Below, in pieces: positions 1 to 64,000 of a DNA stretch of 64,000 nucleotides. The notes under the pieces were generated by a model, which had not been told where the DNA came from, ran no database searches, and saw only the letters and a list, made by a program, of their open reading frames with translations. This DNA comes from Vibrio rhizosphaerae. Its GTDB lineage: Bacteria > Pseudomonadota > Gammaproteobacteria > Enterobacterales > Vibrionaceae. Made by a program: the position numbers and the translations under genes. The stretch spans positions 930,001 through 994,000 of the forward strand of contig NZ_AP024903.1 in NCBI RefSeq assembly GCF_024347095.1. Direction: 5' to 3'. The number at the start of each line of letters is the position of its first letter. Position 1 is the first letter of the stretch.

Positions 1-1629
1 CGCAGGATGTTCGGCCGTGTCGCTTTGACCCGGGAGTCCAATCCGAATCTGAAAGACAAAGCTGGTCGGGAAGGATTTATTGATAATAAAGCCTCAAAGC
101 TGTTCCGGGAAATTGTGGAAAATATTCTTATTGATGTGGCTAAAAAACATCTGGGGCGCTACTCAGAGACAAGAAAACCGACGATAGAGGCGATTAAAGA
201 ACAGAAAGCGCAGTTAAAAGCAGAAGAAGACCGAAAAAAATTACTGAGTAAAGAGAGAGGGCGAATCCGACGGTCAATTAAAAATAATACATCGCGTTTA
301 ATTAATCATCTCCAGAAGTTGAACGAGTTGCGCCAGTCAGCCGAAAGTCGCTTGTCAATCAACACTATTGATGAACTTCAGGCACTGAAAAGTGAAATTG
401 ATCAGTTAACGGAAGTCACTCAAAGCTTTTCTTTAAGTCCGATTCCCCCCAGTCTGGGACGCTTGGAAGATGATTATCGCTCGTACAGGAGGAGTGAACT
501 GGCTGCGAAAGAGATAATTCAGCAATTGACTTCCGCGGTGAATCGTGCAATTGCTGAATCACAGCAAAAAACTGATTATGAGAAAGCGACGGAAATATAT
601 CGCAGTAAACTTGCGTCCGTTAATAATTCAATCACGAAGTATGCTACACGCGGCAGGGAAATGCTCAGTAAGCAACAGACAGAGTTGGATAATTTAGTTA
701 AACATTGTCGGGAACAATATAAAACTGTTGTTGAAAATGAATTAGAAGATTTAAAGCTGGAGAAAATACCACTGAGCAAAGTGCTGACGATTCTTGACGA
801 AGAGCAGGAAAAAGTTGAAATAGAGAATGCTCAGAAATTGTCTCCTTATATTACTGCACTGGAAAGAATCAACGAAGAGATTGATCTTGAAGGACTTGCT
901 ATTCATAGTATGAATGAGTCAACTAAATATCGAGAAGAATTAGCTCGGCTTCACTCTTTGGCTCAGTTGGGGGTCACCGTTGAAATTGTCGGTCATGAGT
1001 TAGAAAGTCTGGACTTGATTATTGACAGCAGTCTAAAGTCAATCGCTGAAACACAATTGAATGGTGAGCAGAAAGATTATCTGAAGAAAGCCAACGATGC
1101 TCATCTTTCATTAATGGAAAAGCTAAGGTTTTTATCTCCGCTGAAATTGTCCGGCGAGAAAATATCAAAGCGAATCTCCGGTCAGGAAATTTATAATTAT
1201 GTAAATGACTACTTTGAAGAGCAGTTTGCTAAATCCGATGTTGTATTCAGTATGACAAAATCTTTTGCATCATTGTTTGTTCATGAATATCCTTCGCGAA
1301 TTTATCCTGTTTTCATTAACCTTGTGAATAACGCCTTATATTGGGTGCAACGAACAGAAAATGAGAAACGATATATTACACTGGATGTGAACAATAATGA
1401 GATTATTGTTGCAGATAACGGGCCGGGGGTTGATTCGGATGATGTTGAGCAATTGTTCACTCTGTTTTTTACCCGAAAACAACGTGGCGGACGGGGAGTC
1501 GGTCTTTATTTGTCTAAGCAAAACTTACAGGCCGGTGGCCATAAAATAAGATATGAAACACGTGAGAATTATAAAGCTCTTCCGGGAGCTAATTTTGCAA
1601 TCGAATTCAAAGGGGTGACTCATGGCTGA
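1..1629 (+). CDS. Sensor histidine kinase-like ATPase, 5' end outside window
   Basis: The reading frame is open to the left edge, so the protein is probably N-terminally truncated; the first ATG seen is at 7. The first ~50 visible residues (RESNPNLKDKAGREGFI) resemble the segment that follows an Hsp90-like ATPase fold in large GHKL proteins. A long coiled coil (about residues 60-290) follows. Next comes a dimerisation-helix segment with a candidate phospho-acceptor His in VEIVGHELESLD. A C-terminal HATPase domain carries an N-box (FINLVNNALYWV), G1 (VADNGPGV), an F-box (LFTLFFTRKQ) and G2 (GRGVGLYLSKQ). It overlaps the next gene by 8 nt, so the two are translationally coupled and probably form a signalling pair. 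The linkage to an HNH nuclease suggests a defence role (inference). The kinase-like ATPase call is firm; the biological role is not. Confidence 0.8.
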   Translation, partial: RRMFGRVALTRESNPNLKDKAGREGFIDNKASKLFREIVENILIDVAKKHLGRYSETRKPTIEAIKEQKAQLKAEEDRKKLLSKERGRIRRSIKNNTSRLINHLQKLNELRQSAESRLSINTIDELQALKSEIDQLTEVTQSFSLSPIPPSLGRLEDDYRSYRRSELAAKEIIQQLTSAVNRAIAESQQKTDYEKATEIYRSKLASVNNSITKYATRGREMLSKQQTELDNLVKHCREQYKTVVENELEDLKLEKIPLSKVLTILDEEQEKVEIENAQKLSPYITALERINEEIDLEGLAIHSMNESTKYREELARLHSLAQLGVTVEIVGHELESLDLIIDSSLKSIAETQLNGEQKDYLKKANDAHLSLMEKLRFLSPLKLSGEKISKRISGQEIYNYVNDYFEEQFAKSDVVFSMTKSFASLFVHEYPSRIYPVFINLVNNALYWVQRTENEKRYITLDVNNNEIIVADNGPGVDSDDVEQLFTLFFTRKQRGGRGVGLYLSKQNLQAGGHKIRYETRENYKALPGANFAIEFKGVTHG

Positions 1630-3454
1630 TATGGTAAATACAGGGGAACAGGCAGCAACATTCCCGGCGTACGAAGATTTAATTTATGAGGCATTTATTG
1701 ACCCGATACGGAATATAACTGTAGTCGATGATGAATATCCGACACTGACACAGTTTTTATCAGCGAAAGTATCCGGTGATGAGCTGCCGAAAGACCAACA
1801 GAAATTGCCGAATCTTCAACGACTGCAAAAAATAATCAGTCTTTGCCATACTGACAGAAATTGGAGTGTCGATGTTTTTGACGGGAAAAGCCCTGAGTTA
1901 GGAAACAATGATACCGTTCCTCCGCATTTGAATCATAGTGACTTGGTCGTTCTGGACTATCACCTTAACGGCGAACCGACAACCGATAACGGAGAGAAGG
2001 CAAGGAAAATTATCAGTGTATTAGAAAATAACAATCACTTTAATATAATCCTTGTTCACACAAAAGGATTTGGTGACGGCGATATAGAACAGGTGTTTAA
2101 TGAAATACTATGCCAATTTGCTTCTGTTCCTGATGACCATAATTTTCAAGTTACTGATGAGATAAAAGAGAAAGTTGAAGAGTGGTTGGATGAAAATAAC
2201 GGTGTTGAATATTCTTTTTTTGAGAAAAAGATGAGTATTCAGGACATACTGAAACATGTAAAATTTTCTGATAGTTCAGCTGTTGCTGTCCGTTCTCCAA
2301 AACATTTTCTCCATGCTTTTCAGGAAGAATTAAATACAGTATCGAATCTAATCAATATTACATGTGATGAGTTGGTTAAATGGTTTGTCGGAGATCAAAT
2401 TGAGCGGTTGAAAAAAAAATGTGACGGTATTTGTCAGGGAGGTCTTAAATGGAGTTGGGAGAATGAAAAAGGTCAATTGAATTATATTGCAACAGGCAGA
2501 GTGTTTATTTCTGTTATCAGAAAGCGTAACGGTGAACCTCAGGATGAACTTATCGAACCGCTCAAACGTTCACTGATTGAATTGAATGCTTCTCCCATGC
2601 ATCTGCTTATGGCAAAAATGCGCCATGATATTGATGAGCGAGGATTAGAGCAGGCGAATAAAATCGTCGCCAAAAGAGAAGCACAGGCAGGCTGGTTATA
2701 CAATCTGATTACTAAAAGTACCGAGAATTCACATGAGCATGATATTGTGATTGATGCACATTGGGAGCAATTGAACAGAGCGACAAAAGATGAACTCAGA
2801 GACTTTTCTGCAAAATTAGTTACTGCTGCAAACAGAAAAGTATCCGGTAATCCTCTTGATGTTGTAAAACATTTTTTCAATGAATGTGTCAGTGATAAAG
2901 ACAAAACCTTGGGTCATTTAAATGCATTCAATTGTTCTCATCCTTTGTTAGGGAAACATTTGACAACCGGAACTGTCTTCAAGGCTGAAGATGAGTATTG
3001 GGTTTGTCTGACCCCGGCTTGTGACCTTGTGCCACGTAAACGACAACAGTGGGCATCGAGAATTGGTGAAAGTCACCTGGCTTTTAAAGCGGTTAGGCTT
3101 CAATCAGTAGCACAATTATCTACGGCAAATAAAGAAGCAAACACAAACAATTATATCTATTTGATATCGAACAGCGGAGAGCCGAAAGCGTTTTGTCTGT
3201 CTTCCGGGAAAGATAATCCGACCTGGGATACATTTTTTGCGGCGAAACAAGGTATATTTGGTGAGAAAGGTATCTTTCAACTGACTTGTCTCAGAGAAAA
3301 ACAAGGGAATGATGTTTTAGAATCTGTTGTTCTTGAAGCCGAAGCTATTGCCGAATTACGGTACGAATATGCTCTGAACCTGCTTCATAAGTTCTCAGCA
3401 AGCCAATCAAGGGTCGGTTTAGGCTTTATTGATAACTCTGCTTTTTTACAGTAG
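1622..3454 (+). CDS. Receiver-like domain protein, partner of the upstream kinase
   Basis: This 610-residue protein starts at an ATG overlapping the stop of the kinase-like gene. Residues ~30-160 look like a divergent response-regulator receiver: an acidic cluster in NITVVDDEY, a candidate phospho-acceptor Asp in DLVVLDYHLNG (about residue 112) and a Thr-Lys pair in ILVHTKGF. The remaining ~440 residues match no output domain I recognise; there is no helix-turn-helix or GGDEF signature. A Cys/His-containing stretch (LTPACDLVPRKRQQW) lies near residue 465. The gene pair resembles ATPase plus 'response receiver' pairs predicted in prokaryotic conflict systems, but that role is inference. An alternative is an ordinary orphan two-component pair with an unusual effector. 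Confidence 0.65.
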   Translation: MADMVNTGEQAATFPAYEDLIYEAFIDPIRNITVVDDEYPTLTQFLSAKVSGDELPKDQQKLPNLQRLQKIISLCHTDRNWSVDVFDGKSPELGNNDTVPPHLNHSDLVVLDYHLNGEPTTDNGEKARKIISVLENNNHFNIILVHTKGFGDGDIEQVFNEILCQFASVPDDHNFQVTDEIKEKVEEWLDENNGVEYSFFEKKMSIQDILKHVKFSDSSAVAVRSPKHFLHAFQEELNTVSNLINITCDELVKWFVGDQIERLKKKCDGICQGGLKWSWENEKGQLNYIATGRVFISVIRKRNGEPQDELIEPLKRSLIELNASPMHLLMAKMRHDIDERGLEQANKIVAKREAQAGWLYNLITKSTENSHEHDIVIDAHWEQLNRATKDELRDFSAKLVTAANRKVSGNPLDVVKHFFNECVSDKDKTLGHLNAFNCSHPLLGKHLTTGTVFKAEDEYWVCLTPACDLVPRKRQQWASRIGESHLAFKAVRLQSVAQLSTANKEANTNNYIYLISNSGEPKAFCLSSGKDNPTWDTFFAAKQGIFGEKGIFQLTCLREKQGNDVLESVVLEAEAIAELRYEYALNLLHKFSASQSRVGLGFIDNSAFLQ

Positions 3455-3498
3455 GCATTGATATATCAGGAATGACGTTTAATCGACTATTAAAGTTA

Positions 3499-3530
3499 AT
3501 CGGAGGGAAATTTGCTCTCCGATTATTTCG
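3499..3530 (+). terminator. Putative terminator after the kinase/receiver pair
   Basis: An 8-bp inverted repeat (AATCGGAG / CTCCGATT) with an 11-nt loop is followed by ATTTCG. It lies 45 nt after the receiver-like gene. The U-tract is short, so strength is uncertain. Confidence 0.5.
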
Positions 3531-3578
3531 AGTATTGTCGTTTCCTCTGTATCTTAAATAAGGTAATTGGTAAGTCTT

Positions 3579-4178
3579 ATGCCGAATTCCCCCTTCTACC
3601 AAAAAAACGCCCAATCTCTCGCAACCCAATACAACACCCTCAGCTTCGAACAAGTGCATGCAAGTTGGAAGCACTTCTGGCCGGAGAAAGGTGAGGTGGT
3701 GTTGGATGTCGGGGCTGGTTCCGGGAGGGACGCGTTTTGGATGGCGGCGCAAGGTTGTGTGGTGTTGGCGGCGGAGCCGGTGGCGCAGATGCGGGCGGAA
3801 GGTGAACGGTTGACCGGAAACTCGGTTGAATGGCTGGATGACGCACTGCCTGAGTTATCGCAGCTTGCTGAACGCAAACGGCAATTCGATGTGATTCTGG
3901 TCAGTGCGGTGTGGATGCATTTAACCTCGGCACAACGTCAGTTGGCGTTGGGGCATCTGGCGGCGTTGCTGGTACCCGGTGGGCGTTTGGTGATCTCTTT
4001 ACGCTATGGTGATTTTGCCGATGAAAGAGTGACTTATCTGTTGTCTGACGACGAATTGATTGCTCAGGCAGAAGGCGTCGGACTGACGCCACGCTTGATT
4101 TCATCCCGACAAGATGACAGTCTCAAACGACAAGATATTTGCTGGCAAACGGTGGTTTTGTCGCAAGGAAAAGCCTGA
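3579..4178 (+). CDS. Class I SAM-dependent methyltransferase
   Basis: A 199-residue protein with a glycine-rich SAM-binding motif I (VVLDVGAGSGRDA, about residue 39), an acidic motif II (VLAAEP) and a motif IV-like stretch (FDVILVSAVWMHL), followed by LVPGGRLVISLR. This is the layout of TehB/UbiE-like small methyltransferases. The ATG at 3579 is preferred over an upstream in-frame TTG at 3567. The substrate cannot be read from the sequence. The gene lies 11 nt upstream of an HNH nuclease, so they may be cotranscribed. It lacks the (D/N)PPY motif of adenine-N6 or cytosine-N4 DNA methylases, so it is not an obvious restriction partner. Confidence 0.8.
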   Translation: MPNSPFYQKNAQSLATQYNTLSFEQVHASWKHFWPEKGEVVLDVGAGSGRDAFWMAAQGCVVLAAEPVAQMRAEGERLTGNSVEWLDDALPELSQLAERKRQFDVILVSAVWMHLTSAQRQLALGHLAALLVPGGRLVISLRYGDFADERVTYLLSDDELIAQAEGVGLTPRLISSRQDDSLKRQDICWQTVVLSQGKA

Positions 4179-4189
4179 AAGGATAATTC

Positions 4190-5317
4190 ATGTTGTTGGA
4201 TGACTACTGCGAGATGTTTCGCAATCTGAATATGAATACCAAAGGCCAGCATAAAAGCCCGCATAAGGTGTGTATGCTGCTGGCGGTGATTGAGTTGATT
4301 GAGAACGGTACCATTGCAACCAACCGGATTGATCTCGATGACACACTGAAAACGGCGTTCAGCCACTATTTTAATCAGCGTCGCAGCGATACCGATAAAG
4401 ATACCCCGGAGAATCCGTACTTTCACCTGAAAAGTGAAGGCTTCTGGCATGTTGTCTACAATCCCGGCATTGACCCTGCGACGGTAAAACGTTACTCCAA
4501 AAAAGCGATTTCTCATGTCACCCTTGATGATGCGTTGTTTGAATATATGCAAAGCCGCATCACCAATCATGATCTCAGAGAAGCGCTCAATCATAACTTG
4601 TCCGATCTGGCTTTTCTGTATCAGCAGTGGTTGGCTGATACCGGACATACGCAAAACACGATTCGCGAATATTGCCGGGTGATTGAACACGATTTATCCC
4701 TTTGGCTGCAACAGCAATTAGGCATTGAGCATGCCGTGTTTGACATCAAATCATTCCGCGATTTTCATGCGCTGGCCCTTCAATTTAAGGTATCTCAACA
4801 AGGGCAAGTTGCTGATTCTCGTCATCATCCACTGTTTTCCCAAGTGATTGAATCTTATCTGCTCTTTCTGAAGGATTTGAATCAGGTTGATCTTCAGGAT
4901 GATGTCAATCAAATCATGAGTGATCCACGCCTGACAACGACGGAAAAGAAAATTCTGATGAATACCCGTATGGGGCAGGGAAGTTACCGCAGGCAGTTGA
5001 TTGATCTGTGGCAGGGCTGTGCCGTGACTCGTTATCCGAATACCCAATTGTTGGTTGCTTCACACATCAAGCCTTGGCGATATTCGACGAACGAAGAGCG
5101 ATTGGATAAATTCAACGGTTTGTTGCTGCTTGCCAATCTCGATAAAGCTTTCGATCTCGGTTTTATTTCATTTGAGGCGAATGGCCGGATCATGATCTCC
5201 GGGCAGCTCCAATCCCCGACAACCCTCGGCATCCACGCAGACATGCACTGTACTCTGCATCGGGAGCACCGGAAATATCTCGATTATCATCGGGTTGAGT
5301 TGTTTAAAGGGGTCTGA
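4190..5317 (+). CDS. HNH endonuclease (HNH_2 type), probable restriction enzyme
   Basis: A 375-residue protein. The C-terminal part holds an HNH nuclease core: SHIKPW (about residue 291), then FNGLLLLANLDKAFDLGFISF, the usual pattern of HNH_2 restriction-type nucleases. The N-terminal ~100 residues (SPHKVCMLLAVIELIENG, then FHLKSEGFWHV) resemble the modified-DNA-reading domain found in some McrA-like type IV HNH enzymes. That assignment is from pattern memory only. Start ATG 4190 is preceded by GAAAGG. The setting, next to a methyltransferase and a kinase/receiver pair, suggests a small defence island. The HNH call is firm; type IV restriction is inference. Confidence 0.75.
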   Translation: MLLDDYCEMFRNLNMNTKGQHKSPHKVCMLLAVIELIENGTIATNRIDLDDTLKTAFSHYFNQRRSDTDKDTPENPYFHLKSEGFWHVVYNPGIDPATVKRYSKKAISHVTLDDALFEYMQSRITNHDLREALNHNLSDLAFLYQQWLADTGHTQNTIREYCRVIEHDLSLWLQQQLGIEHAVFDIKSFRDFHALALQFKVSQQGQVADSRHHPLFSQVIESYLLFLKDLNQVDLQDDVNQIMSDPRLTTTEKKILMNTRMGQGSYRRQLIDLWQGCAVTRYPNTQLLVASHIKPWRYSTNEERLDKFNGLLLLANLDKAFDLGFISFEANGRIMISGQLQSPTTLGIHADMHCTLHREHRKYLDYHRVELFKGV

Positions 5318-5348
5318 ACCGATTTGTTTTCAATGATATATACAGAGA

Positions 5349-5378
5349 ATAAAAAACCTGCCCACAAATGGGCAGGTT
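5349..5378 (-). terminator. Rho-independent terminator of the coiled-coil protein gene
   Basis: The stem AACCTGCCC / GGGCAGGTT has a 6-nt loop. Read on the minus strand it is followed by a T-rich run (TTTTTTATT). It lies just beyond the stop of the leftward gene; on the plus strand there is no U-tract. Confidence 0.8.
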
Positions 5379-5405
5379 CTACTACGTTTGTTGACCAACA
5401 ATATA

Positions 5406-6707
5406 TTAGTTGATTTTTTCTACGTGAATAAATTTAAACAGGTAGTTAGGTTCTGTCATGCTGCCTCTCAATGTGGCACTGAATTCTCGAACACAGTCGT
5501 TTTGACTTGAGAATAAGTAGCCATCAAACCGAATAATGTCACCACGGCTTAGTGTGAGTGCAGACTGGAATATCTCACTGCTAGGGTCGAGCAAACTGTT
5601 TACACCAATATCACTAAAAACATTATTGGCGGTTGTCAGGTACATATGTTCACCGAACTTCACAGCGAGCACTCCTTTCCCTTCACTATTGGTTGTCAGC
5701 TCTGTGACCTTACCGATCCAATCGTAGTGTTTGCCTTGGAGACCACATAGTAAACTCTTACGTTGTCCACGGGTGGCACCTCGTGCCAATTCGCTTGTCG
5801 CTTTTTTGTATTCCATGCGACCACTGTAAGAAGCGACAGCTAATTGGAGTTGAGATAACGGATACAGCTCGGAATATTTAGATAGTTTGTCATCGAATAT
5901 TCTTCTTTTTTTCAATTCAGTTATAAAATATTGCCTGTTCTTTTCATTTTCTTTATCTTGCTCCGCTTGTTGGCGTTCTTGTTCTGCTTGTTGGCGTTCT
6001 GCATCTTGTATTAATTTAAGCTCTCTCTGTTTTCTCATTTCTTCATCATGAGCTTGTCTTTTTGCTGACTCTTCATTAAAACGTTTTAGTCTTTCTTGTG
6101 ATTCTCTTTCAATATCTGATATAGGTTTTTTTTGAGGTGTCGTCGCCGCTTTTTCAGCTGCTGCTTGCTTTTGCATTTCTTCCTGACGTTTTTTCTCAGC
6201 AGCAAGACGTTGTTGTCTTTCTTTCTCTTTTTGTGCCTTTTTCTGTTGTTCGATACGGTTAATTTGTGACTGGTAAGGGCTCAGGTTCTCATCAAGCTTT
6301 TTCGCAGCCTGACGAATTTTGTCAGCATCATCGCCACTGTAAACATATTTCAGGTCGCTATAGAGTGTTTGGGTGTCGTGGGAAATTTTAATGCCATGAT
6401 AGCCAGAAACATGTTTATATCGTTTTAGTATCGGGTCGGCATAGTTTCTGGCATCTTGTAATATCTTCTGTTTTTGCTCTTGTTCTTTTTTTTCTTTTTC
6501 GTCTTGTTTCTTCATCGCTGAATCAACCAGATCACCGCCGACTTTGACAACATCGCCAAGGCCGAAAGCATGCGCGTTATTTTCAATCGCTGAATAAGAG
6601 AAGCCAATCAAAAATAAGAAGCATGATTTGGCCAATAAACGCTGCCCGCTTTTTAGCAATGTTTTACTCTTTAAAAGAGAATTGTTTTTTTTTCGATTTA
6701 AATTCAT
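5406..6707 (-). CDS. Secreted/periplasmic coiled-coil protein of unknown function
   Basis: A 433-residue protein with a Sec signal peptide: basic N-terminus, hydrophobic CFLFLIGFSYSA and probable cleavage after NAHA (about residue 48). Residues ~70-270 form a highly charged K/E/Q-rich coiled coil, including near-tandem RQQAEQ units that correspond to a short DNA duplication near 5960-6000. The last ~150 residues look globular and beta-rich (LLCGLQGKHYDWIGKVTEL onward, ending in FKFIHVEKIN) and contain two cysteines. I do not recognise the family. It is AT-rich compared with the NRPS region. It has its own terminator and faces the same way as the lipoprotein gene 268 nt upstream. Confidence 0.6.
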   Translation of the reverse strand: MNLNRKKNNSLLKSKTLLKSGQRLLAKSCFLFLIGFSYSAIENNAHAFGLGDVVKVGGDLVDSAMKKQDEKEKKEQEQKQKILQDARNYADPILKRYKHVSGYHGIKISHDTQTLYSDLKYVYSGDDADKIRQAAKKLDENLSPYQSQINRIEQQKKAQKEKERQQRLAAEKKRQEEMQKQAAAEKAATTPQKKPISDIERESQERLKRFNEESAKRQAHDEEMRKQRELKLIQDAERQQAEQERQQAEQDKENEKNRQYFITELKKRRIFDDKLSKYSELYPLSQLQLAVASYSGRMEYKKATSELARGATRGQRKSLLCGLQGKHYDWIGKVTELTTNSEGKGVLAVKFGEHMYLTTANNVFSDIGVNSLLDPSSEIFQSALTLSRGDIIRFDGYLFSSQNDCVREFSATLRGSMTEPNYLFKFIHVEKIN

Positions 6708-6975
6708 ACCGTATTTCCAACATATTGTTAAAGGCAGATTGATTTTTTCAATGTTTGCATTGAACGCTACCCATCAAAAGAGGGTTCATAATAAATCGAA
6801 TGTTCGGTATATCAATAGGAATGTTGCTATTATTTGATGATTTTTAAAGAAATTATATTTTTTGGTGTGGTCATCATGGCATCGGTGTAACTCGATATTG
6901 GGTAATGAACATAGCTCCTTCGCTATTATCGACTTGATGTTTTTAATTTTTTCCTGACTGAGTTGTTTTGCGTTT

Positions 6976-7617
6976 TTATCGTACTTTGTGAGCTAAAGGG
7001 GGTTGGCAGTCTTCCCAAAATAGTTTAATTGAGCTGATTTCTTTCCCCTGTTTATCTCGAAAAATATGCACTGTAGGAATGTGGTGAGTAATAAATTGTT
7101 CGGAGTAAAGATTGTGGCAGTTATCTCTGGTGATCATTGCTCTCATTGTTTTGGTCAATGCATGGGGAGCAAGCGCTGATAATTTCCGGTTAAGGATGGT
7201 ATATTTAAACCGTAGTTCTTTATCACCAGTTTCTAATTTATCTAATATTATCGCGTTGTTTATGAATATCGGGAGTAGCAGATTCATTTTCTGTGCTGTC
7301 ATGCTTAAACGGGCATTGATGCTATGGTCTGTGCCTGAAATGGTTTTGACCGAATAGCCTTTGGTGGCCATACAGGTCATTTTCTGCTTGAACATTTGAT
7401 CTGTGCGGTTTATTTGTTCTGCTTCCGACAGAGATTCTTTTTGATAGGTGTCATATAGTTTGCTGAGATCTGATTTCCAGCCACAGTCTTGTTTCGATTG
7501 GGCGATTTGTTCGGCGGTTGCTGGTTGATTCCGATACATCCATGTAGCGCTGGGCTTGATGGTCGCACAACCTGAGAGTAAAGAGAGCCCGGCAATCGTT
7601 GCAATAAATTGTTTCAT
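6976..7617 (-). CDS. Putative lipoprotein of unknown function
   Basis: A 213-residue protein with a clear type II signal peptide: MKQFIATIAGLSLLSGC, lipobox LLSGC, lipidated Cys at residue 17. The mature part has scattered Cys residues (QDCGW, MTCMATKGYSV, DNCHN, EDCQPP) that could form disulfides. No enzymatic motif is visible. The segment QKMTCMATKGYSV resembles the C(M)xxKGY turn common in small Gram-negative lipoproteins. It lies upstream of, and in the same direction as, the coiled-coil secreted protein, so the two may work together at the envelope (weak inference). Confidence 0.65.
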   Translation of the reverse strand: MKQFIATIAGLSLLSGCATIKPSATWMYRNQPATAEQIAQSKQDCGWKSDLSKLYDTYQKESLSEAEQINRTDQMFKQKMTCMATKGYSVKTISGTDHSINARLSMTAQKMNLLLPIFINNAIILDKLETGDKELRFKYTILNRKLSALAPHALTKTMRAMITRDNCHNLYSEQFITHHIPTVHIFRDKQGKEISSIKLFWEDCQPPLAHKVR

Positions 7618-7730
7618 GTTTATTTCCTGATCTGAACCATATTTTTATTCAGTTGGCTTATACCATAATTGATAACTTTATTATATAAATTAAAGGGATA
7701 GCGTGAAAAAAGTGAGCGTTGGTCAACACA

Positions 7731-7762
7731 ATAAAAAAGACCTGCTCATTCCTGAGCAGGCC
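7731..7762 (-). terminator. Rho-independent terminator of the DJ-1/PfpI gene
   Basis: The stem CCTGCTCA / TGAGCAGG has a 4-nt loop (7741-7760) and is followed on the minus strand by TCTTTTTTATT. It lies about 60 nt beyond the stop of the leftward gene. Confidence 0.85.
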
Positions 7763-7822
7763 GAAACAGTATCGTTTGATAGACAGTGGATTTTGTTTGA
7801 GCGTCATCCGCTCAATTGCGGC

Positions 7823-8500
7823 TTATGCGAGTTTTTTTAACAGCGCTTGCGCAACCGCTTCTGAGCTGGCTGGGTTCTGGCCGGTGATCAGCAGACCATC
7901 TTCAACCACATAAGGTGCCCAGTCATCGCCTTTCTCATACAGGCCGCCCAGTGCTTTGAATTCATCTTCGATCAAAAACGGCACCACGTCAGTCAGTTGT
8001 ACGCCAGCTTCTTCATTGTTAGTAAAGCCAGTGACTTTGCGACCTTGAATCAGCGGGGTTCCGTCGGCTGCTTTGACATGACGCAGAACGCCCGGTGCAT
8101 GACAGACAAAGCTGATCGGTTTGTTGGCACGCTCGAAGCTTTCAATCAGTTTGATTGAATCTTGTGAGTTGGTCAGATCCCACAGCGGGCCGTGTCCGCC
8201 CGGGTAGAAGACTGCATCAAAATCTTGTTGTTTGACGCTGGCCAGTTTGACGGTATTGGCAAGGGCTTTTTGTGCCGCCGGATCTGCTTTAAAACGTTCT
8301 GTCTGCGCTGTCTGGAAATCAGCCAGATCGCTTTTCGGATCAAGTGGCGGCTGCCCGCCTTCCGGTGAAGCCAGTACGACTTCAGCACCTGCATCGAGGA
8401 AGCTGTAGTAGGGGGCAGCAAATTCTTCGAGCCAGAAGCCGGTTTTTTCACCGGTGTTGCCAAGTTCACTGTGTGAGGTCAGTACCATTAAAATCTTCAT
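7823..8500 (-). CDS. Type 1 glutamine amidotransferase domain protein (DJ-1/PfpI family)
   Basis: A 225-residue protein of the DJ-1/PfpI superfamily, in the branch with Hsp31/glyoxalase III-like proteins. The nucleophile elbow is FVCHAPG (Cys about residue 133), preceded by DAVFYPGGHGPLWDL and EKTGFWLEEFAAPY, which carries the Glu usually placed near the Cys. Family members act as glutathione-independent glyoxalases, deglycases or chaperones; the exact activity is not shown here. I chose ATG at 8500 because GGAAG lies 8 nt upstream; the longer frame begins with a TTG. The neighbouring aldehyde dehydrogenase, in the same direction, suggests a shared reactive-aldehyde detoxification unit. Confidence 0.85.
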   Translation of the reverse strand: MKILMVLTSHSELGNTGEKTGFWLEEFAAPYYSFLDAGAEVVLASPEGGQPPLDPKSDLADFQTAQTERFKADPAAQKALANTVKLASVKQQDFDAVFYPGGHGPLWDLTNSQDSIKLIESFERANKPISFVCHAPGVLRHVKAADGTPLIQGRKVTGFTNNEEAGVQLTDVVPFLIEDEFKALGGLYEKGDDWAPYVVEDGLLITGQNPASSEAVAQALLKKLA

Positions 8501-8556
8501 TATTTTCTTCCTTTTCAAGTCTTTGTTGTTGATATGTGGTGAGTCATTGCTCGGGT

Positions 8557-10020
8557 TTATTGACTCAAAAATGCTTCCAGTTGTGCCATTTTATCGGCAT
8601 AGGGCGCACGGATACGCTGGCTGGATGCGCCTTCTTTACTTTGGATAACTATTGGTTTGGCATGGGTAAAGCGACGGAATCCGTGGATCCCATGATACGC
8701 GCCAATCCCGGATGCACCAACACCACCAAATGGGAGTTCTTCAATGGTTACGTGTGTCATCACATCATTGATGACCAGCCCGCCTGAGGTGGTTTGACTG
8801 GCAAACTGGGCTTGTTGTGTCTGACTCTCGCCGAAGTAGTACGCTGCCAGCGGACGAGGATGCTGATTGATATAGTCAATGGCATCGCCTAACTCATGGT
8901 AGGTTTTGACCGGGAGCAGCGGGCCGAATATCTCTTCTTGCATGATGGCCATCTCATCGGTGACATCCAGAACCAGATGGGGAGCTATTTTGCGGCTGCT
9001 TTGATCAAAAGCGACTTCTCCTGCAGGGGCGAGACTGATGACCCGTGCACCTTTTCGCTGCGCATCGTCAAGTAAGTCAATCAAGCGCTGATAGTGTCGC
9101 TCGTTAACGATTGATGTGTAGTCCGGGTTCGCCTGCATGGTTGGGAAGCTGTGGCGAATTGCCTGCTGCGCGGCATCAATCAGCGATTCCTCTTTCCCTT
9201 GAGGCAATAAAACATAATCTGGCGAAAGACAAATCTGACCGGCGTTAAATGCTTTAATCGCCAAGGTGCGAGTCATCGCGGTCGACAAATCTGCATCGGG
9301 GGCGATGACAACCGGAGATTTACCGCCGAGTTCGAGCGTGACCGGCACCAGATTTTCTGAGGCGGCACGCATCACTTTTTTACCGACTGCCGTGCTGCCG
9401 GTAAAGAGCAGGTGATCGAACGGTAATGAACTGAATTGCGCTGCGATTTTGCTGTCACCCAGTACCACGACAAATTCCATCGGGTCAAAGTAACGTCCCA
9501 CCAGTTCCGCAATCAGTTCGGATGTTTTTGGCGTCAGTTCGGAAGGTTTCAGCATCACGGTATTACCGGCTGAAAAAATTCCCGCCAGCGGGCCGAATGA
9601 CAGGTTCAGCGGAAAATTCCACGGACTGATGACGCCAACGACGCCCAGTGGCTGCGGCTGGATTCGCGCCTGCATTCCTTGGTCTGCATCGATGGTTTCG
9701 GCGGTCATCCATTCTGCCACATGCTCGGCCGCATATTGCAGTGCCCGTACTGAGGTCACGATGTCGGCCAGCATCGACTGATAAGTGCTGCGGTGTCCAA
9801 AGTCTTCACTCATCGCTTGTGCCAGTGCTACGTGGTTCTCCTTCAGTAATCGAATCGACCGTAGGAGGCGGTCCTGACGTAACTCGGCATCGGCAGGGCC
9901 AGATTTGAGATGCGCCCGTTTCATGCTGCTGAGAATTGAGTTCATCTCATTAAAAGATGATGTATCAGCAGAATCGAGATTCGCTGCGGCCACTTGAGCG
10001 GATGATGTTTGAACAGACAT
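8557..10020 (-). CDS. Aldehyde dehydrogenase, coniferyl-aldehyde-dehydrogenase-like
   Basis: A 487-residue NAD(P)-dependent aldehyde dehydrogenase of the class-3/coniferyl aldehyde type. Visible motifs are the Rossmann approach (VISPWNFPLN), the cofactor loop (LFTGSTAVGKKVM), the general-base Glu in LELGGKSP, the catalytic Cys in FNAGQICLSPDY, and EEIFGPLLPV. The C-terminal motif is LPFGGVGASGIGAYHG. It would oxidise an aldehyde to the acid in the cytoplasm; coniferyl aldehyde is the family name substrate, not proven here. It lies just upstream of the DJ-1/PfpI gene (56-nt gap) and is divergent from a LysR regulator across a 275-nt spacer, so that regulator probably controls it. Confidence 0.88.
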   Translation of the reverse strand: MSVQTSSAQVAAANLDSADTSSFNEMNSILSSMKRAHLKSGPADAELRQDRLLRSIRLLKENHVALAQAMSEDFGHRSTYQSMLADIVTSVRALQYAAEHVAEWMTAETIDADQGMQARIQPQPLGVVGVISPWNFPLNLSFGPLAGIFSAGNTVMLKPSELTPKTSELIAELVGRYFDPMEFVVVLGDSKIAAQFSSLPFDHLLFTGSTAVGKKVMRAASENLVPVTLELGGKSPVVIAPDADLSTAMTRTLAIKAFNAGQICLSPDYVLLPQGKEESLIDAAQQAIRHSFPTMQANPDYTSIVNERHYQRLIDLLDDAQRKGARVISLAPAGEVAFDQSSRKIAPHLVLDVTDEMAIMQEEIFGPLLPVKTYHELGDAIDYINQHPRPLAAYYFGESQTQQAQFASQTTSGGLVINDVMTHVTIEELPFGGVGASGIGAYHGIHGFRRFTHAKPIVIQSKEGASSQRIRAPYADKMAQLEAFLSQ

Positions 10021-10295
10021 ATAAACTCCTTAATAAAGCTAACCTTGTTGGTTGAATGCAGTGCTGAATTCGTTGGCTGTAATATTCGTTCATTCAACCG
10101 ATTGGTTAATAAAACGCCTCAGTGAATAAAACGTATGGATTCATACAACCCATGATAAAGACAGCCAATGATGTGATTCGACTGCTGTGCTTTCGGTAAA
10201 AAAGCATATATGAGAGTGGCGTGATGGGGCTAACAAGGTTATTTTAGGATGGGTATAAATATTTTTATGGCTTTCTTTGAAGCGCAGGAGTGTCA
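10021..10295. promoter_or_regulatory. Divergent promoter region between ALDH and LysR genes
   Basis: This 275-nt spacer separates the leftward ALDH gene from the rightward LysR gene, the classic arrangement for a LysR regulator and its target. Imperfect AT-rich dyads are present around 10085-10150, but I cannot assign a specific T-N11-A operator by eye. A GCAGGAG ribosome-binding site ends at 10290. Confidence 0.5.
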
Positions 10296-11198
10296 ATGTC
10301 TCTGAACCGGTTAAGAACCTTTGTCGAAGTTTATCGCCAGCGATCGATCAGCGCTGCGGCAAGGAATTTGAATCTGACTCAACCGGCGGTGTCACAGCAT
10401 ATCGCCGGGCTGGAGGTGGCTGTCGGGAGAAAGTTATTTACCCGTGAAGCCTCCGGGGTGGAACCGACCACCGCTGCCGATGAATTGGCAGTTGATATCG
10501 GTGATAAGCTCGATGCCGTTGAATCAGCACTCGCACAGGCGAGATCCAGATCCGTCAATATGGAGGGGGTGTTGCAAATTATTGGCCATGCGGATTTTAT
10601 GGCGGAGGTGATTGCACCGCGTCTGCTGCCGTTATTGCAATCGGACATTCGGGTCAGAATGCATGCCGGTGACGGTGATTTAGTTCATCACATGCTGGTG
10701 GAAGGGCACTGCGATCTGGGATTTACTGCTCACCCGGTGACGGATAAGCGCCTGCGCAGCGAAACTGTGATGACTGTGCCTGTGATGGCGGTTGCTGCTC
10801 CCGCTGTCGCTACACGTATTGCACAGGCAGACGATTTGACTCAGGCGCTGATCAATGAGTCGATGTTGACGTACAACCTTGAGTTGTCGGTGATTGATCA
10901 CTGGATGAAGAAAAATAACATTCATCTGGGCAACCATCCCCCTGCGTTGGTGAGTCAGGATTTACGGGCGCTACGTCGTTTACTGATGCAGGGATTTGGC
11001 TGGACAGTTATGCCGGATTATTTGTGTCATGAACAGATCCGACAGGGAGATTTGCAGCGGATCATCGCTCCGGTTGCTGACACCCGCTTGGAATATTACA
11101 TGGCATGGGCCCCCAGTGCTTTGAGACAACCCCGCATTGCCCATGCACGGCAGACTCTTTTGTGGTTGTTGAATCCGTTGCATGCAAGTAAAAAATAA
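10296..11198 (+). CDS. LysR family transcriptional regulator
   Basis: A 300-residue LysR-type regulator. The N-terminal winged helix is plain (LNRLRTFVEVYRQRSISAAARNLNLTQPAVSQHI, then LEVAVGRKLFTRE), followed by a periplasmic-binding-like effector domain from about residue 90 (LQIIGHADFMAEVIAPRL). ATG 10296 follows AGGAG by 5 nt and is preferred over the in-frame GTG at 10290. Position and orientation make the ALDH/DJ-1 pair its likely target. Downstream lies a run of GGACAG repeats with no obvious terminator. Confidence 0.9.
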   Translation: MSLNRLRTFVEVYRQRSISAAARNLNLTQPAVSQHIAGLEVAVGRKLFTREASGVEPTTAADELAVDIGDKLDAVESALAQARSRSVNMEGVLQIIGHADFMAEVIAPRLLPLLQSDIRVRMHAGDGDLVHHMLVEGHCDLGFTAHPVTDKRLRSETVMTVPVMAVAAPAVATRIAQADDLTQALINESMLTYNLELSVIDHWMKKNNIHLGNHPPALVSQDLRALRRLLMQGFGWTVMPDYLCHEQIRQGDLQRIIAPVADTRLEYYMAWAPSALRQPRIAHARQTLLWLLNPLHASKK

Positions 11199-11210
11199 AA
11201 AGAAAGTAAA

Positions 11211-11448
11211 AAGGACAGGCAGAATAAAAGGGAATAGAAAGGACAGGCAGATTAAGATTTTTCTAACAAGGACAGACGGTTTAAGCAGACGGTTTAAGCA
11301 TCTGCCATGTGGTGTGAGAATGACTGACCGTTAGGAGGACAGGCGCTTTTTCAATTTTTTCTAGGAAGGACAGGCACTTTTTCTAGGAAATTTTACAGGT
11401 CGGTTTGTCGAGGGAGGAGACAGATAATTTTCTTCGCGGGACAGACAC
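11211..11448 (+). repeat. Extragenic cluster of GGACAG-core repeats upstream of ybaN
   Basis: Six copies lie within ~240 nt, all in the same orientation: AAGGACAGGCAG near 11211 and 11239, AAGGACAGACGG near 11268, GGACAGGCGC near 11337, AAGGACAGGCAC near 11366 and GGGACAGACAC at 11438. No ORF is present. Two copies carry a shared flank (TTTTTCTAGGA), which suggests local duplication. Confidence 0.85.
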
Positions 11449-11584
11449 TCCAAGGGAGTCGTGAGTCATGCATCAATCGTGATATGATGCGTGATAACAT
11501 CTGAGCAATGATATTCATTGTTCTTCCTCCCCATCCGCTCTGGGCTGTGATGGGGTTTGCCCCCGGAGAATATCGGTAAGTGCA

Positions 11585-12013
11585 ATGACAACAGAACAAC
11601 AGCAACAAAAGGCATCAGGCATACATCTGTGGGTGTATAAACTGATTGCGGTTATCAGTCTGATTCTGGCAATTATCGGGGCGATTTTACCGGGATTGCC
11701 CACGACAGAATTTGTGATTTTATGTGCGTGGGCCTCGGCAAAAGGTTCTCCGACGATTCATCGTTTTCTCATGTCAAAGCCCTTTTTCCGCAACATGATC
11801 GAGAACTGGCAAAATGGCAAAGTTATCTCCCGCAAGAATAAGATTTTGTCAGCGTTATCGATGTCAGTCTGTCTGCTGATTTTGTTGTTGCACAAAGTGG
11901 CTTTCGTCTGGGTGGCAGTCTCGACCATGGGTATGTTGATCGGGAGTTTCTATATCTGGAGACGCCCGGAAAAAGTGCCGGAAGCTCCGGATCTCAGTCA
12001 GGACGAACATTAA
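11585..12013 (+). CDS. ybaN: YbaN family (DUF454) inner-membrane protein
   Basis: A 142-residue small membrane protein. The diagnostic DUF454 region is LAIIGAILPGLPTTEFVILCAWASAKGSP, followed by FLMSKPFFRNMIENWQ and the second membrane segment (LSMSVCLLILLLHKVAFVWVAV). Three to four transmembrane helices are predicted. Function is unknown in general. The gene stands alone, flanked on the left by forward GGACAG repeats and on the right by the same repeats inverted, as if framed by them. The start ATG at 11585 has only a weak ribosome-binding site. Confidence 0.85.
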   Translation: MTTEQQQQKASGIHLWVYKLIAVISLILAIIGAILPGLPTTEFVILCAWASAKGSPTIHRFLMSKPFFRNMIENWQNGKVISRKNKILSALSMSVCLLILLLHKVAFVWVAVSTMGMLIGSFYIWRRPEKVPEAPDLSQDEH

Positions 12014-12058
12014 GCTCCATGCATTAAAGCTTGCAATGTTAGGGGTTGTGCATTGTGG

Positions 12059-12270
12059 CGTCTGTCCCCGCTATTTTCCCTATTTGTATTCGTTTTCCCA
12101 TTGTGCCTGTCCTCGCAATCAATCGGTAATCCTGCCTGTCCACGCAATCACGTTATTCACTGTCTAGCGTCTGTCCTCGTAATCACAATTACCATATCAG
12201 TCCCTGTAATTCCGTCTGTCCCCATAAGGTCTCCCATCTGTTGGTCTTTCTTATGCCGCCTGTCCTCGTT
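12059..12270 (-). repeat. Extragenic cluster of inverted CTGTCC repeats downstream of ybaN
   Basis: Six clear copies, all in the orientation opposite to the cluster upstream of ybaN: GCGTCTGTCCCC (12059), GCCTGTCCTCGC (12105), GCCTGTCCACGC (12134), GCGTCTGTCCTCG (12167), CGTCTGTCCCC (12212) and GCCTGTCCTCG (12257). Several share a CGCAATCA-like tail. A degenerate copy lies near 12199. Confidence 0.85.
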
Positions 12271-12380
12271 ATGAATGGCAATGAATTGCACATAATTGAT
12301 TCTTTCTTCTCTATCTTTTTATAAGACACTCGTACATAATACGAACGCTAATAATTCTTATTTGTTTTCTGGTGTGTTGT

Positions 12381-14072
12381 ATGACATTAGTGTGGACGTT
12401 ATTAAAGGGAAACACGTTCAAGTTTCTGACGGCAATTCTGTTAAGTGCTTTGAGTGCGGGTGCCGGAGTGGCGGTGATTGCAATGATGAGTCGCGTCTCA
12501 TCAGCGGATGTGATTACCGGTCAGGATGTCGCTTTACTGTTCGTCTTGATTTTCCTGTTATTTGGCTTAAGTTTTTTCTCTCAGGCAATGCTGACATCTT
12601 TGGGCCATCATGTGGTGTATCGGTTGCGACTGCATCTGTCTCAACGAGTGTTAAAAACCTCGGTGGAGCGCATTGATCAACTGGGGCAACCGGCGATTCT
12701 GGCCGCTTTAACTAAGGATGTGACGTCGATTAGTCAGGCGTTTAACAGCCTGCCTTTTGTGGTCTATGGTGCTGCGGTACTGCTGTGTTGTTACGGCTAT
12801 CTGTTGCAACTGTCGTTGCCATTTTTCCTTTGTACATTGGTGATGACTATTCTTGCGGTGGTGATTGCCCGGCAATTGATGTCAGCCTCCAGACAATTGA
12901 AGCGTGAAGTGCGGGAAAACGACGACCAACTCTATGACCGTTATTCGGGTCTGTTGTTGGGGCGTAACGAGTTGAAACTCAGCCGTCAGCGTCGCAGTAG
13001 TTTCTTTAGCGATGGCTTAAAACCGGTTGTCAGCCGGGCATTAGGGCTGGAAGTTAAAGCAGATCGATATACGGTATTAAACGGCAGTTGGGTCAATACC
13101 TCTATTTTGTTGCTGATTGCTTCGATTATTTTGATTCACAGTGTATTTGGGGTCGGAACCAAAGAACAGCTGACCACTTTTGCGCTGACGATTTTGTATT
13201 TACGCTCTCCGCTGGCCGGTATGATTGGTTCATTACCCGCTTTGATTTTAGGTTCGGTCGCTTATGCCAAAGTACAGCAACTGGCATTGCATGAAGGGAC
13301 AGACGCCGTAGGCGAACAGCCGGCGCAGGAAGCATGCTGGCAGTCGTTACACATGCAGAATGTGACCTACCAATACCCGTCAGAATCCGGTGAACCCGGA
13401 TTTGGTGTCGGCCCGATTGATTTTGAACTGAAGCAGGGGGAGCTGGTGTTTTGGGTCGGGGGGAACGGCAGCGGTAAATCAACATGTGCCCGGTTGGTCA
13501 CCGGTCTTTACACGCCCCATGGCGGCAATATCGTATTTGCCGGTCAGGAGATCAATGAAGAAAACCGCGATTGGTTTCTCAGCCATTTCTCGGTGGTCTT
13601 TGCGGATTTCTATCTGTTTAAACAACTGATTAATGAATCAGGGGACAGTCCCGATCCTGCACTGGTTGAGCATTATCTCAAAGCACTGTCGTTGGAACAG
13701 AAAGTGACGGTCACTGAGGGCGAGTTGAGTACCACCAAACTGTCTCAGGGGCAGCGTAAACGTCTGGCACTCCTGCTGGCTTATTTAGAGAATCGCAGCA
13801 TTATCTTGCTGGATGAATGGGCGGCTGATCAGGACCCGGCATTCCGCAAAGTCTTTTATACCGAGTTACTGCCTGAGCTGAAAGCAAGAGGGAAGACAGT
13901 CATTGCGATTACGCATGATGATCACTATTTCTATATGGCTGACAAAATTTACCGGATTGATCAAGGGCATATCATGCTGGACGATGAGCCGCTTCATGGT
14001 CAGTCATCTCAACCTCAGTCATCTCAATCCGAGAACAACGCCTCAGATAAAAAGGAAGACGTCGTATGCTGA
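12381..14072 (+). CDS. Cyclic peptide/siderophore export ABC transporter (PvdE/SyrD type)
   Basis: A 563-residue fused half-transporter: six membrane helices in residues ~1-290 and a C-terminal ATPase. Walker A GGNGSGKST is near residue 360, the signature LSQGQRKR near 453, Walker B IILLDEWAADQD near 474 and the H-loop ITHDD near 510. The atypical signature and the EWAADQDP motif match the cyclic-peptide transporter family that moves pyoverdine or syringopeptin-type products across the inner membrane. It heads an operon with the YejABEF-like importer; its last codons overlap the next gene. A GGACAG repeat copy (13295) lies exactly in the membrane-to-ATPase linker (EGTDAVG). ATG 12381 is preferred to an upstream GTG. 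Confidence 0.88.
   Translation: MTLVWTLLKGNTFKFLTAILLSALSAGAGVAVIAMMSRVSSADVITGQDVALLFVLIFLLFGLSFFSQAMLTSLGHHVVYRLRLHLSQRVLKTSVERIDQLGQPAILAALTKDVTSISQAFNSLPFVVYGAAVLLCCYGYLLQLSLPFFLCTLVMTILAVVIARQLMSASRQLKREVRENDDQLYDRYSGLLLGRNELKLSRQRRSSFFSDGLKPVVSRALGLEVKADRYTVLNGSWVNTSILLLIASIILIHSVFGVGTKEQLTTFALTILYLRSPLAGMIGSLPALILGSVAYAKVQQLALHEGTDAVGEQPAQEACWQSLHMQNVTYQYPSESGEPGFGVGPIDFELKQGELVFWVGGNGSGKSTCARLVTGLYTPHGGNIVFAGQEINEENRDWFLSHFSVVFADFYLFKQLINESGDSPDPALVEHYLKALSLEQKVTVTEGELSTTKLSQGQRKRLALLLAYLENRSIILLDEWAADQDPAFRKVFYTELLPELKARGKTVIAITHDDHYFYMADKIYRIDQGHIMLDDEPLHGQSSQPQSSQSENNASDKKEDVVC
13295..13310 (+). repeat. GGGACAGACGC repeat copy in the exporter linker
   Basis: A single copy, read as G-T-D-A, between the membrane and ATPase domains of the exporter. 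Confidence 0.7.
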
Positions 14073-15913
14073 GAAAAACACTGGGTATCCTGATATTTAC
14101 GTTGGGTTGGTTCTGTCAGCCCGTTTCGGCGGATGAAGTGACTCACGCGGTTTCCCTGTACGGTCAGCCGAAATATCCTGCCAGTTTTGACCATTTTGCC
14201 TACGCTAACCCGAATGCGCCGAAGCAGGGGGAATTGGTGATTGCGGAAATTGGCAGTTTTGATTCACTGCATCAATTTATTAATCTTGGTACCAAGCCCA
14301 GAGGCCTGTTCTGGCTTTATGACAGCCTGACGGATCGCGGTCATGACAAAGATGAAATCAAAACCCGCTACGGCGCATTGGCGGAAACGATCACCATTGC
14401 TGATGATGACTCATGGGTGATCTACCAGCTGAGAAAAAATGCCCGTTTTAGTGACGGACAACCGGTAACGGCTGAAGACGTGGCCTTTTCTGTTAAACAG
14501 TTTCAAACCGTGGGACTGAGTAACATTAAATCCCGTTTTCAGGGCGTGCAGTCGGTCGAGGTGTTAGGACCACGAAAAGTGAAGTTTAATTTTGGTGATC
14601 AAGGCAGCCGTTTACAGATCCTTAATTCCGGTAATCTGCCTGTCCTGCCAAAGCATGTCTGGCAAGGAAAAGACTTCACCAAACCGTCACTAGAGAAGCC
14701 CGTCGGTTCTGGCCCTTATCAGGTTACCTCGGTGATCCCCGGGCGGAGTATTACTTATCAATTACGCGATGATTACTGGGGCAAAGATCTGGCGGTCAAT
14801 CGTGGCAAATATAATTTCAAAACGATTCGTGTCGAATATTTCCGGGACCGTAATGCCGCTGTACAAGCGTTAGCTGCGGGGGAAGTGAATTATATTGCCG
14901 AGTCAAATCTGGCGCGCTGGCAAAAACTCTATCAAGGCAAGGCATTCGATACAGGGACAGTCGTCAAAGACAGGATTGATTATCAGGCACCGTCATTTGT
15001 GACCGCGTTATTGTTCAACCTGCGTGAAGAGAAGTTTGCTAACCCGAAAACCCGTGAAGCTCTGGCGTATGCATTTGATTTTGAGTGGCTGAATAAGCGT
15101 GCCTTTCAGGGCAAATATCAGCGTGCGGAAAGTCTGTTTAACAATAGTTTTCTCGCCGCTGAAGGTCCCATATCTTCCTCAGAAACGGCGGTATTAGCAC
15201 CGTTCAAGCAAGCATTACCCCCCGCCTTGTTCACCGATACCTTTCATTGGCCGACCACTGATGGTTCAGGCAATGATCGGGCGAACCTGATCAAAGCGAA
15301 GCAACTGCTTGAAGCCGCTGGCTGGAAAACTGAGCAGGGTCGGTTGGTTGATGCCAATCATCAGCCCTTTGTGATTCATTTTCTGGTTCCGTCTCCGGCG
15401 ATGAAGCCCGTCCTTGGCGCTTATTTGCAAAATCTGAAGCGGTTGGGCATCGAAGGACAGGTGACGGTACGTACCGGTACGGAATTCTATAAGCAGCTGA
15501 TGCAGCGTCAGTTTGATATGACACCGATTCAATACAAAGTACGCATTCCGCCCAATACCGAAGTCCGTTCTGCTTTATTGTCGTCGTTTGCGGATGTCGC
15601 AACCAGCAACAATATTGCCGGATTTAATGACCCGGTGATTGATGCGTTAGTGAACGATTTAGTTCACGCCGACAGTTATGAGAGAACTGAAGTTTACGGC
15701 AGAGCACTGGATCGCGTCTTGAAATGGAAATATTACTTTGTGCCGTTATGGGCCCGTAACTTCCAGCTCGTCGCACATGCGGATTATATTCAGCGGCCCA
15801 AAGTGAATCCTGCCTATGGTTATGAAATCGAATTTTGGTGGGACAGTCGGAATAGCGGTCGGAATAGCGGGGACAGTCGGAATAAAGTACAGCAGGACAG
15901 CGCCCACCCATGA
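14066..15913 (+). CDS. yejA: Periplasmic solute-binding protein, YejA-like (family 5)
   Basis: A 615-residue peptide-binding protein with a signal peptide (MLRKTLGILIFTLGWFCQPVSA). The mature start HAVSLYGQPKYPASFDHF and APKQGELVIAEIGSFDSLHQF are characteristic of YejA-type SBP_bac_5 proteins. E. coli YejABEF imports peptides such as microcin C; here the genes sit between siderophore export and synthesis, so uptake of the peptide siderophore or its fragments is a reasonable inference. It overlaps the exporter by 7 nt and yejB by 4 nt. The C-terminal ~25 residues (NSGRNSGDSRNKVQQDSAHP) are encoded by degenerate GGACAG repeat DNA and are not part of the family fold. Confidence 0.85.
   Translation: MLRKTLGILIFTLGWFCQPVSADEVTHAVSLYGQPKYPASFDHFAYANPNAPKQGELVIAEIGSFDSLHQFINLGTKPRGLFWLYDSLTDRGHDKDEIKTRYGALAETITIADDDSWVIYQLRKNARFSDGQPVTAEDVAFSVKQFQTVGLSNIKSRFQGVQSVEVLGPRKVKFNFGDQGSRLQILNSGNLPVLPKHVWQGKDFTKPSLEKPVGSGPYQVTSVIPGRSITYQLRDDYWGKDLAVNRGKYNFKTIRVEYFRDRNAAVQALAAGEVNYIAESNLARWQKLYQGKAFDTGTVVKDRIDYQAPSFVTALLFNLREEKFANPKTREALAYAFDFEWLNKRAFQGKYQRAESLFNNSFLAAEGPISSSETAVLAPFKQALPPALFTDTFHWPTTDGSGNDRANLIKAKQLLEAAGWKTEQGRLVDANHQPFVIHFLVPSPAMKPVLGAYLQNLKRLGIEGQVTVRTGTEFYKQLMQRQFDMTPIQYKVRIPPNTEVRSALLSSFADVATSNNIAGFNDPVIDALVNDLVHADSYERTEVYGRALDRVLKWKYYFVPLWARNFQLVAHADYIQRPKVNPAYGYEIEFWWDSRNSGRNSGDSRNKVQQDSAHP
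15838..15906 (+). repeat. GGGACAG repeat tail at the 3' end of yejA
   Basis: Contains GGGACAGTCGGAATAGC repeated with variation, plus AGGACAGCGCC. It encodes the low-complexity tail of the binding protein. Confidence 0.65.
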
Positions 15914-16965
15914 TGCGCCAATATGTAGTCAAACGGTTGTGTTTGATTGTGCCGACTTTGCTGACGATTGTGACGCTGAATTTCTTTCTGTTGCAGTGGC
16001 TCCCCGGCGGGCCGCTTGATGCTGTTCTTGCCAAAATGGGGGGAATGGATACGGGCACCGCGTCGCTGTTCGACAGTGAAAATACGCAGTTAGACGGGCA
16101 GCAGATCGACACTCGGTTGCGCGAGAAAATTGCCCGGCAGTACGGGTTTGATCAGCCGCTCTGGCAACGCTATACCGAGACTGTATGGCACTACCTGACG
16201 CTGGATCTCGGCAAGAGTTATTTTAGCGGGAAGTCCGTGGCGGCGTTAATCGGGAGCAAATTACCGACATCTTTTTCTATCGGTTTTTGGAGTTTGTTGA
16301 TTACTTATGTGATCGCGATTCCTCTCGGTGTCTGGAAAGCACTGAATCGCGGTGGATGGCTGGATGCCGCTACCAGTTTTGTGCTTTTTCTCTCGGTCGC
16401 TCTGCCGACCTTCATTATTGCGATTTTGTTGATGATTTTATTTGCCGGCGGCGGTGTGTTTAACTGGTTTCCACTGCGGGGGCTGGTCTCTCCGGGGTTT
16501 GAACAGATGACGCTGATGGCGCAGATAAAAGATTATCTTTGGCATATTTTCTTGCCAGTGATGACTTGCGTGGCGGGCGGACTGGCACCGATTACGGTCT
16601 TGATGCGCAATTCCGTGGTTGATCAACTCAACCAGCCTTATGTGGAAACCGCCCTCAGTATCGGTGAAAGCCGACAGAGTGTTTTATTCCGCCATGTTTT
16701 GCCAAACAGTTTATTGGTTCTGATTGCCCGGATCCCTGCCGACTTACTGGCGTTATTTGTCGGCGGAGCTTTGCTCGTTGAAATCATCTTTTCACTCGAC
16801 GGCGTGGCGTTACTGGCATTTGAATCACTGTTGCAGCGTGATTATCCGGTGGTCTTGGGGATCATTTATATTTACTCACTCCTCGGGTTACTCATGACAT
16901 TACTGGGCGATATTTTGTATCGTCTGGTTGACCCGCGAATGACGTTTGAGGCGGTGAACGGATGA
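15910..16965 (+). CDS. yejB: ABC transporter permease, YejB-like
   Basis: A 351-residue inner-membrane permease with six predicted helices. The N-terminal LPGGPLDAVLAKMGG and the binding-protein-dependent transport motif region (ETALSIGESRQSVLFRHVLPNSLLVLIARIPADL) match the DppB/YejB group. The stop of yejA and the ATG of this gene overlap (ATGA), and the stop overlaps yejE in the same way, so all the subunits are translationally coupled. Confidence 0.88.
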   Translation: MMRQYVVKRLCLIVPTLLTIVTLNFFLLQWLPGGPLDAVLAKMGGMDTGTASLFDSENTQLDGQQIDTRLREKIARQYGFDQPLWQRYTETVWHYLTLDLGKSYFSGKSVAALIGSKLPTSFSIGFWSLLITYVIAIPLGVWKALNRGGWLDAATSFVLFLSVALPTFIIAILLMILFAGGGVFNWFPLRGLVSPGFEQMTLMAQIKDYLWHIFLPVMTCVAGGLAPITVLMRNSVVDQLNQPYVETALSIGESRQSVLFRHVLPNSLLVLIARIPADLLALFVGGALLVEIIFSLDGVALLAFESLLQRDYPVVLGIIYIYSLLGLLMTLLGDILYRLVDPRMTFEAVNG

Positions 16966-18143
16966 GGTTGCAGCAGAAGCAGTTTAAAGTCGTCCGGCGA
17001 GGTAAGTTAGCCGCAGTGCTCCTTGCCATGATTTTCGTCATCAGTTGTCTGTCCCCCTTACTGGCCAATGATAAACCATTGCTGATTGTGTATCAGGGGC
17101 AGTGGTACTTTCCGCTGATCCATGAATATCCTGAAACCGAATTCGGCGGTTTTTTCGATACCGAAGCGGACTATAAAGATGCGTTCGTTGCCAAAGAAAT
17201 TACCCGGCATGGCTGGTGGTTATGGCCTCCGGTGCATTTTTCTTTCGACACCATTAACTACGATGTCAGCTTTCCATCGCCACCTTCCGCGACAAACTGG
17301 CTGGGGGTGGATGATCAGGGACGGGATGTGCTGGCCCGGATTCTCTACGGGACACAAATCAGTCTGATGTTTGCGCTGGGGCTGACCTTGATTGTTGCAT
17401 GTCTGGCCCTGTTTTTTGGGGCTTGTCAGGGATACTTCGGCGGCGTTATTGATCTGATCGGGCAGCGGGTGACTGAAATCTGGGGCGCGATTCCGGCTAT
17501 TTTTATTGTCATGATTATGGCGAGTCTGGTCCAGCCCGGCCCCTGGATACTGTTGCTGATTTTGTCACTGTTAGGTTGGCATCATTTGGCACAGCAAGTC
17601 CGGGCGGAAGTCCTGAGAATTCGCCAGCTTGATTATGTGCAGGCTGCAATCATTGCCGGCGTTGCCGACCGACGAATTATTTTCATCCATATCCTGCCAA
17701 ATGCTGTCGTTGCATTGATCAGTAATCTGCCATTTATTTTTGCCGGGGCTCTCGGTGCGCTGATCACATTAGACTTTCTCGGTTTTGGGCTGCCTGCCGG
17801 TTATCCTTCACTCGGGGAGCTGCTGGCTCAGGGGAAAAATAATTTGCAGGCACCTTGGCTGGGGATGATTGGATGCACCTATATTTTAGTGCTGGTGACC
17901 TCGGTGGTTTTGATTGGCGAGATGGTTCAGGAACTGGCCGCAAGACGAAGTTCCAACGTTGGCTCTAATAGTGGTGTTACGGGGACAGACGCTTTTACGG
18001 ATATGGCGGCGGCGAAAGATGTTACCGGGACAGACACCTCAGTTCGGGCTGATTCTTGCGAGGACAGACACCCGAACGGTTTAACCTCATGCAAGTCTGG
18101 CAGCGAAATCAAAGGGGGAGACAAGCATGCTGAAATGTCATGA
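16962..18143 (+). CDS. yejE: ABC transporter permease, YejE-like, with repeat-derived tail
   Basis: A 393-residue permease of the DppC/YejE group. The large periplasmic loop after helix 1 is typical of YejE (EADYKDAFVAKEIT, then WPPVHFSFDTINYDV and NWLGVDDQGRDVLARILYG). The EAA-type cytoplasmic loop reads AAIIAGVADRRIIFIHILPNA. From about residue 335 the family homology stops. The last ~58 residues (containing VTGTDAF, VTGTDTS and CEDRHPN) are translated GGACAG repeats. The reading frame stays open through these and runs 17 nt into yejF. The true family C-terminus is probably near 17945. Confidence 0.85.
   Translation: MRLQQKQFKVVRRGKLAAVLLAMIFVISCLSPLLANDKPLLIVYQGQWYFPLIHEYPETEFGGFFDTEADYKDAFVAKEITRHGWWLWPPVHFSFDTINYDVSFPSPPSATNWLGVDDQGRDVLARILYGTQISLMFALGLTLIVACLALFFGACQGYFGGVIDLIGQRVTEIWGAIPAIFIVMIMASLVQPGPWILLLILSLLGWHHLAQQVRAEVLRIRQLDYVQAAIIAGVADRRIIFIHILPNAVVALISNLPFIFAGALGALITLDFLGFGLPAGYPSLGELLAQGKNNLQAPWLGMIGCTYILVLVTSVVLIGEMVQELAARRSSNVGSNSGVTGTDAFTDMAAAKDVTGTDTSVRADSCEDRHPNGLTSCKSGSEIKGGDKHAEMS
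17976..18080 (+). repeat. Three GGACAG repeats in the 3' end of yejE
   Basis: Copies at ~17980 (GGGGACAGACGC), 18026 (GGGACAGACAC) and 18060 (AGGACAGACAC). They are read as GTDA, GTDT and EDRH, so two different frames are used within one protein tail. Confidence 0.8.
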
Positions 18144-19665
18144 TCTTTCATTCTCAATTGGTTCTCAGCGATTGTTAAAGGATGTCAGTTTTGAGCTGGC
18201 TGCGGGGGAGACCCTTGCGATTGTCGGGGAAAGTGGTGCCGGGAAGACGCTGTTATCTAAACTGATGATGGGGTTTGCTCCAACGGATGGTGTTCAGGAC
18301 GGAGAGGTTCTCTTTGAGCATCAGGAGCTGACTGCTCTGACTGATAAGCAATGGCGCACGTTGCGCGGTAGTGCTATCGGCCGGGTGGCTCAGGAACCGC
18401 TATCGGCGCTGAATCCGGTCAAGCGCGCTGAATGGATACTGAGTCGAGCGATTCAATTACATCAGCCTGCTCACAAACGGTCTCCCTCGCAACTTCGTCA
18501 GCGTATCGATGAGCTACTGCTTCAGGTCGGGTTACGTCCTGAACATCGCAAGCGCTTTCCGCACCAGTTGTCTGGTGGACAAAGGCAGCGTCTGCTGATT
18601 GCCATTGCTATCGCGAATTCCCCGCGGCTGTTGATTGCCGATGAACCGTCAACAGCACTGGATGAGCAAACTCAGCAGCAAATTTTGCGGCTTTTGAAAC
18701 GCTTACAGCAAGAGCTGAACATTGCGATGATCTTGATTTCTCATGATTTGCAATTAGTCAGAGATATCGCTGATCAAGTGGTGGTTCTGAAACGAGGCGA
18801 GATTGTTGAACAGGGCAGGACTGAACAAATCTTTACCGCTCCGACGCAAGACTACACACGCATGTTGTTAGCGCGACCGTCATTCCAACGGCCTGAGCCA
18901 GTAGTTTCTGCGCCGTTGCTACGTGTCAGTCATCTGACCGTTAAACACATTATTGATGGCATTCATTTCGAATTGGCACTGGGAGAAAATCTCGGTGTGA
19001 TTGGTGAGAGTGGGGCCGGAAAATCAACGCTGGCGAAAGCCTTACTGAGGCTTATTCCTGCAACGGGAAGTATCGAATTTGATGGCATGGACTGGCAGCG
19101 TCTGTCCCGCCAAGAACTGCGCGCGCAACGCGGGAAGATGCAGTTTGTCTTTCAGGATACAACATCCAGTTTTAATCCGCGTCTGACGATTTTCCAGTCT
19201 CTCAAAGATGCTTATCTGGCCCAGCATCAGGGGCAGACTCATCATGTTGAGCCACACCTCCGCCAAGCAATGCAAGATGTTGGTCTTGATGAGACATTAC
19301 TGGCGCGTTATCCCCATGAACTATCTGGCGGGCAAAGGCAGCGCGTGATGATTGCCAGAGCACTGATTGTGTCTCCGAAACTGTTGATTCTGGATGAGCC
19401 GACCACGGCACTGGATCAAGTGAATCGTCGGCATATTATTGCGTTGCTTCAGCGTTTACAGGCCGAACGACATTTCAGCTTGATTGTGATCAGCCATGAT
19501 CAGGGGCTATTAGCCACACTCTGTCATCAATATTTGGTTTTATCTCAAGGCAGACAATTGGCCGGGAAGGCGCGCTCTGTCCGGCACGATATGCCCCATC
19601 ATGACGATGTTGCCGATGCAAACTGGCACGAAACACCCATCTCACGACAGGTTATTGAATCATGA
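18127..19665 (+). CDS. yejF: ABC transporter ATP-binding protein with two ATPase domains, YejF-like
   Basis: A 512-residue tandem ATPase. Domain 1 has Walker A GESGAGKT (residue ~35), signature LSGGQRQRL (~148) and Walker B LLIADEPST (~168). Domain 2 has Walker A GESGAGKS (~295), LSGGQRQRV (~400) and LLILDEPTT (~420). This fused architecture is typical of YejF and similar dipeptide/oligopeptide importers. It powers the YejB/YejE pair. The start overlaps the repeat-built tail of yejE, and the stop overlaps the nitroreductase start by 4 nt. Confidence 0.88.
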   Translation: MLKCHDLSFSIGSQRLLKDVSFELAAGETLAIVGESGAGKTLLSKLMMGFAPTDGVQDGEVLFEHQELTALTDKQWRTLRGSAIGRVAQEPLSALNPVKRAEWILSRAIQLHQPAHKRSPSQLRQRIDELLLQVGLRPEHRKRFPHQLSGGQRQRLLIAIAIANSPRLLIADEPSTALDEQTQQQILRLLKRLQQELNIAMILISHDLQLVRDIADQVVVLKRGEIVEQGRTEQIFTAPTQDYTRMLLARPSFQRPEPVVSAPLLRVSHLTVKHIIDGIHFELALGENLGVIGESGAGKSTLAKALLRLIPATGSIEFDGMDWQRLSRQELRAQRGKMQFVFQDTTSSFNPRLTIFQSLKDAYLAQHQGQTHHVEPHLRQAMQDVGLDETLLARYPHELSGGQRQRVMIARALIVSPKLLILDEPTTALDQVNRRHIIALLQRLQAERHFSLIVISHDQGLLATLCHQYLVLSQGRQLAGKARSVRHDMPHHDDVADANWHETPISRQVIES

Positions 19666-20261
19666 AATCTTTAGCACCGTTATTGTCCAGACGTTCTTAT
19701 GCACGAAAGAAACTCATCCATCCGGCACCCAGTGATCAAGAACTCCATCATTTATTTGAACTGGTGATGACCACACCAGACCACGGTAATTTGAAGCCTT
19801 GGCGTTTTTTGATTGTCAAAGGCGAGAAAATGCAGATGCTGGCAGATGCGACCTTAGAGATGTATCGTCGGCAGCTCCCGAATGGCGAACTGACCGAAAA
19901 GGCACGGCGCTCCTGTCAGGAGATTGCCAATACCCCGATGATGATTATCGCAGTGACTGACTTAAAACCGGCGCATCATGTTTCATTGTGGGATCAGTGG
20001 TTATGTGGTGGTGCCGCAGTACAAAATATCATGACGGGGCTGCATCTGATGGGCTATGGCGGATTTTGGTATACCTTTTTGGCCGGTGACGAGCTGAAGC
20101 CTATTCTGGGCATGCAGCCGGAAGACCAAGTGCTTGGCGCCATCTCCGTCGGTACCCCGAAAGCACGCGCTGTCCGCCCCGTAGAGCGGCAATCACCCAA
20201 CCCGTACTGCTTTGAATGGCAAGGATTAGCAGCAAAGCCAACACCATATTTCGAAGATTGA
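19662..20261 (+). CDS. Nitroreductase family FMN oxidoreductase
   Basis: A 199-residue protein of the small YdjA-like nitroreductase group. It has an N-terminal FMN-phosphate motif (SRRSYARKKLI), PDHGNLKPWRFLIVKG, the central GGAAVQNIMTGLHLMGYGGFWYT and the C-terminal ISVGTPKARAVRP. Members reduce nitro, quinone or other acceptors using NAD(P)H and FMN. It is the last gene of the exporter/importer operon, overlapping yejF by ATGA. Reductive iron release from the imported ferric siderophore, or tailoring of the peptide, are possible roles (inference). Confidence 0.82.
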   Translation: MKSLAPLLSRRSYARKKLIHPAPSDQELHHLFELVMTTPDHGNLKPWRFLIVKGEKMQMLADATLEMYRRQLPNGELTEKARRSCQEIANTPMMIIAVTDLKPAHHVSLWDQWLCGGAAVQNIMTGLHLMGYGGFWYTFLAGDELKPILGMQPEDQVLGAISVGTPKARAVRPVERQSPNPYCFEWQGLAAKPTPYFED

Positions 20262-20282
20262 GAAGGAAAGATAGGGATATTG

Positions 20283-20335
20283 AGGGGACTGACGGGATAT
20301 TCCGGGGACAGGCAGATTTTTATCGGGACAGACGA
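20283..20335 (+). repeat. GGACAG repeats between the importer operon and the transposase
   Basis: GGGGACAGGCAG at ~20303 and CGGGACAGACG at ~20324, with a degenerate GGGGACTGACGG at 20284. The remaining ~215 nt to the transposase start hold no feature I recognise. Confidence 0.75.
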
Positions 20336-20551
20336 CATAAGGATGTTATCGACTTTATGGACTTATCAGGACACACCAAATAAATCTCCCAATAAACCAG
20401 CAATGCTTCAAATCCAGTTAGTATGTCATTCTTTATCAACATAAAAGTTACATCGAAAAAAGTTATATCACTCGTAGCTTTGTCAGAGGACTCTTTTTCA
20501 ACATCCTGATTTGCGGCAGACTGATTTCATCATTTTTCGACCGGAATTTTT

Positions 20552-21508
20552 ATGACGATTGCCCGAACACAGCTCGTTTCCCCTGACATCACTTCGTACT
20601 ACCACTGTGTGTCACGCTGTGTTCGGCGCTCTTTCCTCTGCGGTGATGACCCATTCACCGGTATTTCTTATGAACATCGTCGTCATTGGGTTGAGCAGCG
20701 AATTTTGGCTTTGGCTAAAATTTACTGTATCGATATTTGCGCTTATGCGGTGATGAGTAACCATTATCATTTGGTTGTCCATGTCAATCGTGCTAAAGCT
20801 CTGCAACTTTCAGAAAGGGAAGTGATTGCGAGATGGGGGCAAGAACATCAATTCCCACCCTTGATACAATCCTATCTGACTGGGCAACTGTCAGCGTCTG
20901 AATATCCTGCTTGTATGAAATTAATAGCAATTTGGCGTGAACGGCTTTATTCACTCAGTTGGTTGATGAAAGAGCTGAACTATCATATCGCTTTAAGGGC
21001 CAACCAAGAGGATCAGTGTCGCGGGCACTTTTGGGAGGGGCGATTCAAATCTCAGGCGCTGTTAGATGAAAAGGCCTTACTGGCAGCGATGACGTATACC
21101 GATTTGAATCCTGTCCGGGCCAATATTGCTGAAACGCCAGAGACCTCAGAATATACGTCGTTCAAGCGACGTTTTGACGCATTGGAGAATAATCAGGAGA
21201 CCCCTTCAGGTTTGTTGCCATTTATCGGAAATCGATCTCAGCAACAACCGAGTGGTGTGCCATTTCGTCTGATCGATTATATAGAATGGGTGGATTGGAT
21301 CGGACGACAAATACGTGAAGGTAAACCGGGATATATCGATCACAAACATCCTCGTATTATCAGTCGCTTATCTCTGAACCAAATGGATAGCCTCGGTCTT
21401 TACTCCCGACTTGAAAAAGAGCGAGGCCTATGGATTGGCCCCAAACAACGTCTTCAGCATGTGAAGTCTTTGTTGAATCGCCAAAGACTACACGGTATCA
21501 CGATTTGA
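20552..21508 (+). CDS. REP-associated tyrosine transposase-like protein (RAYT, IS200-like Y1 fold)
   Basis: A 318-residue protein. The HUH metal-binding motif is in VMSNHYHLVVHV (about residue 72). A candidate catalytic Tyr is in LMKELNYHIALRAN, followed by the family hallmark RGHFWEGRFKSQALL and YTDLNPVRANI. These are the features of the IS200-related Y1 transposases known as RAYTs, single-copy housekeeping-like enzymes associated with extragenic palindromic (REP) repeats. It sits between the importer operon and the type II thioesterase gene, splitting the siderophore locus. It is framed by GGACAG repeats on the left and inverted CTGTCC repeats to the right of the thioesterase. It may be what disperses those repeats (inference). 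It lacks IS200-style ends that I can identify. Confidence 0.85.
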   Translation: MTIARTQLVSPDITSYYHCVSRCVRRSFLCGDDPFTGISYEHRRHWVEQRILALAKIYCIDICAYAVMSNHYHLVVHVNRAKALQLSEREVIARWGQEHQFPPLIQSYLTGQLSASEYPACMKLIAIWRERLYSLSWLMKELNYHIALRANQEDQCRGHFWEGRFKSQALLDEKALLAAMTYTDLNPVRANIAETPETSEYTSFKRRFDALENNQETPSGLLPFIGNRSQQQPSGVPFRLIDYIEWVDWIGRQIREGKPGYIDHKHPRIISRLSLNQMDSLGLYSRLEKERGLWIGPKQRLQHVKSLLNRQRLHGITI

Positions 21509-21521
21509 ATGTCTTATCTTT

Positions 21522-22217
21522 TCAGAGCAGTTGAACCAACCGCTCTAAAAAAGCCGTCAAATTCTGCTGAAAATAGAAATGATCTCCTGGCCAGTCCAAA
21601 TGCTGGTAGTCAGAAGTATACCGAGTCCACTGTTTGACTTTCTCTTGGGTGACAACCGGATCGTTTAGGCCATGAATGGTCGTGATTGGGCAAATTAATG
21701 GTTCAATCTCTTGCCGGTTATAATTGTCATTCAGGGCAAGATCCGAACGGATAATCGGTAAAAAAAGCTCAAGTAGTTCAGGATGTTCAAACACTTCATG
21801 TTTTATCCCTCCCATCTCTTGCAGTAAAGCGATAAGCGCTTGCTCTGAAAGATCACTTCTGAGCTGGTTTTCTCCTCGTAAGTGAGGTGCATGGCTGGCT
21901 GATATCACCAACCTTTGTGGTGATGTAAGGCCTGATGTTTGCTGGATTTTTAAAGTAAGTTCATAGGCAATCAGGCCGCCCAGACTGTGCCCAAATAGAG
22001 CGTATGGTTCACGAGAGGAGAGACGGTCTCCGAGTTGTTGGATCAGATCATCCACCAGCACGGGAATACTGGTCGGTAATGGATCAGTAAATCGTCGTCC
22101 CCGCCCCGGATATTCAGGGCAATAAAGTGTGATATTGTGCGCTGCAAGTTGGGTGCGCCAGTCAGCGTAGAGTGAAGATGAACTACCAGAAGATGGTAGA
22201 CATATCAGTGTTGCCAT
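21522..22217 (-). CDS. Type II thioesterase (editing) of the NRPS locus
   Basis: A 231-residue alpha/beta-hydrolase. The N-terminus LICLPSSGSSSSLYADW is the type II TE oxyanion region, the nucleophile motif is FGHSLGG (Ser about residue 76), the acid lies in HGLNDPVV, and the His is in WPGDHFYFQQ. Such enzymes clear misprimed or stalled acyl groups from NRPS carrier domains. It is convergent with the transposase (13-nt gap), faces away from the receptor gene's start and lies downstream of the receptor gene. Confidence 0.9.
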   Translation of the reverse strand: MATLICLPSSGSSSSLYADWRTQLAAHNITLYCPEYPGRGRRFTDPLPTSIPVLVDDLIQQLGDRLSSREPYALFGHSLGGLIAYELTLKIQQTSGLTSPQRLVISASHAPHLRGENQLRSDLSEQALIALLQEMGGIKHEVFEHPELLELFLPIIRSDLALNDNYNRQEIEPLICPITTIHGLNDPVVTQEKVKQWTRYTSDYQHLDWPGDHFYFQQNLTAFLERLVQLL

Positions 22218-22264
22218 GTTGTTTCCTCAAATCATTCCATAACGCATCCATTCAATAACCCATC

Positions 22265-22420
22265 TGTCCCACTAAGAAATTCGAAAGTCTGTTCTTGCGA
22301 ATGTTCAGTCGCGCTATGTTCGACTGTCCCGCCAGTACCGTAGAATTTCAAAAGTGCCTGTCCCACTTAGAAGTCCGTCCCGCTGAGACAAGAAGACAAA
22401 AGAAAGGCCGTCTGTCCTCC
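22265..22420 (-). repeat. Inverted CTGTCC repeats between the TE II and receptor genes
   Basis: Copies at ~22265 (TCTGTCCCAC), 22327 (ACTGTCCCGCC), 22357 (GCCTGTCCCAC) and 22409 (CGTCTGTCCTCC), plus degenerate forms at 22290 and 22376. The last copy forms the loop side of the receptor gene terminator. Confidence 0.8.
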
Positions 22421-22429
22421 AAACGGCCT
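22397..22429 (-). terminator. Rho-independent terminator of the TonB receptor gene, containing a repeat
   Basis: The stem AAGGCCGT / ACGGCCTT (22403-22410 and 22422-22429) is followed on the minus strand by TTTCTTTTG. The GGACAGACGG repeat core makes up the loop and the 3' stem, so the dispersed repeat has been built into a transcription terminator. Confidence 0.75.
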
Positions 22430-22456
22430 TGCACTTTCAACAATGCAATAACAACA

Positions 22457-24721
22457 TCAGAACTTATAACTCGCTTTCAGCGATACAGTTCTGGGCGATC
22501 CCAGATACACCGCATTCTGTGATGAATCAGAAGATGATGCGTAGTAGTCTTTGTCGAACAGGTTGGCGACATTCAGTTGGACACGCAGCTTTTTATCAGC
22601 AAAGGCTGGTTGATACCAAGCGGTCATGTTCACTAGTGTGTACGCATCGAGTGTATAATCATAGCCTTGACGTTGGTTACCGGCGCGCTCTCCGACATAA
22701 ACGACGCCTGTCCCCGCACCCCATTGATCATTGATATCATAAAGCAACCAGGTGCTGGCATTGTGCTCTGGCACGTTCACTGGTTTTGCGGTTGTATCCG
22801 GTGCATTGACAAACTCAACATCGGTATAACCGTAAGAGAAGATAGCCGTCAGTTGATCGGTAATGGTGTAATCACCATCGATTTCAAAGCCGCGGCTACG
22901 CTGTTTATATACATTGAAGCTACCCGTAACATCCCCCGCATATGCGACATTGTCCAAATCAATCCGATAGGTTGATAGTGTCAGATTAAGGTTTTTATCC
23001 AATAGGGCCAGTTTGGTACCAACTTCATATTGAGTCCCTTTTTGAGAATCCACCCAATGATTCGCAACCGAATCATACTTATTGTTGGGCATATAAGAGG
23101 TTGCGACGTTTGAGAAGCCTGAAACATTGTCAGTGAACTTGTATAAAGCGCCTAACTGACCACTGACGTTCGTTTCGTAAGGAGCCTTTGTCTCACTTGC
23201 CTTAAATGATGGAAGTGTTGATTGGATATACTTACGTGAATAACGGTCAGCGCGCAGGCCTGCAACAAAGTGCCAGTCACCGTACTCAATCAGATCATTC
23301 AGGTAAATCCCGTACTCCGTTAATGTCTGGGATTCATCTTGGATCTTGAACATGTCATTGGGGTCGGACACATTAGTAAAATTGTCTGAGTTATAGTCGT
23401 AAGCACCACTATTCGGATTCGGTGTTTTTAGCACACGTTTTGAATAGATTGTTGTTGCACTTTGTAAACCACTCCAGCTGGCAGAAACGCTGGTCGTTTT
23501 ATCTTCTTTATAGCGGGTTGCATCGACCCCTGTGGTGATTTGATGATAGGTCTGACCAATATCAAAGGCCAGTTGGTTTTCCCAAGAAAGTACATCGGTC
23601 CGGCTTGACGTATTTTCACCACCGATATAACGGTTGATTGTCCCGTCGAAAACCTTTTTGTTCTGGTCTTGGCCGTAAATCGTCACACCGGCTATTTTGC
23701 TTCGGGAAGCCGCCGAGGAGGCATAGAAATGCACACGTGTGCCGTCATAATCTCGTTTCTGATGACGCAATTTCAGTCGGGTCGTCCAGATATCATTAAT
23801 GTCATGTTCGATATCGAGTCCCCATTTCTGTGTGGTTCTCTCTTGTGAAGAGAATCCCGCCCCAAGACGTTTGCTGCCGATATCAAGGAATCGCCAGTCA
23901 CCACCGGATGAGTTGAGTACGGCTAAGGTGCCTCGGTCAAAGGGGACCTTTTCTTTGTTGTATTTATACGAGAAGGTAAGGCGTGTGTCCTCGTTAGCAA
24001 TCCAGGTTAAAGAGGGGGCGATATAGGTTTGTCTGCTGTCGGAGTCATCACGCCATCCTTCGGAATCATCGGCGACCCCGACAAGGCGATACAGCAGCGT
24101 TCCCTCTTCGTTAGCAGCACCGGTTGTGTCGATACTGAGGCGTCGCTTGCCATGCTCGTCAAGGTTCATCGTGAGCTGAGTGCTTTGTTCTGCTTCCGGT
24201 TTTTTGCCGATGAGGTTAATCAGGCCGCCCGGATTCATGTTGCCGTACAGAATCGACTCCGGCCCTTTGACGACTTCGACGTATTCAATATCTTCCAAAA
24301 CAGCTTTATCTGAAGCCAAGCCATACACACGGGTACCATCTTCGTAAACACTGGCTTTAAATCCCCGGATCGTGAATTCATCCCGAGTCCCGCCGTAGTC
24401 ATTTCCTTTGGTAACATTACTGATGTTACTCAGCACATCATTCATATCGACCGCATTTTGCTGGTCGAGCAAATCACGGTTAAGCACCACTGCTGAACGT
24501 GGAATTTCCGTCAGGTCAGCTTCAGTCCGCATGGTGGACTGCGCAATATTGGAAGTCAGCGTTTGTTTAATACTGGTGCCGGTCACGACCATCACATCTG
24601 CATTGTCCTGATCGGTTTCATTGGTTGCGGCGAAAACTGGAGAAGCGGTGAATCCGAGCATTAACACATTACGGGGGTGGATCAATTCACGAATGATTTG
24701 AGCTAAAGGTATTTTATTCAT
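22457..24721 (-). CDS. TonB-dependent siderophore receptor
   Basis: A 754-residue outer-membrane receptor. A long signal sequence ends near SPVFA. A TonB-box-like stretch (DVMVVTG) follows, then the plug (IPRSAVVLNRDLLDQQNAVDMNDVL, RGFKASVYEDGTRVYG, EVVKGPESILYGNMNPGGLINLIGKKP) and a 22-strand-type barrel ending in SLKASYKF. PESILYGNMNPGGLIN is the typical ferrichrome/pyoverdine-type receptor plug motif. There is no N-terminal signalling domain, so no FpvA-like sigma signalling. It is divergent from the hydroxylase/NRPS operon across a spacer with a Fur box, so it is presumably iron-repressed and is the probable ferric-siderophore receptor. Confidence 0.93.
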   Translation of the reverse strand: MNKIPLAQIIRELIHPRNVLMLGFTASPVFAATNETDQDNADVMVVTGTSIKQTLTSNIAQSTMRTEADLTEIPRSAVVLNRDLLDQQNAVDMNDVLSNISNVTKGNDYGGTRDEFTIRGFKASVYEDGTRVYGLASDKAVLEDIEYVEVVKGPESILYGNMNPGGLINLIGKKPEAEQSTQLTMNLDEHGKRRLSIDTTGAANEEGTLLYRLVGVADDSEGWRDDSDSRQTYIAPSLTWIANEDTRLTFSYKYNKEKVPFDRGTLAVLNSSGGDWRFLDIGSKRLGAGFSSQERTTQKWGLDIEHDINDIWTTRLKLRHQKRDYDGTRVHFYASSAASRSKIAGVTIYGQDQNKKVFDGTINRYIGGENTSSRTDVLSWENQLAFDIGQTYHQITTGVDATRYKEDKTTSVSASWSGLQSATTIYSKRVLKTPNPNSGAYDYNSDNFTNVSDPNDMFKIQDESQTLTEYGIYLNDLIEYGDWHFVAGLRADRYSRKYIQSTLPSFKASETKAPYETNVSGQLGALYKFTDNVSGFSNVATSYMPNNKYDSVANHWVDSQKGTQYEVGTKLALLDKNLNLTLSTYRIDLDNVAYAGDVTGSFNVYKQRSRGFEIDGDYTITDQLTAIFSYGYTDVEFVNAPDTTAKPVNVPEHNASTWLLYDINDQWGAGTGVVYVGERAGNQRQGYDYTLDAYTLVNMTAWYQPAFADKKLRVQLNVANLFDKDYYASSSDSSQNAVYLGSPRTVSLKASYKF

Positions 24722-24902
24722 TTTGATGACTGCTTTTTCCGATGAAAGTAATTCGAGATAACCGATCTGACTACTGACAATGCCGTGTGTCCTTTCTATA
24801 GAAGCACCATTAATTCCATAGTTATCAACAGATAGCTATCTCACCGTTGCATGTAAATTGAGCGTCAGTAAATGTAAACAATTCTATATACAACTGTAAA
24901 GT

Positions 24903-24940
24903 TTTAATGATAATTATTTTCAATATCACTATCATTTAGA
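24903..24940. promoter_or_regulatory. Fur box (iron repression) in the divergent promoter
   Basis: Positions 24903-24921 match the 19-bp Fur consensus (GATAATGATAATCATTATC) at 15 of 19 places. A second, weaker overlapping half (read in reverse, about 12 of 19) extends to ~24940. It lies 182 nt from the receptor start and 134 nt from the hydroxylase start, so it could control both. The rest of the 333-nt spacer is AT-rich promoter DNA without other sites I can name. Confidence 0.8.
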
Positions 24941-25054
24941 TTATGATGGTGCTCTATTTTCTATTTCATAGAGCATTTATGCATATACCCCATAAAGTGT
25001 ATGTGTTTTCCGTACAGAGATAACCGACCCAAAATAACAAGAGGAGATATTGCG

Positions 25055-25981
25055 ATGGCCATTGAATTACCCCTGAAAGTCATCATGCAAAATTCAGAAG
25101 GATGGAGACAAGATCTGAGTAAGATGCACCAGATTGTTTCTGATCACCTTCATCGGCATGGCGGTATTCTATTCCGCGGATTTGATATTCTGGGGGAAGC
25201 GGAATTTCAAGCCTTTGCCCGATCATTCGGGTTTCCGCTGCTTAATTATGAGTTTGGCTCAACGCCTCGCACCGACCTCGGGGAAGGGGTCTATACCACC
25301 ACCGAATATCCTGCTCATCAGGTTATTCCTCTCCATAACGAACAGGCTTATACCCTCAACTGGCCGATGAAAATCTGGTTCCACTGTATCCAACCGGCAG
25401 AGACGGAAGGTGAAACGCCAATTGCTGACAGTCGTGAAGTCTATCGTCGGATCCCGACTCGCATCCGTGAGCGCTTCGAAGAGAAACAACTGATGTATGT
25501 CCGTAACTATGGTAACGGGCTGGATCTGCCGTGGGAAAAGGTGTTTGCCACCAATGATCCCAAACAGGTCGAAGCGTTTTGTCGCGCCCATCAGATTGAT
25601 TTTACCTGGAAAGGCGATGGTGAGCTGAGAACCCGTCAGGTATGTCAGTCGGTCGCCCGACATCCGGTGACACAGGAGATGGTCTGGTTCAATCAAGCAC
25701 ATCTGTTCCATGTCTCCAATCTCGAAGCTCATATTCGTGAAACGCTGTTATCGATTGTCGGAGAAGACGATCTCCCCCGGAACGTTTATTACGGTGACGG
25801 CTCACCGATAGAAGATGGCATTCTCGATGAAATTCGCGGGGTATTAGACGAGTGCATGGTGAAATTCCCGTGGCAACAGGGAGATGTCCTGATGTTAGAC
25901 AACATGCTGGTTGCCCATGCTCGATCCCGTTTTACCGGGCCGCGAAAAGTGGTTGTCGCGATGGCAGAACCAAACTGCTAA
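25055..25981 (+). CDS. TauD/SyrP-family Fe(II)/2-oxoglutarate hydroxylase, probable aspartyl beta-hydroxylase
   Basis: A 308-residue non-heme iron dioxygenase of the SyrP-like TauD branch. Iron ligands are visible as the HxE pair in PLHNEQAY and the distal His in VAHARSRFTGPRKVVVAM, which also carries the 2-oxoglutarate-binding Arg. GGILFRGFDI and KIWFHCIQPAETEGETPIAD are family signatures. Stand-alone SyrP-like enzymes hydroxylate carrier-bound Asp in siderophore NRPSs. This one is the first gene of the NRPS operon, and the assembly line has two Asp-coding A domains, which fits. ATG 25055 has GAGGAG 8 nt upstream and is preferred to the longer frame from 25001. The gap to the first NRPS gene is 36 nt. 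Confidence 0.87.
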   Translation: MAIELPLKVIMQNSEGWRQDLSKMHQIVSDHLHRHGGILFRGFDILGEAEFQAFARSFGFPLLNYEFGSTPRTDLGEGVYTTTEYPAHQVIPLHNEQAYTLNWPMKIWFHCIQPAETEGETPIADSREVYRRIPTRIRERFEEKQLMYVRNYGNGLDLPWEKVFATNDPKQVEAFCRAHQIDFTWKGDGELRTRQVCQSVARHPVTQEMVWFNQAHLFHVSNLEAHIRETLLSIVGEDDLPRNVYYGDGSPIEDGILDEIRGVLDECMVKFPWQQGDVLMLDNMLVAHARSRFTGPRKVVVAMAEPNC

Positions 25982-26017
25982 TCATTGTTTTGAGCGCTAG
26001 GTGAGGAAAATATAACG

Positions 26018-29000
26018 ATGGAATCCACTTCTCTGGAACAGGTCAATCAAGCGGTGTCACTCAATCAGGCCGCCCTGTGGTTTTTATACCAGCTTGCCCC
26101 GGCTTCTGCCGCATATAACGTTTATTTCGTCAGTGAATTAGGCCAGCCGGGAGAGCCAGCGTTGCAGTTGGATAAACTGGAACAGAGCTTTTATCTGGCG
26201 GTTGAATCTCATGTCATCATGCGAACCGGATATTTTCAGCAAGGTGAACAAGTCTGTGCGCGGGCGTTTGCCGCAACACAGGCTGAATTTTGTGTCGAAC
26301 ACCGCACATGCACTGACTCAGAGCGTCAGGAATGGATCGCTCGGTCAGCCGATCAACCGTTTCAACTTGAAACCGGGAATGTGTTGCGCGTCAATCTGCT
26401 GATCGGGGAAGGGATTTCTTATATTACCGTGACCGCACACCACATCGCCGGGGACTTCTATGGCATGGAGCGGTTTATGCAGACATGGGCTGAATTTTAT
26501 ACCCACCTGACGACAGGGCAACCGGCACCGGAGGTCCATGAACAGTTTTCGCATTGGCTGAGCCGTCAGGAAGCATGGTTAGCCAGTGAATCAGCAGACA
26601 AAGCCACGACGTTCTGGCAACAGGCTATTGGCGATGTCCCAGAGGGATTAAATATTCCGACTGACTTTGAGCGTCCTGAAATCCGCGCTTTTACCGGTGA
26701 CGAGTGGATTTGTCAGGCAGACAGCCGCCTGAGCGATGCGATTTTTGCCACGGCAAAAACCTATCAGGTCACCCCGTATGTTTTGTTACTGAGCGCATTC
26801 CAGTATTACCTCCATCGCTTAAGTGGACAGACGCGCTTTCTCATTGCGTCACCCACATCCGGTCGGCGCGGACGACGTGACCGCGACGTGGTCGGCTATT
26901 GTGCGAACCCGATCCCGGTGATGGCTGATTTCTCACAATCCACCAGTTTTGCTGCGTTGATGCAACACAATACGGCGTTTTTGAAAACGTCTGTACCGCA
27001 CCAGAAGTTGCCGTTTGCCCGACTTGCCCAAGGACTGATGAAAGAGCGCAGTGCGGATCGCAGTGGCTTGGTAAGTCATATGCTGACTTACACGCCGACC
27101 CATGCGCTTGATTTTTGTCGCCCGCTGATTGGCCGGATGCTGGAAACCGGACAACGGGGCGCAGCACACGAACTGAATCTTGGTGTGTATAAATCTCAGA
27201 CCGGAGAGCTGTCATGTCACTGGCGGTTTAACACCAGCTTGTTCCGTGAGGAAACGATCGCGGCAATGGCAGATGATTTCTTTGCCTTACTCGACTGTCT
27301 CACCACTAATCCGGAACACACGCTGCAGTCTTTACCGGTGATGGCGTGGATGACCGTCTCTGAACCCGATCACTCGCGGGCTGACCTTCAAACGATCACT
27401 CAGTCCACGGCATCTCAACCTGCCACTGCATGGGCACTCTGGCAGCAACGCGCCGACGATGACGTTGCGTTATTACATCACGAAGACGTGATCACGGTCG
27501 GGGCGTTAAACCGGACTGTCGCCAGTCTGTGCAATGGACTTGTTCAGCAGGGATTTAGCCCCCAAAGTCAGGGTTCACTCGCGGTATTGCTTCCCCGGGG
27601 GGAGAAGCAGGTTGCCGCGATGCTGGCAGCCTGGCAATTCGGGATGCCTTATGTCCCGTTTGATGACAAGTTACCGACAGCGCGTTTACACGGCATGATG
27701 GCCGATGCACAAGTGCGAGCCTGTGTCGGGCTGGGGGCACGTCCGGCATGGTTGGCCGATACGATTGTGTGGCTGGATGCCTCCGGGATTGACGGTTTCT
27801 CCACTGAATTTGCTGCCTTACCGGCCCATGCTGCATCAACCGCTTATATGATCTTCACTTCAGGTTCGACCGGGACACCGAAAGCTGTTGCTGTCGGACA
27901 TCAAGCGTTAGCTGCTTATGTCACGGCCCTGAATCAGCGTTTGAATCTGCAACCCGGCAGTGTTTACGCCAGTCTGGCCAGTATCGCAACCGACTTGAGT
28001 TATACCGCATTGTGGGGCGGATTACTGGGCGGCTTCCCTGTCCGTGTCCTCGATGAAGACTGGATGCTCGATGCGGAAGGGCTGGCCGACCATCTGTCTG
28101 CCTATCCGGTCGATATGCTGAAAGTCGTACCGTCCCATCTGCAAGGATTACTGGCCTCCGGGCGATTGGAGATTCTGCCCCGCTGCGCTTTAGTGCTCGG
28201 CGGAGAAGGGACCACCGAGACATTTTTGCAACAGTTATGGCAAACCGCGCCGAACCTGACGGTCTTTAACCACTATGGGCCGACAGAAACAACGGTCGGT
28301 GTCCTTGCCGGCCGACTGACGGCTGACCAGCCGGTTTCTCTGGGAACACCATTGGCCGGTAACCGAATTTATGTGCTGGATGATGCGATGTCTCCGGTTC
28401 CGACCGGAGCGATTGGTCAACTCTACGTTGCCGGCGAGCAGCTTGCCGAAGGATATTGGCAGGATGCTGAAAAAACCGCCCAAAGCTTTATCGCCCATCC
28501 GCTAATCTCCGGGGAGACCATCTACCGGACCGGAGATCGGGTCCGACGCTTACCCGGCGGGGCGTTACAGTTTATCGGTCGTGCGGATGGTCAGGTAAAA
28601 ATCCGCGGATACCGCGTCGAACTGGCCGAGATTGAACGCAGGCTGGCACAACTTCCGTCGGTGCGGGAAGCGGCTGTCTGTTTCGAACGGGATGCGCGTC
28701 GTGAGTCGCTGGTCGCATTTGTTGTTGCTGACCGCCACACCGAGCAACTGATCACGGCATTGGAAAGTGAATTGCCCGGCTATATGTTACCGCATTTCTG
28801 GCAGCACCTTGCGCAACTACCGCGTCACAGTAACGGCAAGATTGACCGCAAAGCCTTGCGTGAACAGGCTCAAACGTTAATTGGCAGCCCAACAACCACG
28901 CCTTCCCGCTTCGCGGGACAGACACCCTTAGCGGGACAAACGAGCTTGGGGGGACAGACGGTTTTAGAGGCTGAGAAGTTAGCGGGACAGACACAGTTAG

Positions 29001-32000
29001 AAGGACAGACGGCGTTAGCGGGCGAGTCAGAAGGACAGACCGATCTAGCTGCGCCACATTCGCAATGGGTCCGTCAGCTCCAGACCCTTTTTGCTCAGGT
29101 GCTGCAACTGGAACCGTCGGCCATTGATCCTCAGGCTGGCTTCTTTGCGCTGGGTGGCGATTCAATTCTGGCGCTGCAACTGGTCGCGATGGCAAGAAAG
29201 GCATCATTACCGCTGACCCCTCAGGTTATCTTCCGTCATCAAAGCCCGGCTGCACTATCTGAATTTCTTGCTGAACAACAAGCAAAAGAGGTTGTGAATG
29301 CGACGGCTGAGATAACGGATAACCGGACTGCATCACCGCAACGCTCGTGCAGCCGGCGTCAGATGGCATTATTACCAAACAGCATTGAATGTGGGGATGT
29401 GACGGCCGATCTCAGCCAGCCGGATCTGACGCAGATCACCGCGCAGATTGAGGCGGCAGTGATTGAGGATATTCTGCCGCTGTCACCCGGCCAGCAAGGG
29501 ATTTTCTATCATTGTCTGCTGGAAAATGATCCGAGTTTATATACCAATGTCACGGCGATGTCGTTGACCGGGCAGATAGAGCCGTTCGACTTTCTTCATG
29601 CATGGCAAGAAGCGGCGTTACGTCACGATATTCTGCGCAGCCGATTTATCTGGGAAGGGTTGGATCAACCGGTCATGGTGGTGTGCCGCGGGCTGCAAAT
29701 CGAAACCGATTATCAGGACTGGCAGCATTTGAGTGGTGAGGATCAGTCAACCGCATTTGCCGGATTGTTAACCCATGAGGCTGATAACGGGTTTGATATC
29801 GGCACCGCCCCGTTGATGCGAGTCACGTTAGTGCACTTCGGGCAAGCACAGTTCCGCTTGGTGTGGACGCGTCATCATCTGGTGGTTGATGGCTGGACAT
29901 CCGCGTTGATCGCCGGAGAAGCGATAGCGTTGTATCGTCAGGAAACACTGGCTGAAGCGCCGACACTACAGGCTTACAGCCAATGGCTGGCTGATGCGGA
30001 TGTATCTCAAGCAATGGCTTACTGGCAACAAACACTGGCCGGTGTTGAAGGGCCGACAACGCTGGCATCTGCCGTTTCGGCTGACGCGGCGCATGCTGTG
30101 AACGTAACGGTTGATTCGCCTGAGGATCAAACTGATTCTCCGCAAAACACCGCACCGAAAGCCAATTGTGTAAAAACCAATTATGTAAAAACAGAGCTGG
30201 ATGCCGGCCTGCTGACACAATTAACACAGCAGGCTCGAGCCCATAATCTGACGGTCAATACTTTACTGCAGCTGGGATGGGCGCTGACCTTAAACCGAGC
30301 AACCGGGCGCAGTGATGTTGTCTTTGGCAGTACCACTTCCGGGCGGAGCGATGCCGTAACCGCGATTCAGCAAACGGCAGGGATGTTCATTAACACCTTA
30401 CCGCAACGGGTGATCCTGAAAGCAGATCAGTCGCTACAAGCACTGGCGCAACAAGTGCAGCTCAGTGCCTCGGAATCCCGCCATGCCGATTTTCTGTCGC
30501 TCGCGCAGATTCAGTCCGCATTATCTCTGCCACCGGGAGAGGCACTATTCGATACAGTGTTGGTGTATCAGAATTACCCGTTCCCGCCGGCACTGGCTGA
30601 TCTGGACGATCCGAAAATCGAATTATTATCGGTTCTTGAACACAGCAACTTACCGCTGATGCTGCAGATCGAACCCGGTGAGACGCTGACCTTGCACTGC
30701 CGGTATGATCAGCTGCGTCTCTGCGAACAACAGATCACCACCTTACTGGCAATTTTTGAACAGGCTTTAATTCAGCTTGGTCGGTCATTCACGCAGCGCA
30801 TCGATAGCTGTCTGGCCGCTCTGATCGCACACGACAGTGAACTGGCGATCCTTCGAGGCCCCGCTAAGAGTACAGCGTCCCGCCCAAGTGATGACTTAAT
30901 TCAGCAAATACATCATCAGGCCCGTCAAACACCTGATAAGCCAGCGCTGATCGCCACCGATCAAACATATACCTATGCGACATTGGTTGAGGCGGTTGAA
31001 AACCGCGCGGCGGTACTGACCGGACTGGTGGCTGAACTTACGGGGACAGACGCTTTTGATGGCGCCCTTACAGGGACAGACGGCCTTACAGAGCCAGACA
31101 CTGTTACAGGGACAGACGCCTTGACGCGGACCGTCGCGGTGGCATTGCCGCGGAATACCGAGCTGGTGATTAACTTGCTGGCGTTATACCGCGCCGGGAT
31201 AACCTATATTCCGCTGGACCCGGGACATCCGTCGGAGCGGCTGGAGAACATTCTGCAACAGTCCGGTGCAATCTGTTTGCTGGTGGCTGAGCCGCTGGCA
31301 CTCAGCAGCGATATTCGTCAGGTAACGGTTGCTGAATTACAAACGGTTACCGTGTCAGCTCATACACCGGTGCCGACATTAGAGCAGACTATTCCGGCTG
31401 AGGCGACGGCCTACAGTATTTTTACTTCCGGCTCTACAGGGCGGCCGAAAGGGGTACAGATTTCGAGAGGGGCGTTGCAACACTTCATGCACGTGATTGC
31501 CAACGAGATTCCGGTTTCTGCTCAAAGCCGTTTGCTGGCCGTCACCACTGTCGGATTCGATATCGCCGCATTGGAGCTGTTTTTGCCATTGCTACATGGT
31601 GGTTTGGTGGTGTTGGCCGGAGACGATGTTTGCAAAGATACCCAGTCTTTGGTGCAGCAGATCATCAATCATGACATCAACCTGTTACAGGCGACACCGG
31701 CCACTTGGCAGGGACTGGCCGAATATGAAGGGGCATGGTGGCAGACGCTCGATGTTTTATCCGGTGGGGAGGCCTTGCCGAAAACGTTGGCCACCACACT
31801 GCTTCGGCAAGCGAATCGGGTATTTAATCTGTATGGTCCGACGGAAGCAACCATTTGGGCAAGCTGTGAACCGGTCTCTTGGGCGTCACTGGAAAACGGA
31901 TCAACCAACCATGTGGTGATTGGTCAGCCGTTTGCCGAGACCGATTTTTATGTGCTGGATGAGATGCAGCATCCGGTGCGGGTCGGGGTTGAAGGTGAAC

Positions 32001-32776
32001 TGTATATCGCCGGTGACGGTTTGGCGAAGGGGTATCTGAACCGGGCTGAACTGACCGCAGAAAAGTTTGTTGCCAATCCATTTCGCACTGAGGCCGGGGC
32101 GAGAATGTACCGCACCGGCGACCGGGTGATGATGGATGCACAGCAGCGCATTCACTACCTCGGGCGTATGGATTTTCAGGTCAAACTCCGTGGTTTTCGC
32201 ATTGAACTCGGCGAAATTGAAGCGCTGCTACTCAATCACGATGCGGTCAGAGATGCGGTCGTGGTGCTGTGGGATGCTCAGCAAGATTCCGCCTTTATCG
32301 CCGCTTATGTTTCTATTCGTCACGGCCATCCCGAGCCGACGGATCTGACTGCCTATCTGGCCGAACATCTGCCGGGATACATGGTGCCTGCCTGTATTGA
32401 GGTCATGGAGCAGCTACCGCTCAATACCAACGGCAAGATCAATCGTCAGGCCCTGCCTTATCCGACAGCGGGAGCCGGGCGTCGCCATCTGCCACCGGAA
32501 ACCGCAACCGAGCAAAGTCTGGCCGATATCTGGCAGCAAATTCTCAATGTAACCGCAGTGAGCGTGGATGATAACTTCTTCCACTTAGGCGGCAACTCCC
32601 TGTCTGCAACGCGCTTGCAGGCCCGCATTCAGCGCACTTTCAATCAACGTCTGCCGTTGGCTGAAATTTTCCACAACCCAACAATCAAAGCACTGGCAGA
32701 CAAACTTACCGCTGACACTTCACAGCAAGATGATTTAGCGATGATGGCTGCCCTGTTAGATGAGTTTGAATTATGA
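26018..32776 (+). CDS. NRPS 1: C-A(Asp)-T-C-A(Gly)-T
   Basis: A 2252-residue synthetase with two modules. C1 (about residues 12-450) has a degenerate active motif HHIAGDFYG and a starter/hybrid-like entry (LNQAALWFLYQLAP), so it may accept an unusual acyl starter. A1 (core TSGSTGTPK ~614, YGPTET ~752, NGKIDRKAL ~938) gives specificity code DLTKVGHVG(K), the Asp code. A repeat linker (residues ~966-1011, GQT units) leads to T1 (LGGDSI ~1045). C2 (SPGQQGIFYH ~1153, HHLVVDGW ~1285) follows. A2 (TSGSTGRPK ~1803) has code DILQLGLIW(K), a Gly code; its N-terminal part carries a GTDA repeat insertion at ~1673-1702. T2 is FFHLGGNSL (~2187). The stop overlaps NRPS2 (ATGA), and the C-terminus ends DEFEL. 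There is no E domain. Confidence 0.92.
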   Translation: MESTSLEQVNQAVSLNQAALWFLYQLAPASAAYNVYFVSELGQPGEPALQLDKLEQSFYLAVESHVIMRTGYFQQGEQVCARAFAATQAEFCVEHRTCTDSERQEWIARSADQPFQLETGNVLRVNLLIGEGISYITVTAHHIAGDFYGMERFMQTWAEFYTHLTTGQPAPEVHEQFSHWLSRQEAWLASESADKATTFWQQAIGDVPEGLNIPTDFERPEIRAFTGDEWICQADSRLSDAIFATAKTYQVTPYVLLLSAFQYYLHRLSGQTRFLIASPTSGRRGRRDRDVVGYCANPIPVMADFSQSTSFAALMQHNTAFLKTSVPHQKLPFARLAQGLMKERSADRSGLVSHMLTYTPTHALDFCRPLIGRMLETGQRGAAHELNLGVYKSQTGELSCHWRFNTSLFREETIAAMADDFFALLDCLTTNPEHTLQSLPVMAWMTVSEPDHSRADLQTITQSTASQPATAWALWQQRADDDVALLHHEDVITVGALNRTVASLCNGLVQQGFSPQSQGSLAVLLPRGEKQVAAMLAAWQFGMPYVPFDDKLPTARLHGMMADAQVRACVGLGARPAWLADTIVWLDASGIDGFSTEFAALPAHAASTAYMIFTSGSTGTPKAVAVGHQALAAYVTALNQRLNLQPGSVYASLASIATDLSYTALWGGLLGGFPVRVLDEDWMLDAEGLADHLSAYPVDMLKVVPSHLQGLLASGRLEILPRCALVLGGEGTTETFLQQLWQTAPNLTVFNHYGPTETTVGVLAGRLTADQPVSLGTPLAGNRIYVLDDAMSPVPTGAIGQLYVAGEQLAEGYWQDAEKTAQSFIAHPLISGETIYRTGDRVRRLPGGALQFIGRADGQVKIRGYRVELAEIERRLAQLPSVREAAVCFERDARRESLVAFVVADRHTEQLITALESELPGYMLPHFWQHLAQLPRHSNGKIDRKALREQAQTLIGSPTTTPSRFAGQTPLAGQTSLGGQTVLEAEKLAGQTQLEGQTALAGESEGQTDLAAPHSQWVRQLQTLFAQVLQLEPSAIDPQAGFFALGGDSILALQLVAMARKASLPLTPQVIFRHQSPAALSEFLAEQQAKEVVNATAEITDNRTASPQRSCSRRQMALLPNSIECGDVTADLSQPDLTQITAQIEAAVIEDILPLSPGQQGIFYHCLLENDPSLYTNVTAMSLTGQIEPFDFLHAWQEAALRHDILRSRFIWEGLDQPVMVVCRGLQIETDYQDWQHLSGEDQSTAFAGLLTHEADNGFDIGTAPLMRVTLVHFGQAQFRLVWTRHHLVVDGWTSALIAGEAIALYRQETLAEAPTLQAYSQWLADADVSQAMAYWQQTLAGVEGPTTLASAVSADAAHAVNVTVDSPEDQTDSPQNTAPKANCVKTNYVKTELDAGLLTQLTQQARAHNLTVNTLLQLGWALTLNRATGRSDVVFGSTTSGRSDAVTAIQQTAGMFINTLPQRVILKADQSLQALAQQVQLSASESRHADFLSLAQIQSALSLPPGEALFDTVLVYQNYPFPPALADLDDPKIELLSVLEHSNLPLMLQIEPGETLTLHCRYDQLRLCEQQITTLLAIFEQALIQLGRSFTQRIDSCLAALIAHDSELAILRGPAKSTASRPSDDLIQQIHHQARQTPDKPALIATDQTYTYATLVEAVENRAAVLTGLVAELTGTDAFDGALTGTDGLTEPDTVTGTDALTRTVAVALPRNTELVINLLALYRAGITYIPLDPGHPSERLENILQQSGAICLLVAEPLALSSDIRQVTVAELQTVTVSAHTPVPTLEQTIPAEATAYSIFTSGSTGRPKGVQISRGALQHFMHVIANEIPVSAQSRLLAVTTVGFDIAALELFLPLLHGGLVVLAGDDVCKDTQSLVQQIINHDINLLQATPATWQGLAEYEGAWWQTLDVLSGGEALPKTLATTLLRQANRVFNLYGPTEATIWASCEPVSWASLENGSTNHVVIGQPFAETDFYVLDEMQHPVRVGVEGELYIAGDGLAKGYLNRAELTAEKFVANPFRTEAGARMYRTGDRVMMDAQQRIHYLGRMDFQVKLRGFRIELGEIEALLLNHDAVRDAVVVLWDAQQDSAFIAAYVSIRHGHPEPTDLTAYLAEHLPGYMVPACIEVMEQLPLNTNGKINRQALPYPTAGAGRRHLPPETATEQSLADIWQQILNVTAVSVDDNFFHLGGNSLSATRLQARIQRTFNQRLPLAEIFHNPTIKALADKLTADTSQQDDLAMMAALLDEFEL
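28912..29050 (+). repeat. GGACAG repeat array in the A1-T1 linker of NRPS1
   Basis: Six core copies in about 140 nt, with the typical unit GGGACAGACNCNNTTAGC (18 nt). All are read in the GQT frame, giving a flexible linker of AGQTPL-like units between adenylation and carrier domains. Confidence 0.9.
31037..31125 (+). repeat. GGACAG repeat insertion inside the A2 domain of NRPS1
   Basis: Three cores (GGGGACAGACGC, AGGGACAGACGG, AGGGACAGACGCC) and a degenerate fourth, read as TGTDA/TGTDG. The insertion falls between the first conserved helix of A2 and its VAVALPRN strand, so it lies within the folded domain and not between domains. Confidence 0.88.
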
Positions 32777-35700
32777 GTCATGCCGAATTGAATCAACAGA
32801 ATTCTCCTGAATCCAATCCGCGGGACGGACAACAGCCGGCCAAGCCGGAGAACCCGCTGGATCCTTATCACATCGCGCAACGTCTGGCGCAGCTGCCTGC
32901 GGAGAAAAAGCAGCAGTTCCGGGCATTGTTGCAATCGAAGCAGATTGACAGCTGGCAATTACCGATTGTTCCAGGGGCCCATCCGGACAATCGTGCTGTG
33001 CTGTCGAGTGCTCAGCAACGCTTGTGGTTTATTGAACAGTATGAGCAGGGCCGGGCCTTGTATAACCTGACCGGGCGGCTGGTTCTGACCGGCGCGCTTG
33101 ACCTACAGGCAATGCAGCGGGCGTTTGCCGGCTTATTGCAACGTCATCATATTTTGCGCAGTACTTATCAGACCGATGCGGCCGGTCAGGTGTACCAGCA
33201 AGTCGAGCAGGACTATCCACTGCCGTTTGAGATTTATACTCGGGTCACCGATATAGAGCAGCGCTGTGAACAGATCAGCAATCAGCCGTTCGCATTAGAT
33301 CGCGACCTGCCTGTCAGAGTGGCGTTGCTTTCATCTGTCGGCGAAGCTTCGGCTGAAGAGGATTCCGAGGCTTCTGAAAAGCGTCTGTCCCCGCAAGCAC
33401 GGTCTTCAGAAAGGAAAGCCGAACTCAAGGTGTCTGTCCCCGCAAGGGGAGCGGCAGATGCAAGCCAAGGGCGTCTGTCCCCGCAAGAGGGACATCAGCG
33501 CTGGCACTTGCTGTTTGTGATTCATCATATCGCCTTTGATGCGTGGTCGGAGTCTTTGCTGATTCAGGAACTGGCTGAATTATATGATCATCACCTCATG
33601 CACCCGGACGAGGAGGCTATCCGGCCGTTGCCGTTGCAATATGCGGATTATGCACTCTGGCAGCAAGAATGGCTGACCAGTGACAAGGCGCAACAACAAC
33701 GTGAATTTTGGCAGACAACCCTTGCCAATGCGCCGGGTCAGATTCAGTTACCGTTTGATTTTCCTTACCCGAGTGTTGCTCAGCGCAACTATCAGGGCGC
33801 ACAAGAGCGTCTGACGCTGCCAGATGATGTGTTTCAGGCCGCACAACACTTTGCTGCTCGCGAAGGAACCACCTTATATAACGTCATGCAAGCCGCTTTT
33901 TTACTCCAACTCAACCGGCAAGGGGCCGGGACAGATATCTGTCTGGGAACATCGGTAGCCAACCGGCAACGACCTGAATTAGAGAACATGCTCGGATTTT
34001 TGGTCAATACACTGGTGTTGCGTCATCAGTTACCGTCGCAAGTGACGTTCCGACGCTTGGTCTCACAAGTGTCGCAGACCACACAAGCGGCGTTCGAACA
34101 TCAGGATCTGCCTTTTGATCTGGTGCTGGATGCACTGAATATCGAACGGGGACAGGCGTGGAGCCCGCTGTTTCAGGTACTGTTTGTCTACCGTAATGTG
34201 CCGCGCAGTTCACTGGCCCTGACCGATGTCTCGGTTGATGTGGCAGAACGCGACCTTAAACAGGCGCGTTTCGATATGACCGTGCGTTTAAATGAGATTG
34301 ATCAGGCTGACGGCGAGTCGGCATTACGGATTGATCTTGAATACAGTACCGAACTGTTCCGTCAGGAGACGATACAGGCTTTCCTGCAAACGTATCTGCA
34401 AACCCTGACGCAGGTGTTTGGGCAACCTGATCAGTTATGGGATATCCGTGAACGGGAGCCGGCTGAACCGATGCATGCCGATGATACGGGGGCCGATACG
34501 CTTTCGTTTACGGACAGCGATGAGGTCATGCAACTGGCCGGGCAAATTGCGGCGGGCTACCGAGAGATGCTACGTAAAGATGTGACGCTGCATGACAGCT
34601 TTTTCCAGCTCGGTGGCGATTCTATTCTTTGTCTCCAACTGGTTGCGTTACTGAAAAAATCCGGCATCCGACTGACGCCGAAACAGGTTTTTGCGCAGCA
34701 AACCCCGCTGAAGATTGCCCGGGAACAGCTACAGGCGGCATCGAGTGATACCGATGATGTTCTCCGGCTGGCAGCACAGATCGCTGCCGGATATGGCACT
34801 CTGCTGAACAAAACCGTTGCTTTGGATGACAGTTTTTTCCGGCAGGGCGGTGACTCCATTCTCTGCTTACAACTGGTTGCGTTACTGAAAAAATCCGACA
34901 TCCGACTGACGCCGAAACAGGTTTTTGCCCTGCAGACACCGATTGCGCTTGCCCGTGAGCTGACTGGCTGCAAACCTGCCGTCCAGACGGAGAGCACAGT
35001 ACAGCGCTCATCGGATATACCGCTGGCTCCGATTCAACACTGGTTTTTCACCCAGCATCTGGCGCAAGCCAATCACTGGAATCAATCGGTGTTATTAAGT
35101 TATACCGACACGCTTGATCTGCCATGCCTGCGTCAGGCGGTCTCTCAGGTGTTTGCTCTGCATCCTCAGTTGTCAGCGCGCTACTTTATTGCTGATGAAG
35201 TCAGTGCTGTTGATGACGTGATTACGGGGACAGACGCTCTAACCGATGTCTCGACAGGGAGTGATGCTGTTACAGGGACAGACACCCAAACCGCGAATGC
35301 CCATGCTGAGAAACAAACGGTATTACAGCAGCTTGGCGAGGGACTGCTTGGCGAGGAAAAGTGGCCGGTCGAGGCTCATGCTATTCCGGCTCAGCAACTC
35401 AACCGTTTATTAAGCGCGCAGCAGTCATTGCTTGACCTGCAAAAGACGGCGCCGATTCGTGTTGATGTGATCGACTTTCACGATCAAGACGGTGGCCGGA
35501 TCTTACTGACGGCGCACCATCTGGTGGTTGATGGCGTGTCTTGGCGAGTATTACTCAGTCAGTTATGTCAGGCTTATTTTAGTCTTTCAGGCGGCGAGCA
35601 ACCTGAGTTGACAGCGCCAAGTGCCTCATACGGCGAGTGGGTGAATTATCTGCAACAGTGGCCTGAATCCCGCAAGCGAGCTGCCCGCCAATACTGGCAG

Positions 35701-38700
35701 CCGCTTGCAGGGACAGACGCCGCAACGCAGCACCGCTGGGTGCGTTTACCTGCCTCGCTCGGGGAGATCGACTTTACCCAGCCCAACCGTCTGGCGGATA
35801 CCGATACTCTTGAGGTACAGCTTGAGCCTGCACTCACTCAAAAATTAACCACAACGGCATTACAAGCCTACGAACTCGGGATTAATGACCTGTTACTTGC
35901 CGCACTCAATGGCGTGTTTGCGACATGGCGCAAAGAGCCTGAGTTGCTGATTGAACTGGAAGGTCACGGCCGGCAACACGAAGCATTAGATTTATCGCAA
36001 ACCGTCGGTTGGTTTACCAGTCGTTATCCGGTGCGTTTGCAGTGCCATGCCCAGATAACCACGGAGACCGATGTTACTCCGGGGACAGACGCTTCTGTTA
36101 CGGGGACAGACGGTTTAGGGAACGGCGTTGCGTGGACAGACGCCACCATGCGGCAATTGATTCTGGATACCAAAGCGCAATTGCGTCAGGTGCCGGATCA
36201 GGGGCAGGGCTTCGGCGTGCTGAAATATCTGGGCGGTGAGCTGGATGCACTGGTGACCCCTTCGGTTGTGTTTAACTATCTCGGTCAGTTGGATCGCGGT
36301 TTAGCGATTGGCGATATTTCCCTCGCGGATGAAACGGTTCCCGAACAGCGTCATGGCAGCAATCGCCGTAAACAGTGGCTGGATATCAATGCGATGATCC
36401 AACACAGTGCGTTAACCCTGCGCTGGCAGTTCAACTGCAATGTTCAGACGTCCGCGATGATCCGGCAAGTAGCGCAAGATTTCATCTCGCTGTTATCGGC
36501 GTTGATTGAGCATTGTGAGCGGACATCGTCCGTCCGGTCACTCAGCGATTATCCGTTGATCATGGATGTGGTGCCATCTCAGGCCGCATTCGAGAATTTG
36601 CTGAAACAACTCCCGATTGCACCGGATGCTCTGGATAATCTCTATCCGCTGACTCCGACGCAGCAGGGGATGCTATTCCATTCTCTTGCGGAACCGAACC
36701 AAGGATTGTATCTCAATCAGAGCATCATTGATTTTCATGGGGAACTGGATGTACAGGCGTTGCAGCACGCCTGGCAAGCATTATTCGACCACCATCCGGT
36801 GCTACGCAGCGGTTTCATCTGGCAAGGGCTGGATGTTCCGTTGCAATATGTGGCCAAGACCGTGCCGCTTGACTGGCAAGTGATCACTGGTGATGACGAT
36901 ACGGCGTCCGGGCAGCAAGTTCATCAGCTGGCACAAGCCGCGTTCAAACAAGAATTTACGCTGACACATCCGGGGCTGATGCGTTTCCGTCTGGTACGTC
37001 TCACAGCTGACCATCACTGCCTGATCTGGACCCGACATCACTTGATTGTTGATGGCTGGTGTACCGGACAAATGGTGGCCGAAGTGCGCCGCTCTTATCA
37101 AAGCCTGACGGCGGGACGAGGGGCTGCTGATTCGGTCAGTGTCGGGGCGTTTGCTGACTTTGTTGCGTGGCTGAAACAGCAAGATACCACGGCCAGTTTA
37201 GATTACTGGCAACAGTTGTTGACCACGACTAACGCAACAGATGGTGTCCGGCTTCCCCGGCCACTGAAGCCGGTGCAAGGACAGTCGGAACAAGGAGAAT
37301 CGGAACAAGGACAGGCATCGATGCGTACTGCGGGTTCGTCAGTTCGTCCATCAGTGGTGCAGCAGTATACCCAAACGCTGTCTCCGGCATCGACCGCAGG
37401 GCTGAAAGCGTTGGCGGCCAAACATCAATTGACGCTGAACTCATTGTGTCAGGCGGTCTGGGCACTGATTCTCAAGCGTTACACCAATCATGACACTGTC
37501 ACCATGGGCATCACCAGTGCCGGGCGCCCTGATGCTCTGGACAATGCACAGCAGATGATGGGCGTGTTTATTACCACGATTCCGTTAGTTGCGCAGCTCA
37601 ATCAATCACAATCATTGGTGATGCTGGCACACCGTTTACAAAATCAGTTGATCAACAGCCGTGAACATGAGCATGTGCCATTGGTTGAGATTCAGAAAGC
37701 AACCGGGCTGACCGATGCACTGTTCGATAACTTGCTGGTGTTCGAAAATTATCCCGGTGAACAGTTCCAGATGGATGATGCACTACAGTTTACCGTCCGG
37801 GAAACGCTGGAGCGCAATAACTATCCGCTGACGTTAGTGCTGGTGCCGCATCAACAACTGGATATGCGTCTCACCCTCGATTCGAGTCAGATTGAGCCGT
37901 TGGTTGCCACCGCGATGCTGGCGGATTTTGTTACGTTACTGACTCAGGCAGCCTGTGCCGGAGATGAAATACATGAAGATGAATTGATTCGTGCTTTGGT
38001 GAATGAGTCTCAACAGACCGGTCCATGGCTGTGGAACCAGACTGAGCAAGTTTATGATGTTCCGGCCACGCTGGATGCTTATCTTGCACGTCAGGTTGAA
38101 CAGACTCCGGAGCGGATTGCCTTGGTGTGTCCGGCTGATATGTGTCCGGCGGACCGGGGGACATCGTTTGATCTGGATGCACTTTCCCCGGAAGCGCGGT
38201 GTTCGGACAACAACGAATGGCAACCGGGTCAGGACTTCGCGCTGAGCTATCAGATGTTGGATGCGCTGGCGACCCGCTTCGCCCATTCCCTGCGCCGGTC
38301 ACATCAGTGTATGCGAGGCGAGCGCATCGGGTTATGCATGCGTCGCTCACCGGAGATGGTGATTGCCATACTTGCCTGTGTGAAGCTCGGTTGTGCTTAT
38401 GTGCCGCTCGATCCTGATCTGCCGGCTCAGCGACTGGCAATGATCGTCGCCAGTGCCCGGCCAAAAGTGGTGCTGGCACAGCAGGGCGTGATGCATCTGT
38501 TCGACGAATTCAAAGACGAGTTCGAAGGACAGACGACGTTAGCGGGACAGACGCCTGAAGGAGAGGCGCCGTTAGCGGGACAGACACCGATAATGGTGCT
38601 GGGGGTTGAAACGGCAATCGCGGAAAGTCAGATCTACCACGGCCAGCCATGGCAGCCCGCAGACAGCCAGATCGTACAGCCGGACGATATTCTGTATGTC

Positions 38701-40245
38701 CTCTATACCTCCGGTTCGACCGGCCAGCCGAAAGGCGTTGCGGTGCCTCATGCCGGGATCGTCAACCGTATTGCATGGATGCAGGACACATTTGGTTTGC
38801 AGCATGACGATGCCGTGTTACAGAAAACCCCGTATGGTTTCGATGTCTCGGTCTGGGAGTTTTTCTGGCCGTTGGTCAGTGGCGCACGACTGGTGATGGC
38901 TGAGCCGGATGCACATAAAGACAGTGGCAGACTCTCTGAGTTAGTGCGCGATTACGGGATTACCACGATGCATTTCGTGCCTGCGATGCTGCATGGATTC
39001 CTTGAATCCTTCACAGAAAATTCCTTGGCAGGACAGACGCTCGAATCTGCTGCCGTCTTAGCGGGACAGACGCCTGAAGACGCAGCATCCTTCGCGGGAC
39101 AGACACCGCAAGCCGCTTCGTCGCCAGTTATTTCTCAACCAGTTACTTCTCAATCAATGCCTGCTCAGCAAACGGCCAGTCCGCATCCGCAGTTACGTCG
39201 GTTGATCTGTAGTGGGGAAGCGTTGCCTTATCACGTCCAGCAACACTGCCTGACGTTATTGCCGCATGTGGAACTGTATAACCTGTACGGTCCGACGGAA
39301 GCATCGATTGATGTCACCTGGTGGGATTGTCGGGCACAAAATATTGTCAACGAAGTGCCGATTGGTTATCCGATTGCCAATATGCAGACGTGGATTCTCG
39401 ACGCGCAGCTCAATCCGGTGCCGGTTGGCGTGGCAGGGGAGTTATATCTGGCCGGGGTTGGTCTGGCGGCGGGTTATCTGGGACAGCCTGAGCTGACCGA
39501 GTCGGTGTTTATTGCCAATCCGTTGGCCGTAAATGCAGCCGCAGCCGAGCCAACCAGCGATGCGCAGTATGCCCGTTTGTATCGCACGGGGGATCTGGCG
39601 CGCTATCGTGCGGATGGGGCCATCGAGTATCTGGGACGGGCGGACTTTCAGGTCAAAATTCGTGGTCAGCGGATTGAACTGGGAGAAATCGAAGCCGTGC
39701 TGGCAACTTATCCGGCGATCCGCGAAGCGGTAGTACAGGTGCGTGCGCGGGGACAACAGGATGCGCTGGTCGGGTATGTGGTCTGTGATCAGCAACTGCC
39801 GGTTGAGCCGCTGATGACCTTCCTGCAACAGCGGTTGCCCGCTTATATGGTGCCGGATCAAATCGAGATCCTGAGTGCTTTGCCGCTGACCCATAACGGC
39901 AAAGTGGATCGCAAACATTTACCGGAGCCAAGCTGGCAGCGCGTGATGTTCTCCGCACCGCAAACCCCGACCGAACAGCAACTGGCAGCCTTGTGGCAGA
40001 CGTTGCTGGGGATCGAATCTGTCGGGCGTCACGACAACTTTTTTGCGCTGGGCGGGCATTCGCTATTGCTGACCCGTCTGGTGAACCGAATCAATCAACA
40101 ATTTAACCTGAATCTTCGTCTGGCACAGTTGATCGAACTACCGGATCTGGCCAGTCTGGCTGCTTATGTGGATATGAATGATCATTCGCGGCTGGCTGAA
40201 TCTGCGACCGACCACGAAGATGAACGGGAGAGCTTTGAATTATGA
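32773..40245 (+). CDS. NRPS 2: C-T-T-E-C-A(Ser)-T, first module lacks an A domain
   Basis: A 2490-residue synthetase. A short N-terminal linker precedes C1 (SSAQQRLWFIEQY ~76; HHIAFDAWSE ~251), which runs to ~560. No adenylation motifs follow. Instead two near-identical carriers occur in tandem (FFQLGGDSI ~611 and FFRQGGDSI ~690), then an epimerase (APIQHWFF ~750, HHLVVDGVSWR ~915, EGHGR ~1062, FNYLGQL ~1167). The second module is C2 (LTPTQQGMLFHS ~1293, HHLIVDGW ~1422), an A domain (TSGSTGQPKG ~1979, YGPTEAS ~2171, NGKVDRKHL ~2375) with code DVWHISLID(K), a Ser code, and T (FFALGGHSL ~2424). Repeat insertions occur in C1, E, C2 and twice within A. Residue X of module 1 must be loaded from elsewhere. 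The C-terminus ends ESFEL and overlaps NRPS3. Confidence 0.92.
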   Translation: MSHAELNQQNSPESNPRDGQQPAKPENPLDPYHIAQRLAQLPAEKKQQFRALLQSKQIDSWQLPIVPGAHPDNRAVLSSAQQRLWFIEQYEQGRALYNLTGRLVLTGALDLQAMQRAFAGLLQRHHILRSTYQTDAAGQVYQQVEQDYPLPFEIYTRVTDIEQRCEQISNQPFALDRDLPVRVALLSSVGEASAEEDSEASEKRLSPQARSSERKAELKVSVPARGAADASQGRLSPQEGHQRWHLLFVIHHIAFDAWSESLLIQELAELYDHHLMHPDEEAIRPLPLQYADYALWQQEWLTSDKAQQQREFWQTTLANAPGQIQLPFDFPYPSVAQRNYQGAQERLTLPDDVFQAAQHFAAREGTTLYNVMQAAFLLQLNRQGAGTDICLGTSVANRQRPELENMLGFLVNTLVLRHQLPSQVTFRRLVSQVSQTTQAAFEHQDLPFDLVLDALNIERGQAWSPLFQVLFVYRNVPRSSLALTDVSVDVAERDLKQARFDMTVRLNEIDQADGESALRIDLEYSTELFRQETIQAFLQTYLQTLTQVFGQPDQLWDIREREPAEPMHADDTGADTLSFTDSDEVMQLAGQIAAGYREMLRKDVTLHDSFFQLGGDSILCLQLVALLKKSGIRLTPKQVFAQQTPLKIAREQLQAASSDTDDVLRLAAQIAAGYGTLLNKTVALDDSFFRQGGDSILCLQLVALLKKSDIRLTPKQVFALQTPIALARELTGCKPAVQTESTVQRSSDIPLAPIQHWFFTQHLAQANHWNQSVLLSYTDTLDLPCLRQAVSQVFALHPQLSARYFIADEVSAVDDVITGTDALTDVSTGSDAVTGTDTQTANAHAEKQTVLQQLGEGLLGEEKWPVEAHAIPAQQLNRLLSAQQSLLDLQKTAPIRVDVIDFHDQDGGRILLTAHHLVVDGVSWRVLLSQLCQAYFSLSGGEQPELTAPSASYGEWVNYLQQWPESRKRAARQYWQPLAGTDAATQHRWVRLPASLGEIDFTQPNRLADTDTLEVQLEPALTQKLTTTALQAYELGINDLLLAALNGVFATWRKEPELLIELEGHGRQHEALDLSQTVGWFTSRYPVRLQCHAQITTETDVTPGTDASVTGTDGLGNGVAWTDATMRQLILDTKAQLRQVPDQGQGFGVLKYLGGELDALVTPSVVFNYLGQLDRGLAIGDISLADETVPEQRHGSNRRKQWLDINAMIQHSALTLRWQFNCNVQTSAMIRQVAQDFISLLSALIEHCERTSSVRSLSDYPLIMDVVPSQAAFENLLKQLPIAPDALDNLYPLTPTQQGMLFHSLAEPNQGLYLNQSIIDFHGELDVQALQHAWQALFDHHPVLRSGFIWQGLDVPLQYVAKTVPLDWQVITGDDDTASGQQVHQLAQAAFKQEFTLTHPGLMRFRLVRLTADHHCLIWTRHHLIVDGWCTGQMVAEVRRSYQSLTAGRGAADSVSVGAFADFVAWLKQQDTTASLDYWQQLLTTTNATDGVRLPRPLKPVQGQSEQGESEQGQASMRTAGSSVRPSVVQQYTQTLSPASTAGLKALAAKHQLTLNSLCQAVWALILKRYTNHDTVTMGITSAGRPDALDNAQQMMGVFITTIPLVAQLNQSQSLVMLAHRLQNQLINSREHEHVPLVEIQKATGLTDALFDNLLVFENYPGEQFQMDDALQFTVRETLERNNYPLTLVLVPHQQLDMRLTLDSSQIEPLVATAMLADFVTLLTQAACAGDEIHEDELIRALVNESQQTGPWLWNQTEQVYDVPATLDAYLARQVEQTPERIALVCPADMCPADRGTSFDLDALSPEARCSDNNEWQPGQDFALSYQMLDALATRFAHSLRRSHQCMRGERIGLCMRRSPEMVIAILACVKLGCAYVPLDPDLPAQRLAMIVASARPKVVLAQQGVMHLFDEFKDEFEGQTTLAGQTPEGEAPLAGQTPIMVLGVETAIAESQIYHGQPWQPADSQIVQPDDILYVLYTSGSTGQPKGVAVPHAGIVNRIAWMQDTFGLQHDDAVLQKTPYGFDVSVWEFFWPLVSGARLVMAEPDAHKDSGRLSELVRDYGITTMHFVPAMLHGFLESFTENSLAGQTLESAAVLAGQTPEDAASFAGQTPQAASSPVISQPVTSQSMPAQQTASPHPQLRRLICSGEALPYHVQQHCLTLLPHVELYNLYGPTEASIDVTWWDCRAQNIVNEVPIGYPIANMQTWILDAQLNPVPVGVAGELYLAGVGLAAGYLGQPELTESVFIANPLAVNAAAAEPTSDAQYARLYRTGDLARYRADGAIEYLGRADFQVKIRGQRIELGEIEAVLATYPAIREAVVQVRARGQQDALVGYVVCDQQLPVEPLMTFLQQRLPAYMVPDQIEILSALPLTHNGKVDRKHLPEPSWQRVMFSAPQTPTEQQLAALWQTLLGIESVGRHDNFFALGGHSLLLTRLVNRINQQFNLNLRLAQLIELPDLASLAAYVDMNDHSRLAESATDHEDERESFEL
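33380..33490 (-). repeat. Inverted CTGTCC repeats inside the first C domain of NRPS2
   Basis: Three copies of (G/T)GTCTGTCCCCGCAAG. Two are read as RLSPQ and one as SVPA. They lie just before the HHIAFDAW active site, in a loop of the condensation domain. Confidence 0.88.
34560..34950 (+). repeat. Recent tandem duplication of a carrier (T) domain in NRPS2
   Basis: The two carriers are 237 nt apart. They share an almost unbroken stretch of about 60 nt (CAACTGGTTGCGTTACTG onward, one visible difference) around the helix after the pantetheinylated Ser, and the proteins share ILCLQLVALLKKS and IRLTPKQVFA. Such identity suggests recent duplication or gene conversion. Confidence 0.8.
35221..35290 (+). 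repeat. GGACAG repeats in the N-terminal part of the NRPS2 E domain
   Basis: Two clear cores (GGGGACAGACGC, AGGGACAGACAC) and one degenerate copy between them, read as TGTDA/TGSDA/TGTDT. Confidence 0.85.
35705..35720 (+). repeat. Single GGACAG repeat in the NRPS2 E domain
   Basis: GCAGGGACAGACGCC, read as AGTDA, in a loop after the HHLVVDGVSW motif. Confidence 0.7.
36076..36146 (+). repeat. GGACAG repeats in the C-terminal half of the NRPS2 E domain
   Basis: Three cores (GGGGACAGACGC, GGGGACAGACGG, TGGACAGACGCC), read as GTDA, GTDG and WTDA. They lie after the GWFTSRYPV motif. Confidence 0.85.
37274..37320 (+). repeat. Degenerate AAGGACAG repeats in the second C domain of NRPS2
   Basis: AAGGACAGTCGG, AAGGAGAATCGG and AAGGACAGGC in tandem at ~18-nt spacing, read as QGQSE, QGESE and QGQA. 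Confidence 0.75.
38521..38592 (+). repeat. GGACAG repeats inside the NRPS2 Ser A domain, first site
   Basis: Three cores read as EGQTTLAGQTPE and LAGQTP. They are inserted upstream of the P-loop motif of the adenylation domain. Confidence 0.87.
39028..39115 (+). repeat. GGACAG repeats inside the NRPS2 Ser A domain, second site
   Basis: Three cores read as LAGQTLE, LAGQTPE and FAGQTPQ. They are inserted between the HFVPAML helix and the CSGEALP strand, so they sit beside the substrate-pocket-forming part of the A domain. Confidence 0.88.
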
Positions 40246-43200
40246 GTATTGCCGTACTTTTAGCTGAGTTATTCCAGCGTGATATTCACTTACGTCTGGA
40301 AGATGGCAAATTAAAAGTGGATGCGCCGAAAGGGGCATTGACTGCCGAGGTAAAGCAGACATTACAGGCGAGAAAAGCCGATATGATTGCGCATCTGGCG
40401 CAGCAGCAACCGTCCCGGACATGGCCGGTGCTGACTCAGGTCAGCCGGACAGATGATGCCTTGCCCCTCTCTTTTGCTCAGGAACGGATGTGGTTCTTAC
40501 AGCAGTTTGAGCAGGCAAGCGGCCAATATAATGTTAATGCGCTACTGGCCGTTCAGGGGCAGGTTGATCTGGCACTGTTTCAGCAAGTCTTTGGCCAGCT
40601 CGTGGCAGAGCACGAAATTCTGCGGACCTCATTTTCAGCCGCAGCGGATGGCCGTCCGGCTGCGCATATCCATACCGCACAGGCGATCATGGATGCATGG
40701 CAAATCCGTGAGATTGATTTATGTGCTACCGAGTCGCCACAAGCCGCTGATGTTGCCTATCAGGCGGCGCTGAAAGCCGCCATGAGCGAACCGTTCGATT
40801 TGGCACAGCCGCCGCTGTTCCGCCTCACGCATCTGAAATGTGCCTCAGGAGCGTCCCAGTTGCTCCTGACCTTCCATCATATTCTGGTCGATCACTGGTC
40901 ATTGCAGAATCTGACACGCATGATGGTGGAGAAAGCCAGTCAGTTGATGGCGCGGTCGTTGACCGGACAGGTGATGGCAGGCGCGTCAAATTCACCGCAA
41001 GCCGCATCGCCGGCGTTTCAATATATCGATTATGCCCAATGGCAGAAACAGTTGCTGAGCGGTGAGACCTACGAGCAACTGATGACTTACTGGTGCAATA
41101 CGCTGGAAAGCGGCGACTATCACCTTGAGCTGCCGATGCGTTGTTCAGCTGAAGCGCTGTCGGGGACGACAAACAACGGGAGCGTCGGAGAGGATGACGG
41201 TGCACGTTATCATTTTTCGCTGGCACCGACGGACTATCAGCAACTGAAACGTGTCTGTGAAACGTATCGGATGACACCTTATACGGTGTTGCTTGCCGCC
41301 TACCAGTGGATGCTGAGTCAGCGCACCGGACAGCAAGATATCCGGGTTGCATGTCCGGTGGCAGAGCGGGCGCTGCCTGAATTCGAAAATATGTTGGGGC
41401 TGTTCGTCAATACACTGGTGATTCGCGCGCAACTCAGCACTGACACGACCGCAGAAACGTGGTTGCAAACGGTTCATCAGGCACTGACTGGGGCGCAAAG
41501 TCACAGTGCGATGCCGTTTGAAAAGCTGGTCGATGCACTGGTTTCGACACGGGATATCAGCCATGAACCGCTGGCGCAGAGCATGTTCAATTATCTGGAG
41601 CAGTCATCCTCCGCGCCGATCCGGCTGGGGCAGATGGTGATTGAATCGCTGCCGGTTCCGGAATTTACCGCCAAATATGATCTTTCTTTATTTGCCGTTC
41701 ATCAAAACCAACAACTTGCGTTGTCATTCCAGTATCGGACCGCCTGTTATCGCGGCGAAGATGTGGCGCGTCTGGCTCAGTGTTATCTGACGGCGCTGCG
41801 CGATTTATTGCAATGCCTGGCCGGGGAACCGACCCGGCCACTGCGCACTATGTCCGGTCTCAGTGACTCCGAGTGGCAGACCTTATGGCAGTGGAACCAA
41901 ACTGAACAGCCGGCTTTTCTGCCGCCCCAACTGGCACATGCGACACTCGGTGAGGCCTTCGCAGGACAGGCACGCCAAACACCACAGCAGCGGGCCTTGG
42001 TTTTCACGCAAACCACACCCCAAGGGCTGCAGGAAGTGTGCTGGGATTATCAGACGCTCAGCCATAAGGTCAATCAGCTGGCCCATTGGATTCGTAAACA
42101 AGGTGTCGCACCGGAAAGCCGGATTGCCATTTGTATGCCAAGAAGCGCTCAGATGGTGGTCAGTTTGCTGGCGACGGTGCAAGCCGGATGTGCTTACGTG
42201 CCGGTTGACCCGGAGCATCCGGCACAGCGACTGGCATTTATTGTTCAACAAGCCCGACCAAGCTTGCTGCTGACTGTCCCTGAACTGGACCATTTTACCC
42301 ACACATTTGCCGGAGACTTGCCGTGTCATGTGCTGGATGATGACTGGTCTCTGGTGGCTCAGGAAGCGACGGACTGGCAGGTGCCAAATCAGACAGAACC
42401 GGATCATCTGGCGTATGTCCTCTTTACTTCCGGCTCGACGGGTAAGCCCAAAGGCGTCGCTGTGCCGCATGTGGGTGTCATGAACCGGATCTTGTGGATG
42501 CAGGATCAGTATCCCCTTAACGGGACAGACGTGGTACTCCAGAAAACGCCGTACAGTTTTGATGTGTCGGTCTGGGAATTTTTCTGGCCGCTGATGGTGG
42601 GGGCGACGCTGGTCGTCGCGCCGCCCGATGCACATAAAGACAGCCAGACATTAGTCGATTTGATCCGCCAGCATACGGTGACGACTCTGCATTTTGTTCC
42701 GACCATGCTGCAAGCCTTTTTAGATCATCAGCATGTGACGGCTTGTACCTCGCTGCGCCGGGTATTTACCAGTGGCGAAGCGCTCTCCTTTGCCCTGAAA
42801 GAGCGCTTCTTTTCGCTGTTCTCCTGCCAGTTACATAACCTGTACGGGCCGACGGAAGCCTCAATCGATGTCACTTACTGGGATTGCAGCACCCCGTGTC
42901 CGGCCATCGTGCCGATCGGTTATCCGATTGCCAATATGCAAACCTGGATTCTCAATGCAGAGCTGAATCCGGTACCGGTGGGCGTCGCTGGTGAGCTTTA
43001 TCTGAGTGGCCCCGGTTTAGCCCGCGGCTATTTGGGCCGGGATGACCTGACCGAGCAGGCATTTATCGCCAATCCTTTTTATGAAGATTACAAGGACAGA
43101 CGCCTGAAGGCGGGGCATGCTAACGAGGACACACGCTGGTATGCGCGTCTCTACCGGACCGGCGATCTGGCCCGTTACCGCGAAGATGGCAGCATTGAAT

Positions 43201-46200
43201 ATCTGGGGCGGACCGATTTTCAGGTCAAAGTCCGTGGTTTACGCATTGAGTTAGGGGAGATTGAAGCTGCGATTCTTGCGCTGGATTTTGTCAAAGAGGT
43301 ACTGGTCACCGCACCGGATCAACAAACGTTAGCCGCTTATGTGGTGATAGAGGGCGATGAACCGGACTGGGCGCAGTGGCAGACGTTACTCGCGTCTCAT
43401 TTACCGGCTTATATGATTCCTGCGGTGTTTGTCCGTCTCGATGCGATGCCGGTCAATGCCAACGGCAAAGCGGATCGCAAAGCTTTACCGGCGATCGATC
43501 TGGCACGTCAGAACGCAGGCGCGTATGTGGCACCGCAGTCACCGCGTGAAGCACAACTGGCACAAGTGTTTGCTGACGTGCTGCGACTCAAAACCGTCAG
43601 TGTTGAAGATAATTTCTTTGCGCTGGGAGGGGATTCGATCATGAGCCTTCAGGTGGTGTCTAAAGCCCGGGCTGTCGGATTGGCGATAGAGCCGAAGCAA
43701 GTCTTCCGGTATGCCACAGTCAGAGCGCTGGCCGCGGTTGCTCAAGTCAGTGAACAGGCCGATTTTTCTGCTGAAAGGTATTATGGCGACGCGCCGGTGA
43801 GTGCGATTCAACACTGGTTCCTCAGTCAGAACCTGCCCAATCCCGATCAGTTTAATCAGGCTGTGTTGTTGACCAGTACGGCCGTGATTGACCCTGCGTT
43901 GGTAGAACAGACACTCGTACGGCTGTTACAGGTACATCCATTGCTTGCTGCCCGCTTTTCGCGCAATTCGGATGGTCAATGGATTCAGTCGATTCCCCGC
44001 CCAAATCAGATCAGCGCTGAGCAGTTGGCATTTCAGTCTCTGGAGTGGCAAGTCTCCGCAGACGAGCCACTTCAGCCTCGCATCGATCAACTGTGTCAGC
44101 AAACGCAGTCGGCCCTGTCGCTGAGCGAAGGCCCGCTGTTCCGCGCGGTTCTGGTGCGTATTGCCGAGGATGCAACAGCGAACTGCTCATACCGGCTGTT
44201 GCTGGTCGCACACCACCTGATTATCGATGCGGTTTCATGGCGAATTTTACTGGAGGCGTTGCATCAGGGATATCTGTGCTTACAGGAGATGGCCTTGCCG
44301 GGACAGACGCTCTTACAGGGACAGACACCGCAACCGATGGCTCTGCCAGACGGGATTTTTCAGGCTCAGACACTGCCTTACAAAGGCTGGACCGAGCAGT
44401 TTGCAGCACGTTTCGGCTCTGCTGCCAGCTTCGGGGGACAGACGGTTTTAGAGCAGGACTTACCGGGACAGACGACCGATCCGTCGGTGACTGAGCAATA
44501 CACCGGGCTGGAAGCATGGCAGGCGTGGACTGCCCAGCCGGACGTTCAGCAAGCCTTACAAGTAACTTACCCGTTGGCGGAACAACCGCTGTTTCCGCAG
44601 CAGCCGGCAGGGATTGCTGCGATGGAACGTTTTGAGTTGTCGCCTCACACCACGCAGACTCTGTTTGAGCGCATTGCGCCGGCGGTAAAAGCCAATGGCG
44701 AAGAAATTTGTCTGACGGCCTTGGCGTATGCTTTGTGGCAATGGAGCGGACAACCGCACCATCTGATTCAGCTTGAGGGGCATGGCCGGGATCAATTGGA
44801 TCTCGATGTCAGTCAAACGCTGGGGTGGTTTACCCGGATTTATCCGGCGCTGATCAGTGCTCCTGCGACAGCGGATCAACCGTGGCAGCAGGCGTTGCTT
44901 TCGAATCGTGTTGCACTGAGCCATAACCCGGAGCGCGGTCAGGCAATGCCATTTTTACCGATTCAGTCACGTTTGAGTGAGTTGTCACCGGCACGCTGGC
45001 AACCGACATTGGTGTTTAACTATCTGGGACAACTGGATCTGCCATCGACATCCCGCGACGGAGCCGCGTTGTTTAGCAAAGCACCTGAAGTATTGTCGGC
45101 ATTCCGCGATGAACAAAACCCACGTCACTGGCCGATCGAAATCAATGCGTTTGTTCAACACGGGCAGTTGGTGATCAATGTGCAGTATGCTGCGCAATGG
45201 TTACCTCAGGTACAGGCACAGCGACTTGCCACGTTGTTAGCCGATAGTCTTGAATCGCTGGCGCAGAGCCGCGAGATCGCCGCGGGAGCGATTGCCGCAG
45301 ATTATCCGCTGGCGAAGGTCAGTGAGGCACAGGTGCAGGCGATTGTGCGTCAGGCCGAACATCAGGGGATGAGCGTGGAAGACCTCTACCCGCTGTCTCC
45401 GGCGCAACAGGGGATGTACTTCCACTGCCTCGACCATCCCGATGCCTATATCAGTCAGAGTGTGGTGACATGCCGGGGGCCGTTGCATCCGGCGTATTTC
45501 CGGCAGGCATGGCAACAGGCAGTCAACCGTCATACCGCCTTGCGGACCCGCTTTATTTGTGACGGGGTTGATGAGCCGCATCAACTGGTGCAACAGCCGT
45601 TACGGGGACAGTCTTCACAAGGACAGGCGTTACAGGGACAGACGCCGCAAGTGCCGCTGGTGTTTGATGAATATGATGCGTCGGCGCTGACCGAGGCTGA
45701 ACGTCAGCAACAGTTACACCGATTACAACAGCAAGCGCGTACACAGTTGGATCTTGAACAAGCACCGCTGATGCGACTGGCTTTGGTGCGCTGGCCCGAT
45801 ACCGCAGACGGGCAAGCGAATTACCGCCTGATCTGGACAATTCACCATTTAATTATGGACGGCTGGTGTCTGCAACGGCTGGTGGGAGAAGTGATGGCCG
45901 ATTACCGGGCATTGGTGAAGGGGGAGTCTTTACCCGGCACCGCCGGATCCGCTTATCGCGATTTTATCGCATGGCTGGCTGAATCAGAACGCGCTACTGA
46001 TGCGAAAGCATATTGGCAGCGTGCTCTGGCAGGATTTGAGCAAGGCAAGTCACTTCCCGCGCCTGTGGCTGATGCATCGGTGCGTTCGGACACAACGTTC
46101 CATTCGCAGTCGTTGGGTGAGTCGCTCAGTGCCGCACTGACAAGCTGGGCGCGGACGCAAGGGATCACCTTAAATACCGTGATTCAGGGATTATGGGGAC

Positions 46201-49200
46201 TGGTATTGTCCCGTTATCTGGCCACAGATGATGTGGTGTATGGCGTAACAACATCCGGCCGTCCGGCAGATCTCGCCAATGCGGATGGGATCATGGGGGT
46301 CTTTATCAATACTCTCCCACTGCGTCTGCGGATTGAGGCCGATACCTTGCTGGGGGACTGGCTGGCCGCATTGCAGGATCAAAATCTGAATATGCGCGAT
46401 TACGAGCAGACCCCGTTGGCGAATATTCAGCGTTATGCCGCGCTATCCGGTAGCGGTCCGTTGTTTGACAGCCTGTTGGTATTTGAAAATCTGCCGGTGT
46501 CAGATTCAACACCGATCGACGGACTTTCGCTGTCTCTGGATGCGCACCATGTGGAGAATAATTTCCCGCTGACATTGCGGGTGGTGCCGAGAACCAATCT
46601 GCAATTTGATCTGCTGATCAACCCGCAGCAAGTCGATGCCGGACGGATGCCCGGGCTGGTCAGTCAATTAATCGGCTGGATTGAGCGGGTGGTTGCCGAT
46701 CCGCATTCACCGCAGCAATCACTGATGAACCTGATCCGTCGCTGGTCTGAGGCGGAATGTTCAGGTGCCGTACCGGCTTCGCTCGGGGCGTTATCTCACG
46801 TCACTTCTGTACCGTCTGAACATGCACTGGCACGGATACAGACGCAGCCAAGTGAAGCGACAGCGCTCGCATTTCATTCCGGCCAAGATTCACTGACACA
46901 ATGGTCGTATCAGACATTGCTCTCTCAGGCCGGGCAATTGGCGCAGCAGCTACCTGAAATAAATCGAGATGGGGTGAACCGCACTGAGCGAGGCAGCGAG
47001 GTGCCTGTCGTGGCGATTTGTATGCCGCGACAGACGGAACAAATCGTTGCAATGCTGGCGGCCTGGTATCAGGGGGCGGCATGGGTATGTATTGACCCGG
47101 AGCTGCCATTTTCCCGGATTCAGCACATCATCGACGATGCACAACCGGCTTATGTGATTGGCGGGGAAGTGCCAAGCTGGGCCAGTGACTGGGGTGACGG
47201 GCGGTGGGGCGTCTGTCCCCGCAATGAGTCCTCCGGTGATTGGGGTGTCTGTCCCCGTAACGACGTCCCCCGTAACGACGCCGATCAAGCGCGGGTACAT
47301 CACGCATGTGCGTGGATCGATATCACCAAGCTGAGTCGATGCGCTGGCGTGACAACAGCACCGGTGTCGCCGTTACCACGATTAACGGCACAGGACACCG
47401 CGTATCTGGTGTATACCTCCGGTTCAACGGGTAAACCCAAAGGAGTACAAGTGAGTCACGGTAATCTGCTCAGTTATGTGGATGCGCTGTTTGAGCGCGT
47501 CCCGCTGACACCGGATGCATCGATGACCACCTTTGCTACTGTGGCTGCGGATCTGGGTTTCACGTGTGTACTGGCTTCATTATGCAGTGGCCGAACCTTG
47601 CGTTTGTTGCCTCCGAATGACTATTTTGATCCCGAAGCCTTGGCCGGACGGCTGGCACAACATCCGGTGGATGTGCTGAAAATCGCACCGTCACATCTGA
47701 AAGCATTACTAGCCGTTGCTGAGCCGCAACGGTTATTACCGCAGCAATGTCTGATCGTCGGTGGAGAGTCCTTGGATGCGTCCCTTTGGGCACAGTTGCA
47801 AGCGCTTGCGCCGACGATGACCCTCATCAATCACTATGGCCCGACGGAGGCAACGATTGGTTGCTGCGCCACAGAAATTCGTTCAGCGGATGATCTCGGT
47901 TCGATTGGGACACCGCTGGCAAATGGGGTCGCCTATGTGGTTGATGATGCGGGATTGCCCGTGGCTAACGGCGTCGCCGGTGAATTGTGGATTGCCGGTG
48001 CCGGAGTCGCAAAAGGTTATTTGAATCAGCCGGATAACACGGCCAGACAGTTCAGCCGTACCGATATTCTGGGCTTGAGTGATGACTCGGTTGGGTTGCC
48101 GCTGTATAAAACCGGAGATCGCGTGATGCGAGGGGCACAGGGCGAACTACGCTATCTGGGGCGTCAGGATGATCAGGTAAAAATTCGGGGGTTCCGGGTT
48201 GAGCTGGGAGAAGTGAGTGCGACCTTGCAAGATCTGCCTGAAGTTGAAGAAGCTGTGGTGCTGGCGGTTGACGGGCCGAGTGGTCAACGTTTGGCGGCAG
48301 CAGTGAGGCTGGCTCCCTGTGAAGATGCAGACCCGCGCCGGTTAAAACAGCTTGAAATCGCGCTGGAAGCTCTGTTGCCTGATTATATGGTGCCACGGTT
48401 ATGGCAGGCGTTGACTCAGTTCCCGTTACAGAAAAACGGCAAGCTGGATCGACAGGCGCTGACATCGTGTTTGCTTGCGTCAATGGTGACCCCTTCGCTC
48501 TCAGAAGTCGGTTCACCGTCGCTGCCTGACACGGATTCGGCTGCCACAGCTCAGACTGACGGTGAACCTGCTTTACCGACTGCAACTGCAATTCATGAGG
48601 TACTCGGCGACCTGTGGCAGCGTCTGCTCAATGTCCGGCCGCAAGCCGAAGATAACCTGTTTACGCTGGGCGCTGATTCGATTATCTGTCTGCAATTTAT
48701 TGCCAAAGCACGGCAGCATGGCTTGAAACTGACGCCGAAACAGATTTATGCCGCACCGACGATTGCTGCGTTGACGGCATTGCTGGCGGAACAAACCGCT
48801 GAATCTGGCGGTGCCGCTGCGAAAATCACACCGGTTGAATGCAAGACACCGGTACATGCTCCATCAATGGCTGAACCATCTGCTGAGGCGTCGGCCACAG
48901 TGGCCGGAACGCCATCCGTCACCGAAACACTGCAATCTCTCTGGGCTGCGTTACTCCGGCAACCGGTATCGGTGGATGATAATTTCTTCACCCTGGGCGG
49001 GGATTCGATTATCGCCTTGCAATTGGTGGCCCGGGCGCGGCAGCATGGTCTGGTGATTACGCCGAAAATGCTCTATGCCACGCCGACCATTGCTGAGCTG
49101 GCGGTGACACTCGGTGAAACAGCGCCACCTTCGGCAGGCGCGGAGTCTGCCGCTGTAGCGGCTGAAACGAGCGTGCAGACACCAGACACTGACACCGCAT

Positions 49201-52200
49201 CAGCAAAGCCGTCGCTCCTGCCGCTTCTGCCGATTCAACAGTGGTTCCTCGAACAGCCGCAGCCCCATCCGCATTACTGGAATCAGGCGGTCATGCTCCA
49301 AGTACCGACCCGGATTGTTCACCGGGTGATGAGTCAGGCAGTCGATGCGCTGTTACACAAGCATCCGTTGCTGACGGCACGTTTTGAACATCTGGATACA
49401 CCGGCACAGGCTGGCTATCGTTTGTCGCATGAAACGGCGGCGGTGTATGCCGGATTCGATGGTCAGGATACGGCCGGATTAACCGCGTTGGTGGCGGCAA
49501 CCCAGCAGAGTCTCAATCTGAGCGAAGGACCATTATTCAAAGTGGTCGCCTTTAATCTGGCTGACGGCCGTAGTCAGCTGTTACTGGTTGCGCACCATCT
49601 GGTGGTGGACGGGGTCTCGTGGCGTGTCATTGGCCGGGAATTACATCAGGCCTATCAGCGCTTATTGAATGGGGATGCGGTCACGCTCGGTGAGGAAATA
49701 ACCACCGCTGCCCAGTGGCAGCACCAGTTGCTGGATTTGCCGGATGACAAACTTGTCGCGGCGCAACAATACTGGCAGCCGATGGTTAATCGGTTTGATG
49801 CCGGGATTCTGATAGCCGGCGCTCAGCCCGGTACGATCGGCGCAGTATATCGTCGTCACCAGACATTTTCACCGCAACTGACCGCCCATTTGCTGGGATT
49901 AGGGAGCCTGCATCAGCGCTCGGCTTGTGAAGTGGCGATGCTTGCCGCGCTGACTCAGGCGGTTCAGGTGCAGTTTCCACGGGATCAGCTACTGATTGAA
50001 ATGGAGAGTCACGGACGTTGTCCTTGGCTTGCCGGGCAAGACTTGAGTGAGACCGTCGGGTGGCTGACCAGTCGCTTCCCGGTTCGCTTGGACACTGCAT
50101 CGGAGGATTTAGAGCGCGTCGCTGGCCAACTGGCTGCTGTGCCTGACCTCGGTATCGGTTACGGTGTGTTGCGTTATCTGCATCAACGGCTGGCATTCCC
50201 CGCGCCGCAGATTTTGTTCAATTATCTGGGCCAAACCGGCACGTCCGATATGGACTGGCAGCTGACTGACGGTGCCGGACAAGCGCGCCATCCTGAGAGT
50301 TTGCGCCGCCAGTTGATTGAAGTCACAGCACAAATCCGGGACGGCCAGCTGACGGTGGTTTGGCAGTATCCGCCAGCGCTGAAGCCGCAGCTCGACCCTG
50401 TGGTTGATGCCTTTGAACAGGGGCTTGAACGTGTCTCGTCCTTACAGGGACAGACGCCTTTAGCAGGACAGACGCAGGAACAGACGTTACGGGGACAGAC
50501 GCCTTTAGCATTACGGGGACAGACGCCTTTAGCAGGACAGACGCAGGAACAGACGTTACAAGGACAGACGGCCCAGCCGGTGGCTGGGTATGTGTTGACG
50601 CCGGTGCAGCAGGGGATGTATCTGCATAGCTCTGCGCTGCAAGGGGGGGACTCGGTATATTTCAATCAGACAGCGGTGGCGATTGACGGCGCGCTGGATG
50701 CCGAAGCATTTGTGCAGGCGTGGCAGCAAACGGTTAATACTGAGCAGGCGCTGCGGGCACGTTTTCAGGATAATGCACAGGGTGAGCCTCGCCAGTATTT
50801 TGCGGATCAAGTCACGCTGCCGGTTGAAATGTTGGATTGGTCCGGTGATGACATCACGCAATCGCAGCATCAACAACAGCTGCATCAACAACTGGATGCG
50901 TTTTGTCGGGCTGATCGGGCGCGAGGGTTTGATCTCAATACGCCGCCATTAATGCGTTTGACGCTGATTCGTATTGCGGAGCAGCAGCATTGGTTGATCT
51001 GGAGTCGTCATCATTTGATTGTTGATGCATGGTGTTCGGCTCTGGTGATTCAGGATGTGATGCAGCGTTATCGTCAGGCGATGGGAGATACCGCGATCCA
51101 ACTGACTCCGCGACCGGATTTTTCGATCTATCTCGATTGGCTGGCTGAGCAGGATCTCGATGCGTCTAAAGCGTTCTGGAACAACTATCTGCGTGGATTT
51201 GAAACCCCGGTCGCCTTGCCTTCCGGCTCCGATCGTGATTCATTTGCGTTGTTTGAGCATCGCCTGAGTGAAACGCTTACCTCGGCGGTCAAGTCGCTGT
51301 GTCGGCAGCATGGGGTGACGCTCAATTCGGTGATGCAGGCGGCGTGGGCTTTGACGCTTGCTCATCACAGCGGGCAGCACGATATTGTGTTCGGCATGAC
51401 CACATCCGGGCGTCCTGCTGAGTTACCGCAAGCACAGCGGATTATCGGTATTTTTATTCATACGATCGCGGTGCGGATAAGTTTACAGCCTGATCAGACG
51501 CTGGCTCAATTACTGGCGCTGGTACACCGTCAGGGCGTGGAATTGCGGGAACACGAATGTCTGCCGCTGGTGGAGATTACTGCCCAGAGTGCGTTGGCAC
51601 AAAATGGCGCATTGCGGGGACAGTCGCTTTTTGATGCGCTACTCGTGTTTGAAAATGAAGCGCTCGGCGAGGGGGCAGGCAAGAGCAGTAATAGTAATCA
51701 CGGTTTGTCAGTCACGCCATTGCAGGCTTATGAGCGCAATAATTATCCGCTGACATTGACAGTGATGCCCCATGAAGCGTTGATGTTGCGGATGGGTTGC
51801 GATGGTGAACGGGTTTCTCTTCGGGCAGCCCAGGCCATGTTGGCAACGCTGACACGGGTTCTTTCTGCCTTTACCACCGCTCAGAGCCGTGATGTGCTGA
51901 CGGATATCAGCCGTCAGAGTGTCACCGCTGATGCCGGTTTGCGCGGTGAATCTGTCACGTTGGATCAATGGCATCTCGGAACAGGAATTCTGGCGGACTG
52001 GGCCACGAAACAACACCGTGTGGCGGTGTCTGACGGGAATGGCGAGTTGACTTATGCTGAGCTGCTGGAGCGTGCATTGCATCTTGCGTATGCATTACGA
52101 TGCCGGGGAGTAACGGCGCACAGTCGTGTGGTGGTGTGTCATGCGCGTCAGACTGATATGTTGGTTGCATTACTGGGCGTTTATGCGACCGGTGCCGGTT

Positions 52201-54887
52201 ATGTGCCACTGGATCCGTCCCAGCCTCAAGCTCGTCTACAATTGATTCTGGAAGAGATCTCACCGGATTTGATCCTGAATGACGGCTCGGTGATGCTCGG
52301 TGAGACGGGTCTGAATCACAGTGTGTCGTCACTGATTGCGACCACACCATTCAGTGACGCCGACCGCGAGCAGGCGTTGATGCGTTTGACACAGCAAGAT
52401 CAAGGCTTGGCCTACACCATCTTTACTTCCGGGTCGACCGGGCGGCCGAAAGGCGTTCAGATCCCCCGCTCGGCATTGAGTAATTTCTTGCAGAGTATGG
52501 TGTCGGTGACCGGCATGACTGAGCACGATAAGTTACTGGCTGTGACGACGGTCGGGTTTGATATCGCGGTGTTGGAGCTGTTCGTACCTTTGCTTGTCGG
52601 CGCACAGGTGGTCATTGCTGATGAAACGATGGTGCGCGATGGTGCAGCGTTATCGGTATGTCTGCAACAGCGGGGCATTTCAGTGATGCAGGCAACACCG
52701 ATCACATGGCAGATGTTAATGGAACAACCTGTACAGGATTGGTCACATCTGACCGCGCTGGTCGGCGGGGAAGCGCTGCCGCCGGCATTGGCCGAAGGCA
52801 TGCTTGCCCGCGGTGTGCGTCTGCTGAATATGTATGGTCCGACGGAAACCACGGTCTGGTCATCTTGTGCAGAAATCACCTCTGCCAATATGGCGCAGCC
52901 GCCGCTGGGCCGGCCAATTGCCAATACGCAATTATATGTGTTGGATGCATGGCACCATCCGGTGGCTCCGGGAGCAGAAGGTGAGTTATTCATCGGCGGC
53001 GACGGCGTGTCGCTGGGGTATCTCAACCGGGACGATTTGACCGCCGGAGTCTTCTTGCCGGATCCATTTGCGCACCGTGCTGACGCCCTGATGTATAAAA
53101 CCGGGGATCGGGTCCGTTTGTCGGCCGATGGCGAACTCTTCTATGTCGGCCGGACGGACTTTCAGATCAAGTTACGTGGTTACCGGATTGAGACCGGTGA
53201 GATAGAAGCGCGGCTCGGCGCGATCGACGGGATCCGTGAAGCGGTGGTCAGCCTCTGTTATGCCGGTACGGAGCGAGCCTGCTTAGTCGGATATGTCACC
53301 GTTCATTCAACCGTCAGAGCGCACGACGAAGTGATGAACAGCGATACCATTTTGTCATCACTCAAGCGCACACTGCCTGCGTATATGGTGCCTCAGCAGA
53401 TCGTTTATCTGACACAGATGCCACTCAATGCGAACGATAAGATTGATCGCAAAGCCCTGCCTGAGCCGCAGTTATCTGCGCTTATTTCGACACAGAAAAC
53501 AGTGCCGCAGACTTCGGCTGAGACGACGCTGGCTCAGATTTGGCAGTCACTGCTTGGTGTCGCCACGGTTTATCGGGAAGATGACTTCTTTGCCCTTGGC
53601 GGCAATTCACTGCTGGCCGGCCGCTTGGTAGCCATGCTTCGGCGTCAGAGTGGACTAACCTTGCCACTCACTGCGGTGTTCCGTCATTCTGAGTTACAGG
53701 CACTTGCGCTGCATGTCGAAGCAGAACCGACACCGGATACGGCCGACAAGCCGCAGCATGAGTGTTATGCCGATGCGGAGCGACAGACGGATGCGACGTC
53801 AACTGATACGGCATTGCTGGTCCCGATGAATGCTCAGGCCGAAGCCAATCTACTCACCAGTCAGGCACAGGGTAATGTCTTCCTGCTTCATCCTGCCGGG
53901 GGGATTGTCCGGGCTTATCAGACTATGGTGCAACACTTCGATAACCGTTTCCCGGTTTATGGCATTGAATCCCCGCAATTGCATGGTCTCAGCATGGCAG
54001 ATTCAGCAAATCTGGAGCAACTGGCTGAACGCTATGTCGCACTGATTCGCACCGTGCAACCTCACGGGCCTTACCGTTTGGTGGGATGGTCGTTCGGAGC
54101 GTGGCTGGCCATGGCTATAGCGCACCAGCTTGAAGCGCTCAATGAAACGGTCGAGAGCGTGACCATTATCGATGCGCGGGCTGAGGTGGAGAAAGCACGC
54201 TTGCAAGTCCCACAGCTCAATCGGGTGACGCGTTACTTAGCTTGCCTCAATCATCGCCACCGGGTGTTATTGCTGGAGAATCATCTGGCTGAACTGATAT
54301 CGCTGGAGCAAACGTTAGCAGGACAGACGGCGCAACCGGATCCGGAATCATCAGGGGAGGGATTAGGGCGTCTGTCCCCGCAAGATTCGCCGTCCCCGCA
54401 AGATTCGCAGGGTGTTGAGGCGTCTGTCCCCGTTAGTGACTCGGGTACCATAAGCCCCGAGACAACAGGGCAAGGGTGTCTGTCCTCGCAGGTGTTCGGG
54501 CGTCTGTCCCCGCAAGCGCAGGACTTGTTTGTGTTCGACACACTGGCGCAGTTGCTGGGGGAGACGGCGCTTTTGGATGATGAAGCCGCAGATCGGGCGC
54601 TGCGTTTGATGCAGATGCAGTTGTTGATGCACAGCCATCAGCTCATGCGTGAGCATGTACTGAAGCCGGTTGCCGCGCCGTTGCAGGTATTCTGGTCGAG
54701 TCAGACACTCGATGGTTCTCGTTATCAGCAGGGGGCGGATACCAGTGAGTGGGATTGTTACGGGCAGGTGCAGTCGCAGGTGTTCTCCGGGGATCATGAC
54801 AGTATTGTGCGTGATCCGCATGTGGCTGAGCAGATCCTCGTCCGTATTCAACGTTTGGCTATCGCTGTCAGTGATGAACTGAGCTGA
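40242..54887 (+). CDS. NRPS 3: C-A(Ser)-T-E-C-A(Asp)-T-T-E-C-A(Gly)-T-TE
   Basis: A 4881-residue synthetase. Residues ~1-50 are a TubC-like docking domain (LLAELFQRDIHLRLEDGKL). Module 5: C (~77, HHILVDHWS ~212), A (TSGSTGKPKG ~729; code DVWHFSLID(K), Ser), T (LGGDSI ~1127), E (SAIQHWFL ~1186; HHLIIDAVSW ~1323). Module 6: C (SPAQQGMYFH ~1718), A (~2392; code DLTKIGHIG(K), Asp), tandem T (LGADSI ~2808 and LGGDSI ~2917), E (~2996; SHGR ~3255). Module 7: C (TPVQQGMYLH ~3453), A (~4062; code DILQLGMVW(K), Gly; A10 motif NANDKIDRKAL has Asp for the usual Gly), T (LGGNSL ~4452). The TE has VFLLHPAGG (~4546), nucleophile GWSFGAW (~4616), an acid in IIDARAE and His in GDHDSIV (~4851). Many repeat insertions, including ~70 residues in the TE. 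Confidence 0.93.
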   Translation: MSIAVLLAELFQRDIHLRLEDGKLKVDAPKGALTAEVKQTLQARKADMIAHLAQQQPSRTWPVLTQVSRTDDALPLSFAQERMWFLQQFEQASGQYNVNALLAVQGQVDLALFQQVFGQLVAEHEILRTSFSAAADGRPAAHIHTAQAIMDAWQIREIDLCATESPQAADVAYQAALKAAMSEPFDLAQPPLFRLTHLKCASGASQLLLTFHHILVDHWSLQNLTRMMVEKASQLMARSLTGQVMAGASNSPQAASPAFQYIDYAQWQKQLLSGETYEQLMTYWCNTLESGDYHLELPMRCSAEALSGTTNNGSVGEDDGARYHFSLAPTDYQQLKRVCETYRMTPYTVLLAAYQWMLSQRTGQQDIRVACPVAERALPEFENMLGLFVNTLVIRAQLSTDTTAETWLQTVHQALTGAQSHSAMPFEKLVDALVSTRDISHEPLAQSMFNYLEQSSSAPIRLGQMVIESLPVPEFTAKYDLSLFAVHQNQQLALSFQYRTACYRGEDVARLAQCYLTALRDLLQCLAGEPTRPLRTMSGLSDSEWQTLWQWNQTEQPAFLPPQLAHATLGEAFAGQARQTPQQRALVFTQTTPQGLQEVCWDYQTLSHKVNQLAHWIRKQGVAPESRIAICMPRSAQMVVSLLATVQAGCAYVPVDPEHPAQRLAFIVQQARPSLLLTVPELDHFTHTFAGDLPCHVLDDDWSLVAQEATDWQVPNQTEPDHLAYVLFTSGSTGKPKGVAVPHVGVMNRILWMQDQYPLNGTDVVLQKTPYSFDVSVWEFFWPLMVGATLVVAPPDAHKDSQTLVDLIRQHTVTTLHFVPTMLQAFLDHQHVTACTSLRRVFTSGEALSFALKERFFSLFSCQLHNLYGPTEASIDVTYWDCSTPCPAIVPIGYPIANMQTWILNAELNPVPVGVAGELYLSGPGLARGYLGRDDLTEQAFIANPFYEDYKDRRLKAGHANEDTRWYARLYRTGDLARYREDGSIEYLGRTDFQVKVRGLRIELGEIEAAILALDFVKEVLVTAPDQQTLAAYVVIEGDEPDWAQWQTLLASHLPAYMIPAVFVRLDAMPVNANGKADRKALPAIDLARQNAGAYVAPQSPREAQLAQVFADVLRLKTVSVEDNFFALGGDSIMSLQVVSKARAVGLAIEPKQVFRYATVRALAAVAQVSEQADFSAERYYGDAPVSAIQHWFLSQNLPNPDQFNQAVLLTSTAVIDPALVEQTLVRLLQVHPLLAARFSRNSDGQWIQSIPRPNQISAEQLAFQSLEWQVSADEPLQPRIDQLCQQTQSALSLSEGPLFRAVLVRIAEDATANCSYRLLLVAHHLIIDAVSWRILLEALHQGYLCLQEMALPGQTLLQGQTPQPMALPDGIFQAQTLPYKGWTEQFAARFGSAASFGGQTVLEQDLPGQTTDPSVTEQYTGLEAWQAWTAQPDVQQALQVTYPLAEQPLFPQQPAGIAAMERFELSPHTTQTLFERIAPAVKANGEEICLTALAYALWQWSGQPHHLIQLEGHGRDQLDLDVSQTLGWFTRIYPALISAPATADQPWQQALLSNRVALSHNPERGQAMPFLPIQSRLSELSPARWQPTLVFNYLGQLDLPSTSRDGAALFSKAPEVLSAFRDEQNPRHWPIEINAFVQHGQLVINVQYAAQWLPQVQAQRLATLLADSLESLAQSREIAAGAIAADYPLAKVSEAQVQAIVRQAEHQGMSVEDLYPLSPAQQGMYFHCLDHPDAYISQSVVTCRGPLHPAYFRQAWQQAVNRHTALRTRFICDGVDEPHQLVQQPLRGQSSQGQALQGQTPQVPLVFDEYDASALTEAERQQQLHRLQQQARTQLDLEQAPLMRLALVRWPDTADGQANYRLIWTIHHLIMDGWCLQRLVGEVMADYRALVKGESLPGTAGSAYRDFIAWLAESERATDAKAYWQRALAGFEQGKSLPAPVADASVRSDTTFHSQSLGESLSAALTSWARTQGITLNTVIQGLWGLVLSRYLATDDVVYGVTTSGRPADLANADGIMGVFINTLPLRLRIEADTLLGDWLAALQDQNLNMRDYEQTPLANIQRYAALSGSGPLFDSLLVFENLPVSDSTPIDGLSLSLDAHHVENNFPLTLRVVPRTNLQFDLLINPQQVDAGRMPGLVSQLIGWIERVVADPHSPQQSLMNLIRRWSEAECSGAVPASLGALSHVTSVPSEHALARIQTQPSEATALAFHSGQDSLTQWSYQTLLSQAGQLAQQLPEINRDGVNRTERGSEVPVVAICMPRQTEQIVAMLAAWYQGAAWVCIDPELPFSRIQHIIDDAQPAYVIGGEVPSWASDWGDGRWGVCPRNESSGDWGVCPRNDVPRNDADQARVHHACAWIDITKLSRCAGVTTAPVSPLPRLTAQDTAYLVYTSGSTGKPKGVQVSHGNLLSYVDALFERVPLTPDASMTTFATVAADLGFTCVLASLCSGRTLRLLPPNDYFDPEALAGRLAQHPVDVLKIAPSHLKALLAVAEPQRLLPQQCLIVGGESLDASLWAQLQALAPTMTLINHYGPTEATIGCCATEIRSADDLGSIGTPLANGVAYVVDDAGLPVANGVAGELWIAGAGVAKGYLNQPDNTARQFSRTDILGLSDDSVGLPLYKTGDRVMRGAQGELRYLGRQDDQVKIRGFRVELGEVSATLQDLPEVEEAVVLAVDGPSGQRLAAAVRLAPCEDADPRRLKQLEIALEALLPDYMVPRLWQALTQFPLQKNGKLDRQALTSCLLASMVTPSLSEVGSPSLPDTDSAATAQTDGEPALPTATAIHEVLGDLWQRLLNVRPQAEDNLFTLGADSIICLQFIAKARQHGLKLTPKQIYAAPTIAALTALLAEQTAESGGAAAKITPVECKTPVHAPSMAEPSAEASATVAGTPSVTETLQSLWAALLRQPVSVDDNFFTLGGDSIIALQLVARARQHGLVITPKMLYATPTIAELAVTLGETAPPSAGAESAAVAAETSVQTPDTDTASAKPSLLPLLPIQQWFLEQPQPHPHYWNQAVMLQVPTRIVHRVMSQAVDALLHKHPLLTARFEHLDTPAQAGYRLSHETAAVYAGFDGQDTAGLTALVAATQQSLNLSEGPLFKVVAFNLADGRSQLLLVAHHLVVDGVSWRVIGRELHQAYQRLLNGDAVTLGEEITTAAQWQHQLLDLPDDKLVAAQQYWQPMVNRFDAGILIAGAQPGTIGAVYRRHQTFSPQLTAHLLGLGSLHQRSACEVAMLAALTQAVQVQFPRDQLLIEMESHGRCPWLAGQDLSETVGWLTSRFPVRLDTASEDLERVAGQLAAVPDLGIGYGVLRYLHQRLAFPAPQILFNYLGQTGTSDMDWQLTDGAGQARHPESLRRQLIEVTAQIRDGQLTVVWQYPPALKPQLDPVVDAFEQGLERVSSLQGQTPLAGQTQEQTLRGQTPLALRGQTPLAGQTQEQTLQGQTAQPVAGYVLTPVQQGMYLHSSALQGGDSVYFNQTAVAIDGALDAEAFVQAWQQTVNTEQALRARFQDNAQGEPRQYFADQVTLPVEMLDWSGDDITQSQHQQQLHQQLDAFCRADRARGFDLNTPPLMRLTLIRIAEQQHWLIWSRHHLIVDAWCSALVIQDVMQRYRQAMGDTAIQLTPRPDFSIYLDWLAEQDLDASKAFWNNYLRGFETPVALPSGSDRDSFALFEHRLSETLTSAVKSLCRQHGVTLNSVMQAAWALTLAHHSGQHDIVFGMTTSGRPAELPQAQRIIGIFIHTIAVRISLQPDQTLAQLLALVHRQGVELREHECLPLVEITAQSALAQNGALRGQSLFDALLVFENEALGEGAGKSSNSNHGLSVTPLQAYERNNYPLTLTVMPHEALMLRMGCDGERVSLRAAQAMLATLTRVLSAFTTAQSRDVLTDISRQSVTADAGLRGESVTLDQWHLGTGILADWATKQHRVAVSDGNGELTYAELLERALHLAYALRCRGVTAHSRVVVCHARQTDMLVALLGVYATGAGYVPLDPSQPQARLQLILEEISPDLILNDGSVMLGETGLNHSVSSLIATTPFSDADREQALMRLTQQDQGLAYTIFTSGSTGRPKGVQIPRSALSNFLQSMVSVTGMTEHDKLLAVTTVGFDIAVLELFVPLLVGAQVVIADETMVRDGAALSVCLQQRGISVMQATPITWQMLMEQPVQDWSHLTALVGGEALPPALAEGMLARGVRLLNMYGPTETTVWSSCAEITSANMAQPPLGRPIANTQLYVLDAWHHPVAPGAEGELFIGGDGVSLGYLNRDDLTAGVFLPDPFAHRADALMYKTGDRVRLSADGELFYVGRTDFQIKLRGYRIETGEIEARLGAIDGIREAVVSLCYAGTERACLVGYVTVHSTVRAHDEVMNSDTILSSLKRTLPAYMVPQQIVYLTQMPLNANDKIDRKALPEPQLSALISTQKTVPQTSAETTLAQIWQSLLGVATVYREDDFFALGGNSLLAGRLVAMLRRQSGLTLPLTAVFRHSELQALALHVEAEPTPDTADKPQHECYADAERQTDATSTDTALLVPMNAQAEANLLTSQAQGNVFLLHPAGGIVRAYQTMVQHFDNRFPVYGIESPQLHGLSMADSANLEQLAERYVALIRTVQPHGPYRLVGWSFGAWLAMAIAHQLEALNETVESVTIIDARAEVEKARLQVPQLNRVTRYLACLNHRHRVLLLENHLAELISLEQTLAGQTAQPDPESSGEGLGRLSPQDSPSPQDSQGVEASVPVSDSGTISPETTGQGCLSSQVFGRLSPQAQDLFVFDTLAQLLGETALLDDEAADRALRLMQMQLLMHSHQLMREHVLKPVAAPLQVFWSSQTLDGSRYQQGADTSEWDCYGQVQSQVFSGDHDSIVRDPHVAEQILVRIQRLAIAVSDELS
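43091..43136 (+). repeat. GGACAG repeat in the Ser A domain of NRPS3
   Basis: AAGGACAGACGCCTGAAGGCG followed by a degenerate GAGGACACACG, read as KDRRLKA in the third forward frame. The insertion lies just before the YRTGDLARY motif. Confidence 0.75.
44296..44335 (+). repeat. GGACAG repeats in the first E domain of NRPS3, site 1
   Basis: Two cores (CGGGACAGACGC, AGGGACAGACAC), read as PGQTLLQGQTP. Confidence 0.85.
44432..44482 (+). repeat. GGACAG repeats in the first E domain of NRPS3, site 2
   Basis: Two cores (GGGGACAGACGG, CGGGACAGACG), read as FGGQTVLEQDLPGQT. Confidence 0.85.
45601..45652 (+). repeat. GGACAG repeats in the second C domain of NRPS3
   Basis: GGGGACAGTC, AAGGACAGGCG and AGGGACAGACGCC at ~18-nt spacing, read as RGQSSQGQALQGQTPQ, between the N-terminal strand and the HHLIMDGW site. 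Confidence 0.87.
47203..47290 (-). repeat. Inverted CTGTCC repeats inside the Asp A domain of NRPS3
   Basis: Two copies of GGGGTGTCTGTCCCCG(C/T)AA type and a decayed CCCCCGTAACGACG unit, read as WGVCPRN twice and then DVPRND. They lie upstream of the P-loop motif, where Cys-rich sequence is not expected. Confidence 0.87.
50441..50572 (+). repeat. Dense GGACAG array with a perfect 44-bp direct repeat (E-C linker, NRPS3)
   Basis: Six cores between the second E and third C domains. A 44-bp segment at 50447-50490 is repeated exactly at 50516-50559, an in-frame period of 69 nt, showing expansion by tandem duplication. Read as QGQTPLAGQTQEQTLRGQT and so on. Confidence 0.92.
54311..54522. repeat. 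Mixed-orientation repeat array inserted in the terminal TE domain
   Basis: One forward core (AGGACAGACGG, read as AGQT) is followed by four inverted ones ((G/T)CGTCTGTCC(C/T)CG; RLSPQ, SVPV, CLSSQ, RLSPQ) and a partial PSPQDS unit. About 70 residues are inserted between the TE nucleophile region and its catalytic His, in what should be the lid or a nearby loop. Confidence 0.88.
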
Positions 54888-54920
54888 GTGATTGGCTGAG
54901 TGGGGATGTGCCTCAACAGA

Positions 54921-54946
54921 AGAGCCCGGCAATGCCGGGCTCTGTC
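54921..54946 (+). terminator. Terminator-like hairpin after the NRPS operon
   Basis: A perfect 10-bp stem AGAGCCCGGC / GCCGGGCTCT with a 3-nt loop, 34 nt past the NRPS3 stop. The downstream T-tract is weak (TGTCATC). The remaining ~265 nt to the next gene hold AT-rich promoter-like DNA and nothing else I recognise. Confidence 0.65.
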
Positions 54947-55212
54947 ATCGATGGGGTGGTATCAACGCATCGATTTTCAATCGGATGCAAATATTTACCG
55001 CTTGGATAGCTGAGTCGTTGCTAGTTATCTCGATTAGAAACCATATAAAATGAGGGGTGATGCATATAAATAATAATATGCCATACATTTCATATGTTTG
55101 TTTTGTTATGCTCCCTTCCCGGTTGAAGGTCTTTATTGTCTTGTATTCTTTATCGTCACTTCTGTTGTAGCCATATCATCCATTTCTTAGATTTCACTCA
55201 TGGAAAATAATT

Positions 55213-56616
55213 ATGAAATATACAGCCTATAAGGGCGTTATTCAGGCATTGCTTAGTGGTTGTCTGTTAATTTCTACCTATGTTTACGCTCAACCCCAAC
55301 TGATCACTGACGATGTTCAGCTACGGATTAAACCCATGCATCAGACTGGGATGACGACGCAATCTGACTTCAATGTCACAACACAACCTTTTGAACAGTC
55401 GATTGATGTCCGTCAGTTCGATCTGACTCATGATGCCGAATCAATCTTACAAACCGCAGCATCTGATACCGCGCCGCCCGTCTTTTCGATTGCATTAAAT
55501 AATGCCTACAAAGATACCCTGACTGCCGATTCTCCTGAACACTGGTATGCTTTCAGTGCCAATGAAGCCGGAAAGGTGACTGTGATTGCGTCTCAGATTC
55601 CGAGCAACATGACTTACAAAGCGTATCTGTATAGCAAACCTGCGGGTGATGCATCGGCAGATTATACCTCGGTTGGTTTTTCAACCACGCTGGGCGCTTT
55701 ACGACAACAAATCGCAGCAACGAGCAGTGCAGCAAGTGACTACATATTGGTGATTCGCTCTGAAGGGGAGAATTATGGTGATAGCTTTGTTCTGACGACT
55801 GCATTTTCAACGAAATATGATGACAATGAGCCGAACGATAACTTCTGGCAAGCCACCAATGTTGAAGGCATGGGGCCGATTACCGGGCAAATGGACAATA
55901 TGTATGATCTTGATGTGTTTAAAATTGAGATCCCCACGCAGAAACAACTGGTTTTTGCTCTCACCGGAGAAGGCTATGGGAATTATAAAGCTGAACTATT
56001 CAATGCGAATGGTCAGAGTCTCGGGGTGATCGATGACAAAGACCCAGCCTCAGCAACACTCTCTGCGGGGACTTACTATTGGGCGGTAAGGGCTGATGGT
56101 GACAAGGTGGTTGCTACGGATACCTATACCCTGACTACAACTGAAAAACTGGCAGGTTTATCACTAAGCGTTACAACAGACGAATATAGTTCCAGAAGAA
56201 TAGACTATGGTCAGGGTGACTACTTTGCACTTAAAACTTCTGCCGTTATCAAAGGTCAAGCCATCAATTCAGCCGGTGAACCGATTGCTACCGCGAAATT
56301 AAAGTTTGAGTTTCAAAGTAATGCCGGAAAGTCTTTGAATGAAGTCGCCTGGGCGACAACAGATGACAACGGTAATTTTGAACTCACGGTAAAATCCCCG
56401 GCAGATTACGGTCGTCTCTTATTCTATGGTCCAGTCTATACCTATCATTATGATCTTCATGCGTTGGTTATTTATGTTGACTATGGCGGCAAATTATCCC
56501 CGATCCCTCAAATGGTGATAGACGAGACATCGTATGATGGTAGTCGCTCACAATACACAACAGATAAGGGTTATATTATTTTTTATGATATCTCTCATCT
56601 GACATATCATGGGTAA
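55213..56616 (+). CDS. Secreted protein with PPC-like beta-sandwich domains
   Basis: A 467-residue protein with a signal peptide (GVIQALLSGCLLISTYVYA, cleavage before QPQL). Two beta-sandwich units resembling bacterial pre-peptidase C-terminal (PPC) domains are visible: DTLTADSPEHWYAFSANEAGKVTV (~residue 100) and DDNEPNDNFWQATNVEGMGPITG, then LDVFKIEIPTQKQLVF and LSAGTYYWAVRA (~200-300). A C-terminal Ig-like/carboxypeptidase-regulatory-like domain follows (INSAGEPIATAKLKFEF, WATTDDNGNFELTVKSP). There is no protease domain. It stands alone with its own terminator. Function unknown; surface binding or adhesion is possible. Confidence 0.65.
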   Translation: MKYTAYKGVIQALLSGCLLISTYVYAQPQLITDDVQLRIKPMHQTGMTTQSDFNVTTQPFEQSIDVRQFDLTHDAESILQTAASDTAPPVFSIALNNAYKDTLTADSPEHWYAFSANEAGKVTVIASQIPSNMTYKAYLYSKPAGDASADYTSVGFSTTLGALRQQIAATSSAASDYILVIRSEGENYGDSFVLTTAFSTKYDDNEPNDNFWQATNVEGMGPITGQMDNMYDLDVFKIEIPTQKQLVFALTGEGYGNYKAELFNANGQSLGVIDDKDPASATLSAGTYYWAVRADGDKVVATDTYTLTTTEKLAGLSLSVTTDEYSSRRIDYGQGDYFALKTSAVIKGQAINSAGEPIATAKLKFEFQSNAGKSLNEVAWATTDDNGNFELTVKSPADYGRLLFYGPVYTYHYDLHALVIYVDYGGKLSPIPQMVIDETSYDGSRSQYTTDKGYIIFYDISHLTYHG

Positions 56617-56662
56617 TATCCATTGCGTTGATTAACACCCATTCAGTTGATTAACCCTGTTC

Positions 56663-56702
56663 AACCTGTTTCTGAGTTCATCACCCGGAAACAGGTTTTT
56701 TA
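56663..56702 (+). terminator. Rho-independent terminator
   Basis: A perfect 10-bp stem AACCTGTTTC / GAAACAGGTT with a 15-nt loop and a following T-run, 46 nt after the PPC-like protein stop. Confidence 0.85.
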
Positions 56703-56845
56703 TATCGAGGGTCATGATAAACCGCTTGGGGGATACATGATGGGTGATCGCTCAATTGCCATTGCCCGCATCCGATGCCGATGGTTCAAATATTCGCATG
56801 ATCGTCCGGTGGCGGCTGGTATCAAACATCATCCGACCCATAGTG

Positions 56846-57445
56846 TCAGAAAAATTTAATCGCACCGCGGCCGCCAACCACGTCATGCTCTGTGGGTTGG
56901 GATTTGTCTGTGGGCGTTTTCTTTTTCGGGTTTTTGTCGGCAAGATGGTTATTGGGGACGGGATTCTTTTCCTGCTCAGGCTGATAATGTTTGCCAATGA
57001 TCAGTGCATTGTGATTGGTTTTTCCCTGTTTTGACGGAGGTGCCTTTTTGTGCGCCGACGTTTTTTTCGCCCGGTTATTTTTGCTTTGACGCGGTGAAGC
57101 ATGCTCTGAAGCGGTTGTCTGAGGTGCCTTTTTACTCGCTTTTTTCTGTATGGCGTCAGGCGAAGCAGGCTCAGCTACCGGGACATCACAAATCACCAGA
57201 TAGTATTCACCGTTAAACTCGACGAGATCACCGTCATAGATTTTACAGCGTTTACGTCGTTCGACCTCTCCATTGACCACCACATATCCTTCAGCAATCG
57301 CATACTTGGCTTCTCCGCCACCGCTGAGCACATTGGCTAATTTCAGAACTTTATAGAGTTCGATGGGCTGATGGTTGACTTCAATGCCAATCGCTTCGAT
57401 TTCAATTTCTGTCGCTTCATCAGCGTGGTTGTCATGGTTTTGCAT
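56846..57445 (-). CDS. S4-domain RNA-binding protein (YbcJ-like) with basic tail
   Basis: A 199-residue protein from ATG 57445. Residues ~10-80 form an S4 domain of the YbcJ type: IEVNHQPIELYKVLKLANVLSGGGEAKYAIAEGYVVVNGEVERRKRCKIYDGDLVEF. The C-terminal ~100 residues are a very basic, low-complexity tail (KKASKKAPQ, KNNRAKKTSAHKK, KKKTPTDKS), probably disordered and nucleic-acid binding. YbcJ itself is only about 70 residues, so the tail is an extension. The longer frame to 57559 has no supporting ribosome-binding site. Likely role: RNA or ribosome binding. Confidence 0.78.
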   Translation of the reverse strand: MQNHDNHADEATEIEIEAIGIEVNHQPIELYKVLKLANVLSGGGEAKYAIAEGYVVVNGEVERRKRCKIYDGDLVEFNGEYYLVICDVPVAEPASPDAIQKKASKKAPQTTASEHASPRQSKNNRAKKTSAHKKAPPSKQGKTNHNALIIGKHYQPEQEKNPVPNNHLADKNPKKKTPTDKSQPTEHDVVGGRGAIKFF

Positions 57446-57546
57446 AGCTAAATTCTGAGAGGTGATTTTGGGGAGAGTGTATCGGTTTGCCGTCACAAGT
57501 GACAGTGCTATTGATCGAAAATAGCAGAATGAACAGGAATCAGTGA

Positions 57547-57620
57547 TGGGGACAGGCACTGTGGGTTCTTTTCGTTACGGAAAGGTCACGGGGACTAGAA
57601 CGTTACGGGGACAGACGCTA
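57547..57620 (+). repeat. GGACAG repeats between the S4-protein and chemoreceptor genes
   Basis: GGGGACAGGCAC (57549) and GGGGACAGACGC (57607), with a degenerate GGGGACTAGAACG between. This is the rightmost cluster of the repeat field; none is seen from here to the right edge. Confidence 0.8.
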
Positions 57621-57719
57621 TTTCATTTTGATGCAGTTACGTCTTCAATCCGCCATCGGATAACACTTTATCCATCCGGAGAGCGGTCATGCTGCCCGGA
57701 TGGGGAATGCAGAATCGAT

Positions 57720-59264
57720 TTACGATTGACTAAATTGCTGTACCAGCCGTTGCAGGCTCTCCAGACGTGTGACAAGCGCGTTGGTGCGAGCAACCGATGA
57801 AGACGAGAGTGATTTTGTCGACTGAATTGCATCATTCATCCGCATCACATGCGCATTGATGCCTTGGGTAACCTGTACTTGCTCGGTGATGGCTTGGGCC
57901 GTGTACGCACTTTGCTCGCCGATCGAGATTAAGTCACTCACAATCGCCTCGAATGAGGCCTTACTCTGTTGTGATTTGGCGACGCTCTGTTCTGAGGCGT
58001 TGACCCCTTCTTCCATTAATTGGCCTGTTTTATTGACGGTGGTTTGCAGCTCTTCAATTTTTGAGCGAATCCCCCCGACTGAAGTGCTTGTTTTGGCTGA
58101 TAAGGCGCGGACTTCATCGGCGACCACAGCGAAGCCCCGGCCATGTTCTCCGGCTCTTGCAGCTTCAATCGCGGCATTGAGAGCCAGTAAGTTCGTTTGT
58201 TCGGCGATATCCTGAATCATTTCCAGAATCGTTTCGATGCCGTCAACGTCGCTATACAGTTGCTCCAGTGCGGTTTTTGACCGGGTCAGATGTTGACTCA
58301 GGATATGAACCGTCCGGACAGCTTCATCAATGGTTTGGGTGCCTTCCTGCGCTTTGTTTTGCGCATCGTTCGCAAATTCTGCACTCTGTTTCGCCTGTTT
58401 GGAGACCTCATCAATGGAGGCTAACATCTCTTCCGCTGAAACTGCCATCGCACTGGTAGCGGTTTCCTGTCCGTTCAGTTCCCGATCAATGAGCATCCGA
58501 TTGTGGACTTCTTCATTGGCTGCCCGGAGTAACGCGTCCGATGTTTCTGTGGCCCGTGCGGTGGCGGCTCTCAACTCTGCGCGCTTCATCAGCAGGGCCA
58601 GTTCAATGCGGGAGAGATCATCACAGTAGCCGGTGTAAGGGTGTTCCATGAGCGGGTTATCGTAATGCGCCTGAGCTTGTTTATTTAACGATGTGATGCG
58701 CTGTTTCAGTCGCAATACACAGGCGATTTGGAGCACGACTGATGGCATCATCACACCGAGTGCGAGCGGCAGTGACAAGAGGTCGAAAGCAAAAGCGAGC
58801 AGGGTCGCAAATTGTAGCAGGGCCAGCGCCAGTAACAGAGTGATCCATGGGCGGCGTCTGATCGCGACGGGGCCTTTTTTTAAATGGCGATAAAGTGCCG
58901 TTGCCCGTGAAATCTGTGCGTCGGTCGGCTGGGTTCTGACCGATTGATATTCGTAGACTTTGCCATCTTTGCCCATAATCGGGGTGACAAAAGCAGACAC
59001 CCAATAATGCCCGGTATGTTTACATCGATTCTTGACTAGTCCCATCCAGCTTTTACCGGATTGAATATATTCCCACATTTGGCCAAAAGCGGCCCGGGGC
59101 ATATCCGGGTGGCGAATGATATTATGGGGCTTTCCGAGCAGCTCGTCAGGTTGATAGCCGGCAACGCGGCAAAAATCTTCGTTACAATCGGTGATATGGC
59201 TGTCGGGGGAAGTGGTGGAGATGAGGCTGTCATCCTCTGAAAAACTGACTCTTTTGTCTGTCAT
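57720..59264 (-). CDS. Methyl-accepting chemotaxis protein with N-terminal PAS domain (Aer-like)
   Basis: A 514-residue chemoreceptor. The N-terminal PAS domain (residues ~10-120) has the Aer-type sequence [33 protein letters not shown] and [18 protein letters not shown]. Two adjacent hydrophobic segments (~145-190) form a membrane hairpin without a large periplasmic domain. A signalling domain follows with the conserved hairpin tip [37 protein letters not shown]. Such receptors sense redox or energy state, often via FAD on the PAS domain, and signal to CheA/CheW. It is monocistronic, with only a weak hairpin (57672-57702) beyond its stop. Confidence 0.93.
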
Positions 59265-59411
59265 TGTAATCTCTTTACTATACGATCGATCGGTCCGTGA
59301 TGATTGATCCAGCGCTTGCTGTATTTAAACGCAGTCACTTGCATACAAGGTTATAATTTTATCAAATAAACATGACAGGACGTTGATATGGGTCATCAAC
59401 TGAATCGCTAT

Positions 59412-59439
59412 TGTAACTGTGCTGCGCAGCACAGTTACA
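59412..59439. promoter_or_regulatory. Perfect 28-bp palindrome
   Basis: The half-site TGTAACTGTGCTGC is followed at once by its exact reverse complement. It lies 148 nt upstream of the leftward chemoreceptor start and ~50 nt upstream of the RAT element of the rightward PTS operon. It could be an operator for a dimeric regulator or a strong hairpin. Confidence 0.6.
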
Positions 59440-59491
59440 TCGCCTTGCATTGTTAGCACCCTAAATAACATGCTATTTTGATAATCAATAA

Positions 59492-59520
59492 GGATTGCGA
59501 ATGCACAAGCATGCAAAACC
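59492..59520 (+). promoter_or_regulatory. Ribonucleic antiterminator (RAT) of the LicT/PTS operon
   Basis: A 29-nt element starting GGATTG and ending GCAAAACC, with the intervening partly self-complementary arms typical of RAT targets of BglG/LicT proteins. Its last six nt (AAAACC) overlap the 5' arm of the terminator that follows, which is the classic switch geometry. Confidence 0.85.
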
Positions 59521-59574
59521 TGAACACCGAAAGCCTATGTGATACGCATGGCTTTCGGTGTTCAGGTTTTTTTA
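59515..59574 (+). terminator. Conditional terminator in the LicT/PTS leader
   Basis: A long stem, AAAACCTGAACACCGAAAGCC (5' arm 59515-59535) pairing with 59550-59570 without visible mismatch, then TTTTTTT. It is mutually exclusive with the RAT hairpin. Confidence 0.9.
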
Positions 59575-59597
59575 TATAAAAACGAGTTTGGACAAAC

Positions 59598-60449
59598 ATG
59601 CAGGTTGAAAAAGTACTGAATAATAATGTCATTATCTCTGTTGATGAGTATGGACATGAAGTCGTTGTGATGGGGAAAGGGATCGGCTTTCAAATGAAGA
59701 AAGGAATGTCGATCAATGCACAACGCATTGAGAAAGTATTTACGCTGGCCAAAACCGATGATAAAGCGCTCGATGCGCGTTATCACGAGTTGCTGGAAAA
59801 AATTCCTTTAGAACTGCTTTCGGTGACGGAATCGATTGTCAGCTTAGCTGAACGGGATTTACCGGGGCAGTTGCATCCGAGTGTGCGTATTTCGCTCGCT
59901 GACCACTTATTCTTTGCCCTCGAGCGAATGGTGAAAGGACAACAGATCAAAAATGCGATGCTTTGGGAAATCCGCCAGCTCTATCCGCAGGAATACCGCG
60001 TCGGTCTGGAAGCATTACGTTTATTGAAAGAAGCGTCAGGCATTCAGTTTGATGAAGATGAAGCCGGCTTTATCACGCTGCACTTAGTGAATGCGCAGCT
60101 CAATGAAGATATGAACAATACCATCAGTGTCACCAATCTGATTCGTGATATTGTGCAGATGATTCAGTACCAGATGGCGATTAGTCTGGATGAGAAAGGA
60201 ACCGATTTTCAAAGACTGGTTACTCATCTGAAATTTTTTGCCCATCGACTCATCCATCAAACAACCATTGCCTCCGATGACGACTCTTTATTTATCTCAA
60301 TTAAAGACAAATATCCGAAGTCGTTTGACTGTACCGAGAAAATTGGTCAGTACGTCGAGAAGAAATATCAACATGTGATGACTTCAGAAGAGATGATGTT
60401 TCTGACGGTTCATATAGAGCGAGTCAGACGAGCGGCTCATTCATCATAA
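59598..60449 (+). CDS. BglG/LicT family transcription antiterminator
   Basis: A 283-residue protein. The N-terminal RNA-binding CAT domain (QVEKVLNNNVIISVDEYGHEVVVMGKGIGF, ~1-56) is followed by PRD1 (~65-170; conserved His in LADHLFFALERM) and PRD2 (~171-283; His residues in LKFFAHRLIH and FLTVHIERV). The PRDs are phosphorylated by PTS components, so substrate availability controls dimerisation and RAT binding. It autoregulates through the RAT/terminator in its own leader, is followed by its PTS permease 18 nt on, and very likely also acts on the second RAT before the sulfatase-maturase gene. Confidence 0.93.
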   Translation: MQVEKVLNNNVIISVDEYGHEVVVMGKGIGFQMKKGMSINAQRIEKVFTLAKTDDKALDARYHELLEKIPLELLSVTESIVSLAERDLPGQLHPSVRISLADHLFFALERMVKGQQIKNAMLWEIRQLYPQEYRVGLEALRLLKEASGIQFDEDEAGFITLHLVNAQLNEDMNNTISVTNLIRDIVQMIQYQMAISLDEKGTDFQRLVTHLKFFAHRLIHQTTIASDDDSLFISIKDKYPKSFDCTEKIGQYVEKKYQHVMTSEEMMFLTVHIERVRRAAHSS

Positions 60450-62468
<2,019 letters not shown>

Positions 62469-62471
62469 TGG

Positions 62472-63761
62472 CTACAGTTTCAGCAGCTGTTTCAACTGAG
62501 GATAGGCATTGGTCGCTTTGGCATAAAAGAGCTTCAGGCCTGAGCAAAGATAACTGAGCCCGGCTTCCCCGTCCGGTGTGCGGAGGAAGCGGCTTTTCGG
62601 ACACTCTCCCCAACACAAATTGAGAAAGAAACATTGGTTACAATGTTTTGGCAAAGATTCAAATTTAGCCAAGCCAAATTTTTTCTGTGCGTCAGAGAAG
62701 ACTAAATCCCCCTGATGAACCTGTCGGATATTGCCCAGCTTATATTCGGGATAGACAAAGTGATCGCAGGAATAGATATCTCCGTTGTGTTCAATGGCAA
62801 CGGCCTTGCCGCAGACTTGCGCATTCACACACTTTTGCGGGCCGTGATTGAACATGATTGAGATGATGTTTTCGAACTGATCAATAAAGGTCCGGCCAAA
62901 ATCACGCCGGAACCACTCATCCCAAATCGTACAGAGAAAGTTCCCCCAATCGATCGGGTCGACGCTCCAGTCGGTCACGACCGAGTCTGGATTACCGGGT
63001 CTTGCTGCCGAAGAAGAGAGCATGGGCAGTTTATCCGGATCCCACTGACCCGGGGCGACCGATTCAAAATCTTTGGTTTCGATACCGGGGATAAATTGAA
63101 TGATCCGGGGCTTCACCTGATCGCGGAGGAAGCGATAGACAGCCAACGGTTGTTTTGCATTGTCACGGTTGACGACACACAAGGCGTTAAACGGAATGTT
63201 ATATTGGTGGAGCAGTGAGACTGCCTCCATCACTCTGGCATGGGTTGGCATTTTAGTTTTGGTGTAACGATAAAGATCGTGAAATTCAGCCGGACCATCG
63301 ATCGATAAACCGACCAGAAAATCATGTTCCTTTAAAAAATGACACCATTCATCATTCAGCAGCAGACCATTGGTCTGTAAGTCGTTATAAACGATTTGAT
63401 CCGGGCGCTTATATTTTTGCTGGATGCGGATAATCTTTTGATAAAAGTCGAGCCCGGCCAGCGTCGGCTCTCCCCCTTGCCATGTGAAATCAACCGTCGG
63501 GCCGGTATTGGCTTCCATATACTGTCGGATATGAAGTTCCAGCAGATCCGGTGCCATTCTGGGCCGCTTGGATTGATTCAGGAGCTGCTCTTTGTGCAGA
63601 TAAAAGCAGTAAGTGCAATCCAGATTACATAATGAGCCGGTTGGTTTCACCATGTTGTGGTACATGTAGAAATCATCATCGCCCAGCTTCGGTAAATGCA
63701 GGGAAGGTGAAGCCTGTTGCGATGGATCAACAATATTGATGGGGATGGTGTGGTCATTCAT
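62472..63761 (-). CDS. Anaerobic sulfatase maturase (radical SAM, SPASM)
   Basis: A 429-residue radical SAM enzyme. The cluster-binding motif is CNLDCTYCFY (residues ~45-52), preceded by YHNMVKPTGSL and followed by VDFTWQGGEPTLAG and LSIDGPAEFHDLYR. A C-terminal SPASM-type Cys array carries auxiliary Fe-S clusters (CVNAQVCGKAVAIEHNGDIYSCDHF and CNQCFFLNLCWGECPKSRF). Anaerobic sulfatase-maturating enzymes convert an active-site Ser or Cys of sulfatases to formylglycine. No sulfatase lies in this window; one may lie outside. The leader has its own RAT/terminator switch, tying expression to the neighbouring LicT/PTS system. Confidence 0.9.
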   Translation of the reverse strand: MNDHTIPINIVDPSQQASPSLHLPKLGDDDFYMYHNMVKPTGSLCNLDCTYCFYLHKEQLLNQSKRPRMAPDLLELHIRQYMEANTGPTVDFTWQGGEPTLAGLDFYQKIIRIQQKYKRPDQIVYNDLQTNGLLLNDEWCHFLKEHDFLVGLSIDGPAEFHDLYRYTKTKMPTHARVMEAVSLLHQYNIPFNALCVVNRDNAKQPLAVYRFLRDQVKPRIIQFIPGIETKDFESVAPGQWDPDKLPMLSSSAARPGNPDSVVTDWSVDPIDWGNFLCTIWDEWFRRDFGRTFIDQFENIISIMFNHGPQKCVNAQVCGKAVAIEHNGDIYSCDHFVYPEYKLGNIRQVHQGDLVFSDAQKKFGLAKFESLPKHCNQCFFLNLCWGECPKSRFLRTPDGEAGLSYLCSGLKLFYAKATNAYPQLKQLLKL

Positions 63762-63798
63762 GACATGGCTCTCTGAATTCTCGTTATCAAAAATATGA

Positions 63799-63855
63799 AT
63801 AAAAAAAACCTAAACAACTCAACACCCTCAATCGATGCTGACTTATTTAGGTTTT
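63799..63855 (-). terminator. Conditional terminator in the sulfatase-maturase leader
   Basis: On the minus strand AAAACCTAAA pairs with TTTAGGTTTT and is followed by a T-run (63799-63809). The 5' arm overlaps the end of the RAT element. Confidence 0.85.
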
Positions 63856-63879
63856 GCCTGATAGGAACAGTAACAATCC
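63850..63879 (-). promoter_or_regulatory. RAT antiterminator element upstream of the sulfatase maturase
   Basis: A 30-nt minus-strand element that begins GGATTGTTACTG and ends GGCAAAACC, a textbook RAT sequence for BglG/LicT proteins. It is followed by a competing terminator and then the maturase start ~90 nt downstream. The promoter should lie in 63880-64000 or just beyond the window. Confidence 0.9.
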
Positions 63880-64000
63880 CAAGGTTGCGCTCATTTTGAC
63901 TGGCTGTGTTTTCCGTGATGTCACGATCGCCCGGACTATATTGACAAACAGGATGACGGGAAGACTGCGCCTGACTAAGAGCATAAACATACCCACCCTT

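Follow-up and report, generated by a model that had tools for sequence, protein, structure and literature searches.

A short, stop-free DNA word forms a local cloud around a RAYT gene in Vibrio rhizosphaerae and takes different dialects at related loci

A short repeat is dispersed through genes and spacers of a 64,000-nt stretch of the V. rhizosphaerae genome (contig NZ_AP024903.1, positions 930,001 to 994,000; hereafter the window), and a gene for a REP-associated tyrosine transposase (RAYT) stands inside the cloud of copies. RAYT genes and words of this type occur in association here and at related loci. The words most likely belong to a RAYT system with local dialects, in a subclass for which no repeats have been reported, and the repeat in the window is probably the cognate word of the RAYT at 20552-21508, spread locally by this resident gene.

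Allowing one mismatch, we found 70 copies of GGGACAGACG in the window against 3.36 expected by shuffling (shuffle maximum 7), in line with the roughly 70 copies of a preliminary description made from the letters alone. Exact GGGACAGRC occurred 47 times versus 0.80 expected (100 shuffles, maximum 4). These shuffles, together with the reversed patterns, rule out a chance origin of the repeat. The original split of about 50 intragenic and 20 extragenic copies had to be revised, as 59 of the 70 lay in likely genes and 11 in spacers. The looser pattern RGACAGNCR gave 90 copies (71 genic and 19 in spacers), some of which are due to chance because the reversed pattern gave 13; since 95% of 11.2-57.7 kb is coding, the spacers are several-fold denser in this pattern. 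The outermost copies of GGGACAGACG were at 11269 and 57617 with all 70 in between, so that the confinement to 11.2-57.6 kb described earlier held inside the window but not beyond it, where the cloud resumes at 996.4-996.5 kb and the word recurs near other RAYTs. The core contained no stop in any of the six frames, as first stated, with readings GTD, GQT, DRR, ASV, RLS and VCP, plausibly a permissive feature for entry into genes. A unit of about 18 nt that keeps frame had also been proposed. In the NRPS genes this was borne out for the 22 sense spacings below 60 bp, all 22 of which were divisible by 3 (12 to 48 nt), but not for antisense spacings below 60 bp (1 of 4), and 18 nt was the commonest repeat unit, not the sole one. 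Logos gave an extended unit, TTA-nn-RGGACASACRC-C-n-TTA/TAA. Arrays in the window were mainly in direct orientation, and no hairpin was found in a single unit, four single units folding no better than shuffles. A known RNA was discarded as the identity of the repeat (no Rfam match at gathering scores, no tRNA and no tmRNA), and a literature search with the repeat letters returned unrelated papers only. The RAYT gene and the groups of words are located as follows, in window coordinates.

11269..12222, both strands: words in both spacers bordering the DUF454 gene, in both orientations
13296..13305, + strand: word in the ABC exporter gene (12372-14072), between the membrane and ATPase domains
14954..15879, + strand: three GGGACAGTCG words in the solute-binding protein gene (14066-15913)
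17982..18070, + strand: three words in the additional C-terminal tail of YejE (gene 16962-18143)
20285..20334, + strand: words upstream of the RAYT gene, on its strand (GGGACTGACG, GGGACAGGCA and GGGACAGACG)
20552..21508, + strand: RAYT gene, protein P0001, 318 aa, with NHYH, WE and YTDLNP motifs; probable owner of the words
22261..22418, - strand: words downstream of the RAYT gene, on the opposite strand, 750-910 bp off and past a hydrolase ORF
28915..29011, + strand: five words, read LAGQT, in the NRPS1 linker between A and PCP
31043..31118, + strand: three words, read LTGTD, in a loop of NRPS1's second adenylation domain
33382..33481, - strand: three antisense words, read RLSPQ and SVPA, in NRPS2's first condensation domain
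35227..36142, + strand: six words in NRPS2, read GTD
38526..39105, + strand: two sets of three words in an NRPS2 adenylation domain
44300..44474, + strand: four words within an NRPS3 condensation domain
47210..47255, - strand: two antisense words within an NRPS3 adenylation domain, read VCPRN
50447..50570, + strand: eight-word array between NRPS3 condensation domains, read LAGQTPLAGQT
54320..54510, both strands: one sense and three antisense words near the NRPS3 C-terminus, past the thioesterase match
57608..57617, + strand: spacer word, the last of the cloud inside the window

The ORF at 20552-21508 is a RAYT, as judged from weak profile matches, the names of its homologues and a predicted model. 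Its product, P0001, scored 38.7 bits (E 8.5e-10) against NCBIfam REP_Tyr_transpos, under the cut-off of 80, and 20.5 bits against Pfam Y1_Tnp, under the cut-off of 23; its homologues are called RayT by one source, and 7998 of 8000 scored candidates match. A sequence search for solved relatives returned none at E 1. The best solved match of the predicted model (pLDDT 83) was the E. coli TnpA_REP structure 4ER8 (E 2.6e-4, TM 0.59 by target length), which was also its sole PDB match at E 0.001 or better, with IS200/IS605 transposases next, and in this model the protein appears to have the Y1 transposase fold. P0001 carries the HUH motif and the Y---NP motif of RAYT/TnpA-Y1 proteins (HUH, single tyrosine), and the N, H, Y, H and Y, D, L, N, P residues were invariant across 24 aligned homologues. 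A profile search found no HTH family in it at E 0.001, an HTH-like C-terminus being a trait of subclass 2.1 TIRYT proteins. RAYT homologues (E 1e-10) were present in 32 of 99 sampled genomes of the genus, with up to about 20 copies, and the genome of the window (G000) has four, R1 in the window, R2 (C1:1217 kb), R3 (C2:533 kb) and R4 (C2:958 kb), at 61-69% identity to P0001. Bertels and colleagues (2017) have reportedly classified RAYTs. Quentin et al. (2018, PMC6006769) characterise subclass 2.3 of TnpA-Y1 by a median of 325 aa, NHYH, WE and Y-DLNP motifs and the presence of several diverged copies in a genome. Judged against Table 1 of that paper by length (~325 aa), motifs (NHYH / WE / Y-DLNP) and copies, P0001 agreed on each point, and its length and motifs fit subclass 2.3. 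IS200 was considered as the owner of the words and rejected, because the five Y1_Tnp matches in this genome (C1:1.69-2.44 Mb and C2:673 kb) do not lie near the cloud; these five IS200-type transposase copies (L001-L005) have equal scores and 157-aa frames.

Short words of the form RGACASNCAY stand in inverted orientation on either side of RAYTs of this kind. We surveyed the flanks of the best 80 of at least 581 confirmed relatives, all named loci, from Vibrio, Photobacterium, Grimontia, Enterovibrio, Marinomonas, Paraglaciecola, Pseudoalteromonas, Colwellia, Microbulbifer and others. At these best 80 of at least 581 loci, RGACASNCAY words within 500 bp upstream numbered 100 on the same strand versus 1 on the opposite strand, and those within 500 bp downstream 4 versus 86. 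An inverted pair within 500 bp was present at 49 of the 77 loci that had at least 200 bp on both sides among the best 80 of at least 581, while 69 of the 77 had one word or more and 8 had none. The density of GACASNCAY, 37 per 10 kb within the first 250 bp, dropped to 12.9 between 250 and 500 bp, to about 3 between 1 and 2 kb and to 1.0 between 7 and 10 kb, whereas that of the reversed pattern was flat (0.6-1.3 per 10 kb, best 80 of at least 581 loci); this figure is partly circular because the motif was picked after viewing these loci, although the orientation was not picked. A single fixed motif for all relatives was abandoned, as RGGACASRC gave 91 matches versus 53 reversed in the best 80 of at least 581 loci, and this led us to adopt the looser RGACASNCAY. 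In the window itself, words were present within 500 bp upstream of the RAYT and none within 500 bp downstream; a hydrolase-like ORF (21522-22217) sits between the gene and its downstream words, and at most related loci the downstream words lie 200-500 bp from the RAYT gene, unlike the 750-910 bp observed here. At six loci (L072, L074, L077, L086, L101 and L128) other words were the top enriched 9-mers, for example GGCACCGAT with 16 copies in L077 and GACTAACTG with 10 in L128, and these are perhaps other local repeat families.

The words differ between RAYT loci. Many of these genes are surrounded by scattered copies of their own dialect, which is far less frequent in the remainder of the two genomes searched. 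A dialect was readable at the flank in 74 of the best 80 of at least 581 loci. Words of the own dialect at 0.5-10 kb numbered 103 in 1.15 Mb, compared with 13.7 when dialects were swapped between loci (sd 4.4, maximum of 2000 draws 38) and 8 for reversed words; any own word at this distance was seen at only 32 of the 74 loci, and three or more at 13. Across the genome of the window (4.56 Mb, two contigs), the motif search proposed in the preliminary description gave counts above the control, with GGGACAGRC occurring 134 times versus 45 for the reversed pattern and 47 times in the window, which is 1.4% of the sequence. The word GGGACAGACG occurred 47 times versus 5 reversed, and 0 to 10 times in each of 36 other genomes of the genus searched, most of them not above control. 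Of these 47 in the window's genome, 41 had a RAYT no more than 50 kb away, a zone that makes up 8.8% of the genome, and R1 accounted for 34. The other dialect, GGACACACRC, occurred 40 times versus 6 reversed, with 28 of the 40 within the same 8.8%, 22 of them at R2, and 12 more than 50 kb from every RAYT. When sites less than 1 kb apart were merged, 24 of 30 and 17 of 29, respectively, were near a RAYT.

In ten neighbourhoods of about 40 kb each, taken from three genomes (G000, G010 and G092), the dialect at the flank, GGACAG or GGACAC, also prevailed over the other outside the flanks in all ten, with margins from 36 versus 3 at R1 down to 14 versus 6 at R2; the flank majority was thin at R4 and at C2:645 kb of G092. 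Two RAYT-free stretches held 1 and 0 copies, and at R2 the reversed control CAGACAGG (7) was as common as the minor-dialect word GGACAGAC (6). G010 contained 66 copies of GGACACACAC versus 8 reversed, grouped at its own RAYTs. At two of its loci (L050-L051, C2:479036-499589) GGACACACAC is found in 34-bp tandem arrays and in inverted pairs with strong hairpins, unlike the window, and two inverted pairs from this genome folded at z -6.9 and -6.6. On a tree of 96 RAYTs, which left out rows without a readable word, short proteins and five loci, dialect letter N changed 18 times (minimum of 1000 shuffles 32) and letter R 10 times (minimum of 1000 shuffles 15); letter S is only weakly tied to the tree, because its 22 changes compare with a shuffled mean of 28 and a minimum of 20. 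Near R2, one word at C1:1226682 reads GGACACACGC in the genome of the window and GGACAGACGC at the same place in three relatives, and L161:499-3394 (C1:1238498-1241393) contains internal repeats of several hundred bases with overlapping matches in relatives. At R2, where the alignments were messy, we found no single unit cleanly inserted opposite an intact empty site.

Within the NRPS and YejE proteins, the words coincide with extra residues added in frame. YejE has 393 residues here versus 347 in V. mangrovi, with 89% identity over the aligned part, and the difference is the tail carrying the GTDA, GTDT and DRH words. In the NRPS1 adenylation loop we counted 50 residues, compared with 39 in V. 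ruber and 22-25 in six other homologues. For the A-PCP linker the window's protein has 78 residues, V. ruber 58, V. mangrovi 50 and three further homologues 37-40; it is 110-111 in the two most distant homologues, which are poorly aligned there. Three control spans of NRPS1 had the same length in all eight. Arithmetic on Pfam coordinates indicated that the groups at 31.0, 33.4, 39.0 and 44.3 kb add approximately 28, 51, 47 and 48 residues within condensation or adenylation domains, and those at 38.5, 42.5 and 47.2 kb approximately 6, 0 and 14. The alignment of NRPS and YejE with relatives, likewise proposed at the outset, thus found V. mangrovi and others with fewer of these residues or none, and the same residues encoded by unrelated codons were not seen in these two proteins.

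Two relatives (G209 and G199) contain the region together with the RAYT and most of the words; their DNA is 82.8 and 82.7% identical to that of the window. They are 97.1% identical to each other and together are almost one observation. The DNA of the words is conserved beyond what the proteins need. Words were fully identical in 73% of 67 ungapped cells (9 others were gapped) versus 22% of random 9-mers, an excess smaller than it appears because a neutral word that is still exact in the window would be identical in about 43% of cases by estimate. Words chosen from the relatives' side were identical in 36 of 45 and 33 of 40 cases, compared with 12 of 68 control tripeptides, and identity reached 69 of 73 at fourfold sites in word codons (59.5% of 4964 elsewhere) and 31 of 32 at twofold sites (79% elsewhere), figures that the aligner may bias by favouring words. 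Gain and loss of units are concentrated at words, as 14 of 20 indels of at least 6 bp between the two close relatives lay near a word, in 7.7% of the alignment, and so did 33 of 70 between the window and G209. The arrays, the length changes of about 12-36 bp at words and the sharing of most words across about 83% DNA identity would also fit an old seeding by the RAYT, after which slippage and recombination between tandem words built the arrays without the enzyme. We regard this as unlikely, since the excess identity at fourfold sites and among words chosen from the relatives' side, the latter nearly a single observation, argues against it.

The strong conservation could instead mean that selection maintains the words, either because another protein binds them or because they make useful linkers, and that the RAYT happens to use the same word; dispersed copies could also mark a chromosome region. 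This seems very improbable, because words read in several frames and on both strands are unlikely to serve one protein function, and because the dialect switches with the RAYT locus inside one genome. Least probable of all is a horizontal transfer of the entire 11-58 kb segment, RAYT and words included, from a donor rich in words, which would suit the presence of the NRPS (E 1e-200 or better) in just 3 of 227 genomes of the genus, its own included, but is opposed by an R2 cloud in DNA syntenic with three relatives at about 80-93%, by clouds of different dialect at the RAYTs of one genome and by a V. mangrovi YejE that matches so closely and lacks the tail.

For the spread of the word by its resident RAYT, we infer from sequence an enzymatic writing and an action in cis. 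Y1 enzymes are described as cutting and rejoining single-stranded DNA (PMC6006769). The RAYT would do so at the word, after which short repair synthesis or template switching may copy it, along with a few bases on its flanks, both in tandem and into sites close by. The bias towards the surroundings of the own gene could come from an enzyme acting in cis, or from donor and target on a shared replication fork, and selection would purge frame-breaking copies and leave words in spacers, linkers, loops and tails. The extended unit and the tandem duplication near words are consistent with such a mechanism without proving it, and the arrays could have grown via slippage.

Several known systems resemble this one in part. 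P0001 is like subclass 2.3 in length, motifs and the several diverged copies per genome, yet the 2018 survey reports no repeats for subclasses 2.1 and 2.3 by automatic or manual search, nor any REP-like sequence for 2.3 (PMC6006769), whereas at most of the related loci studied here the gene is flanked by inverted words, and at some a local cloud surrounds it. In TIRYTs, as described in PMC3733652, a tyrosine transposase gene lies between inverted repeats with GGGGWSAS, some of which form moderate families, and this TIRtron consensus fits GGGGACAG. The gene is flanked by inverted repeats here too, at 49 of the 77 loci, although these are short words and not long TIRs. The excerpted TIRYT description gives no gene-centred clouds, dialects within one genome or invasion of neighbour genes as found here (PMC3733652), and PMC6006769 assigns the 26 described TIRYTs to subclasses 2.1 (20 of 26), 2.2 and 2.5, none to 2.3. 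With RAYT-REP and REPIN systems the window shares a RAYT and cognate short repeats, each enzyme having its own family (PMC6006769; see also PMC3116915), and inverted pairs occur in G010, though direct arrays prevail in the window; unlike them, the words have no GT[AG]G tag in their logos and no hairpin in a single unit, and are concentrated near the gene and largely in coding DNA. In-frame palindromic repeats such as the Rickettsia RPEs are likewise inserted in protein genes, but PMC3733652 describes them as palindromic, CGTC-tagged and without a known dedicated transposase, while here a RAYT is at hand. The preliminary description was thus right to set the repeat apart from REPs in form, as a short, stop-free, non-palindromic repeat inside coding DNA, but not in enzyme family; it overlooked the RAYT gene within the cloud, the same-form words flanking RAYT relatives and the fact that the local restriction tracks RAYTs.

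These findings bear on what RAYTs do and on how REP-like repeats spread, and they link a RAYT subclass reported to be repeat-free with short words. It is possible, if on balance doubtful, that subclass 2.3 RAYTs are local DNA writers, each copying and continually rewriting its own dialect of about 10 nt across the surrounding tens of kb, coding DNA included, with several private territories per genome; the loops and linkers of neighbouring megasynthases would then be remodelled in frame by an enzyme and not by random indels. The several dialects per genome provide built-in controls, and the local spread makes specificity and cis action directly testable. The findings also reveal a way for giant enzymes to acquire new loops and linkers with the reading frame kept.
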